From the IMG/VR virus record IMGVR_UViG_3300026459_000031, positions 1 through 34,192 of that record: DNA of 34,192 bases, one strand, 5' to 3'. The translations under genes and the position numbers were made by a program. This DNA comes from a virus. Shown one piece after another: positions 1 through 34,192 of this stretch (its first letter is position 1; every line of letters starts with the position of its first letter). Below the pieces are notes generated by a model. That model had not been told where the DNA came from and searched no databases. It was given only the letters and a program-made list of their open reading frames with translations.

Positions 1-200
1 CTGACCCACTCACCGGTCATCAGGTTCCGGACCAGCTTGGTATCAGATCCCTCTAGCTCGTTCTCAGCAGCAGTGTAGATAGCATAGATGTGATCGCGTA
101 TCTCAGCCTGCGTGGCCTTGCTCAAGCATAAGCTGCGAGCAGTCTGCTCTAGGCTATCCAATTGAGTGTCCAGTTGCTTGAGTAGTTCTGCTTGTGTCAT
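1..200 (-). CDS. Small hypothetical phage protein, 3' end cut by window
   Basis: The reading frame opens at ATG 198-200 and runs off the left edge with 66 codons visible. It begins MTQAELLKQLDTQL and looks helical, with many Leu, Gln and Ala and no membrane segment. The start is supported by a GGGAGCAG ribosome site seven bases upstream and by a good sigma70 promoter at 234-262. That promoter lies inside the last codons of the gene upstream. I do not recognise a family; its neighbours suggest a small early phage gene. Confidence 0.7.
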   Translation of the reverse strand, partial: MTQAELLKQLDTQLDSLEQTARSLCLSKATQAEIRDHIYAIYTAAENELEGSDTKLVRNLMTGEWV

Positions 201-212
201 AGTCTGCTCCCG

Positions 213-410
213 TCAGTTGTTTACAGTGTCGTTATTATATGCGTTTTGGATCTCAGTGTCAACCAAATGGGAAGCCAAGTTCCAAGTCATTCCTGCTGCG
301 GTCAGGGCCACTGTGCGCTCACTGCCTGACAGGCTCATCAGCCAATCCTGTAGTCCTTCTGGAGTCGTGGGCGTGTCAAACATGGGCTGTGGCTTTAGGG
401 GATTGTTCAT
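213..410 (-). CDS. Small hypothetical protein whose C-terminus contains the next promoter
   Basis: A 65-aa protein starting MNNPLKPQPMFDT, preceded by AAGGAGCACAG. It is the third gene of an apparent operon (602-871, 420-602, 213-410) driven from the promoter at 903-931. Family unknown. The odd feature is the tail: residues HLVDTEIQNAYNN are encoded by the very bases that form the TTGACA and TATAAT boxes of the next gene's promoter. The C-terminal sequence is therefore constrained by promoter function. Stop is TGA at 213-215. Confidence 0.65.
   Translation of the reverse strand: MNNPLKPQPMFDTPTTPEGLQDWLMSLSGSERTVALTAAGMTWNLASHLVDTEIQNAYNNDTVNN
234..262 (-). promoter_or_regulatory. Sigma70-type promoter inside coding sequence
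   Basis: -35 TTGACA at 257-262, 17-bp spacer, -10 TATAAT at 234-239. The whole promoter lies within the reading frame of the 213-410 gene and serves the gene at 1-200. Confidence 0.8.
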
Positions 411-419
411 CTGTGCTCC

Positions 420-602
420 TTAGAAATGTGCCTCGATACTGTCCAGCAAACCATCCTCGAAAGCTTCAGAATACATCCAAAGGATGTCCTTGCGGAAGAA
501 CCGTTCAAGCTCGCGTTCAGTGGGCTTACGGCCTGTCAGCTCCTGGACTTCTTGCTGTACCTGCTTGATCATCCGTTTGGGGATCTTGACGGTGATTTCC
601 AT
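420..602 (-). CDS. Small hypothetical protein, possibly DNA-binding
   Basis: A 60-aa protein, MEITVKIPKRMIKQVQQEV at the start, then a Lys/Arg/Glu-rich helical region ending in an acidic tail. The short beta-strand followed by helices is reminiscent of ribbon-helix-helix proteins, but this is only a resemblance and no family was recognised. The ATG overlaps the stop of the upstream gene by one base (TAATG), so the two are probably translationally coupled. It shares the promoter at 903-931. Confidence 0.65.
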   Translation of the reverse strand: MEITVKIPKRMIKQVQQEVQELTGRKPTERELERFFRKDILWMYSEAFEDGLLDSIEAHF

Positions 603-871
603 TACTGGACCTCCAGCATGTTGGCTGGCACACGATAGCGTCCCAGGGCTGTGCGCACGATGACATTCTTGATGGCCACCTTCTCAACGGTCCCGCTCAC
701 ACGCTGCCCTGTTCTGCTGCTGGTAAATGAGACGTTGTCCCCCAGGGCGATTGATGCTGCTGTACGCTTAGAGAGGCTGTTGCGACGCAGCTTGATCAGA
801 TCGATCAGCTCTGCTGTATCTGAGACGGTTGAGTCACGGAGGATGAAATCACGGATGTTTGCTGGGATCAT
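602..871 (-). CDS. Phage protein with SH3-like C-terminal domain
   Basis: An 89-aa protein. Residues 1-40 look helical (DTAELIDLIKLRRNSLSKR). Residues 43-89 read like a small beta barrel (IALGDNVSFTSSRTGQ, then GTVEKVAIKNVIV), as in SH3-like or KOW-like phage proteins with a GD-V-F start and G-V-KV middle. Molecular role unknown. It is first in a three-gene operon, preceded by TTAGGAGCGCAAC and the promoter at 903-931. The fold call is by pattern only. Confidence 0.7.
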   Translation of the reverse strand: MIPANIRDFILRDSTVSDTAELIDLIKLRRNSLSKRTAASIALGDNVSFTSSRTGQRVSGTVEKVAIKNVIVRTALGRYRVPANMLEVQ

Positions 872-902
872 GTTGCGCTCCTAAGTTGTTTACAGTGTGT
901 GT

Positions 903-931
903 ATTGTACTGTCAGGACAGGCTGGCGTCAA
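903..931 (-). promoter_or_regulatory. Sigma70-type promoter for the 602-871 operon
   Basis: -35 TTGACG at 926-931, 17-bp spacer, -10 TACAAT at 903-908. The stop codon TGA of the upstream 48-aa gene is part of the -35 hexamer. Confidence 0.8.
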
Positions 932-1074
932 CCACGTAGACCGCGTAGATAGCTCTCACGCAGGAGCCGACGCTTTTCTTTGTAGCGTAGCTGTCTGGCC
1001 AAAAAGCCAGCAGATTCAAACCAACCTTGTAGGCAATGACGGGTTTGTCGGATACGCCTCTCTCGCATCTTCAT
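928..1074 (-). CDS. 48-aa basic hypothetical protein
   Basis: A very small gene of 48 codons plus stop, beginning MKMRERRIRQTRHCL and ending LRESYLRGLRG. It is strongly basic, with about 14 Arg. The call rests on its own consensus promoter (1100-1128), the standard AAAGGAGCGAAC ribosome site just before the ATG, and the snug fit of its TGA stop into the -35 of the next promoter. The high charge would suit nucleic-acid or polymerase binding, but that is speculation. No family recognised. Confidence 0.65.
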   Translation of the reverse strand: MKMRERRIRQTRHCLQGWFESAGFLARQLRYKEKRRLLRESYLRGLRG

Positions 1075-1099
1075 GTTCGCTCCTTTGTTTCATGTTCCA

Positions 1100-1128
1100 A
1101 TTATAGCCTCAAGCCGCGGCCCTGTCAA
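1100..1128 (-). promoter_or_regulatory. Sigma70-type promoter for the 48-aa gene
   Basis: -35 TTGACA at 1123-1128, 17-bp spacer, -10 TATAAT at 1100-1105. The -35 encodes Val-Asp in the last codons (VDRAAA) of the 1109-1435 gene. Confidence 0.85.
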
Positions 1129-1435
1129 CCAATTCTGCGTAGTCCATGCTGGGTTCAGCGTGGCGGATCATGCCCTCGTAATCCAGCTGCGACTTCTCAA
1201 ACCAGCTGAGGTAGTCATCACCTTCGATAGACCAATCGATGATGTTCTCGCGGAAGTAGTCGTCATCGCGCTCCACGCCTGCTGCTGCGACTATCTCGTC
1301 ATAGTCTGCGTTCAGAGGCACACCCAGGATCTTGTATTCTGATCCACCTTTGGCCTTCCAGTGGAATTCACCTGTGAATCCCGTGTGAGCTGCGTAGTTC
1401 TCATAGACCTGTGTACGGATTACCAGCATAGCCAT
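1109..1435 (-). CDS. Hypothetical phage protein, acidic C-terminal half
   Basis: 108 aa, starting MAMLVIRTQVYENYA. The first half is rich in aromatic and Gly residues (HWKAKGGSEYKILGV) and may be a small beta domain. The second half is acidic (VERDDDYFRENIIDW). No membrane segment, signal peptide or known catalytic motif. It is expressed from its own promoter (1465-1493) with an AAGGAGCGTGAA ribosome site. Its final codons carry the -35 of the next promoter. Family not recognised. Confidence 0.7.
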   Translation of the reverse strand: MAMLVIRTQVYENYAAHTGFTGEFHWKAKGGSEYKILGVPLNADYDEIVAAAGVERDDDYFRENIIDWSIEGDDYLSWFEKSQLDYEGMIRHAEPSMDYAELVDRAAA

Positions 1436-1464
1436 TTCACGCTCCTTGTTCTAACTATGACTCT

Positions 1465-1493
1465 AGTATACTAAATTTGGATTGGGCTGTCAA
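1465..1493 (-). promoter_or_regulatory. Sigma70-type promoter for the 1109-1435 gene
   Basis: -35 TTGACA at 1488-1493, 17-bp spacer, -10 TATACT at 1465-1470. The leader contains the recurrent CATAGTTAGAAC then AAGGAGCG. Confidence 0.85.
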
Positions 1494-1506
1494 CCAAAAA
1501 GATCAG

Positions 1507-1540
1507 AAAAAAAAGCACTGTGGCATTGCTGCAACAGTGC
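1507..1540 (-). terminator. Rho-independent terminator with GCAA tetraloop
   Basis: On the minus strand GCACTGTTGCA, loop GCAA, TGCCACAGTGC, followed by eight T. The stem has one T/C mismatch. It lies 3' of the 1574-1888 gene and shares its core with the hairpins at 4269-4296 and 13770-13785. Confidence 0.85.
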
Positions 1541-1557
1541 TTTTCAAGTTGGCTAAT

Positions 1558-1572
1558 CCGGGAGCGAATCGG
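1558..1572. repeat. 15-bp conserved 3'-UTR element, copy 1
   Basis: The minus-strand 15-mer CCGATTCGCTCCCGG sits between the stop of the 1574-1888 gene and its terminator. An identical copy occupies the same kind of position at 9717-9731. In each case it is flanked by short complementary arms that could form a larger hairpin. Confidence 0.6.
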
Positions 1573-1573
1573 G

Positions 1574-1888
1574 TTAAGCCAGTTCTGCTACCTTCTCGGG
1601 GGCAGCTTTCACAGCTTTCGGGGCCTTGGCCACTGGAGCTGGATTCTTCTTCGCGATGTACTCGATCGCGGCCTGTACAGCGGCATTGCCACTGCCGAAA
1701 CCCACACTCTTCATGTGAGCTGCGATCTCACCTTTGGTCATCGGATGAGGAAGCTCGACGAGGTCCACATCGCTGTGTCCATTCTTGTCCAGGATCTTGA
1801 TACGCATGACGTCGTTCGCGAAACGAACCTTGGTCTTGCCATTAAGGGTGCTAACACCCGCTACAGAGAACTTCTTGTCAGTTGCCAT
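1574..1888 (-). CDS. Conserved-looking phage hypothetical protein with Ala/Pro/Lys tail
   Basis: 104 aa. Residues 1-75 form a compact domain starting MATDKKFSVAGVSTLNGK, with a beta-rich first half and a helical VDLVELPHPMTKGEIAAHM segment. The last 25 residues are a low-complexity Ala/Pro/Lys tail. I recall similar small proteins in T4-like cyanophages but cannot name a function. It has its own promoter (1947-1975), a longer leader and a weaker AAAGGCAACTAAA ribosome site than its neighbours. A terminator follows at 1507-1540. Confidence 0.75.
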   Translation of the reverse strand: MATDKKFSVAGVSTLNGKTKVRFANDVMRIKILDKNGHSDVDLVELPHPMTKGEIAAHMKSVGFGSGNAAVQAAIEYIAKKNPAPVAKAPKAVKAAPEKVAELA

Positions 1889-1946
1889 TTTAGTTGCCTT
1901 TCATTGCCTAAGTTGTGTATGTAGGGACCATCCCCATCATACTGTT

Positions 1947-1975
1947 AGTGTATGATCATTTGGTTTGGCTGTCAA
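1947..1975 (-). promoter_or_regulatory. Sigma70-type promoter for the 1574-1888 gene
   Basis: -35 TTGACA at 1970-1975, 17-bp spacer, -10 TACACT at 1947-1952. The -35 encodes Val-Asp in the end (MVDSQTK) of the 1956-2162 gene. Confidence 0.75.
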
Positions 1976-2162
1976 CCATTTGATCTGCCAATCTGTCGAT
2001 CCTACAGGAGACCGACTGAGTTTCGCCAAGAGCTTGTATGAATTCATCGTCATAGACCAAGTCCTTGACTGTAAGCTCGAACAGCTCGTCGACCTTTTGG
2101 GGGTCTTCCTTGCCGTCCGAACCCAATTCCATCACTACCACCCACGCGATCTTACGACTCAT
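1956..2162 (-). CDS. Small acidic hypothetical protein
   Basis: 68 aa, MSRKIAWVVVMELGSDG at the start, then an acidic segment ending ADQMVDSQTK. The ATG at 2160-2162 lies inside the last codons of the 2152-2763 gene (11-base overlap) and is preceded by AGAAGG, which favours this start over an upstream in-frame one. It is the second gene of that operon. Its last codons carry the next promoter's -35. No family recognised. Confidence 0.6.
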   Translation of the reverse strand: MSRKIAWVVVMELGSDGKEDPQKVDELFELTVKDLVYDDEFIQALGETQSVSCRIDRLADQMVDSQTK

Positions 2163-2763
2163 CCTTCTGCCTCTCTTCGGCACCCTCGCGGATCCATTGC
2201 GTGAGCTCTTCTTCGTTTTCGCGCTCGTATTCTTCCATCTGTTCGGAGATACCAAACGCATCGTCCAAATCACTGGGCAGTTCATCACGCACCTGCTGGC
2301 TACGCATTTCGCCCAGCTCATAGTAGTCGTCATCGCCATCTTCGAACACACCAGCGTAGGCCATGCCTGGTTCATAATACATGGCTCGCACGGAGTAGCC
2401 CTGCTCGACCAACTCCTGATAAACTCCGATGGGCGGCGACCATGCTGAATCAAAATAAGCAGTCAGCGTGTTGCCATCTACCTGGGGATCTTCACATTCC
2501 ACATCCCATTTGGTGCCCCAGCGGCTGGTCTGGAAACTATACCAGTCTGTGTGTCCATACTTCTCAAGGTTGGCCTTCTGCTGTGCTTCGTGAGCCTCAC
2601 GCTGATCCTCGCCCATGAAGCCTGACACTGTGTCAGTGAGCTCTTTAGGAGTAGGAATCACATGTTGGCAGAACTCGCCTGCTTTAAGGGCCTGGGCCAG
2701 TGCTTGGATCTTAGCAGGATCCTCATGGCTGATTTCCACTGTGTTGTTGCACCAATTTGGCAT
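2152..2763 (-). CDS. Api92-like / YubB-type ferredoxin-like phage protein
   Basis: 203 aa. The N-terminus MPNWCNNTVEISHEDP is the hallmark of the Api92/DUF1281 group, whose members share a ferredoxin-like domain and occur in phages and plasmids without an assigned biochemical role. The centre (WGTKWDVECEDPQ, FDSAWSPPIGVYQEL) also fits that family. The last 60 residues are strongly acidic. It starts behind GAAGGAGCGTTCT and the promoter at 2792-2820 and overlaps the next gene. Confidence 0.85.
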   Translation of the reverse strand: MPNWCNNTVEISHEDPAKIQALAQALKAGEFCQHVIPTPKELTDTVSGFMGEDQREAHEAQQKANLEKYGHTDWYSFQTSRWGTKWDVECEDPQVDGNTLTAYFDSAWSPPIGVYQELVEQGYSVRAMYYEPGMAYAGVFEDGDDDYYELGEMRSQQVRDELPSDLDDAFGISEQMEEYERENEEELTQWIREGAEERQKDES

Positions 2764-2791
2764 AGAACGCTCCTTCAGTTAATGATAGTGT

Positions 2792-2820
2792 ATTTTACTT
2801 GCTCTGTTTCAATTTGTCAA
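2792..2820 (-). promoter_or_regulatory. Sigma70-type promoter for the 2152-2763 gene
   Basis: -35 TTGACA at 2815-2820, 17-bp spacer, -10 TAAAAT at 2792-2797. The stop TAA of the upstream gene forms the first half of the -10 box, and its last codons (LVDKLKQSK) span the -35 and spacer. Confidence 0.8.
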
Positions 2821-3010
2821 CCAAATACTGATTGGCCAAGTTCTGATCCACCCGATCCACAAACTTCTGCTCGATCTCACGTGATGCTCGATCAGCGATC
2901 TGGCTCAGGGTCCTCAGTATCTTGGCCGCGCCCATGGCTGTAGTCTCTGGATCGTCCAGTGCGTCCAGAGCGCGACGCATGTAGTCTAGTTCTTCTCGTT
3001 TAACGGCCAT
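2795..3010 (-). CDS. Small helical hypothetical protein
   Basis: 71 aa starting MAVKREELDYMRRALDALDD, predicted all-helical and charged, with no known motif. The chosen ATG at 3008-3010 overlaps the end of the 3000-3188 gene by 11 bases and lacks an obvious ribosome site, so translation is probably coupled. A start at the internal ATG (MRRALDALDD) is possible. Its final nine codons double as the promoter of the following gene. Confidence 0.55.
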   Translation of the reverse strand: MAVKREELDYMRRALDALDDPETTAMGAAKILRTLSQIADRASREIEQKFVDRVDQNLANQYLVDKLKQSK

Positions 3011-3188
3011 AATAGTCTGCGTTACGCAGTCCCAATGTGCCACACCACATGATCGCGCAGCCAACCGCGCTGACCAACACACCGTAAAGCAGTCCCATGT
3101 CGTCCATGCTCTGCTCCACACCGCCCACGCCAAATGCTGTCAACAGCAGTCCGACCATGAACACAAACATTGATGCTTTCTCTGACAT
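3000..3188 (-). CDS. Small two-span membrane protein
   Basis: 62 aa starting MSEKASMFVFMVGLLLTAFG, with two hydrophobic segments at about residues 7-24 and 33-50 and a short polar tail. The open frame continues upstream through the promoter and leader, but the ATG at 3186-3188 behind AAAAGGAGCGCGAT is the correct start because the promoter (3219-3247) lies between. Such small inner-membrane proteins are common among early phage genes. Role unknown. Confidence 0.65.
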   Translation of the reverse strand: MSEKASMFVFMVGLLLTAFGVGGVEQSMDDMGLLYGVLVSAVGCAIMWCGTLGLRNADYYGR

Positions 3189-3218
3189 ATCGCGCTCCTT
3201 TTGTTTAACTATGCCCAT

Positions 3219-3247
3219 ATTATAGCAATTTGGGCCCAGGCTGTCAA
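3219..3247 (-). promoter_or_regulatory. Sigma70-type promoter for the 3000-3188 gene
   Basis: -35 TTGACA at 3242-3247, 17-bp spacer, -10 TATAAT at 3219-3224. The leader carries CATAGTTAAACA then AAAGGAGCG. Confidence 0.9.
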
Positions 3248-3283
3248 CCAATTTTTTCAACTTTTTTTCTTCAATGATTTCAA

Positions 3284-3544
3284 TTAGTTATGTCGGATGT
3301 ACACAGCAAAACGATTAGCATCCTGCTTCCAAGTACGGCTTTGATCCCTGAAACGCCCACGTGGACCTCTGTAGATCGTCTCAGTGCGCAGCTTGAGACG
3401 CTTCATGAGAGCTCGCACACGATCCAGGTGCTCCATGGGAATATCATGGAAAAGGCTAGCCCTGCCCTGGCCCGAAGCATACTGATTCAGGAAGTCCTGA
3501 TCCTGTTGGCTGAGGCAGAAGAACAGGAATTTGTCCACGATCAT
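3284..3544 (-). CDS. Hypothetical basic phage protein
   Basis: 86 aa starting MIVDKFLFFCLSQQDQ. The C-terminal part (YRGPRGRFRDQSRTWKQDA, then NRFAVYIR) resembles a short module, YRGPR followed by DA-FAVY, that I recall from T4-like phage hypothetical proteins. Function unknown. The ATG overlaps the upstream TGA (ATGA, 3541-3544), so the pair is probably translationally coupled behind the promoter at 3821-3849. Confidence 0.65.
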   Translation of the reverse strand: MIVDKFLFFCLSQQDQDFLNQYASGQGRASLFHDIPMEHLDRVRALMKRLKLRTETIYRGPRGRFRDQSRTWKQDANRFAVYIRHN

Positions 3545-3795
3545 CCCCAATCTTTGAAGCAGCCAGCGGCAGTGTTGTCGTTGTAGCCCTGGTTGTATTC
3601 GGTCACTGACGCACAATCAGAGACTTCAACACGGGGACCTGAATCACCGCCAACTCCACCGTAGTGAGGATTACGGCGACGGCCATAGTATGAGTCTGCG
3701 GATCCACGATCATACAAGCTGCCGTGTTGCTTGCGATCGAACTGCCAACCCTTGAGGATCCCTACCACACGCTCTCTTTCACCTTGTTCGTACAT
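3541..3795 (-). CDS. Hypothetical Gly/Tyr-rich protein
   Basis: 84 aa. The first 20 residues (MYEQGERERVVGILKGWQF) could be a helix. The middle is rich in Gly, Tyr, Asp and Arg (YYGRRRNPHYGGVGG) and looks unstructured, and two Cys occur in the last third. No known domain. Its start follows AAAGGAGCGAAT, and its own promoter sits at 3821-3849. It is the first gene of a pair with 3284-3544. Confidence 0.65.
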   Translation of the reverse strand: MYEQGERERVVGILKGWQFDRKQHGSLYDRGSADSYYGRRRNPHYGGVGGDSGPRVEVSDCASVTEYNQGYNDNTAAGCFKDWG

Positions 3796-3820
3796 ATTCG
3801 CTCCTTTAAGTTATGTCAGT

Positions 3821-3849
3821 AGTATAACAGCAGTTGCGCCTGCTGTCAA
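3821..3849 (-). promoter_or_regulatory. Sigma70-type promoter with inverted-repeat spacer
   Basis: -35 TTGACA at 3844-3849, 17-bp spacer, -10 TATACT at 3821-3826. A perfect inverted repeat ACAGCAG / CTGCTGT (3827-3833 and 3840-3846) fills the spacer and reaches into the -35. Confidence 0.85.
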
Positions 3850-3854
3850 CCAAT

Positions 3855-4049
3855 TTAATCCATGTTGACCTTAGGGTCTTTCTTTAGGCCCTTGTGATGC
3901 GCATCGCTCACGCACACAGCCTTGGCGGTCAGGCGATCCGCGGCCACTTCCCGGGCTGCAGCAGCGCAGCTTTTCTCGGTGGGGAAGGGCACTACGACCT
4001 TGTCTACATAGGTAGGTCCCTGATACAGCGCGATGATCAGCCAAAACAT
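3855..4049 (-). CDS. Small hypothetical protein with hydrophobic N-terminus
   Basis: 64 aa starting MFWLIIALYQGPTYVDK. The N-terminus is hydrophobic but short; the rest (FPTEKSCAAAAREVAADRL, then AVCV) has two Cys that could pair if the protein were exported. This resembles small Cys-containing phage proteins of the DUF1482 kind only loosely. It overlaps the upstream gene by one base (TGATG) and shares its promoter at 4210-4238. Confidence 0.6.
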   Translation of the reverse strand: MFWLIIALYQGPTYVDKVVVPFPTEKSCAAAAREVAADRLTAKAVCVSDAHHKGLKKDPKVNMD

Positions 4050-4183
4050 CAGCGGATCTCCACAGCAGCAATCTCACGGGGATCCAAGCGGAACTGTTCC
4101 CAGACCAAGCAAGCAGCACGGAAATCACGTGCGACCACATCGTAAGCTACACCCGAATCCATTACAAAGCGATAGCGTTTCAT
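4049..4183 (-). CDS. 44-aa hypothetical protein
   Basis: A tiny gene reading MKRYRFVMDSGVAYDVVA at the start and ending REIAAVEIR. There are two candidate ATGs behind GGAGCAA. The first (ATGAAATGA) ends after two codons, so the second at 4181-4183 is used. Support comes from the ribosome site, the promoter at 4210-4238 and the TGATG junction with the next gene. The FRAACLVWEQFRLDP segment is likely helical. No family recognised. Confidence 0.65.
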   Translation of the reverse strand: MKRYRFVMDSGVAYDVVARDFRAACLVWEQFRLDPREIAAVEIR

Positions 4184-4209
4184 TTCATTTGCTCCTTTGT
4201 TGTATCCCT

Positions 4210-4238
4210 AATATAGCAGCAGCAGCAGTTGCGGTCAA
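4210..4238 (-). promoter_or_regulatory. Sigma70-type promoter for the 44-aa gene
   Basis: -35 TTGACC at 4233-4238, 17-bp spacer, -10 TATATT at 4210-4215. It is weaker than most in the block at both boxes. Confidence 0.75.
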
Positions 4239-4262
4239 CCAAAAAAACAGGCACCCTGAAAG

Positions 4263-4296
4263 AAAAAAGGGACTGTGGCATTTCTGCAACAGTCCC
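4263..4296 (-). terminator. Rho-independent terminator with GAAA tetraloop
   Basis: Minus strand GGGACTGTTGCA, loop GAAA, TGCCACAGTCCC, then TTTTTT. The 12-bp stem has the same single T/C mismatch as the terminator at 1507-1540. It closes the 4578-4739 / 4312-4581 transcript. Confidence 0.9.
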
Positions 4297-4311
4297 AAGT
4301 ACCACCCACTA

Positions 4312-4581
4312 TCAAGCGCCGCTATAGTCGTAATCGTCGTAGTCCGGCTCATAGGGTTCATCGTCGTCTTCAACGATTGAGAGGCCCAAGCTGATGATCA
4401 CGTCTTCTACTTCAGTGATCGACACACCCAACTGATCTGAAATCATCTGGATAGCCTCGCGATCTGTCCCGTAAAGGCTGACAAGATCCATAACCTCGTC
4501 CTCAAGCATGGGACCATCCTCGTCAACCATGACTCCATCATCATCATACATCGGATCTTCGAAAGTCTTCATATAGCTCAT
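4312..4581 (-). CDS. Highly acidic hypothetical protein
   Basis: 89 aa with roughly one third Asp/Glu, starting MSYMKTFEDPMYDDDGVMV. The middle (DREAIQMISDQLGVSITEV) could be a short helical or HTH-like segment, and the end is an Asp/Tyr/Glu tail. DNA mimicry is possible for so acidic a phage protein but unproven. The ATG overlaps the stop of the membrane protein gene upstream (ATGA). A terminator follows. Confidence 0.7.
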   Translation of the reverse strand: MSYMKTFEDPMYDDDGVMVDEDGPMLEDEVMDLVSLYGTDREAIQMISDQLGVSITEVEDVIISLGLSIVEDDDEPYEPDYDDYDYSGA

Positions 4582-4739
4582 TGACCTGCCTCCTTGACAG
4601 TTTTGGATGCCTCTTTGGCCACTTCGGTAACCAAAGCCTTACCCTGGGTTGAAATGAAATTAACCGTGCCTGTGACCAAGTTGATAACAAACATTGGTGC
4701 CAGGATGATTAGCGCGATGATTACAATCCATTTTGCCAT
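4578..4739 (-). CDS. 53-aa single-span membrane protein
   Basis: Reads MAKWIVIIALIILAPMFVIN, one N-terminal hydrophobic segment at about residues 4-24, followed by a Lys/Glu/Ala/Thr-rich helix facing the cytoplasm or periplasm. The start follows AAAGGAGCAACT and has a consensus promoter at 4766-4794. It is coupled (ATGA) to the acidic 89-aa gene, so the two products may act together. Role unknown. Confidence 0.7.
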   Translation of the reverse strand: MAKWIVIIALIILAPMFVINLVTGTVNFISTQGKALVTEVAKEASKTVKEAGQ

Positions 4740-4765
4740 AGTTGCTCCTTTACGAAAGTAAGTGT

Positions 4766-4794
4766 ATTATACAAGAACTTTGGGTTCCTGTCAA
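4766..4794 (-). promoter_or_regulatory. Sigma70-type promoter for the 4578-4739 operon
   Basis: -35 TTGACA at 4789-4794, 17-bp spacer, -10 TATAAT at 4766-4771. The stop TGA of the 4791-5009 gene lies in the -35. The spacer holds an imperfect inverted repeat (ACAGGAAC / GTTCTTGT). Confidence 0.9.
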
Positions 4795-5009
4795 CCAAAG
4801 AATAATCCCACAACATAGATCACGAGCAGCCCGCCATTGATCGCCACTAGATTCCATTCACGGATTCTCAGCGACCAAATCAAGTACAGCAGCGCACCTG
4901 AGTTGAGAAGATAGATGTTAAGGGGATCGATGCGCAGTGAAGTACACAGCGCACCAGCGAGAGTGATAGCACAAGCTATCCATTTGAGGTAAAAGTTCGT
5001 ATCCTTCAT
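4791..5009 (-). CDS. Small multi-span membrane protein, probably leaderless
   Basis: 72 aa, MKDTNFYLKWIACAITLAG at the start, with three hydrophobic stretches at about 8-24, 30-46 and 53-71. Similar short membrane proteins (a LNIYLLNSGALLYLIWS-type core) are familiar from T4-like cyanophages, with no known role. Only seven bases separate the -10 box (5017-5022) from the ATG and no ribosome site is present, so the mRNA is likely leaderless. The stop TGA lies in the next promoter's -35. Confidence 0.75.
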   Translation of the reverse strand: MKDTNFYLKWIACAITLAGALCTSLRIDPLNIYLLNSGALLYLIWSLRIREWNLVAINGGLLVIYVVGLFFG

Positions 5010-5016
5010 AGTCCGT

Positions 5017-5045
5017 ATTCTAGACTATTTTGGACAGCTTGTCAA
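5017..5045 (-). promoter_or_regulatory. Sigma70-type promoter giving a leaderless mRNA
   Basis: -35 TTGACA at 5040-5045, 17-bp spacer, -10 TAGAAT at 5017-5022. Transcription would start at or next to the ATG at 5009. The stop TGA of the 5042-5458 gene lies in the -35. Confidence 0.8.
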
Positions 5046-5458
5046 CCGTTTTTTGGAGAAGAAAGAGAGATGTTGTTTTTCTGCAACAGTTCACGTAGCA
5101 CAGCAGCTTGATCCCCACTGACCGTGTACTTGGCAGCTTTGAACCGTGAACGCAGCTTGTCTACCAGCTCGTGGAAGTCGGCACCCTGCGCCATGAACTG
5201 GCCGTCTTCATCGTCGTAGAGGAAATAGATCCCATCGTGCTGCTCGATGCGCAGCTGATAGACGGGGAGATCGTCCTCGTCGTCCTCTTCTTCGTTCCTG
5301 AGGAAGTCCAGGGCTTTCTCACGCAGCTCTTTGCGTTTAGTGTCTGTGTCCACGCCCAGTTCTTCTAGTGCGTCGCGCAAGTTGGCTTTGAATACGATCT
5401 TGCTGACTACCCATCCTGCGTAAGCACCTGCCAGCCATGCTATGATTAATTCAATCAT
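5042..5458 (-). CDS. Membrane-anchored hypothetical phage protein
   Basis: 138 aa. Residues 1-22 (MIELIIAWLAGAYAGWVV) form one membrane segment. Residues 25-60 are a charged helix with a Glu/Asp run. Residues 65-105 (LRIEQHDGIYFLYDDEDG, then FMAQGADFHELVDKL) look like a small alpha/beta domain that I recall from T4-like phage proteins. Role unknown. It follows the 5467-5703 gene by a few bases behind TAGGAGCGAAG and has no promoter of its own. Confidence 0.7.
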   Translation of the reverse strand: MIELIIAWLAGAYAGWVVSKIVFKANLRDALEELGVDTDTKRKELREKALDFLRNEEEDDEDDLPVYQLRIEQHDGIYFLYDDEDGQFMAQGADFHELVDKLRSRFKAAKYTVSGDQAAVLRELLQKNNISLSSPKNG

Positions 5459-5466
5459 CTTCGCTC

Positions 5467-5703
5467 CTATCTTTTGAGTTTGGGTTTTGCTCGTTCTTTA
5501 AATTCTCTGTCCACGTAGTATTGTACTAGGGCATTCTTGATCATGACAGTAAGGTCTAGGCCCTGATCGTCGGGCACTATAAATCGGACTGGACAAGTTC
5601 CCCACCCACCGTACTCTAGGAATTCGTTATAATACCGCCTATGCTGCTTGTTGGAGGGATCAAATGCTACCAATGGTCTACAATAGTATTCTAGCTTGCT
5701 CAT
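5467..5703 (-). CDS. Conserved-looking phage hypothetical protein
   Basis: 78 aa starting MSKLEYYCRPLVAFDPSNKQ. The pattern HRRYYNEFLEYGGWGTCPVR followed by MIKNALVQYYVDREF is one I associate with small T4-like phage proteins of unknown role. The ATG has no good ribosome site. An in-frame stop just upstream excludes an earlier start, and a five-codon mini-ORF with a strong AAAGGACG site lies in the leader (5714-5731). Promoter at 5752-5780. Confidence 0.65.
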   Translation of the reverse strand: MSKLEYYCRPLVAFDPSNKQHRRYYNEFLEYGGWGTCPVRFIVPDDQGLDLTVMIKNALVQYYVDREFKERAKPKLKR

Positions 5704-5713
5704 ATGGTTTTAT

Positions 5714-5731
5714 TTACGTGATCAGGGTCAT
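5714..5731 (-). other. Five-codon upstream mini-ORF
   Basis: ATG ACC CTG ATC ACG TAA follows GAAAGGACG at ideal spacing in the leader of the 5467-5703 gene and stops 10 bases before that gene's ATG. It may couple translation to the downstream start, or it may be chance. Confidence 0.35.
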
Positions 5732-5751
5732 CGTCCTTTCGTATTGTGTTT

Positions 5752-5780
5752 ATTTTAACTGTTTTTATCGTTCTTGTCAA
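5752..5780 (-). promoter_or_regulatory. Sigma70-type promoter for the 5467-5703 operon
   Basis: -35 TTGACA at 5775-5780, 17-bp spacer, -10 TAAAAT at 5752-5757. The leader lacks the AGGAGCG consensus seen elsewhere in the block. Confidence 0.85.
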
Positions 5781-5797
5781 CATACACGCACACGTAA

Positions 5798-5808
5798 GCA
5801 GCGGGGCC
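5798..5808. repeat. 11-bp word GCAGCGGGGCC, copy 1 of 4
   Basis: Identical words at 14428-14438, 14677-14687 and 14937-14947. Here it lies in an 8-bp hairpin (two G-U pairs) just 3' of the 5811-6428 gene. Confidence 0.5.
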
Positions 5809-5810
5809 AC

Positions 5811-6428
5811 TTACTTATGGCCAATGATCATGTGCCGGGTAAAAGAGTTGTTTGGGTAGTTAAAAGTGATAGAGCCCGAATAGAGGCACTCTGCGAGAGG
5901 ATACAGATCTTTAAGATCTTCCTGGGAAGTGATCCGATTGATATGATCAGGGATAGCCAGATCGCTGCCCTGTATGGCCACTATGGTGCCTTTGGGTATG
6001 TCGTCAAACCATTTGGTCTCGGCTACATGTTCAGCAGAAGTCATGATGATCACATGCGGGTTGTCTACAGAGTAATCTATGTAGTTAATGTCGCCCGTCT
6101 GTGCTTTGAACTGCCAATCCTGTATTTCCCAGAACTTATTGATCTTGTCTGCGATAGGTTGGCAAGCAGGATCCCGGTCGATGCTGCGCACATACTTGAT
6201 CGGGATCACTGCCCTGGTGCGCATGATCAGATTGGTCACTCCATACCAGCCTGCGAAGATCCAGACCTTGTAACCATCTGCGGGAGCTTGTAGGGGTTGT
6301 AGGCACTCTTCCAATCGCTCGATCAGCCAGGCCTTTGAAGCGACCTGGCTGCTAGCGAAACTGTCGTAATCGAATAGCGGACGGGTCGCTAATAGACCCG
6401 CCAGCCAATCACGAAGTCTTTTCATCAT
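5811..6428 (-). CDS. Class I SAM-dependent methyltransferase-like protein
   Basis: 205 aa. Residues about 52-80 (YKVWIFAGWYGVTNLIMRTR) resemble the SAM-binding first strand and loop, followed by an acidic strand end (YVRSIDRDPACQPIADKIN) and a third strand (PHVIIMTSAEH) as in Rossmann methyltransferases. Substrate unknown. No classic DPPY or NPPF motif is seen, so a DNA target is not implied. The double-ATG start lies within the last 20 bases of the VWA gene, so it is cotranscribed from 7647-7675. Confidence 0.6.
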   Translation of the reverse strand: MMKRLRDWLAGLLATRPLFDYDSFASSQVASKAWLIERLEECLQPLQAPADGYKVWIFAGWYGVTNLIMRTRAVIPIKYVRSIDRDPACQPIADKINKFWEIQDWQFKAQTGDINYIDYSVDNPHVIIMTSAEHVAETKWFDDIPKGTIVAIQGSDLAIPDHINRITSQEDLKDLYPLAECLYSGSITFNYPNNSFTRHMIIGHK

Positions 6429-7620
6429 AGATCACAGTCTGACCAAAGGGTGCTTCGTTGCTAGAGCCCTTGACGATGAACAGGGTATCGCAGTAGTCCT
6501 CGTCACCCCAGCCACCGCATGGATAGCCGTCTGTAAACATGATAAACTTCTTGGGCACAAGATCGATACCCTTCATGTATTCCCAGTTGGCTTCGAAGTC
6601 TGTGCCACCACCACCCATGGGCTCGTAGCTCAGTAATGCGTCACCGTCGTCATGTGTGTAGCGTTGGTGATTGTAGATAGCAGTATCAAAGCACCAAATG
6701 TCGATGGCATAGTCCTCATACTGGTCCATGATGCCTTTGACTTCTGACAGGAAGATCCTGGCATCTGCGTCACCGATAGAACCTGACATGTCGATACCAA
6801 TGGCCACGTCTACAGTCTGATCGTTCTTCATGCCTGGAAGCACCGCACCACTGTGCTGGCTCTTGCGGTTAGGACGAGTAAAGGAGTAATCGTTGCGGAT
6901 GATGCTCTGGATGTTCATCTGTAGAACTTCACGCCAGTTCATCTTGGGCTCAGTCAAGTCCTTGAGCAGGCGTTGGATTCCTGCGGGCACCTTGCCGGCA
7001 CCAGCGGCCGCGGCACTCTGGATCATGGCCTCTTTAAGCTCATCGCGGATCTTCTGTGCTTCTTCCTTGCTCAGACCAGGCACCTTGCCACCTTTGCCGT
7101 CTTTATCGCCACTGCCAGCACCAGGGCCTTCTTCTTCGTGGATGTGTTCGTCGAGCAGGTCGCCCAATTGCTTCATAAGATCATTGATATCGATCTTCTC
7201 AGCCTTTTCCCACAATTGATCGTAGATCTCTTCCCAAGCCAAACCACGATACTTTGGATCGTAGCAGATCTTAACTTCAGTGATCTTCTCACCGATACGC
7301 TCGTCTACGAGGATTTGGTTGATAGCGAAGTCCTGTGCGATGTTGCTAAGACCACGGTGACGGCTACCAGTGCGACCAAAGTGATCAAACACGCAATGAC
7401 CGATCTCATGTGCGAACAGGAACTCCAGCTTCTTCTCAGAGAGCTTGTTGATGAAGTTGCGATCATACATAAAGTCACGGCCGTTAGTTGCCGCAGTCTT
7501 ACACCAGCCCTGATCGGTGACGTCTACCAAACGCATACGGGTGGCCATATTGCCAAAGAACGGTTGCTTGAGCAACAGTCCGATTCGGGCAGTTGTTAGT
7601 TTCTCTACGATTGGATCCAT
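6409..7620 (-). CDS. Zn-peptidase-like / von Willebrand A domain protein (DUF2201 type)
   Basis: 403 aa. The N-terminal half has a zincin motif HEIGH (71-75) within HEIGHCVFDHFG. A Gly/Lys-rich acidic linker covers about 155-185. The C-terminal VWA domain has the metal-ion site DMSGS (277-281), GGGTDF (337-342) and FTDGYP (362-367). This is the layout of DUF2201 proteins that pair with MoxR AAA+ ATPases; the ATPase is the adjacent upstream gene. Such pairs are thought to remodel or insert cofactors into target proteins. The target here is unknown. Start behind AAGGAGCGTCC, own promoter. Confidence 0.88.
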   Translation of the reverse strand: MDPIVEKLTTARIGLLLKQPFFGNMATRMRLVDVTDQGWCKTAATNGRDFMYDRNFINKLSEKKLEFLFAHEIGHCVFDHFGRTGSRHRGLSNIAQDFAINQILVDERIGEKITEVKICYDPKYRGLAWEEIYDQLWEKAEKIDINDLMKQLGDLLDEHIHEEEGPGAGSGDKDGKGGKVPGLSKEEAQKIRDELKEAMIQSAAAAGAGKVPAGIQRLLKDLTEPKMNWREVLQMNIQSIIRNDYSFTRPNRKSQHSGAVLPGMKNDQTVDVAIGIDMSGSIGDADARIFLSEVKGIMDQYEDYAIDIWCFDTAIYNHQRYTHDDGDALLSYEPMGGGGTDFEANWEYMKGIDLVPKKFIMFTDGYPCGGWGDEDYCDTLFIVKGSSNEAPFGQTVIYDEKTS

Positions 7621-7646
7621 TGGACGCTCCTTAACTGTATATATGT

Positions 7647-7675
7647 ATTATAGCACAAGCCCTAGACCCTGTCAA
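7647..7675 (-). promoter_or_regulatory. Sigma70-type promoter for the VWA operon
   Basis: -35 TTGACA at 7670-7675, 17-bp spacer, -10 TATAAT at 7647-7652. A full consensus promoter, separating the VWA gene from the MoxR gene terminator just upstream. Confidence 0.92.
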
Positions 7676-7682
7676 CCGGATT

Positions 7683-7720
7683 GAAAAGGGTGGGGGAGCA
7701 CCCTGGGCAGGCACTCCCCC
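7683..7720 (-). terminator. Rho-independent terminator after the MoxR gene
   Basis: Minus strand GGGGGAGTGCC, 7-base loop, GGTGCTCCCCC (11 bp with two G-U pairs), then ACCCTTTTC. It sits 20 bases after the MoxR stop. Confidence 0.75.
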
Positions 7721-7739
7721 TGAGGGCCACAGGGAGGTC

Positions 7740-8825
7740 TCAGTTCTCCATGGCCTTCAAAACATACTTGCCAAAACGCTTGTGGAACTCGTCGAAGTTC
7801 GTCATCTTGCTGGCGTCCAAAGGCAAGTCATAGTTGGTGAGCGCGGTCTTAGCACCCATCACAACCAACTCAGTTGGGAAATTGTCCATCATGTAGCGGA
7901 AGAAGTTATCTGCCATAGCATCCCAACCCTTGACCTTCTTATCCGCACGGTCCTTGAGCTCGTAGCAGAGGCTAACGGTCAAAGAATACATCGCCGACAC
8001 TTCCTTGATCTGGAGATCCTTGACCTTGCCGTCTAGAATGTCTTCTGCCTTAGGCAGTTTACCTGCGATCTTTCGGTGAGCCATGAACTTGATGCCCAGA
8101 CCATCGCCAACAGCACCAGCGATCAAGTTCTGGAGTGTGTCGACATCCACATCTGGATCTTTGAGCAGATCGCTCACGAAAGACCAAGAACGAGGAGTTG
8201 CGAATGCGTGTGAGCTAGACTTAGAGTCGAAGTCAAACAGGTCCTGCTTGGCAAAACCCAAGTAACCAACCACGTCTGCGTGGACCTTGTTCATAACAGC
8301 CCACTCCTGGAAGTCATCGAAGTCAGGCTTCATTTCCAAGTGTAGGAAGCGGTTAGCCAGTGGCTTAGGCATACGGTAGGTAACACCACGGTCACCGTCA
8401 CGGTTACCAGCGGCAACGATGTCAACGCCATCGGGCAGGACATAGGTACCAACACGGCGGTTCAAGACCAACTGATAGGCCGCAGCCTGGACAGCCGGAG
8501 GAGCAGAGTTAAGCTCGTCTAGGAAGATGATAGCCTTGCTGGCAGGATCGCGTGGCAGTTCAGAGGGAGGGGCCCACTCCATAGTCTTGCTGTCAGAGTT
8601 GTAATAAGGGATACCCTTGATGTCAGTGGGTTCCCAAAGTGGCAAGCGAACGTCGATCACTTCGCGATCGGCGCTCTCACCAATCTGCTTGACGATGTCG
8701 GATTTACCGATGCCTGGAGGGCCCCACAAGAAGATAGGACGACGCATCTTGATAGCGTGACGCAGACTGCGGATAGCACCCTTGGGACCTACGGTGCGGA
8801 TATTTGTTTCAGTTGCTTTGGACAT
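7740..8825 (-). CDS. MoxR-family AAA+ ATPase
   Basis: 361 aa. Walker A is GPPGIGKS (35-42), Walker B IIFLDELN (99-106), sensor 1 region AAGNRDGD (138-145), with an arginine near PLANRF that may act in trans. The C-terminal half is a lid and helical extension. MoxR ATPases work as oligomeric chaperones with VWA partners, and the partner gene follows directly. The start has the strongest ribosome site in the block (TTAGGAGGTCTCA) and a long leader from the promoter at 8872-8900, suggesting high expression. A terminator separates it from the VWA gene. Confidence 0.92.
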   Translation of the reverse strand: MSKATETNIRTVGPKGAIRSLRHAIKMRRPIFLWGPPGIGKSDIVKQIGESADREVIDVRLPLWEPTDIKGIPYYNSDSKTMEWAPPSELPRDPASKAIIFLDELNSAPPAVQAAAYQLVLNRRVGTYVLPDGVDIVAAGNRDGDRGVTYRMPKPLANRFLHLEMKPDFDDFQEWAVMNKVHADVVGYLGFAKQDLFDFDSKSSSHAFATPRSWSFVSDLLKDPDVDVDTLQNLIAGAVGDGLGIKFMAHRKIAGKLPKAEDILDGKVKDLQIKEVSAMYSLTVSLCYELKDRADKKVKGWDAMADNFFRYMMDNFPTELVVMGAKTALTNYDLPLDASKMTNFDEFHKRFGKYVLKAMEN

Positions 8826-8871
8826 TGAGACCTCCTAAAAAAGTTGCCCAGTTGTGTTTAACTATGACTCT

Positions 8872-8900
8872 ATTATAGTGTATCTGCTTTAGGCAGTCAA
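8872..8900 (-). promoter_or_regulatory. Sigma70-type promoter for the MoxR gene
   Basis: -35 TTGACT at 8895-8900, 17-bp spacer, -10 TATAAT at 8872-8877, followed by a leader of about 45 bases containing GAGTCATAGTTAAACA. Confidence 0.88.
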
Positions 8901-8935
8901 CCACTATTTTCTTTCTAGATCAATGTGTTGCAGAT

Positions 8936-9565
8936 TTACAACACCTTGACGTAGTTCAGTTGTGCTGTGTTGTCCGGACGAAGTGCCTTGACCTTGGCCT
9001 TCACCCGCAGCTCCCCGGCTAGCTCCTTGGAGAACCAGAAGTCCACGAAGCTTTCGTTGAGCCGTGCCTGGATGCGGTACTTGCCGAAGTTAGGATTGTA
9101 TCGCGAGCTGATCACTGTGATGTCCCCTATCACAGTTTCACCTACAGCAGCAGCGAGAGGCTGGGCGGAATAGATTTCTCGCTTGAGTTCTGTGCGCTCC
9201 TGATCACGGACAGCCACGGAAGGCAAGCAGCTGATCACGCTGAAGTCATAAAGATCTCGCCCCGTGAACTCTTCCTTAGCAGCTAACTTCATGGCCGTGG
9301 CTTGGAAGTCATTGAGCTTGCCCGCCAGGGCCAACAGCGTGTAGGATTTAAAGTGATCCCGAGCAGTGCGACCAGCAGCGTAGTCGACTTCAGTGACCTG
9401 GGTGAAATCGTTGTCGCGGAGCCATTGCTTGACCATAGCTTTGTTGGCTCGCTTGTCCAGCACATAGCCGTCATCTGTGTAACGGCCTTTGTCCTCTTTG
9501 AGATACTCACCGTTGATACGTTGAGCAGCGGCTGCGGCACCCCAAACTTGATCTGCTGTGAACAT
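8936..9565 (-). CDS. Hypothetical phage protein, possible beta-barrel C-terminus
   Basis: 209 aa starting MFTADQVWGAAAAAQRING. Residues 1-110 are mainly helical with a segment YVLDKRANKAMVKQWLRDND. Residues about 140-209 (IGDITVISSRYNPNFGKYR, ending LNYVKVL) look like a small beta barrel such as an OB fold. That hints at nucleic-acid binding but no signature is decisive. Own promoter at 9596-9624 with ACAGGAGCGAACT before the ATG. The stop codon falls in a small 8-bp hairpin (8925-8944) that lacks a T run. Confidence 0.7.
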   Translation of the reverse strand: MFTADQVWGAAAAAQRINGEYLKEDKGRYTDDGYVLDKRANKAMVKQWLRDNDFTQVTEVDYAAGRTARDHFKSYTLLALAGKLNDFQATAMKLAAKEEFTGRDLYDFSVISCLPSVAVRDQERTELKREIYSAQPLAAAVGETVIGDITVISSRYNPNFGKYRIQARLNESFVDFWFSKELAGELRVKAKVKALRPDNTAQLNYVKVL

Positions 9566-9595
9566 AGTTCGCTCCTGTGTTCTAACTATGCCTCT

Positions 9596-9624
9596 ATTAT
9601 ACGGTATTTAATCAGGGCTGTCAA
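9596..9624 (-). promoter_or_regulatory. Sigma70-type promoter for the 8936-9565 gene
   Basis: -35 TTGACA at 9619-9624, 17-bp spacer, -10 TATAAT at 9596-9601. Leader GAGGCATAGTTAGAACA then CAGGAGCG. Confidence 0.9.
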
Positions 9625-9670
9625 CCAAAAGATCTGTTGTATTTTTGCAACATGGCGGGAGTGCCGGCCA

Positions 9671-9704
9671 AAAGAAAAGGACTGTGGCTTCTGGGCCACA
9701 GTCC
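9671..9704 (-). terminator. Rho-independent terminator after the HTH gene
   Basis: Minus strand GGACTGTGGC, loop CCAGAA, GCCACAGTCC (perfect 10 bp), then TTTTCTTTT. A weaker hairpin (TGTTG / CAACA, 9635-9652) follows downstream. Confidence 0.9.
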
Positions 9705-9716
9705 CCAAAGAACGCC

Positions 9717-9731
9717 CCGGGAGCGAATCGG
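9717..9731. repeat. 15-bp conserved 3'-UTR element, copy 2
   Basis: Identical 15-mer to 1558-1572, again between a stop codon and a terminator. Here it is framed by AAAGAAC / GTTCTTT arms that would place it in the loop of a larger hairpin. Confidence 0.6.
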
Positions 9732-9749
9732 CTTGTTCTTTGAAACCGA

Positions 9750-10025
9750 TTACTCTACGGACATTCCCAGAGCCTTGGCGCGATAGCCAAGTGCCACGAT
9801 CTCACGTGACGGACGGCCCATCTCGTACTCAGTAACCTGGACGCCGTTGCCAGCCTTACGGTTACGAGTGTAAACAGCGAAACCCTTGTAGCGGATGTCG
9901 CTAACAGTTGCTGATGGGTTCTTGATACCAAAACGCTTGGTGATCTGTGCTTCAGAAAGCTTCTCACCGTTGAACAATGCGTTAAACAGCTTGCCTTCTT
10001 TAGTTTCGAGGTTGATACGCTTCAT
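9750..10025 (-). CDS. Helix-turn-helix domain protein
   Basis: 91 aa starting MKRINLETKEGKLFNALFNG. Residues about 10-55 (EGKLFNALFNGEKLSEAQI, TKRFGIKNPSATVSDIRYKG) match the winged-helix HTH type seen in many phage regulators, with SATVSDIRYKG as the recognition region and FAVYTRNRK as the wing. It probably binds DNA near phage promoters. The ATG at 10023-10025 behind AAAGGAAAAGGCAAAT is preferred over a longer frame. The leader has a small perfect hairpin (10055-10070). Confidence 0.8.
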   Translation of the reverse strand: MKRINLETKEGKLFNALFNGEKLSEAQITKRFGIKNPSATVSDIRYKGFAVYTRNRKAGNGVQVTEYEMGRPSREIVALGYRAKALGMSVE

Positions 10026-10054
10026 ATTTGCCTTTTCCTTTAAGTTAAAGTATA

Positions 10055-10070
10055 GCTGATTCAAATCAGC
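10055..10070 (-). promoter_or_regulatory. Leader hairpin of the HTH gene
   Basis: GCTGAT / ATCAGC perfect inverted repeat between the -10 box and the ribosome site. It could be a binding site for the HTH protein itself or an mRNA stem; this is only a suggestion. Confidence 0.4.
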
Positions 10071-10078
10071 ATGTTAAT

Positions 10079-10107
10079 AGTATACCTAAAAGTTCACACA
10101 AGGTCAA
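10079..10107 (-). promoter_or_regulatory. Sigma70-type promoter for the HTH gene
   Basis: -35 TTGACC at 10102-10107, 17-bp spacer, -10 TATACT at 10079-10084. The -35 follows an AACCT / AGGTT inverted repeat. Confidence 0.8.
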
Positions 10108-10123
10108 CCTTTAGGTTTACCAA

Positions 10124-10321
10124 TTAGTTCTTTCGTACCGTCACGTTGGCACGGAAGAACGCTCCCAGCACCACCACAGCAAACCAAGTTTCCATGCTGT
10201 ATGGAATGGCCAGTGCGGGGAACAGGGTATTCGCTGCCCAGATCGTGAGCAGGGGGCCCACGACCAACAGCAGAATGACTAGGACGACGACGCCCAAAAC
10301 GATCGATGTAGACTTATACAT
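10124..10321 (-). CDS. Small two-span membrane protein
   Basis: 65 aa starting MYKSTSIVLGVVVLVILLL, with hydrophobic segments at about 6-30 and 43-58 and a Lys/Arg tail. The VGPLLTIWAANTLF stretch recalls small membrane proteins of T4-like cyanophages. Its ATG overlaps the end of the upstream zinc-motif gene by eight bases, so it is third in the operon led by the AAA+ ATPase. Role unknown. Confidence 0.7.
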   Translation of the reverse strand: MYKSTSIVLGVVVLVILLLVVGPLLTIWAANTLFPALAIPYSMETWFAVVVLGAFFRANVTVRKN

Positions 10322-10571
10322 GGAATTCTAACTCCTTAGGTTCTCCGTCTTCTTCTTTAGCTGCTGGAATCACGTAGGGATCCGCAGGAATCAGACGATT
10401 GATTGCTCGGGCAGACTTCACGGCACTGCCCCCGATATAGACTCTGCTGTAGTGTTCCTGACAGTAGGCCTTGCCCGGGATCACGGCACTGCCGCATGTG
10501 AACAGGTTCTCGTGATCCCTGATTGGGTCCTTGTCGGGCCCAATCCATTGACAGGTGTGGAATAGCATCAT
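10314..10571 (-). CDS. Small protein with GcrA-like Cys/His zinc motif
   Basis: 85 aa. The pattern CQW (residues 7-9), then FTCGSAVIPGKAYCQEHYSR, has three Cys and a His spaced as in the C-terminal zinc-binding part of GcrA, the alphaproteobacterial cell-cycle regulator that binds sigma70 and DNA. GcrA's N-terminal HTH is absent, so this is a fragment-like relative at best. Two adjacent ATGs (10571, 10568) overlap the ATPase stop (ATGA). Cotranscribed with the AAA+ gene. Confidence 0.5.
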   Translation of the reverse strand: MMLFHTCQWIGPDKDPIRDHENLFTCGSAVIPGKAYCQEHYSRVYIGGSAVKSARAINRLIPADPYVIPAAKEEDGEPKELEFHV

Positions 10572-11638
10572 TGCCCCCTCTTCATTACAGTGACTTCAGC
10601 CATGCTCTGCCAGCTGTCCGGAAAGCTCTTGCGCAGGTCTGCCACTTTGAGCACCGTACGCAAGCTCAGCTCACGCATCTTAGCACGATTGCCAATCACA
10701 TATTCGATGATCTCGTCGCGCTCGTTGCCTTCGAAGTCATAGGTATCCAACATGCCGTCCTGTACGATCTGCTTGATACGAAGCACCTTCTCACGATCTG
10801 TGTCCATCTGGAGATCGATGTAGTGGCAACGGCTTTCAAGAGCAGCCAAGTGATCCTGTAGCTTTTTACTGCGCACGTTCTCGAACTTGATGTTAGTAAT
10901 GAAGATCGCACCTGCTTTAAACTCAAACTTGTCAGGCACTCCTTCGTTACGTAGCACACGGCTGTCAGTGTTCCACGAAATGGTACGCTTCTTGCTGGAA
11001 TCCAGTGCGGCCTTGAGGATGTTCAAGCTGAGATCGTCAAGCAGTACAGAGTCGCAGTCATCGAACACGATAACGTTACCTTTCTCTGAATACTTGTAGA
11101 GCTTGGCGTACAGGCCTACCGCAGACATCGCGCCTTTGACCACTTCGTACTTGGGTCGGCGATTGCCCAGGGTGTTGAACAGATCTTCTTTAGACAGTAC
11201 TTCTTCTACGCCAAAGGATTTGCCCACACCCGGAGGACCCGTCACGATCATAGCACGTACAGTACCTTCTTTGACTGCCTGTGTCATGTGCTTGAGCACT
11301 TCAAAACGGCCACGCAGTCGCTCGATGATCTGCTCATCGGTTTCATGTGCGACTACTTCATCGCTGACTTTGATCTGCTCCAAACTTTTGTCTCCTGCGG
11401 GTGTAGCTGGCACACCGCTGACGACTACGTAGCTTTGTGCTGACGAGCAACGGATACGGATTGAACGATCTGGGATACCAGCGTTCTTTGGGTAGACTGA
11501 GCCACCTGCTACAGTTACATAGCCACCGTTGGCACCCTCACGATATTGTTCCACGAGCTCGAAACGGTTACCCGCCATGGACACTTCTTGCCCACGGATC
11601 TTATAGGTACCTTCGCGCATCTCGATGATTGCTGGCAT
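10568..11638 (-). CDS. AAA+ ATPase
   Basis: 356 aa. Residues 1-90 form a non-ATPase N-terminal domain starting MPAIIEMREGTYKIRGQEV. The AAA+ core has Walker A GPPGVGKS (134-141) and Walker B VIVFDDCD (189-196), then FITNIKFENV as a likely sensor region and an ESRCHYIDL segment. Family members in T4-like phages are annotated simply as ATPases. It lacks a helicase or clamp-loader signature I can name. Own promoter at 11674-11702, ribosome site TTAGGAGCGACA, heading a three-gene operon. Confidence 0.85.
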   Translation of the reverse strand: MPAIIEMREGTYKIRGQEVSMAGNRFELVEQYREGANGGYVTVAGGSVYPKNAGIPDRSIRIRCSSAQSYVVVSGVPATPAGDKSLEQIKVSDEVVAHETDEQIIERLRGRFEVLKHMTQAVKEGTVRAMIVTGPPGVGKSFGVEEVLSKEDLFNTLGNRRPKYEVVKGAMSAVGLYAKLYKYSEKGNVIVFDDCDSVLLDDLSLNILKAALDSSKKRTISWNTDSRVLRNEGVPDKFEFKAGAIFITNIKFENVRSKKLQDHLAALESRCHYIDLQMDTDREKVLRIKQIVQDGMLDTYDFEGNERDEIIEYVIGNRAKMRELSLRTVLKVADLRKSFPDSWQSMAEVTVMKRGQ

Positions 11639-11673
11639 TGTCGCTCCTAAAGAAAGTTGTTAAACATGTCAGT

Positions 11674-11702
11674 ATTATACTGCCAGTGGGGGCTGTTGTC
11701 AA
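11674..11702 (-). promoter_or_regulatory. Sigma70-type promoter, -35 in a hairpin loop
   Basis: -35 TTGACA at 11697-11702, 17-bp spacer, -10 TATAAT at 11674-11679. A perfect 7-bp inverted repeat GTGGGGG / CCCCCAC (11686-11692, 11703-11709) flanks the -35 hexamer. Confidence 0.9.
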
Positions 11703-11722
11703 CCCCCACGAGCCCTATAACA

Positions 11723-12076
11723 TCAAATTTGGGCAAACTTGTTGAGTGCTTCCTGCGCACCCGCGTCCAGCATACAGGCATCCATCGCCGCTTGCTTTTC
11801 ACGTGCGACCAGCTTGCGATAGTCCTCAAGCTCTGCTTTCTTTGCTTCCATAGCAGGCCACTCCACATCCTGCGGGTTGAGGTAAGGACCCGTGTAGTCT
11901 ACCTTGTCTGCTTTAAGGGTGATCTCGCCAGTGCGGATGCCCTCAAAGACCATGCCCCAGGTAGGCTGTTGTGGACGACCGCTGGGTCCAAAAAGTGCCA
12001 CTGCCAGCGAATTGACCTTTTCCTCTGCGATCTCGTTGAGACGGCGGACGAAATACTCACGTGCTTGTTGTTCCAT
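11723..12076 (-). CDS. Hypothetical helical phage protein
   Basis: 117 aa starting MEQQAREYFVRRLNEIAEE. Helical ends flank a middle with LFGPSGRPQQPTWGMVF and GPYLNPQDVEW. The C-terminal 45 residues (MEAKKAELEDYRKLVAREKQ) look like a coiled coil. No catalytic motif or membrane segment. It has its own consensus promoter (12109-12137) and ACAGGAGCGCAAC ribosome site. Family not recognised. Confidence 0.7.
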   Translation of the reverse strand: MEQQAREYFVRRLNEIAEEKVNSLAVALFGPSGRPQQPTWGMVFEGIRTGEITLKADKVDYTGPYLNPQDVEWPAMEAKKAELEDYRKLVAREKQAAMDACMLDAGAQEALNKFAQI

Positions 12077-12108
12077 GTTGCGCTCCTGTGTGTGTTAAAC
12101 AAGTCTGT

Positions 12109-12137
12109 ATTATACAGGGCTTAGGGTGCCCTGTCAA
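12109..12137 (-). promoter_or_regulatory. Sigma70-type promoter with inverted-repeat spacer
   Basis: -35 TTGACA at 12132-12137, 17-bp spacer, -10 TATAAT at 12109-12114. A perfect 7-bp inverted repeat ACAGGGC / GCCCTGT spans the spacer (12114-12120, 12128-12134). Confidence 0.9.
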
Positions 12138-12147
12138 CCCCTTTTGG

Positions 12148-12585
12148 TTAGGCTGCTTGCCTATCTTCGCAGAACTCGTAGAAGCGACCAATGGGCCCAT
12201 CGAACAGAGCAGTATTAGTATCGCTTTGGGTGAGCCCAAACATATTAAAGCCACGATCGCGGACCTGTACATGTATCACACGATCACGCTCGTAGACATG
12301 ATACTCATAGTCCTGGCCGCAGTCTACGGCACTCACAGGGTGTAGATAGAACTGCCCGGGGCCGTCCTTGAAGTGTGCGACCAACTGTGCTGCGAGGCAG
12401 CTCATGCCGTTGAACACGGGGCGATCGTCACCGCGCAGGCCGTTGACCAGTGTGCCCTGTGTGAGGAAACGTGCTAGCTCAGCACCGTGGCCCTCCGGAT
12501 AGCCATCGTACTGGCGATAAAGGTTGATGATGGCTGCGTCGGTGATGTCGCCATCATAGACGAAAGTGAGACAACGTGTACCCAT
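12148..12585 (-). CDS. Conserved-looking phage hypothetical protein (MGTRCLT type)
   Basis: 145 aa starting MGTRCLTFVYDGD, with INLYRQYDGYPEGHGAELA next. This N-terminus with a Tyr-Asp-Gly-Tyr-Pro-Gly-Gly-like element is one I recall from hypothetical proteins of many phages. The middle (FKDGPGQFYLHP, then DYEYHVYERD) is beta-rich. No function is known to me. Own promoter at 12619-12647 and ACAGGAGCGCATT ribosome site. Confidence 0.75.
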   Translation of the reverse strand: MGTRCLTFVYDGDITDAAIINLYRQYDGYPEGHGAELARFLTQGTLVNGLRGDDRPVFNGMSCLAAQLVAHFKDGPGQFYLHPVSAVDCGQDYEYHVYERDRVIHVQVRDRGFNMFGLTQSDTNTALFDGPIGRFYEFCEDRQAA

Positions 12586-12618
12586 AATGCGCTCCTGTGT
12601 GTTGTTGACTGTGCCTGT

Positions 12619-12647
12619 ATTATAGCAGCAGGGGAGCCGTTTGTCAA
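12619..12647 (-). promoter_or_regulatory. Sigma70-type promoter inside a large inverted repeat
   Basis: -35 TTGACA at 12642-12647, 17-bp spacer, -10 TATAAT at 12619-12624. An 11-bp perfect inverted repeat AGCAGCAGGGG / CCCCTGCTGCT (12624-12634, 12650-12660) holds the -35 in its loop. It could also act as the 3' hairpin of the 12666-12968 gene, though no T run follows. Confidence 0.9.
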
Positions 12648-12665
12648 CCCCCCTGCTGCTGCTAG

Positions 12666-12968
12666 TTATTCCATGCTAGCAAGCTCGTCCTCTTGCATGC
12701 CCTGCTCTGTAAACGTCACAGCGTAGCCCAGTGCCTCGCTAATAGCGTCCTCAAAGCCCGTGTCTGTGTAAATGTCCCATGTCGTGTCGTGTGTAACATA
12801 AATGCTCTTATAGTCATCTTCTTCTGTTACACTAATCGCAGTCACACGCACTTGTCTGCCTGCTTCACAGCCCCACAAGCCGTCACCAGCTGTAGTAACT
12901 ATAAAGTCGCAGTCGTATTCACGTGTTAACATGCCGTCTTCGTTGTGCTCTGCTGTCAATGTTAGCAT
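12666..12968 (-). CDS. Acidic hypothetical protein
   Basis: 100 aa starting MLTLTAEHNEDGMLTREYDC. Beta-rich (VRVTAISVTEEDDYKSIYV) with an acidic C-terminus. No known motif. The frame extends a few codons upstream through the leader (ATG TTT AAC AAG GAG CG), but the ATG at 12966-12968 follows AAGGAGCGACAT and is preferred. Own promoter at 12996-13024. Confidence 0.65.
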   Translation of the reverse strand: MLTLTAEHNEDGMLTREYDCDFIVTTAGDGLWGCEAGRQVRVTAISVTEEDDYKSIYVTHDTTWDIYTDTGFEDAISEALGYAVTFTEQGMQEDELASME

Positions 12969-12995
12969 ATGTCGCTCCTTGTTAAACATGTCTGT

Positions 12996-13024
12996 ATTAT
13001 ACTGTCGCTAGCCCAATCTGTCAA
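12996..13024 (-). promoter_or_regulatory. Sigma70-type promoter for the 12666-12968 gene
   Basis: -35 TTGACA at 13019-13024, 17-bp spacer, -10 TATAAT at 12996-13001. Leader CAGACATGTTTAACAAGGAG. Confidence 0.9.
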
Positions 13025-13029
13025 CTGCT

Positions 13030-13284
13030 TTATGCTGTGCTGTACTTAGGAAATTCAAATCCGCCATGCGCCCCGTACCACTTGCCGTTGCTGCGCATGT
13101 AGTAGCCCTGCGCATACCACCTCGCACACTGTCCGCTAATGCTGCGGTGGTGGCTGGCATGCTGCCCCGCCTTGCTCATCAGTTTCGCTTCTGCCAGTGT
13201 CAGCACGTCATGTGCCGCCGCGTCCGCTCTCGCCGCAGCGTTGCGCAGCTCTGTGGCTTTAATTAATTGCTGTGCTCTGTCCAT
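13030..13284 (-). CDS. Hypothetical Ala/His-rich small protein
   Basis: 84 aa starting MDRAQQLIKATELRNAAARA. Helical Ala-rich first half, then a Gly/Tyr/Arg-rich second half (GQCARWYAQGYYMRSNGKWY). The ATG at 13282-13284 behind AAGGAGCGGACG is preferred; the frame is open further up through the leader. Own promoter at 13312-13339. Family not recognised. Confidence 0.65.
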   Translation of the reverse strand: MDRAQQLIKATELRNAAARADAAAHDVLTLAEAKLMSKAGQHASHHRSISGQCARWYAQGYYMRSNGKWYGAHGGFEFPKYSTA

Positions 13285-13311
13285 CGTCCGCTCCTTGTTA
13301 AACATGCGGCT

Positions 13312-13339
13312 ATTATACAGCCTCTGCGGGCAGTGTCAA
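13312..13339 (-). promoter_or_regulatory. Sigma70-type promoter for the 13030-13284 gene
   Basis: -35 TTGACA at 13334-13339, spacer 16 bp (one of two exceptions to 17), -10 TATAAT at 13312-13317. The stop TGA of the GIY-YIG-like gene is in the -35. Confidence 0.88.
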
Positions 13340-13665
13340 CCAAAATCGCCTCGCACATCTGTGTTTAAATTTGGGCGCACCTCACGGCGTATACGTACTT
13401 CTTCTCTGTGTGCCTCAGCCTTGCCGCGTATCACAGCATGTACTATGATGGTGATGTCTTCTTTGTTCGCGACAGTCCGCAGTGCGCGACACAGGGCCCA
13501 ATCTTTGTTCTCGCTGTGAGCACGATAGAAGTGCTTGGCAGCACGAGCGCGGACGCTTTTGTTAACAGTGCTCTCTGTCTTAGCTGTCACGCCGATGTAG
13601 TTGCCCTGGGGTACACGCAGCTCGTAGATGATGTGGTTTCTGTCTGTTCGTTTAGCTCGTGCCAT
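13336..13665 (-). CDS. GIY-YIG-like nuclease domain protein
   Basis: 109 aa. HIIYELRVPQGNYIGVTAKT supplies the two short strands of the GIY-YIG fold (IIY, YIG). RARAAKHFYRAH follows at the usual place for the catalytic Arg, and AHREEVRIRREVRPNLN resembles the Glu-containing last helix ending in P-LN. Members are small endonucleases, often homing or repair enzymes. Activity is not certain. The start at 13663-13665 follows GAAGGAGCGAACG. Own promoter at 13688-13716. Confidence 0.65.
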   Translation of the reverse strand: MARAKRTDRNHIIYELRVPQGNYIGVTAKTESTVNKSVRARAAKHFYRAHSENKDWALCRALRTVANKEDITIIVHAVIRGKAEAHREEVRIRREVRPNLNTDVRGDFG

Positions 13666-13687
13666 CGTTCGCTCCTTCATTGTCAGT

Positions 13688-13716
13688 ATTGTACAGCCAT
13701 CCGCCCAAACTGTCAA
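13688..13716 (-). promoter_or_regulatory. Sigma70-type promoter for the GIY-YIG-like gene
   Basis: -35 TTGACA at 13711-13716, 17-bp spacer, -10 TACAAT at 13688-13693. Confidence 0.85.
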
Positions 13717-13750
13717 CCAAAAACAGCAGATTTTTTCGATTATTTTTTCT

Positions 13751-13785
13751 GTGGCATTCTGAACACAGTGTGGCATTTCTGCCAC
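13751..13785. repeat. Two GNRA-type hairpins without clear T run
   Basis: GTGGCA, GAAA loop, TGCCAC (minus strand) at 13770-13785 is a perfect 6-bp stem of the same core as the terminators at 1507-1540 and 4263-4296. An adjacent degenerate copy (CTGTG / CACAG) follows at 13751-13767. Neither has a T tract on the minus strand, so these may be decayed or processing hairpins rather than working terminators. Confidence 0.5.
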
Positions 13786-14035
13786 AGCCCGCCGAGCGCC
13801 CCTTAGCTGCCCAGCACAGACCCCTGACCACAGGTATGCGCAGCACGTGAAGCCGTCGGGATCATCATTCAGCTGCTGTTCATGTGCTGCTGCTCGAGTG
13901 ATCTGACCGTGCCCCGCCCAGAGTTCTCACACTGCTGCCCGTGACTGACTCGTGATCGCTGCTCTGCTGACTGTAAATTTACTCGGGTATTTGCTCGGGT
14001 CGTTGCTGCTGCTGTGCTGCTGCTGTGTAGTGAGA
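13786..14035. other. Intergenic region 3' of the tRNA, no gene seen
   Basis: About 250 bases with no convincing reading frame or ribosome site. It holds CTGCTG runs on the plus strand and a direct repeat ACCCGAGCAAAT / ACCCGAGTAAAT on the minus strand at about 13974-14002. A minus-strand frame of 68 codons across the tRNA is an artefact of the tRNA sequence. No second tRNA is visible. Confidence 0.6.
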
Positions 14036-14127
14036 GAACAGTGGTGGGCCCAGTAGGATTCGAACCTACAGTCAACGGATTATGAGTCCGCTGCTTTAAC
14101 CGTTAAGCTATAGGCCCAACACTGTTC
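14036..14127 (-). other. Extended acceptor stem of the pre-tRNA
   Basis: Bases flanking the tRNA (14036-14050 and 14113-14127) are complementary over 15 positions with one mismatch, extending the acceptor stem by eight pairs beyond the CCA end and sequestering CCA in the precursor. It may guide RNase processing of the transcript. Confidence 0.6.
14042..14117 (-). tRNA. tRNA with CAT anticodon (Ile2 or Met)
   Basis: A 76-base cloverleaf with encoded CCA. Acceptor GGGCCTA / TGGGCCC, D stem GCTT / AAGC, anticodon stem GCGGA / TCCGT with loop CTCATAA, five-base variable loop, T arm GTAGG TTCGAAT CCTAC. The CAT anticodon reads AUG, or AUA if C34 becomes lysidine. The GG-CC start, TAGCTTA and AGCAG arrangement resembles bacterial tRNA-Ile2 more than elongator tRNA-Met, but this cannot be settled by eye. 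It begins eight bases after the stop of the 14126-14410 gene and is probably cotranscribed from 14637-14665. Confidence 0.95.
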
Positions 14128-14410
14128 ACTCGAGGCCGCGAATCCTCGCTTCTATCTCTTCCGTGATCGCTTGATCCCTGCGACCCTTCAGGATGAATCT
14201 GTGTAGATCTTCTATGTGTGTCATGAACACTTCCGGCACTGCTGCTGCTGCGCGATCCATATCCCACTGTGAAGGATAGTGCCGCAACACTGCCCGGGCA
14301 CGATCCCTAATGCTGCTGTGTACACGTGGAGTGGCTTTGGGATCACAGAGATCTCGCAACATGCGTTCAGCTGCGATCACAGCACGATAGCGTTCGTCTG
14401 GCAGTGTCAT
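14126..14410 (-). CDS. BPSL0761-like small protein
   Basis: 94 aa starting MTLPDERYRAVIAAERMLRD, followed by LCDPKATPRVHSSIRDRARA and VLRHYPSQWD. This matches the pattern of BPSL0761-type proteins (M-T-PDER-RA, then P-TPRVP--VR-RA--LRHYPS) found in proteobacteria and phages, function unknown. The ribosome site AAGGAATAAT lies in the last codons of the lipoprotein gene upstream, indicating coupling. The tRNA follows within eight bases. Confidence 0.75.
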   Translation of the reverse strand: MTLPDERYRAVIAAERMLRDLCDPKATPRVHSSIRDRARAVLRHYPSQWDMDRAAAAVPEVFMTHIEDLHRFILKGRRDQAITEEIEARIRGLE

Positions 14411-14411
14411 A

Positions 14412-14627
14412 TTATTCCTTAACCTTAGCAGCGGGGCCTATTGGTCTAGTGTCCCTATACATTTCACAGACCTGACCCTGACAGATCCATGGCGGAATAC
14501 GATCTAAAAGTGATTGACCCCGGCGTATATCTGGGTCCCAGGCAGCATCACGATAGTCTCTGTACTGTGTATTAGCACAGCCAGCGAGCGTGATAGCCAG
14601 TAGTGTAAGTGTAGTGATCGCTCTCAT
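14412..14627 (-). CDS. Small lipoprotein
   Basis: 71 aa. Residues 1-17 form a lipoprotein signal peptide (MRAITTLTLLAITLAGC) with lipobox LAGC, so the mature protein would be lipid-anchored at Cys17. The rest is charged with two more Cys (WICQGQVCEMY). It could be a superinfection-exclusion or envelope protein, but no family is recognised. Only nine bases separate the -10 from the ATG and there is no ribosome site, so the mRNA is leaderless or nearly so. Confidence 0.75.
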   Translation of the reverse strand: MRAITTLTLLAITLAGCANTQYRDYRDAAWDPDIRRGQSLLDRIPPWICQGQVCEMYRDTRPIGPAAKVKE

Positions 14628-14636
14628 AGTCTGTAT

Positions 14637-14665
14637 AGTATATGCTCAGATACGCAGTGTGTCAA
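14637..14665 (-). promoter_or_regulatory. Sigma70-type promoter for lipoprotein and tRNA transcript
   Basis: -35 TTGACA at 14660-14665, 17-bp spacer, -10 TATACT at 14637-14642, with almost no leader before the ATG at 14627. Confidence 0.85.
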
Positions 14666-14687
14666 CCAGATCTAGCGCAGCGGGGCC

Positions 14688-14974
14688 AGTGAGAGAACCG
14701 TGGAAAGAGGATCAAGAATGGTCAAAAACGGTGGTGAGAATGGTGTCATATGATTCAAAAACGTGGGAAATGGTGCCGCACAGTCATGGCCAAACGATTC
14801 AAACGATGGTGGTTTTGGAGGTATGCTAAAAATGGTCCCCACCCGTTTTCCACCGTTTTCCACCGTTTTCCACCCTTCTCCCACCGAGTCTTCTCGGCTC
14901 CGCACAGTCACTGCCAGCGTACACACACTATCCTTCGCAGCGGGGCCTGTGCCCTTAGCTCTTTTAAATACTGT
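14688..14974. other. Strand-switch region without a convincing gene
   Basis: Separates the leftward early block from rightward genes. Frames cross it on both strands but none has a ribosome site or coding-like composition. It contains iterated CCGTTTTCCA units on one side and related AAACGGTGG-type words in inverted orientation on the other (about 14723-14820), plus two copies of GCAGCGGGGCC at its borders. It could be an origin or regulatory region. Confidence 0.5.
14843..14872 (+). repeat. Three tandem 10-bp iterons CCGTTTTCCA
   Basis: Three perfect head-to-tail units, with a degenerate continuation (CCCTTCTCCCA). Each unit contains TTTTCCACC, one to two bases from a DnaA-box-like TTATCCACA. 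Confidence 0.8.
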
Positions 14975-15172
14975 ATGCGTATACTATGCTATCGTTCCTG
15001 GAGTTCATATACTGTACGTGATCGTGTGATTAATTTGATCCGCCACCCGGGCTGGTTTGAACCCATACATGAGTTGTGTACAGACTATTTTCTACTGGAA
15101 GACTCTGTAGCTATAGTGTTGCTAGCAGATCCAGAATGCTTTCGATACCCTGCCAAGGACTATATCCTATGA
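14975..15172 (+). CDS. Small hypothetical protein
   Basis: 65 aa from ATG 14975-14977, MRILCYRSWSSYTVRDRVIN at the start and PECFRYPAKDYIL at the end. The frame is open further upstream across the repeat region, which is unlikely to be coding, so the start is uncertain and no ribosome site is seen. A CTTTTAAATA sequence just before could be a late-type promoter box. The ATGA overlap with the next frame supports it. Family unknown. Confidence 0.45.
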   Translation: MRILCYRSWSSYTVRDRVINLIRHPGWFEPIHELCTDYFLLEDSVAIVLLADPECFRYPAKDYIL

Positions 15173-15354
15173 TCAGCCAAGATCTACACAGTCTAGTCTG
15201 TACGCAGGAACATCTAGAACGCATTCAGGCGTACAGAGATAACCACGATGTCCTACGCATAATACACATACTGTGGGATGATCTTTACGATCGTTACATA
15301 GTGCTAGTACGCTGTTCTCCTGCCACATTAACCATGTTGACACTGTTATGCTAG
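15169..15354 (+). CDS. Small hypothetical protein
   Basis: 61 aa, MISQDLHSLVCTQEHLERIQ at the start, predicted helical (YRDNHDVLRIIHILWDDLYD). It overlaps the gene before by four bases (ATGA) and the one after by seven, a typical translationally coupled chain. There is no separate ribosome site. No family recognised; the chain of overlaps is the main evidence that it is real. Confidence 0.5.
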   Translation: MISQDLHSLVCTQEHLERIQAYRDNHDVLRIIHILWDDLYDRYIVLVRCSPATLTMLTLLC

Positions 15355-15539
15355 CCACACTCAAAAGCATGGACACGCGAGATCAGGACTTTTTCTTTGC
15401 TTGGTGCCACAGCCAAAACGTTCCCTGTATGCGTGTCAAGCGTGGAGGGGGCTATCGTGCTGCTGCCATCGTGCCCGTGGACAGTCAGCAGACGGTAATC
15501 TTCATGCTGGTTTGGAGTTCGCGCTGTGAGTTTTCCTGA
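15348..15539 (+). CDS. Small hypothetical protein
   Basis: 63 aa, starting MLATLKSMDTRDQDFFFAWC. The second half (VPCMRVKRGGGYRAAAIVPV) is strand-rich. It begins inside the end of the 15169-15354 gene (TTATGCTAG) and ends before an untranslated stretch of about 95 bases. Third member of the rightward overlapping trio. No family recognised. Confidence 0.5.
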   Translation: MLATLKSMDTRDQDFFFAWCHSQNVPCMRVKRGGGYRAAAIVPVDSQQTVIFMLVWSSRCEFS

Positions 15540-15601
15540 GGGGAATTTTTGCTGCGCATCGCTTCGCTCCAGGGTAAATTATCGCAAAGTCTTTTGGATT
15601 G

Positions 15602-15609
15602 GGTAAATA
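15602..15609 (+). promoter_or_regulatory. T4-late-type promoter box GGTAAATA
   Basis: Lies 27 bases before the ATG at 15637, resembling the TATAAATA box of T4-like late genes. No acceptable -35/-10 pair with normal spacing is present. Confidence 0.5.
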
Positions 15610-15636
15610 CCCTATATAGAGTTATGGAGGACTCAT

Positions 15637-15888
15637 ATGCGTAAACTCACACTACTATTAGCCACTGTCATGTTCGCTGTCGCTTCAGGCGGTGCTTATT
15701 CAGCTGAACCTGTGAAAAAGCCTGCTAGCACTCAAGCACAGAAAAAGTCAGATCCCAAGTGGAAGAACAACAGTTTGGCCAAGAAGCAAGCAGAGTGTAA
15801 GGCCAATCCTGAGTTGGACAAGTGTAAGAAAAAACCTGCTACCAAGCCCGCACCTGCCAAGAAGCAGCCAGCCAAAAAGAAGGCCTAA
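15637..15888 (+). CDS. Secreted Lys/Ala/Pro-rich small protein
   Basis: 83 aa. Residues 1-22 are a Sec signal peptide (MRKLTLLLATVMFAVASGG, then AYSAEP with probable cleavage after SA). The mature part is a very basic, low-complexity chain with two Cys (KQAECKANPELDKCKKK) and a Lys/Pro/Ala tail. It could bind DNA or cell-wall polymers in the periplasm. It starts behind ATGGAGGACTCAT and a late-type box at 15602-15609. Confidence 0.8.
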   Translation: MRKLTLLLATVMFAVASGGAYSAEPVKKPASTQAQKKSDPKWKNNSLAKKQAECKANPELDKCKKKPATKPAPAKKQPAKKKA

Positions 15889-15891
15889 CAG

Positions 15892-16254
15892 ATGCGAGTG
15901 TTTGCTAGTCTGCTCATAGCACTGAGCCTAGGGGGTTGTGCTTCCCTAAAAGAGCTATGGCCCCGAGCACATGATCCTGTGTTGGTGGACCGTTGGGTGG
16001 ACACACAGATAGCCATAGAGCGTGTGGACTGTGCTAGCAAGCCCATACGGGGTTGGGATGTGGCCACAGACAGCTCAGAGCGTTTGGCTAGACTAAGTGA
16101 ATTTAGAGCAGATCCTCAGGCTCGTAACATGAGGGGGCTGGCTGATCTGATCAAGACAGCAGCAGGTCGAGACAGCAAGACATTCTGCGAATTGTCTGTT
16201 AAATTGGCGCAGGATCGTCTGCGAGCAGCACGTTCGGCTTGGGAGGGCCGTTGA
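15892..16254 (+). CDS. Lipoprotein, unknown function
   Basis: 120 aa with an N-terminal lipoprotein signal (MRVFASLLIALSLGGC, lipobox LGGC). The mature part is helical and charged, with two more Cys (VDCASK, KTFCEL). An outer-membrane spanin (Rz1-like) is possible but the protein is long for that and not Pro-rich. It follows the secreted basic protein by three bases, so both are exported products of one operon. Confidence 0.75.
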   Translation: MRVFASLLIALSLGGCASLKELWPRAHDPVLVDRWVDTQIAIERVDCASKPIRGWDVATDSSERLARLSEFRADPQARNMRGLADLIKTAAGRDSKTFCELSVKLAQDRLRAARSAWEGR

Positions 16255-16256
16255 TC

Positions 16257-16496
16257 ATGGATTATCAAGTAGAACTAGAAAATCTCAAATTGGTGTCGCC
16301 ACAGGCCGCCAGTTTGGCACAGCGCATACAGGAAATAGATGGTGCGCTACAGCGAGGAGAAATCACTGTACAGGATAGACAGTTTTTCCTAGAACAGGTC
16401 AGAGATGTGGAAATCGCTCAGCAGCTGGCCGGGGATGAAAACGCAGTACGCATGGCCGTGGCCATAGTGGGAGCAGCTATCACAGTTTTTGGTTAA
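16257..16496 (+). CDS. Small helical protein with hydrophobic C-terminus
   Basis: 79 aa, MDYQVELENLKLVSPQAASL at the start, helical and acidic, ending in a short hydrophobic tail (VRMAVAIVGAAITVFG) that could insert in a membrane. The ATG at 16257-16259 is preferred to an earlier in-frame codon because GGAGGG lies upstream at workable distance. Third in the operon with two exported proteins, so a role in the envelope or lysis is conceivable. Family unknown. Confidence 0.65.
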   Translation: MDYQVELENLKLVSPQAASLAQRIQEIDGALQRGEITVQDRQFFLEQVRDVEIAQQLAGDENAVRMAVAIVGAAITVFG

Positions 16497-16500
16497 ATAT
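16493..16500 (+). promoter_or_regulatory. T4-late-type promoter box TTAAATAT
   Basis: Ends three bases before the ATG at 16504, overlapping the stop of the preceding gene. If active it would give a leaderless mRNA. Confidence 0.35.
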
Positions 16501-16503
16501 CAC

Positions 16504-16746
16504 ATGCGCATATCAGAAGTCATCACCGTCCCAGACATAGAAGAAGAACGTGCCAGCCGTGCTCTGTGTACGTCAGGCAAGCCCGATTCAGCATTGGGCG
16601 CCAGCAACCTAGCCAGCTGTAAGAGCCAGGGCTATCGTTCACGCGATGGCGGCAAGAGCCACAAGATCGGACATGATCGAGTCAAGGTCAGAGGCAAGAA
16701 AATCAAAGGCAAAAAATACGGCGGTCCCTTACCCGACTGGAGCTGA
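16504..16746 (+). CDS. Conserved-looking basic phage protein (GKKYGGPLPDW type)
   Basis: 80 aa, MRISEVITVPDIEEER at the start, then CKSQGYRSRDGGKSHKIGHD and a C-terminal KGKKYGGPLPDWS. I recall this motif chain (CKSQG-R--GKSHKIG, GKKYGGPLPD) from T4-like marine phages, where the role is unknown. The two Cys and His could bind a metal. The ATG at 16504 has no ribosome site. Confidence 0.7.
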   Translation: MRISEVITVPDIEEERASRALCTSGKPDSALGASNLASCKSQGYRSRDGGKSHKIGHDRVKVRGKKIKGKKYGGPLPDWS

Positions 16747-16748
16747 CG

Positions 16749-17291
16749 ATGATCTCAGCAGGTGACATACTGATAGCACCTCCAGGCCTGCCCGACAGTC
16801 GTTTTTCAGAAACTGTGATCTATCTTTGGGAACACAGCCTCAAGGGTTCAGCGGGCGTGGTACTAAACAGGCCCTCTACCAACACCATACAGGAAGTCTG
16901 CTCAGATGTAGTCGAACACATAGGCAGTCACTGCCTCTATTGGGGTGGCCCTGTGCTGCCCAACATAGTGTTCATGCTACACAGCGCAGAGTGGAGCACG
17001 GTCAAGACACAGATCATAGACCCCCAGATCGCTGTGACTTCAGACAGTGAAATGTTCCTGCGTGTCAGCGAGCTACAGCCCATGTATTGGCGAGCATTCT
17101 TTGGACACTCGGGATGGGCCCCAGGACAGCTAGAGGGCGAGCTGAGAGGACAAGAGCCCTGGCGATCCGAACAAAGCTGGCTGGTATGGCATGAACCCCC
17201 TGCGGAGTGGCTGTTCGAGTGCCCAGAAGACGACATGTGGCAAAGCGCCATAGATCACTGCCGCAGCCAAGCAGTGGCCAGTTGGTTCTAA
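16749..17291 (+). CDS. AlgH/YqgE family protein (UPF0301)
   Basis: 180 aa, covering the whole family. GDILIAPPGLPDSRFSETVI and EHSLKGSAGVVLNRPS at the start, YWGGPVLPNIVFMLH in the middle, and GHSGWAPGQLEGEL near the end are the recognisable family blocks. AlgH/YqgE proteins are widespread in proteobacteria; AlgH was named for effects on alginate and the molecular role is unresolved. It starts three bases after the previous stop. It is convergent with, and touches, the leftward gene at 17288. A phage-borne copy is unexpected. Confidence 0.9.
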   Translation: MISAGDILIAPPGLPDSRFSETVIYLWEHSLKGSAGVVLNRPSTNTIQEVCSDVVEHIGSHCLYWGGPVLPNIVFMLHSAEWSTVKTQIIDPQIAVTSDSEMFLRVSELQPMYWRAFFGHSGWAPGQLEGELRGQEPWRSEQSWLVWHEPPAEWLFECPEDDMWQSAIDHCRSQAVASWF

Positions 17292-17551
17292 CGATCGCTG
17301 TTCTTGATCGTGTCCAACAACTGATTGCGGCTGTCCTTGTACTTTTGCCAGCTGTCTCGGAAAGTGTCTACCACTGCCCACTTGATCATCCAGCCCAAAA
17401 AGATCACCATGGCAGCACCACTGCTCCATAGATCATAGGGCGAAGGCCACAGCCAACTGGTAGCACTGAGCGCGAACCCTGCCAAAAAACACCACTTCCA
17501 AAATTCCAAGCCTGAGAATACCCAGCGCAGCCATCCAAAAAACAATTTCAT
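17288..17551 (-). CDS. Small membrane protein in ligase operon
   Basis: 87 aa, MKLFFGWLRWVFSGLEFWKW at the start, with hydrophobic segments at about 5-30 and 45-62 rich in Trp, and a polar helical tail (FRDSWQKYKDSRNQLLDTI). Last gene of the operon that begins with DNA ligase, overlapping the preceding gene by four bases (ATGA). No family recognised. The operon position does not imply a DNA role. Confidence 0.65.
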   Translation of the reverse strand: MKLFFGWLRWVFSGLEFWKWCFLAGFALSATSWLWPSPYDLWSSGAAMVIFLGWMIKWAVVDTFRDSWQKYKDSRNQLLDTIKNSDR

Positions 17552-17775
17552 TTGCTAACCTTTCTATACCATTGGGGGTCTATCATTTCCAGCAGTGGAC
17601 CCAAACGACTGGGCGCCACGCTGGCATATTCGTTACCGTCTACACATTCGATCACGTCATGTCTCAGTGTCAGAGCAGCCACACTATCATAAAAGGCTCT
17701 CAATCGATCGTGCTGTGTCTGTAGGTCTTCTAGACGAGCCTGCGTGTCCGAAGCTACTACCATCCAATCTGTCAT
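17548..17775 (-). CDS. Small hypothetical protein
   Basis: 75 aa starting MTDWMVVASDTQARLEDLQT, with a helical coiled-coil-like first half and DVIECVDGNEYASVAPSRLG after. No signature. Third gene of the ligase operon, one base after the 17777-18001 gene, and overlapping the membrane-protein gene downstream. Confidence 0.6.
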   Translation of the reverse strand: MTDWMVVASDTQARLEDLQTQHDRLRAFYDSVAALTLRHDVIECVDGNEYASVAPSRLGPLLEMIDPQWYRKVSK

Positions 17776-17776
17776 G

Positions 17777-18001
17777 CTATTTTCCTCTCAGGTGATCTAC
17801 GACCATGGCCTTGGCCCTAGAATCTAGATCCTGCCGTTCAGCTTCACGCAGTGCGTCACCAAACAGATTGACTAGATCTATGACTGCTCGTTCACCGTCG
17901 GCAGTCAGCTTGCCTCGATAATAGTCTTGGAAGTAGCGAGGGTCGCGCATGATGCCGCGTAGTCCTCCTACCAAGCCAAGTTCCAGAGCCTTGACCTCCA
18001 T
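17777..18001 (-). CDS. Small hypothetical protein
   Basis: 74 aa starting MEVKALELGLVGGLRGIMRD, all helical (DGERAVIDLVNLFGDALREA). Its ATG overlaps the ligase TGA by one base (TGATGG), so translation is coupled to ligase. It might be a ligase-associated factor, but nothing in the sequence shows that. Family unknown. Confidence 0.65.
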   Translation of the reverse strand: MEVKALELGLVGGLRGIMRDPRYFQDYYRGKLTADGERAVIDLVNLFGDALREAERQDLDSRAKAMVVDHLRGK

Positions 18002-19317
18002 CAGATCTTTTCGCCTCGCTTGAATCCACGGAATCGCATGAACCTTGGGAATCGCAGGCTGTAGCTGCCATCTTGATTCTGCGTGATCGCGTCCGCACGT
18101 ACTTCTACCAATTGACCAGGCAGAGTATCACGGTTAGCCCAAAACTCAGTTCGATTAGCGTCGCTAAAGCCACTACCAACATTGACGGCAATCTGCTTCC
18201 CGTCGTCGAGTCCGGAGCAAACGAAAGCTCCAAGTCTTCCCACGTTTCTACCAGTACCTTCTTCAACATCTTTGACCTCCAAAGTAACTTCGATAAAGGG
18301 TTTCTGCTTGAGCCAACTGACTGTTCTTTTGGTTTCGTATGGCGCATCGGGATTCTTGATCATGATGCCTTCGTAGCCCTTTTCGATGATCTGCTTGTTG
18401 TAGTCTGAGAACAAGATACGTCCCACAGCAGTGTCTAGATCCACTTCAGTCTGCTCGATGATATCGATGTTGCCGCAGAGATCAAACACGGGTTTGAAAG
18501 ATTTAAGCAAATTGCTACGGCGTCGTTGACCCATGATCGAAGTACCACTTTTAAATTCTGACAGCGGAACAATATCAAACAGCATCAGTCGTGCGTCCTG
18601 TGCCTGTACATCTTCTTTGCGATGTACCTGCTTCATGAGATCCTGGAAGCTGGCACTAACCACTTCACCGTCTAGCACATAGCTTCGGCCCAGCTCGTCG
18701 ATACGAGACAGCAGTGCTGCCGTGATGTGACTGAAGTTTTCTAGAACTTTGCCGTTGCGTGTGAACTGTGTGACAGTACGAGCTTGATAGTCTACCACGG
18801 TCAAACAGCGAACACCGTCCAGCTTGGGCTCTAGCAGTTTGACTCCTGCGATCTTTTTTTCGTGATTGGCACCATCGTGGGCCAATTGGCATTCAAACAC
18901 GGGCACACTGTACTCTGGGCGATTCTGCTTATCTGCTACACTGTTAACGGTCTTTTCGGAAACGCCACAGCGCAGGTCCTTGATAAGGATACGTCGATAC
19001 CAATCGTTCCATTGTTCCTTGGTAGCCACATCCATGGCCAGTTTGATAGCATCACGGGCATCATGCCCTGTGAGCGCACGAGTACGCAGGCTTTCAGCCA
19101 ATTGCGTGAAGCTGGCCCAATCAAGACCCTGTCCATCTGCCTTGCTCACAGGCACTTGCTTGACACCAAATGTATGTAGTTTGTCCAGAGCCCAACGCAC
19201 ACCATCAAAGAACTCATCTAGATTCTCGTTCATGGCCTTGGCCAAGATCACTTCTTTAGCCAAACGACTGTTATCTGCTTCTAGCTGTTGGATGATAGTC
19301 TGTGGTTGTGTTCGCAT
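18001..19317 (-). CDS. ATP-dependent DNA ligase
   Basis: 438 aa, like T4 gp30 in layout. The N-terminal helical domain covers about 1-150. The adenylated Lys lies in EPKLDGVR (163-170, K165), followed by motif III VLDGEVV, motif IV EGIMIK and motif V WLKQKP, then an OB-fold domain. It seals nicks in phage replication and repair. The ATG at 19315-19317 with AGGAG five bases before is preferred to the GTG at 19323, which abuts the ribosome site. Head of a four-gene operon; promoter at 19346-19374. Confidence 0.95.
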   Translation of the reverse strand: MRTQPQTIIQQLEADNSRLAKEVILAKAMNENLDEFFDGVRWALDKLHTFGVKQVPVSKADGQGLDWASFTQLAESLRTRALTGHDARDAIKLAMDVATKEQWNDWYRRILIKDLRCGVSEKTVNSVADKQNRPEYSVPVFECQLAHDGANHEKKIAGVKLLEPKLDGVRCLTVVDYQARTVTQFTRNGKVLENFSHITAALLSRIDELGRSYVLDGEVVSASFQDLMKQVHRKEDVQAQDARLMLFDIVPLSEFKSGTSIMGQRRRSNLLKSFKPVFDLCGNIDIIEQTEVDLDTAVGRILFSDYNKQIIEKGYEGIMIKNPDAPYETKRTVSWLKQKPFIEVTLEVKDVEEGTGRNVGRLGAFVCSGLDDGKQIAVNVGSGFSDANRTEFWANRDTLPGQLVEVRADAITQNQDGSYSLRFPRFMRFRGFKRGEKI

Positions 19318-19345
19318 GGTCACTCCTAACTGTTAATATACATGT

Positions 19346-19374
19346 ATTATAGCACAGCAGAAACCCTTTGTCAA
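19346..19374 (-). promoter_or_regulatory. Sigma70-type promoter for the DNA ligase operon
   Basis: -35 TTGACA at 19369-19374, 17-bp spacer, -10 TATAAT at 19346-19351. The stop TGA of the 19371-19715 gene lies in the -35. Confidence 0.92.
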
Positions 19375-19715
19375 TCAAGGCGACTGATCTGTAAGTCTTT
19401 GATTTTAATAAGACTTTCCACGTAATCTATGACGTTTTGGCTGCGTGTATCGCGGATCCATTCGCTCAAGGCCCTGATCTCAGCACAGCGTTTGACTTTG
19501 AAATGCTTGAGTACTTCTCTTTCTAGCCAGCGTATCTCTTGTTCTTCGCCCACCCATGTGGCTTCAAACTGAAACGGATAGTCGGGCCCTATGGCCTGTT
19601 GATAATCACAGCTACGACTGTCTAGGCTTTTGGCGATGCCTATCTTGGCTGAACAGCGACCAGTCAGTTCCTGTAAAGGTTTGAGTGTTTCAAACGTATA
19701 GAGATTATAGGACAC
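19371..19715 (-). CDS. GIY-YIG / T5orf172-like domain protein
   Basis: About 114 aa. YNLYTF and CSAKIGIAKSLDSRSCDYQQ stand for the GIY and YIG strands with the following Arg. EIRWLEREVLKHFKVKR, then EIRALSEWI, matches the E-LE---H-F----GE-F- helix of T5orf172/MUG113 nuclease-like domains. There is no ATG. GTG at 19713-19715 after CAAGG is the best start, with TTG at 19733 possible; both overlap the end of the upstream gene. The stop is in the ligase promoter's -35. Confidence 0.65.
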   Translation of the reverse strand: MSYNLYTFETLKPLQELTGRCSAKIGIAKSLDSRSCDYQQAIGPDYPFQFEATWVGEEQEIRWLEREVLKHFKVKRCAEIRALSEWIRDTRSQNVIDYVESLIKIKDLQISRLD

Positions 19716-20811
19716 GATTGACAGCCTTGCCAAAGTCTACGCTAGACGGAATAGGAATAGTCTTGTTCATGTATTTGTTAGCGAGGTAAGCCAACCCATA
19801 CATGACCTGATGATTGTGTTTATGAGCACCTTCTCCGTCTGTGATTTCGCTGTAGGCATCTTTGATAAAGTCGTCCGCGAACTCGATGATATTCCACCGA
19901 TTCTTCAGTATGGTAGCCAGCTGATCCTGATCAGCTTTAGACCAAGGTGCTTTGTTCCTAGCAGTTTCTCTGTTCATGAGTAACCCAAAGCTGGCGCTGA
20001 GGCAGGGATCCACGGTTTCGTTGGGCCAATGTTCCTTCCACCAAGACAGAGCTGTGTTTAGAGCAGTACCATTCTTGTCCAATTCCCAAAGGAAATGTAC
20101 GTCATTTAGATTGTGTACGGTCATGCCTGCGTTGGCATCCTGTTTGACTTTGAACCCTAATGGATCGATCACATTATGGATGCTGTATTCTGGTTCCTGT
20201 TTTTGTACCACAGCGATACGATAGATGTCGAACTTGCTGGGCTTCTTGACATTTTTAGAATTAAGGCTGAGAAAGATTTCTCCAGCTATTTCGATAGCTA
20301 ACTGTAGTGTATCTTGGAAACTGCCTTGATCTGGGATGTCTGTGATTTCAAAAGGCAGATAGTCGTCGCCTCTGAGAATGCGTGTGACAGAAGTGTGTCC
20401 CGAATCCGCAGGCAACACGATGCTGCCGTATACTTCAGGCAGTCTAACACCTTTGCCGGAACGAGCGCAGGGCTCAAAGTAATGATTAAAGATATTGATC
20501 ACATTACCACAATAGGTGTTGCGTTGGAACATCCAGTGTGTGAACACAGTGGATTTGTGTATGAGTATACCGCTAGTGGAAGTCATGTTGATAGCAGAAT
20601 ACTTATTGCCCAAAGGACTAGTGATCTTGTTCTGTATCATGATACCCACGCCGTCGGCGATATCGGTCAAAGGCACCAATCCGTGTTCATAGTTAGCAGA
20701 CATCTCCTCGATGTCAAGGAACACATTGGTTAGTGTAAAAGGATGCTTAAACTTTGACTTGTAAGCAGTCAGCTTCTGCTGCTTTACAAATGATTGGTTA
20801 AGTCTAGCCAT
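19705..20811 (-). CDS. Uncharacterised 368-aa phage protein, ParB-like possibility
   Basis: Starts MARLNQSFVKQQKLTAYKSK. Residues about 130-180 (LPADSGHTSVTRILRGDDYL, then LPFEITDIP) and 200-225 (EIFLSLNSKNVKKPSKFDIY) recall ParB/DUF6551-type phage proteins, which have a DGxH-R core, a FL-LN segment and then a helical domain. The key D-G-Q-H-R residues are not intact, so function is unknown. Promoter at 20844-20872 with a weak -10; the ribosome site is poor. Confidence 0.6.
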   Translation of the reverse strand: MARLNQSFVKQQKLTAYKSKFKHPFTLTNVFLDIEEMSANYEHGLVPLTDIADGVGIMIQNKITSPLGNKYSAINMTSTSGILIHKSTVFTHWMFQRNTYCGNVINIFNHYFEPCARSGKGVRLPEVYGSIVLPADSGHTSVTRILRGDDYLPFEITDIPDQGSFQDTLQLAIEIAGEIFLSLNSKNVKKPSKFDIYRIAVVQKQEPEYSIHNVIDPLGFKVKQDANAGMTVHNLNDVHFLWELDKNGTALNTALSWWKEHWPNETVDPCLSASFGLLMNRETARNKAPWSKADQDQLATILKNRWNIIEFADDFIKDAYSEITDGEGAHKHNHQVMYGLAYLANKYMNKTIPIPSSVDFGKAVNRVL

Positions 20812-20843
20812 AGCTCAACTTTCTGTTAGTTGCGATAATTTAA

Positions 20844-20872
20844 AATGTAACGGATTTTGTATTATTTGTCAA
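20844..20872 (-). promoter_or_regulatory. Sigma70-type promoter for the 368-aa gene
   Basis: -35 TTGACA at 20867-20872, 17-bp spacer, -10 TACATT at 20844-20849. The stop TGA of the Dam gene lies in the -35. Confidence 0.7.
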
Positions 20873-21789
20873 CCTGGCAGATCTAGTCCGGTGTAGAGAT
20901 AGCCAATTTGGGCGGGCTCTGCGAACACGAAAAGATCTGAAGGATTAGAATAGTTGCGTATCAGTATCTCTTCGCCCTTGCTTTTGGTAGCATAGTCTGC
21001 GTCATTGCCCGAACGAGTGGCAGCAGAGCGATAGACGCTTTGCCTATGCCAATTGAACTGTGATTCTGGATACCAAGTACGCAGGTCTTCGAAATCATAA
21101 TAACTGAGAGCGAACTTACCTTCTATATTGGCTAGTGTGTCTGCCAATTCTTTGTGTTTGTCTCTAGGAAAGTCTTGGCTGTAATAGAACTCCATGCTGT
21201 GATAAGGAGGATCTACGTAAAAGAATGTATCAGGACTGTCGTATTTCTTTATGACATCGATACAGTCTAGTTTCTCCACAGCAGTGATAGCTGAAAGCCT
21301 ATCCGTGATCCTATGATCAGACAGCTTGCGTTTTAATGTATCATATTTGCTAGGATACTTGCCACCTGCTTTGGTTTCTGTGAAGTAAGGCACATTGTTA
21401 GCACTAAGCGGTGTACCTGCGAATACCTGTGTCTGTAAGTAAAGATATTTGACAGCTAGATCATAGTCGCCTAGGATAACAGTTTGCCAATCTAGATCCA
21501 CGAACAGTTCTTTTTGATACTGTCTATATAAGTTGATATCGCTCTTGGGAGTGGCATTCATCAGGCTCAGTACCCTGGCATGATCCAAACGAAAACATTC
21601 GAACACATTGGCTAACAGTGGATTATAGTCGTTGTAGTAACGATCTTTGGCCCATGTGCCTACGTTCTTGCTTTTCACAGAGACCCACCCTGCTCCACCG
21701 AACACTTCTACAAAGATAGAATAGTTCGATGGAAACAGAGGATCCATCCATTTAATATGATGAGCTTTGCCGCCTATATATGGAAACAT
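20869..21789 (-). CDS. D12-class DNA adenine-N6 methyltransferase (Dam type)
   Basis: 306 aa. MFPYIGGKAHHIKW supplies the N-terminal PYxGGK motif, VEVFGGAG (28-35) the SAM-binding motif and DPPY (193-196) the catalytic motif, in the order typical of D12-class enzymes. It methylates adenine in a short DNA target, probably to protect phage DNA or mark replication. The target cannot be told by eye, though GATC is common in this class. The ATG lies six bases after the -10 box with no ribosome site, so the mRNA is probably leaderless. Confidence 0.92.
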   Translation of the reverse strand: MFPYIGGKAHHIKWMDPLFPSNYSIFVEVFGGAGWVSVKSKNVGTWAKDRYYNDYNPLLANVFECFRLDHARVLSLMNATPKSDINLYRQYQKELFVDLDWQTVILGDYDLAVKYLYLQTQVFAGTPLSANNVPYFTETKAGGKYPSKYDTLKRKLSDHRITDRLSAITAVEKLDCIDVIKKYDSPDTFFYVDPPYHSMEFYYSQDFPRDKHKELADTLANIEGKFALSYYDFEDLRTWYPESQFNWHRQSVYRSAATRSGNDADYATKSKGEEILIRNYSNPSDLFVFAEPAQIGYLYTGLDLPG

Positions 21790-21795
21790 ACACTA

Positions 21796-21825
21796 ATTAT
21801 ACAGTCGCTAAGACACGACCGTCAA
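21796..21825 (-). promoter_or_regulatory. Sigma70-type promoter for Dam, leaderless
   Basis: -35 TTGACG at 21820-21825, spacer 18 bp, -10 TATAAT at 21796-21801, six bases before the ATG. The stop TGA of the HNH gene is in the -35. Confidence 0.8.
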
Positions 21826-22334
21826 GTGTTGAGATAGTCTGCCCAACTTGGATGCCTCATGTGGAATCCAAACTTGCGGCGCTTTTCTGTAAGTTCCCAA
21901 TAGTCAGGACGATAAGGTTTGCGTTTAGGCTTCATCTTGGTCTTATCGGCCTTGAGATAGTTACAGTGTTTACAAGCAGTAGACAGGTTATCCCAAGTGC
22001 TGCGGCCGCCCTTTGAAAACGGAATCACGTGATCTAATGTAGCGTCAGCACCACACTCTATACCGCAATACTGACAGAGATACTCGTCGCGAAGAAACAC
22101 GTTGCGTTTGGTTAGACGCACATAGGTCTTCTTCTTGAAGTATTCTTTGAGTATAACGATAGCGGGCACACGAGTCTGCCAATTGGCTGATCTCACGATC
22201 CAATCTTCGTGCCAAGCGAGAACTTCTACCTTTTCTAATACAAGGTATCGAATGGCATCTTGCCAAGAGATCGTGCTCAAAGGCAAAAGACTGACAGGCT
22301 GTGCGTCTGCGTTTAGTAATAGGGTATCTGACAT
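21822..22334 (-). CDS. HNH endonuclease
   Basis: 170 aa. The N-terminal half (MSDTLLLNADAQPVSLLPLS, AIRYLVLEKVEVLAWHED) is the usual RRXRR-like lead-in of phage and bacterial HNH proteins. The nuclease has CQYCGIEC, TLDHVIPFSKGG (the catalytic His), DNLSTAC and CKHCN, giving the two Cys pairs for zinc. Such genes are homing or packaging nucleases. The ATG at 22332-22334 has a weak AAAGAAGTT site; the longer frame runs into the promoter region. Confidence 0.9.
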   Translation of the reverse strand: MSDTLLLNADAQPVSLLPLSTISWQDAIRYLVLEKVEVLAWHEDWIVRSANWQTRVPAIVILKEYFKKKTYVRLTKRNVFLRDEYLCQYCGIECGADATLDHVIPFSKGGRSTWDNLSTACKHCNYLKADKTKMKPKRKPYRPDYWELTEKRRKFGFHMRHPSWADYLNT

Positions 22335-22376
22335 TTTGAACTTCTTTGGGAGTTTGTTAATGTATTTAACAGTCAA

Positions 22377-22405
22377 ATAATACACTCAGAACCTTAATCG
22401 GTCAA
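22377..22405 (-). promoter_or_regulatory. Sigma70-type promoter for the HNH gene
   Basis: -35 TTGACC at 22400-22405, 17-bp spacer, -10 TATTAT at 22377-22382. It lies just upstream of the divergent SDR gene. Confidence 0.7.
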
Positions 22406-22428
22406 TGGGTATCAGTGATAGATAAGTG

Positions 22429-23262
22429 ATGAAAACAAAAATACTGATCACAGGCGCTGCGGGTTTTTTGGGCAGTCATTTGGTTACAGCACTTAAAGAT
22501 CTCTATGATGTTCTAGCATTAGACAAAAACTATCATGAGTTCGATGAACAAGTTCAATTTCTTTGGCAACCATTTGAAACTGTGGATAGACTAAACATAG
22601 AAGATGTGTCTGCGGTCATACATTGTGCCAACGAAGCTAGGATAGATCCCAGTTGGCAGCATTATGAAAAATACTATCAGACCAATCTGACTAACACAGC
22701 CAAGTTCTTTGAATATTGTCAATCTATAGGAATCAAAAAGTTTATCTATGTCAGCAGCAGTTCTGCCAAACATCCTTTCAATCCTTATGCTATCAGCAAG
22801 TTGGCTAGCGAGTATACACTAAAAGCTCTAACAAAAGACTGTCAACTAATCATAGCTAGGCCTTTTACTATCTATGGTCCGGGTATGGTCTTAGGAAATA
22901 GAGGCACAGCTATAGGCAAATTTATAGATCGATATCTAAACAAATTGCCTCTAGAAGTACGCGGTGAAGGTACACAGCGTAGAGATTATATTCATGTTGA
23001 CGATGTAGTCAGAGCTATGCTACTATTATTAGATAAAGCTGATCCTGGAACATATGATGTAGGCACAGGGCAAAACGTCAGCATCAACGAAATCGCTGAT
23101 GTTTTCGAAACTAATGTCCTACACGCTATTCCCAAGGGCATAGAATACGATACGCTAGCTGATCGTTCGGATCTAGAGCAATTTGGATTCGCTGCTGATC
23201 AACGTGTGATAAAATGGTTGAAACAACAAAAACAGGAATCATTCAAGGAGTTATTATGCTAG
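22429..23262 (+). CDS. NAD-dependent epimerase/dehydratase (extended SDR)
   Basis: 277 aa. Rossmann motif GAAGFLG (9-15), active-site Tyr120 and Lys124 in YAISK, with a Ser-rich strand (YVSSSSAK) before. The downstream [10 protein letters not shown] and RRDYIHVDD blocks are typical of UDP-sugar epimerases and dehydratases. It would modify nucleotide sugars, perhaps altering host surface polysaccharide or virion glycans. The ATG at 22429 has only a weak purine site. It overlaps clpP by seven bases. Confidence 0.9.
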
Positions 23263-23843
23263 TACCAATGGTAGTTGAATCCACAAGCAAAGGTGAACGT
23301 GCCTATGACATTTACAGTCGTTTGTTAAAAGAACGTGTAGTCATGCTTAACGGAGAAGTTGAAGATCACATGGCCAGTTTGGTCGTTGCTCAATTATTGT
23401 TCTTGGAAAGCGAGAATCCAGACAAAGAAATCAACTTGTTTATCAACAGCCCCGGAGGTGTAGTCACAGCAGGTATGAGCATCTATGATACCATGCAGTT
23501 CATCAAATGTCCTGTAGCTACCTATGTTATGGGGCAAGCCTGTTCGATGGGCAGTCTACTAGCACAAGCAGGAGCTCCAGGCAAGCGTTACATGTTGCCC
23601 AATGCTCGACACATGATCCATCAGCCCTCGGGCGGTGCTCGTGGACAGGCCACAGACATCCAGATCCAGGCACGTGAGATCCAAAAGATGAAAGAGAATC
23701 TCACGATGATCTATGTCAAACACAACTCTAAGGGCAAGACTTATGAAGAGTTTGCTGCTGATATGGAACGTGACTTTTTCATGAGCGCCGAAGAAGCTCT
23801 ATCCTACGGACTCATCGATCATATCATCGATAAGCGTCCATGA
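23256..23843 (+). CDS. clpP: ATP-dependent Clp protease proteolytic subunit
   Basis: 195 aa, co-linear with bacterial ClpP. It starts [20 protein letters not shown]. The catalytic Ser97 is in GQACSMGS, His122 in MIHQP, and the Asp lies near residue 173 in [14 protein letters not shown] and GQATDIQI are intact. It should form the barrel protease that works with a host Clp ATPase. The N-terminal propeptide is minimal. The ATG at 23256 follows CAAGGAGTTATT inside the SDR gene. It overlaps the SGNH-like gene by four bases (ATGA). Confidence 0.95.
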
Positions 23844-24637
23844 AGAAACGTCTGTTCACTTTTGGCTGTAGTTATGTGGATTGGACATGGCCCACATGGG
23901 CCGACATGTTGGGTCGCAGCTACGACTTCCAAAATTGGGCTGTTCGAGGCTCTGGTAACAGAGCTATAGCACAGCGTCTATCGGAAGCCATACTCAGCCA
24001 AAAGATAGGCCCAGGTGATCTAGTCATAGTACAATGGACACACTTCCATAGATTCGATCATCATGCCACTGGCCTTACAGAATTCGGCAACTGGAGCATG
24101 AGCGGTAACATACACTCGTGTGCTGTTATGATCAGATGGGTTCTAGAATCATGGCAGGAAAAAAGCTACGCTATGTACAGCTTGAATGAAATACATTCGG
24201 CCATGGCGTTGCTGGAAAGCACAGGCTGTGAATATTATATCACCAGTGGGCCTGATCTACGCAAAGACTATCAACACTTCGATGACCTACGTATCTACGA
24301 TGTATTGTGGGAAAAATACGATTGGCTAGAACCCATACAGGAGTTCACAGACTCTACAGGCTATAAAGGTACTACCTTAAAAAGAAAAATCATGAACTGG
24401 ACTTTTAACAAACTGACGCCCACGACTACCACAGATCCGCATCCCAATCCAGAACATCATCTCATGTGGTTGGAAAGAAATCTATTAGATAAACTGGATA
24501 TCGAGTTTGATAGGAAGTTTGCTGAAGATGCTATCGCTGTCTACAAAACACTGACTGACTGGGATACAGCTGATGGTATACTCAAAGAGCAGTTGGGTTG
24601 GACCAGCAGACTTAATCAAAGATTCTTAGGACTTTAA
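23840..24637 (+). CDS. SGNH-hydrolase-like protein
   Basis: 265 aa. FTFGCSYVD (Ser11) resembles the GDS block, [13 protein letters not shown] supplies Gly and Asn of blocks II and [19 protein letters not shown] is the following strand, and DPHPNPEHH near residue 210 would give the Asp-x-x-His pair. SGNH enzymes are esterases; phage ones may deacetylate surface glycans. It is third in the overlapping SDR-clpP cluster and convergent with, overlapping by four bases, the ALA synthase gene. Confidence 0.7.
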
Positions 24638-25812
24638 AAATATCTTCGAAGCTTGTCTACTAGATCTTCCATCATAGCATCGCTATGGAAAGGTGTAGGG
24701 GCAAAACGCAGCCTTTCCGTGCCTACAGGTACTGTGGGATAGTTGATAGGTTGTACGTAGATATTATGCTCATTTAGCAGTTCGTCTGATATCTTCTTAC
24801 ACTTAAACGCATCACCAACTATTACTGGCACGATATGCGTTTCACTTTCCATAACAGGCAGACTGTTAGTCTTTAACAACTGTTTCAATTTAGCTGCTCG
24901 TTCTTGATGTCGATCTCTAAGCTCGCTATGTTGCTTGAGATATTTTACAGCGGCCAGTGCTCCGGCACAGATCACTGGGCTGATACTGGTAGTGAATATA
25001 AAACCGCTAGCGATGCTGCGGATAGCATCTATAACTATCTTATCAGCAGCAATGTATCCACCTTGTACTCCGTAGGCTTTCCCAAGCGTACCGTTGACTA
25101 TGTCGACGTCATTCTCTAATCCTAATTGCTCTATGATCCCGCCGCCCTGCTCACCGTAGAGACCTACCGCATGTACTTCGTCCACATAGATCATAGCAGC
25201 GTACAGTCTAGATAGTTTGATAATTTCTTTTAGTTTAGAAATATCCCCGTCCATAGAGTAAACAGATTCTAGCACGACACAGGCCTTGCCTTTGACGGTT
25301 TCTAGCTTCTCTTTGAGATCCGCTAGATCATTGTGTCGGAAGATGTGTTTAGGCGCTCGGCTATGGCGCATACCCTCTATGAGGCTAGCATGATTCTTAG
25401 AATCTGAAACAAACTCTATGTTGGGGATAATCTTTGCTAGCGCGATTAATGTCCACTCGTTGGCCACGTAAGCACTGCTAAACAACAGAGCTCCGCTCTT
25501 TTTGTGTAGAGTTGCTAGTTCGTGTTCTAGAGCCACATGGTAGTGTGTTGTTCCTGCGATGTTACGTGTACCTCCTGAACCCGCACCCGTTTGATCGAGT
25601 GCTGTGCGCATGGCATCTAGCACAACTTTGTGCTGTCCCATGCCTAAGTAATCGTTGGAGCACCAGTTGACTATCTTCTTAATATTGTAGGGACCATACC
25701 ATATAGCGTGTGGATAGTCTCCAGCTTCGCGCAGGATATCATTAAAAACCCTATATTTCCCCTCAGCTTTCAGCTGGTCAATCAGTCTTTGGAACGGTTC
25801 TTTATTAATCAT
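24634..25812 (-). CDS. hemA: 5-aminolevulinate synthase
   Basis: 392 aa, full length. A PLP fold-type I enzyme condensing glycine and succinyl-CoA to 5-aminolevulinate, the first step of heme and tetrapyrrole synthesis by the C4 route. The PLP Lys245 is in GTLGKAYG, the cofactor Asp/His segment is DEVHAVG (211-217), and TGAGSGGTRNIAGTTHYH (75-92) is the substrate loop. YPTVPVGTERLRFAPTPF near the end separates it from the related KBL and BioF enzymes. Start behind GGAAGACC. No sigma70 promoter; a weak late-type box is at 25841-25848. Confidence 0.95.
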   Translation of the reverse strand: MINKEPFQRLIDQLKAEGKYRVFNDILREAGDYPHAIWYGPYNIKKIVNWCSNDYLGMGQHKVVLDAMRTALDQTGAGSGGTRNIAGTTHYHVALEHELATLHKKSGALLFSSAYVANEWTLIALAKIIPNIEFVSDSKNHASLIEGMRHSRAPKHIFRHNDLADLKEKLETVKGKACVVLESVYSMDGDISKLKEIIKLSRLYAAMIYVDEVHAVGLYGEQGGGIIEQLGLENDVDIVNGTLGKAYGVQGGYIAADKIVIDAIRSIASGFIFTTSISPVICAGALAAVKYLKQHSELRDRHQERAAKLKQLLKTNSLPVMESETHIVPVIVGDAFKCKKISDELLNEHNIYVQPINYPTVPVGTERLRFAPTPFHSDAMMEDLVDKLRRYF

Positions 25813-25820
25813 GGTCTTCC

Positions 25821-25828
25821 GATAAATA
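25821..25828 (+). promoter_or_regulatory. T4-late-type promoter box GATAAATA
   Basis: Matches the TATAAATA late box at seven of eight positions, 31 bases before the ATG at 25860, which has AAGGTG as ribosome site. Confidence 0.6.
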
Positions 25829-25840
25829 TGTAGTAAAAGT

Positions 25841-25848
25841 ATATTTAA
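25841..25848 (-). promoter_or_regulatory. Possible late-type box for the ALA synthase gene
   Basis: Minus-strand TTAAATAT, 28 bases before the ATG at 25812, facing the rightward box at 25821-25828. Match is modest and the region is AT-rich. Confidence 0.3.
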
Positions 25849-25859
25849 GGTGCTGCCAA

Positions 25860-26084
25860 ATGGATATAATCAAACTTGATGTTCCGCTGTTTATCAGGCT
25901 GATAGAACTAGCTCGAGAGGACATAAAAAACGATATGGACCTACATGATGTTGCTGAGATAGTCACAAAGATCAGTCAGAATAGGGTAGCGACCATGAAA
26001 GACTACGATCAGATTTTAGAATTTATGAAACGTCAAGGACAAGAAGATGAGCTTGACACTATCAGAAGGTTGGGCGGAATATAA
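25860..26084 (+). CDS. Small conserved-looking phage protein
   Basis: 74 aa, MDIIKLDVPLFIRLIELARE at the start, then DMDLHDVAEIVTKISQ and YDQILEFMKRQG. All helical. I recall near-identical patterning in T4-like cyanophages just before fibre genes, with no known function. It starts behind AAGGTGCTGCCAA with a late-type box at 25821-25828. The stop and the next ATG overlap by one base (TAATG). Confidence 0.75.
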   Translation: MDIIKLDVPLFIRLIELAREDIKNDMDLHDVAEIVTKISQNRVATMKDYDQILEFMKRQGQEDELDTIRRLGGI

Positions 26085-26374
26085 TGGCTAAACAGACAAT
26101 CAATGTTTCGACAGCGAACAGCGGCAAGGGCGATCCATTACGCACTGCTTTTGTAAAGATCAATGAAAATTTTACAGAACTTTATACAAAATTAGGTCTT
26201 ATATCAGATCCTACTTTGAATCTAGGGGCCTTTGAATTCAATGGCAGCACACTCAGCACCACTGATAGCACACCTATCATCATTGCTCAACGGACGACAT
26301 TCGCCAGTGATGTAGTGATAAATGGAGATTTAACGATCGATGGTGGAGTAGCTGCTACATGGCTGACTCCATAA
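26084..26374 (+). CDS. Short fibre-type virion protein
   Basis: 96 aa, MAKQTINVSTANSGKGDPLR at the start, then TAFVKINENFTELYTKLG. The NVGTAN-G-GD-LR-AF-K-N-NF-ELY pattern is the N-terminal attachment module common to tail-fibre and virion proteins of T4-like phages. The C-terminal part (FASDVVINGDLTIDGG) is a beta-strand repeat as in fibre shafts. It probably assembles in the baseplate or fibre set with the large gene that follows. Confidence 0.8.
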   Translation: MAKQTINVSTANSGKGDPLRTAFVKINENFTELYTKLGLISDPTLNLGAFEFNGSTLSTTDSTPIIIAQRTTFASDVVINGDLTIDGGVAATWLTP

Positions 26375-26417
26375 AATTAATAAGTATTATCAATAGTAAT
26401 ATAACAGGACTAGACAA

Positions 26418-29400
26418 ATGACAACAAGAATCAAATTACGACGAGACACTGCCGCAAATTGGACAGCAGCGAATCCAATACTATCTCTCGGTGAACCGGG
26501 TTATGATACTACCAATAATAAACTCAAGATTGGTGACGGAACTAGTACCTGGACGCAACTAGACTATCTAACTGATGCGACTTTAGGAGGAGATGTCGGA
26601 ATAGTAGCAGGAAACATACTTCCTTCTGTTGATAATACTTACGACCTAGGTAGTCCTGATAAACAATGGCGTCACGTATATACAGCAGGCGGCAGTATCT
26701 ACTTAGACAATATTAAACTTACCAACAATGCTGGTAAACTTGAAGTAACAAAAGTTATCAATCCTGGCGAAGAAAACGAAGAACCAGATCCAGAAGACAG
26801 CAACGCCGGTGATTCTGTTACATCAAAATTAACCAACGGTGAACACGAATTTAAATTAGAAGACGACGGTACACTAAGTTTAGACGGTGATCCTTTCACA
26901 GGAGGTGGCGGTGCCAGCACAGGACAGTGGGCATTCAATGGTGACACAGCCTACAACAGCACAGGCAATGGTCTATACATACAGCCTGGACAAGGCAATG
27001 CTGATGGCAGCATTTATATACCAACTACTGAAGAAGGCGGCGATCTAACTATTAGCAACAACAGTGGCGGCACTGGTGCTGTTACTGTATCGACTAATAA
27101 CAAGACTTGGGTATTTGACGCTAACGGTAATTTATCATTACCCGCAGGTGGTGATATTCTAGATTCTTCAGGCATATCAGTATTAGGCGGCGGTGGCGGT
27201 GGTAGTAGTGGCAGTGGCATCGTAGAACGTACAGTATCGTTTCCTCTAGGTCAATCAGGTGATACTAGAGGTACAATCGCTCTAACACCAGAAGGCGAAA
27301 CCTACATCTGTACAGCAGACTGGGAAAACTCTGCTACAGGACTACAGGGAACTTTTACTAGTGTAACTGTGGAACTATACGATATATCACAGAGCGGTGG
27401 AATTTTTAATAGTGCTGTGCTATCAATAGAAAATAGCCCAGAAATTTATAACATTATCAGATACGGCAGTTGGACTGAAGGACAGTTCACTATTGATGCT
27501 GGCGCAACCTGGGGCGGTGCTAAGAACGTAACTTCTACCAGTTTCAACGATCCGGCTGGTCTAATGTATATATCGTGGTTGGTTGGCCCTGGAGACCCTC
27601 AAGAGATTCCATTAGGTACCAGCATAACCGTTGTGTATAATGGCGGAGGAACACAACTGCCAATCTGGAAGCGTTTAGTAGATCTAACCACTGAAGATGG
27701 CGATTATGGTGCTATCAGTTGGCGCAATCCTGGTGACCTAACCATTGAAACACTACGTCCTCAGGGCTATACAGGAGACTGCGATCTTAACTTATATGCC
27801 GCAGACGATGTGTTTATTACTGCCAACGGTGACGAAGTAAGTATTCAAGCAAACACTAATGTTGTTATTGAGAGTGACGACGGCAATCACGCTTGGACAT
27901 TTGCTCAAGACGGTAGCCTAAAACTTCCTAGTCTAAATAATACAGGTTATCAAAACGGTTACGGTCTGAACGGTCCTACGCTAAGACTAGGCGGAGAAAA
28001 CGATCCTACTGAACAGATCATCATCACAGGTCCAGTGCCAGACAGCAATAATGCCAACGCACAGCGTCTTGTTATCCAGGGACAGCGTGGTTATGGTACT
28101 TGGCAACAACCTAACGCAGGCGAAGGCGGCGATGTTTATATCTGGGGTGGTACAGGCGGAGAAGGCACATTTAGCGGGCAAGACATTGGTGGATCAGGTG
28201 GTGACATCAAGATACGTGGTGGACAGGGTCAGAACAACCAAGGTGGTTATGTAAAGATTGAAGGCGGTAGTGCTCAAGATTGGAACGGTGGTTCAAACAC
28301 TGGCGGCTACATAGAAATCTCAGCAGGTGATGCTCTTGGTGGCAACGGTAACGGTGCTGATGTAAACATCCGTGGCGGTCGTGGAGTGGGCACTGGCAAC
28401 AACGGTAATGTCAACATACGCACAGGAATCACCTCACAGCACGAATGGGTGTTTGACAACGGTGGTAATCTAAGTCTACCAACCAATGGCGGAATTGATT
28501 TTAATTACGGTTATATAGATCAAGATACAACTATTGATAATAACGCCCTGCGTTTAAGTGGCGGCGTAGACGTTGGTATCTATACCAACGAAGATGCTAA
28601 ACGTTGGTTATTCAAAACAGATGGTAAACTAGAATTACCTGTAGGCGGAGACATCGTAGACAGCAGTGGTAACTCAGTGTTAAGTGCTGGAGCAGACACT
28701 AACGTCTGGGTACAGACATTTGCTTCAGATACTGTAGGTGATAATGTTACTGCGGCTACCAGCGTAGAGTATGATCCAGACGGCAACGTCATAGCACTAT
28801 TCAGTCACGACGATACCAACAATACTGAAAGATACATCAGTGTGGCCAAGTTTGACACCAGTGGCGGTAAACTATGGCAACAGAGATTTGCTGCTGGACA
28901 ATATTCAGATGGTTGGGGATTGGCCGCAGACAGCACCGCGATATATGTAGCAGGAGAACTAGACGGCACAGGAAGCCCTGCGGCCTATCAAGTCAGTTCA
29001 CTGATGAAGTTAAACACTGCCAACGGTAATGTTATATGGATGAAGAGTTTTGACTTTGGTGAACAGAGTTACAGCCAAGTTGTAGATGTGGCCAGCGACG
29101 GCAATCCTGTCATGGTTGGACATGCCTACAGTGGTGGGCAAGCATTCCTTACCACTACCAAACTTGATAAAGATACTGGTAATATAATCTGGAGCAGAAA
29201 ACTAGACGGACAAAACGGCGAATATAGTTATGGTATGGCCGTAGGACCTGCGGGTGAAATCGTAGTCATAGGTTACATGGACAATGTAGGCATACTAAAC
29301 ACAGCCGCTACACTATATTCAGATCCTGCGAGCAACGCCAACTGGACAAATAATACTGGTGGTTTTGCTGGAGGACTGACTTTTGCTGTTGAATTTACAG

Positions 29401-30947
29401 CTGGCGTTCCTAACTTTACCAGCGTGGTTGATCCTGTTGGTGGCAGAAGTGTTGACGACGTGCTTGGAACGCTCAGCGGCACAGGGTTTGGTGGTACTAG
29501 TCCCGCAGACGACATGATCCTCAAAGTAGGCACAGTAACAGCAGGTGACTCTTACGACAAGATGTTGGTAGTCAAGTACGACAGCGCAGGTAGCATACAG
29601 TGGCAAAAAGCCATACAGTATGACGCAGGTTTTGACTGTTCAGGAGCAGATGCTGACATAGACGCGGATGGTAATATCTACATCTGTGGTCAATATTGGA
29701 AATCAGACGGTGCTAGCGGAACTACTACTGCTATGAGTCTGCTAAAGATGGACGGCAATGGTACGAAACAATGGAGCCGTAGAACCATAGGTGACTGCCA
29801 AGATATTGCTACCAGTGTGGTAGTAGGACCAGACAACTGTCTATATCTGTCAGGAGTAACTGGAAACGCAGGAGGCAGTGATTATACCTTTGTCATTGCC
29901 AAATTTACTCCATTAGGATCTGTTGTATGGCAACGTCTACTGGATAATACCACAACCTGGACATTTGGCAGCAATTGGTTTGGATCGGGCGGCGGCAGCA
30001 ACATTGCCGTTAAGAGCGGCTATGTGGCTGTTAGCGGTGGTTATGGCGATCCAGGACCTAATCCTGAGACTGCGTTTATTGCTCAAATCAGCAACGCAGG
30101 TTCGCTGTTCGCAGTAGGTGATTGGGACTTCAAAGGAGCCAGTTTCAGTGGCTTATTAGACAACACAGCGTCAGATCTCACAGTGACTGCCGCTGGCAAG
30201 ACTGACAGCGACAATGCTATCAACATTACTATCGCCTCACAGACTCCTGCTACAGATGCCACTAACTTCCTAGTGCCAACCAAGTATGTGCTCAGCACAC
30301 CTATTGGTGATTTGACAGTTCTCAACAACATATTGAGAGGCACAGGAGACAACAGTGGAGGCAGTGGGCTTTTCCTAGCACCAGGTCCCGACCTTAATGA
30401 TATGTACTTTAAAATCCGTGGGGGCGATAATCCAACACACCTACACTTTGACACAGGCAACAACGAGTACTATGATCAATACTGGGGCGATGACAACAAG
30501 TATCTAAAACTAGGTGCCAACGGTATAGTTACTATACAGGCATACACACCTATGCTAGGTGGCGAGACTTGGACATTCAGCACTGACAGGACCACTACTA
30601 TTCCTGGTGCTCTGATACAAGGTACTGTAGCGGCAACCTATACAAGTACACCTTTACCGCTGAACGTTAAATTCGCAACTAACAAATTAGCAGATGGTAG
30701 TTATACTCTAGCAGATGGCGTAGAAGGTCAGATCATGTATCTAGTTCCACAGACTGGGGTTACACCAGCAAACGTAAGTGTTGATGTGGCTAACTTTAGA
30801 ACAGGTGGTTTTGCCAGCACCAACGGACTATTATATCCATTCAGAATATTCAATGATGCTAATGCTAGTTACTATGACAGTCGTGCGTTCTGTACACTGA
30901 TATTCACAGACGGCGCATGGCAACAAAGCGGTGGATCTTGGGATTAA
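26418..30947 (+). CDS. Large tail fibre with Gly-rich region and embedded beta-propeller
   Basis: 1,509 aa. Residues 1-50 (TRIKLRRDTAANWTAANP, then LGEPGYDTTNNKLKIGDG) are the phage hyaluronidase-type fibre N-terminus. A repeated W-FD-NG-LSLP-GG module recurs at about 231-256, 493-503, 677-690 and 730-755. Residues 555-670 are a Gly-rich stack of GGD-I-GG strands. Residues about 760-1235 contain repeats ending in W-Q-R or W-K with AVGPAGEIVVIGY-like strands, like an SBBP/PQQ-type beta-propeller, interrupted at 955-1043. The rest is shaft and tip. It probably carries host recognition. A terminator follows at 30979-31011. Confidence 0.9.
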   Translation: MTTRIKLRRDTAANWTAANPILSLGEPGYDTTNNKLKIGDGTSTWTQLDYLTDATLGGDVGIVAGNILPSVDNTYDLGSPDKQWRHVYTAGGSIYLDNIKLTNNAGKLEVTKVINPGEENEEPDPEDSNAGDSVTSKLTNGEHEFKLEDDGTLSLDGDPFTGGGGASTGQWAFNGDTAYNSTGNGLYIQPGQGNADGSIYIPTTEEGGDLTISNNSGGTGAVTVSTNNKTWVFDANGNLSLPAGGDILDSSGISVLGGGGGGSSGSGIVERTVSFPLGQSGDTRGTIALTPEGETYICTADWENSATGLQGTFTSVTVELYDISQSGGIFNSAVLSIENSPEIYNIIRYGSWTEGQFTIDAGATWGGAKNVTSTSFNDPAGLMYISWLVGPGDPQEIPLGTSITVVYNGGGTQLPIWKRLVDLTTEDGDYGAISWRNPGDLTIETLRPQGYTGDCDLNLYAADDVFITANGDEVSIQANTNVVIESDDGNHAWTFAQDGSLKLPSLNNTGYQNGYGLNGPTLRLGGENDPTEQIIITGPVPDSNNANAQRLVIQGQRGYGTWQQPNAGEGGDVYIWGGTGGEGTFSGQDIGGSGGDIKIRGGQGQNNQGGYVKIEGGSAQDWNGGSNTGGYIEISAGDALGGNGNGADVNIRGGRGVGTGNNGNVNIRTGITSQHEWVFDNGGNLSLPTNGGIDFNYGYIDQDTTIDNNALRLSGGVDVGIYTNEDAKRWLFKTDGKLELPVGGDIVDSSGNSVLSAGADTNVWVQTFASDTVGDNVTAATSVEYDPDGNVIALFSHDDTNNTERYISVAKFDTSGGKLWQQRFAAGQYSDGWGLAADSTAIYVAGELDGTGSPAAYQVSSLMKLNTANGNVIWMKSFDFGEQSYSQVVDVASDGNPVMVGHAYSGGQAFLTTTKLDKDTGNIIWSRKLDGQNGEYSYGMAVGPAGEIVVIGYMDNVGILNTAATLYSDPASNANWTNNTGGFAGGLTFAVEFTAGVPNFTSVVDPVGGRSVDDVLGTLSGTGFGGTSPADDMILKVGTVTAGDSYDKMLVVKYDSAGSIQWQKAIQYDAGFDCSGADADIDADGNIYICGQYWKSDGASGTTTAMSLLKMDGNGTKQWSRRTIGDCQDIATSVVVGPDNCLYLSGVTGNAGGSDYTFVIAKFTPLGSVVWQRLLDNTTTWTFGSNWFGSGGGSNIAVKSGYVAVSGGYGDPGPNPETAFIAQISNAGSLFAVGDWDFKGASFSGLLDNTASDLTVTAAGKTDSDNAINITIASQTPATDATNFLVPTKYVLSTPIGDLTVLNNILRGTGDNSGGSGLFLAPGPDLNDMYFKIRGGDNPTHLHFDTGNNEYYDQYWGDDNKYLKLGANGIVTIQAYTPMLGGETWTFSTDRTTTIPGALIQGTVAATYTSTPLPLNVKFATNKLADGSYTLADGVEGQIMYLVPQTGVTPANVSVDVANFRTGGFASTNGLLYPFRIFNDANASYYDSRAFCTLIFTDGAWQQSGGSWD

Positions 30948-31537
30948 CGAATACCCTGTTCTTTAAGTGTTAAACAAGTATCGCACCTTCCACAGGGTGC
31001 GATATTTTTTTCACTGTACTGTGGACGACGGCATGACCAAAACTTATCGCGCAATGACTCTGGTAGCATGTCGTAGATTTCACGCTTGGTCATGTTCATC
31101 ACAGGGTAGATCTTTTCAGCAGGTGTAAATGCCTGTAGTATTTTATTACCGCGGATACGTCGTTCTTCTAGGCGTTGGTTAGCATCGTTGGCCTGCATAC
31201 CCATAGCAACTTTCACAATGTTGGGATTAACACTACAAACGTAGCCAGCAAAGAAGTTCATGCTGTCTGTGTCAAACATAAATTTATCGCCAAAGGGAAG
31301 TGTGCCTATCTCGCTTTCGCTGTAGGCAAACTTAAAACCTAACGTCTTTAGTTCTTTTGTAGCGATGTCCACAGCAATCTGCTCAGCTCGCCAACGATTT
31401 TCTGCGTTCTTGTTATGAACATGATGTACGTGTACAGCATAGTTTTTGTACTCATCTTCAGTTAACAGTTTATAGACCATGCCCAGGCTGTCTAAACCGC
31501 CTGAGTACATGGCTAGTATTGTTGGTTTCTGTTCCAT
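30944..31537 (-). CDS. QueC-like PP-loop enzyme
   Basis: 197 aa. The PP-loop SGGLDS (12-17) binds ATP, and four Cys near the end (169, 182, 185, 188; CGRCDTC) fit the zinc site of QueC, 7-cyano-7-deazaguanine synthase. QueC makes preQ0 from CDG for queuosine tRNA or for 7-deazaguanine DNA modification in some phages. No QueD, QueE or DNA-insertion gene is in this window. A different PP-loop family member cannot be excluded. The start overlaps the upstream gene by 25 bases. Confidence 0.75.
   Translation of the reverse strand: MEQKPTILAMYSGGLDSLGMVYKLLTEDEYKNYAVHVHHVHNKNAENRWRAEQIAVDIATKELKTLGFKFAYSESEIGTLPFGDKFMFDTDSMNFFAGYVCSVNPNIVKVAMGMQANDANQRLEERRIRGNKILQAFTPAEKIYPVMNMTKREIYDMLPESLRDKFWSCRRPQYSEKNIAPCGRCDTCLTLKEQGIR
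30979..31011 (+). terminator. Rho-independent terminator of the fibre gene, inside antisense QueC-like gene
   Basis: TATCGCACC, 8-base loop, GGTGCGATA (perfect 9 bp), then seven T. It lies 31 bases beyond the fibre stop, within the 3' coding part of the leftward gene, where the same bases encode its Cys motif. Confidence 0.88.
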
Positions 31538-31974
31538 ATGTAAAATGTATAAACTTCGTTGATAGGATGTTCTAGTGGCTGTGGAGTTAATTCATCAGCA
31601 TGAGGGAAATACACAGCATACTTAGTAGGCCAGTTAGGATTTAGAAAAGCACGAGCTACAAATCTGTCGCAGTGTGGCAGTACTACCTTTAAAAGATCTT
31701 TACAGAACTGTTCACCAAATGCCAGTCCGCCATCTATTATTACTGTATCCCAATGTTCATCTAGCGTAAACCAATCCTGCTGGCGTAGCTTTGGATTGTC
31801 GTACAACGGATGTAGATCCCAGGCTTCTGTACACAATGGTAACAGTAGTTGGGTACTGCCTAACAGTAACACACGCCCGGTACAATACTGTTCAAAAACT
31901 TTATAATCGTCTTCGTTAGGTGCGGCTGGCCATTTTAGGGCAGTCCAATACGAATTATCTGCTGTTATTTCCAT
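31513..31974 (-). CDS. Small SAM-methyltransferase-like protein
   Basis: 153 aa. GRVLLLGSTQLLLPLCTEAW is like the first SAM-binding strand and loop, WDLHPLYDNPKLRQQDWFTL gives the second and third strands, and WDTVIIDGGLAFGEQFCKDL the fourth, as in truncated Rossmann methyltransferases. The classic G-G-G spacing is poor, so catalysis is doubtful. It has a perfect TATAAATA late box five bases before the ATG and no ribosome site. Cotranscribed with the QueC-like gene. Confidence 0.55.
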   Translation of the reverse strand: MEITADNSYWTALKWPAAPNEDDYKVFEQYCTGRVLLLGSTQLLLPLCTEAWDLHPLYDNPKLRQQDWFTLDEHWDTVIIDGGLAFGEQFCKDLLKVVLPHCDRFVARAFLNPNWPTKYAVYFPHADELTPQPLEHPINEVYTFYIWNRNQQY

Positions 31975-31979
31975 CAGGG

Positions 31980-31987
31980 TATTTATA
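31980..31987 (-). promoter_or_regulatory. T4-late-type promoter box TATAAATA
   Basis: Exact match to the T4-like late consensus, five bases before the ATG at 31974. Its TAAATA is one arm of an inverted repeat with the rightward box at 31989-31996. Confidence 0.65.
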
Positions 31988-31988
31988 G

Positions 31989-31996
31989 AGTAAATA
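31989..31996 (+). promoter_or_regulatory. T4-late-type promoter box AGTAAATA
   Basis: Four bases (TAGG) before the ATG at 32001, back to back with the leftward box at 31980-31987. Confidence 0.5.
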
Positions 31997-32000
31997 TAGG

Positions 32001-32705
32001 ATGATAATATTTTTAATTACACTGCTGATGACACATATGACTATAGTGTCTGTTACACTTTATCTACATCGCAGTCAAGCACATCGTTCAGTAATATTTC
32101 ACCCAGCAGTGGCTCATTTTATGCGTTTTTGGTTATGGCTTACCACTGGAATGAATACTCGAGAATGGGTAGCGGTTCACAGAAAACACCATCAGGCTAC
32201 TGATACAGCCGCAGATCCTCACAGTCCAAAGCAATATGGAATTTGGCGTGTATTATTTGGTGGTGCTTTTTTATACGTCAAAGCAAAACAAGATCCAGCA
32301 ATCATGAAAATGGGAATGGGCACACCTGATGATTGGATCGAACGTAACATTTATACTCCCCATCCGTTCGGAGGGATTCTCTTAATGCTGGTCATAGACC
32401 TACTGTTCTTTGGCCCGGTCGGATTGTTAGTATGGGGAGTACAAATGTTATGGATTCCGTTTTGGGCTGCGGGTGTAGTCAACGGTCTAGCACACTGGTG
32501 GGGGTATCGTAATGGACAAACGAAAGATTATAGTCGTAATATTAGCCCTTGGGGTGTTATTATTGGTGGCGAAGAGCTTCATAACAACCACCACTTGGAT
32601 CCAGCGAGTCCCAAGCTCAGCAAGAATTGGTGGGAATTTGATATAGGGTGGCTTTATATACGCATATTACAAGCACTCAGATTAGCAAAAATTAAAACTA
32701 GTTAA
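32001..32705 (+). CDS. Fatty acid desaturase (acyl-CoA/acyl-lipid delta-9 type)
   Basis: 234 aa membrane enzyme with the three His boxes of the family: HRSQAH (23-28), HRKHH (60-64) and HNNHH (194-198), plus a further His in LAHWWGYRNG. These bind the di-iron centre. Hydrophobic spans lie at about 1-20, 36-52, 122-140 and 143-160. It introduces a double bond into fatty acyl chains, using O2 and reductant, and so would alter host membrane fluidity. At 234 aa it is short but complete. It starts four bases after a late-type box. Confidence 0.93.
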   Translation: MIIFLITLLMTHMTIVSVTLYLHRSQAHRSVIFHPAVAHFMRFWLWLTTGMNTREWVAVHRKHHQATDTAADPHSPKQYGIWRVLFGGAFLYVKAKQDPAIMKMGMGTPDDWIERNIYTPHPFGGILLMLVIDLLFFGPVGLLVWGVQMLWIPFWAAGVVNGLAHWWGYRNGQTKDYSRNISPWGVIIGGEELHNNHHLDPASPKLSKNWWEFDIGWLYIRILQALRLAKIKTS

Positions 32706-32708
32706 GAC

Positions 32709-32716
32709 GGTAAATA
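32709..32716 (+). promoter_or_regulatory. T4-late-type promoter box GGTAAATA
   Basis: Seven bases before the ATG at 32724. Confidence 0.5.
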
Positions 32717-32723
32717 TTAAACT

Positions 32724-33020
32724 ATGAGAGCAACTGAAATCATCCGAGGCTTGCTAGATCTAATCGACAGTATCGAAGCGGGCGAACAACAGCAACAAGA
32801 CGTTGATGCTGAAGTGACCATCACTGCGCCTGATGGCGATATCAATAGATTCAAACATATTGTAGATCTCGTATCTACCCAACCGTATTCTACAGCACCA
32901 GATCCAAAAGTCTTGCCTATCGATGCGGTTACCACAGATGCGGGCGGTGGAGTAAACGGACCAAAACATCCTAGAGATCTTAGAGGAAACAGTTTTCCGA
33001 TATACCCAGAGGAGCGATAA
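32724..33020 (+). CDS. Probable virion-associated phage protein
   Basis: 98 aa, MRATEIIRGLLDLIDSIEAG at the start, a helix followed by a Gln/Asp stretch, then DGDINRFKHIVDLVSTQPYS and a Pro/Gly-rich end. T4-like marine phages often have a protein with this N-terminus next to virion genes; role unknown. It has a late-type box at 32709-32716. The last base overlaps the next ATG (TAATG). Confidence 0.65.
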   Translation: MRATEIIRGLLDLIDSIEAGEQQQQDVDAEVTITAPDGDINRFKHIVDLVSTQPYSTAPDPKVLPIDAVTTDAGGGVNGPKHPRDLRGNSFPIYPEER

Positions 33021-33256
33021 TGTCACTTAACGGTATTTCAACATTGACCTACAAGCGCCAAAGACAAGACGCCAAACTAGAGTTAGCAGGCAATGATAGA
33101 GCAGCGCAGAATGCGATAGAACCAGGACGCTATGCTGATACCAGTGCCGACGCTACACAGTTACCAACACGCTACGCAACAGGCGACAACGACACCAACA
33201 ACGTAGTAGACAATCCTAACGTAGGTGGATTGATCGTTGGTAGACCTTGGGCCTAA
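33020..33256 (+). CDS. Small probable virion protein
   Basis: 78 aa, MSLNGISTLTYKRQRQDAKL at the start, then EPGRYADTSADATQLPTRYA and a Gly-rich end (VGGLIVGRPWA). Polar, low-complexity and cysteine-free, as expected of a small structural protein. It follows GAGGAGCGATA in the end of the previous gene and precedes the large structural gene by three bases. Family not recognised. Confidence 0.65.
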   Translation: MSLNGISTLTYKRQRQDAKLELAGNDRAAQNAIEPGRYADTSADATQLPTRYATGDNDTNNVVDNPNVGGLIVGRPWA

Positions 33257-33259
33257 TAG

Positions 33260-34192
33260 ATGCCAGTCCTATTACCAAACAGCACCAACTATCAGCATCC
33301 TTGGGAACCTAACCTAAGCGATCTACATCATGTCATGGAGTATAATGCTCTAGGGCAACCTGTACTTCGTACCACTCTCAAAGTAGGACAGTCGGATGCG
33401 TTTGGTCGCATACGTATGAGTAGTCCTTTTACTCTAGGTGACTACAAACATTTATACGGATTAGATCCTAACTTTATAGACTACACAGTTAACGGTGGCA
33501 CAGTAGCCTTTCAATCAAACAAAGCCTGTGCTAGACTGACAACTAGCAACAATTCTAGCAGTCGTGTTGTTCACCAAACTAAATTCTATCATCACTACAT
33601 GCCAGGTAAGAGCCAACAGATACTTACAAGTTTCTGCTACTATGCGGCCACAGCCAATGTTACAAAGCGCACAGGTTACTTTGATGATAACAACGGTATA
33701 TTTTTTGAACAAGCAGGTGACGGCACACTCAGTTGGGTTATAAGAACATATACATCGGGTGCTCCTGTAGAAAATCGTGTCACACAGGCAAACTGGAACA
33801 TCGATCCCTGTAATGGACAAGGCGGCAGTTTGTTTAATCTAGACATTACTAAGACACAGTTGAGCTTTATAGAGTTCCAATGGTTGGGCGTAGGTGCTGT
33901 TACTGTAGGATTTGTACACAATGGTGCTTTCATTCCTTGTCATATGTTCTACCACTCAAACAACCTGACCACAGTTTATATGAGCACACCAAACTTGCCT
34001 GTACGCTGTGAGATCGTAAACACAGGAACAACAACAGGTGCTTACTTTGATCAGATCTGCTCTACCGTAGTATCTGAAGGCGGCTACGTAGAAGCAGGAC
34101 AAGACTGGTCTGTGATCAGCCCCAGCCTAAGAACCATAGCCTCTGGTGCGACATTGACTATAATGGCCATAAGATTAAAGACAGCATTTAGA
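33260..34192 (+). CDS. Large virion structural protein, cut by window end
   Basis: The frame opens at ATG 33260-33262 (MPVLLPNSTNYQHPWEPNLS) and stays open for 311 codons to the right edge. It is beta-rich with many Thr, Asn and Gly and few charges. SPFTLGDYKHLYGLDPNFID and WSVISPSLRTIASG resemble structural proteins of T4-like phages of unknown position. It is the third gene of the rightward virion cluster. The total length is unknown. Confidence 0.8.
   Translation, partial: MPVLLPNSTNYQHPWEPNLSDLHHVMEYNALGQPVLRTTLKVGQSDAFGRIRMSSPFTLGDYKHLYGLDPNFIDYTVNGGTVAFQSNKACARLTTSNNSSSRVVHQTKFYHHYMPGKSQQILTSFCYYAATANVTKRTGYFDDNNGIFFEQAGDGTLSWVIRTYTSGAPVENRVTQANWNIDPCNGQGGSLFNLDITKTQLSFIEFQWLGVGAVTVGFVHNGAFIPCHMFYHSNNLTTVYMSTPNLPVRCEIVNTGTTTGAYFDQICSTVVSEGGYVEAGQDWSVISPSLRTIASGATLTIMAIRLKTAFR

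Follow-up and report, generated by a model that had tools for sequence, protein, structure and literature searches.

Predicted sigma70-type promoters packed against preceding gene ends supply stop codons and terminal residues to genes of an uncultivated large phage

The window analysed in this work is the whole 34,192-nucleotide stretch of the IMG/VR virus record IMGVR_UViG_3300026459_000031, and it contains 27 canonical sigma70 promoters of the form GGTTGACA-N17-TATAAT, 24 of which have a co-directional gene upstream. At those 24 promoters the upstream gene stops before the promoter in 13 cases, at the TGA within the -35 box in 7 and in the Val-Asp frame through the box in 4, while the Leu-Thr frame is not used at all (Table 1). 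Overlap of stop and promoter is common in the window, yet not universal. An earlier note on this DNA had listed seven genes that end at a TGA inside TTGAC, and all seven were correctly identified: on the minus strand, each TTGAC -35 box has the stop at its offset +1 and is followed by a -10 box at a distance of 16-18 bases. The three genes said to take Val-Asp from the -35 box in their final codons (1109-1435, 1956-2162 and 2795-3010) do so as well, the last of them stopping at the TAA with which the -10 box TAAAAT begins, and there is a fourth such case, 213-410, which reads across the whole promoter at 262.

Table 1. Genes, promoters and contrast junctions of the window discussed in the text (asterisk, stop codon)
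Feature	Position	Strand
Gene, 48 aa, ends ..LRG* at -35 TGA	928..1074	-
Promoter TTGACG-N17-TACAAT, for gene 602-871	903..931	-
Gene, 72 aa, DUF6552-like, ends ..GLFFG* at -35 TGA	4791..5009	-
Promoter TTGACA-N17-TATAAT, for gene 4578-4739	4766..4794	-
Gene, 138 aa, ends ..SPKNG* at -35 TGA	5042..5458	-
Promoter TTGACA-N17-TAGAAT, for gene 4791-5009	5017..5045	-
Gene, 109 aa, ends ..NTDVRGDFG* at -35 TGA	13336..13665	-
Promoter TTGACA-N16-TATAAT, for gene 13030-13305	13312..13339	-
Gene, 114 aa, ends ..ISRLD* at -35 TGA	19371..19715	-
Promoter TTGACA-N17-TATAAT, for DNA ligase gene 18001-19317	19346..19374	-
DNA methyltransferase gene, 306 aa, ends ..LDLPG* at -35 TGA	20869..21789	-
Promoter TTGACA-N17-TACATT, weakest of the seven (2 mismatches in -10), for gene 19705-20811	20844..20872	-
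HNH endonuclease gene, 170 aa, ends ..DYLNT* at -35 TGA	21822..22334	-
Promoter TTGACG-N18-TATAAT, for methyltransferase gene	21796..21825	-
Gene crossing -35 in Val-Asp frame, ends ..LVDRAAA*	1109..1435	-
Promoter TTGACA-N17-TATAAT, for gene 928-1074	1100..1128	-
Gene crossing -35 in Val-Asp frame, ends ..MVDSQTK*	1956..2162	-
Promoter TTGACA-N17-TACACT, for gene 1574-1888	1947..1975	-
Gene crossing -35 in Val-Asp frame, ends ..YLVDKLKQSK*	2795..3010	-
Promoter TTGACA-N17-TAAAAT, for gene 2152-2763	2792..2820	-
Gene reading through entire promoter at 262, Val-Asp frame	213..410	-
Promoter TTGACA-N17-TATAAT, inside gene 213-410	234..262	-
Gene ending ..NYVKVL*, 38 nt before its promoter	8936..9565	-
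Insulated contrast junction: terminator-like hairpin and T-run, then promoter at 1493	1465..1550	-

The pattern is real and is repeated in many relatives of this uncultivated large phage. A survey of 80 related viral loci gave 525 distinct promoters and 172 distinct gene junctions, where genes, starts and promoters are predictions and the gene caller was home-made. The spacer is exactly 17 bases in 501 of the 525 promoters, TTGAC is present in 518, and each G of a preceding GG occurs in more than 80% of them. Stop positions relative to the -35 box peak at offsets +1 (66) and +17 (48). At the 172 junctions the upstream gene stops before the -35 box in 113, at its TGA in 26, in the Val-Asp frame in 27 and in the Leu-Thr frame in 6; the stop lies within 14 nt of the promoter or inside it in about 60% of junction types.

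The special role that had been proposed for TGA was not borne out by these counts. TGA accounts for 26 of the 59 overlapping junctions, against 0.40 expected from the availability of stops in the three frames (p=0.51), and since its share equals the availability share, no special stop-codon strategy is indicated; when only short overhangs are allowed the share even falls below prediction (p=0.04). An apparent preference for TGA over the other frames (p=0.003 against 1/3 over all genes) was rejected, as it counted orthologues many times and vanishes at the junction level against availability. Given that the TGA class makes up 21 of 41 upstream families (p=0.02 against 1/3), there may be a weak preference for this frame. 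Ends in the Leu-Thr frame are fewer than the availability of stops would predict (6 observed, about 19 expected, p=2e-4), and the frames are therefore not simply neutral.

It had also been claimed that the promoter dictates how the upstream proteins end. This holds for the terminal residue or residues where the two overlap: a C-terminal Gly is found in 68% of the junction types with TGA in the -35 box and in 4% of those with the stop upstream (p=6e-17), and Val-Asp is present in the tail of 66 of the 71 genes that enter the promoter in that frame. The effect reaches no further, as the promoter changes only the last few residues, a short and non-conserved tail. In the family of 13336-13665, RGD* is the end in 28 relatives that lack the promoter and in 11 whose stop precedes it, overlapping members end in RGDFG*, RGDG* or RGDELTA*/RGDALTA*, and the conserved core finishes just before the promoter-encoded tail. 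Relatives of 8936-9565 keep a TTQLNYVK-like core, with differences confined to the last 1-3 residues, and most of them stop at the -35 TGA (..VKxxG*, ..VKRA*). The methyltransferase ends in LDLPG* in the window; in three relatives, where a promoter of their own likewise lies at the gene end, it ends in VVDK*, YNA* and KQG*. No relatives of the 5042-5458 protein were found in IMG/VR. As the earlier note expected, the tails of orthologues differ where the promoter is missing or lies at a greater distance. In some orthologues, the -35 box lies on a pre-existing GAT-TGA stop and the protein keeps its native end. The reading given in that note is partly supported, for the tails and not for the role of TGA.

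Predicted terminators are present at none of 71 overlapping junctions; where the gap is at least 40 nt, 48 of 74 junctions have one (shuffled expectation 2.6). Hairpins with arms of at least 6 lie inside the spacer of 23 of 452 promoters, where 7 would be expected, and may act on the RNA. Pairs of loci sharing only the upstream gene have an identity of 0.81 just before the -35 box that falls to 0.40 within the spacer, against a background of 0.29, while in pairs sharing only the downstream gene the spacer is near background and identity rises in the leader, a switch that would be consistent with junctions made by recombination at the promoters. In a relative of 353 kb, 28 of 46 promoter sites fall within about 30 kb.

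The closest likeness that we are aware of is to the PeSL (promoter-early stem-loop) cassettes of the T4-type phages RB49 and phi1, reportedly described by Arbiol et al. 2010 (Genome Biol Evol 2:140). Common to both are strong sigma70-like promoters set among small genes; the predicted terminator hairpins that accompany some promoters here, and the apparent exchange of neighbouring genes with a switch at the promoter, would be further points of likeness. Effective termination and encapsidated minicircles are other reported marks of PeSL cassettes. The same measurement applied to positions 1-50 kb of RB49 found promoters that follow the upstream stop closely (offsets -3 to -12) and hairpins inside spacers. 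One stop there coincides with the -35 TGA (CDS end at 36982, promoter at 36985), and the annotation places another promoter within the terminal part of gene 43. Unlike those of RB49, the promoters of this group have a -35 box extended by GG and a spacer that is almost always 17 bases long, and TGA overlap is commoner (7/24 in the window and 26/172 junction types, against 1/21 in RB49).

Promoter PE5 of SPP1 lies inside gene 24.1 (PMC6316719), and it likewise overlaps a preceding coding sequence. That is a single promoter, whereas here dozens of junctions share one consensus. The start-associated sequence of Cluster K mycobacteriophages is said to be a translation-start motif and not a sigma70 promoter. 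Start-associated sequences (PMC3203893) resemble the present promoters in that they recur immediately ahead of many small genes of the phage. No nucleotide match of the window to known phages was found, and its proteins have only distant matches among named phages (53% for the ATPase, to PA5oct-like phages); in PA5oct and Sinorhizobium phage Phosso, the stretches around the ATPase gene have no dense promoter array of this kind, and the two phages were therefore left out of the comparison. A literature search for stop codons overlapping a -35 box found nothing relevant, though a differently worded description may exist.

That these are TTGACA-like words at gene ends with no promoter function is scarcely credible. 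The -35 box does contain a common trinucleotide stop, and the promoter at 20872 has a weak -10 box, but of the window's promoter-like sites with at most 2 mismatches, 36 have the orientation of the genes and 3 the opposite one, and the window's 7 TTGAC stops compare with 1.23 +/- 1.11 in a codon-shuffled control, in which the maximum over 2000 shuffles was 6. The fixed spacing of 17 bases also argues against chance, as does the -10 box found 16-18 bases after 122 of the 145 TTGAC stops in related loci. It is rather unlikely that the dependence generally runs the other way, with promoters arising on existing TGA stops, where ..T-TGA-CA is already most of a -35 box, so that the protein end would dictate the promoter. 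At least three relatives of 13336-13665 (L102, L149 and L170) fit this course, having the normal RGD* written as GAT-TGA-CA, a -10 box downstream and an unchanged protein. Overlap is, however, mostly accompanied by an altered tail and by the promoter's own GG, whose mark is the terminal Gly, and the conserved leader and spacer are features of a cassette that a bare stop codon would not supply.

The earlier note regarded the arrangement as an extreme compaction strategy, a description that does not fit the 66% of junction types, about two thirds, that have no overlap. We consider it quite unlikely that sharing of stop and -35 box was itself selected to save space, with the promoter consensus serving as a standard gene terminator. 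Its best case is the 8936-9565 family, in which about 30 of 36 members have the exact overlap across diverged relatives, and the family-level count of TGA and the proportion of stops in or near the promoter also favour it. Against it, the window's own copy of this best-conserved case has no overlap, the TGA share does not rise above stop availability and is lower with short overhangs only, and space is still given to leaders and to terminator gaps of 40-130 nt.

The explanation that we favour, and consider very probable, is that strong sigma70-type promoter cassettes similar to PeSLs are packed against preceding gene ends, with no special stop-codon mechanism. The sites have the features of sigma70-type early promoters (TTGACA and TATAAT, a spacer near 17, a position upstream of genes, strand specificity); they may fire early with the host sigma70. 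The region would be a series of small phage genes, probably early ones, of which most have their own strong host-type promoter of the above consensus and a short leader, abutting the end of the preceding gene. The nearly fixed -35 box supplies TGA in one of three frames, and where no terminator stands between two genes the upstream reading frame can enter the promoter. In the first frame it stops immediately at the -35 TGA, usually after GGT for Gly; in the GTT-GAC frame Val-Asp is added and the stop reached mostly within the spacer or the -10 box; the third, Leu-Thr frame is seldom used. The probable kinship of these junctions with PeSLs lies in the terminators at about two thirds of wide-gap junctions, the spacer hairpins at a minority of promoters and the apparent exchange of neighbours with a homology switch at the promoter. 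The sharing of TGA and -35 box would then be mostly a mechanical result of promoters packed against gene ends.

We think it unlikely that selection has made the -35 box, through the TGA and GG that it contains, a seam at which gene modules can be exchanged. If it had, recombination at the box would replace the gene downstream, and the gene upstream would always retain a usable stop in one frame; the second frame would give a short benign tail, and gene swapping would rarely create read-through fusions. The junctions described here are an example, counted over many genomes, of protein C-termini that are written by regulatory DNA in uncultivated large phages. They also call for caution, as a conserved-looking terminal Gly or Val-Asp in these proteins reflects the promoter and not protein function. 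In unannotated contigs, the TGA-in-35 pattern marks gene boundaries together with start signals, and it helps to predict genes and to map promoters in this group.

The minus strand of the window holds most of the genes between about 200 and 22,400 of this 34 kb IMG/VR viral contig, and a sigma70 promoter scan allowing up to 2 mismatches found 36 sites on that strand versus 3 on the other. Inspection retained 27 predicted promoters of the form GGTTGACA-N17-TATAAT. Downstream of them there is often a leader that contains GTTTAAC and the ribosome site AGGAGCG. The earlier note placed the stop of seven genes in the TGA of the following -35 box and had three others read that box as Val-Asp; all seven stops were confirmed, the three readings are correct, and 213-410 is a fourth Val-Asp case. 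A codon-shuffled control predicted 1.2 stops within TTGAC against the 7 seen, a number reached in 0 of 2000 shuffles.

We extended the analysis to 80 related-virus loci, found by a scan with the 10568-11638 protein (65-100% identity in that protein), whose genes were called with a home-made program (hexamers, ribosome site, dynamic programming) and whose promoter scan did not demand TGA. It returned 525 distinct promoters with a downstream start, of which 501 have a 17-base spacer, 518 contain TTGAC and 433 have a co-directional upstream gene. TTTGG-like blocks (TTGACAgtTTGGacagtTTGGtgcTATAAT), a possible operator or structural element, recur in many spacers of the relatives. Upstream-gene stops peak at offsets +1 (66 genes, the -35 TGA) and +17 (48 genes, Val-Asp frame).

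Since orthologues repeat the same junction, junctions were pooled by upstream and downstream protein family, giving 172 types. The stop precedes the -35 in 113 of them and coincides with its TGA in 26; another 27 types end in the Val-Asp frame and 6 in the Leu-Thr frame (TTG-ACA, stop offset 0 mod 3). The first stop of each frame was computed for every promoter: in the TGA frame it lies at +1 in 99% of promoters, and it comes no further downstream than the -10 in 43% for Val-Asp and 19% for Leu-Thr. Such stop availability predicts a TGA share of 0.40 among overlapping types, in line with the 0.44 observed (p=0.51). Counting each upstream family once gives TGA in 21/41, above one third (p=0.02), and a weak preference for this frame may therefore exist. 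Leu-Thr ends account for 6/59 overlapping types where about 19 would be expected (p=2e-4); a likely reason is that most first stops of this frame fall past the -10, near the transcription start.

Overlap leaves its mark on the proteins: C-terminal Gly occurs in 68% of TGA-in-35 junction types versus 4% of the types whose stop precedes the -35, and 66/71 Val-Asp-frame genes carry Val-Asp in their tail. The influence between promoter and gene end goes in both directions. For genes in the Val-Asp frame the +17 codon of the spacer shows a TGA:TGG ratio of 20:6, versus 31:44 elsewhere (p=0.003), and the GG preceding the -35 is less retained at TGA overlaps (0.68 versus 0.80, raw proportions).

The claim that the promoter dictates how proteins end was borne out in part by orthologues. 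In the 13336-13665 family, RGD* ends all 28 distinct relatives in which no promoter follows the gene, as well as 11 whose stop precedes the -35, and overlapping ends read RGDFG* (window), RGDG* (L112), RGDELTA* (L117) and RGDALTA* (L134). Five members scored as overlapping keep RGD*; in three of them, from the related loci L102, L149 and L170, the native GAT-TGA stop itself carries the -35. The overlaps of the other two, L146 and L163, are apparently false promoter calls. The -35 TGA ends about 30/36 members of the 8936-9565 family, with tails VKxxG* or VKRA*; the window copy ends VKVL*, 38 bases ahead of its own promoter. For the methyltransferase (20869-21789), the tails of the window copy and of three relatives are all unrelated to one another (LDLPG*, VVDK*, YNA*, KQG*). 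Across the three families, therefore, C-termini change with the promoter and conserved cores do not.

Terminator-like hairpins were predicted at 48/74 junctions with gaps of at least 40 nt and at 0/71 overlapping junctions, so overlap marks read-through junctions. In pairs with only the upstream gene in common, identity falls from 0.81 immediately ahead of the -35 to 0.40 within the spacer, against a background of 0.29, and in pairs sharing only the downstream gene spacer identity is near background and increases in the leader. Homology thus switches inside the promoter, as expected if promoters were joints of module exchange. An inverted repeat fills some spacers (window 12109-12137 and 3821-3849; L034, L053, L057, L058, L011), with differing arms and loops often TTCG or GCAA, e.g. 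TTGACAcgggcttcggcccgtgtTATAAT; arms of at least 8 occur in 7/452 promoters versus 0.1 expected, which points to a hairpin in the RNA, or a weak terminator, laid over the promoter. Promoter, gene and hairpin functions are all predictions from sequence.

Outside the array, short tandem repeats of CCGTTTTCCA (14835-14885) lie between it and the plus-strand genes. The aminotransferase (24634-25812) is possibly a 5-aminolevulinate synthase, and no array-type promoters were found in the fibre-like ORF region.

Other predicted features of the window
Coordinates	Feature	Strand	Remark
14042-14117	tRNA-Met gene, CAT anticodon		end of promoter array
16749-17291	AlgH-like DUF179		host-like metabolic/accessory gene
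23214-23843	ClpP/head-protease-like protein		listed among host-like metabolic/accessory genes
24634-25812	class I/II aminotransferase		host-like metabolic/accessory gene
26418-30947	1509-aa ORF, Gly-/Asn-rich, repeats, fibre-like	plus	
30944-31537	QueC-like		host-like metabolic/accessory gene
32001-32705	fatty acid desaturase		host-like metabolic/accessory gene

T4-type phages reportedly carry promoter-early stem-loop (PeSL) cassettes (Arbiol et al. 2010, cited in PMC4177764), with which the homology switch agrees. The identical scan, run on annotated positions 1-50 kb of phage RB49, gave 21 promoters preceded by a gene, whose stop mostly lies 3-24 bases ahead of the -35. One stop falls exactly in the -35 TGA (CDS ending at 36982), an annotated early promoter lies inside the end of gene 43, and several spacers hold hairpins like those described here, e.g. 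TTGACGgggatcgcgagatccccTATACT. The arrangement is thus not unique to the present viral group, although stop/-35 overlap is commoner here than in RB49. The overlap is real and non-random and has an ordinary cause; it involves no new mechanism and is a well-documented new example of phage promoter/gene-end overlap.
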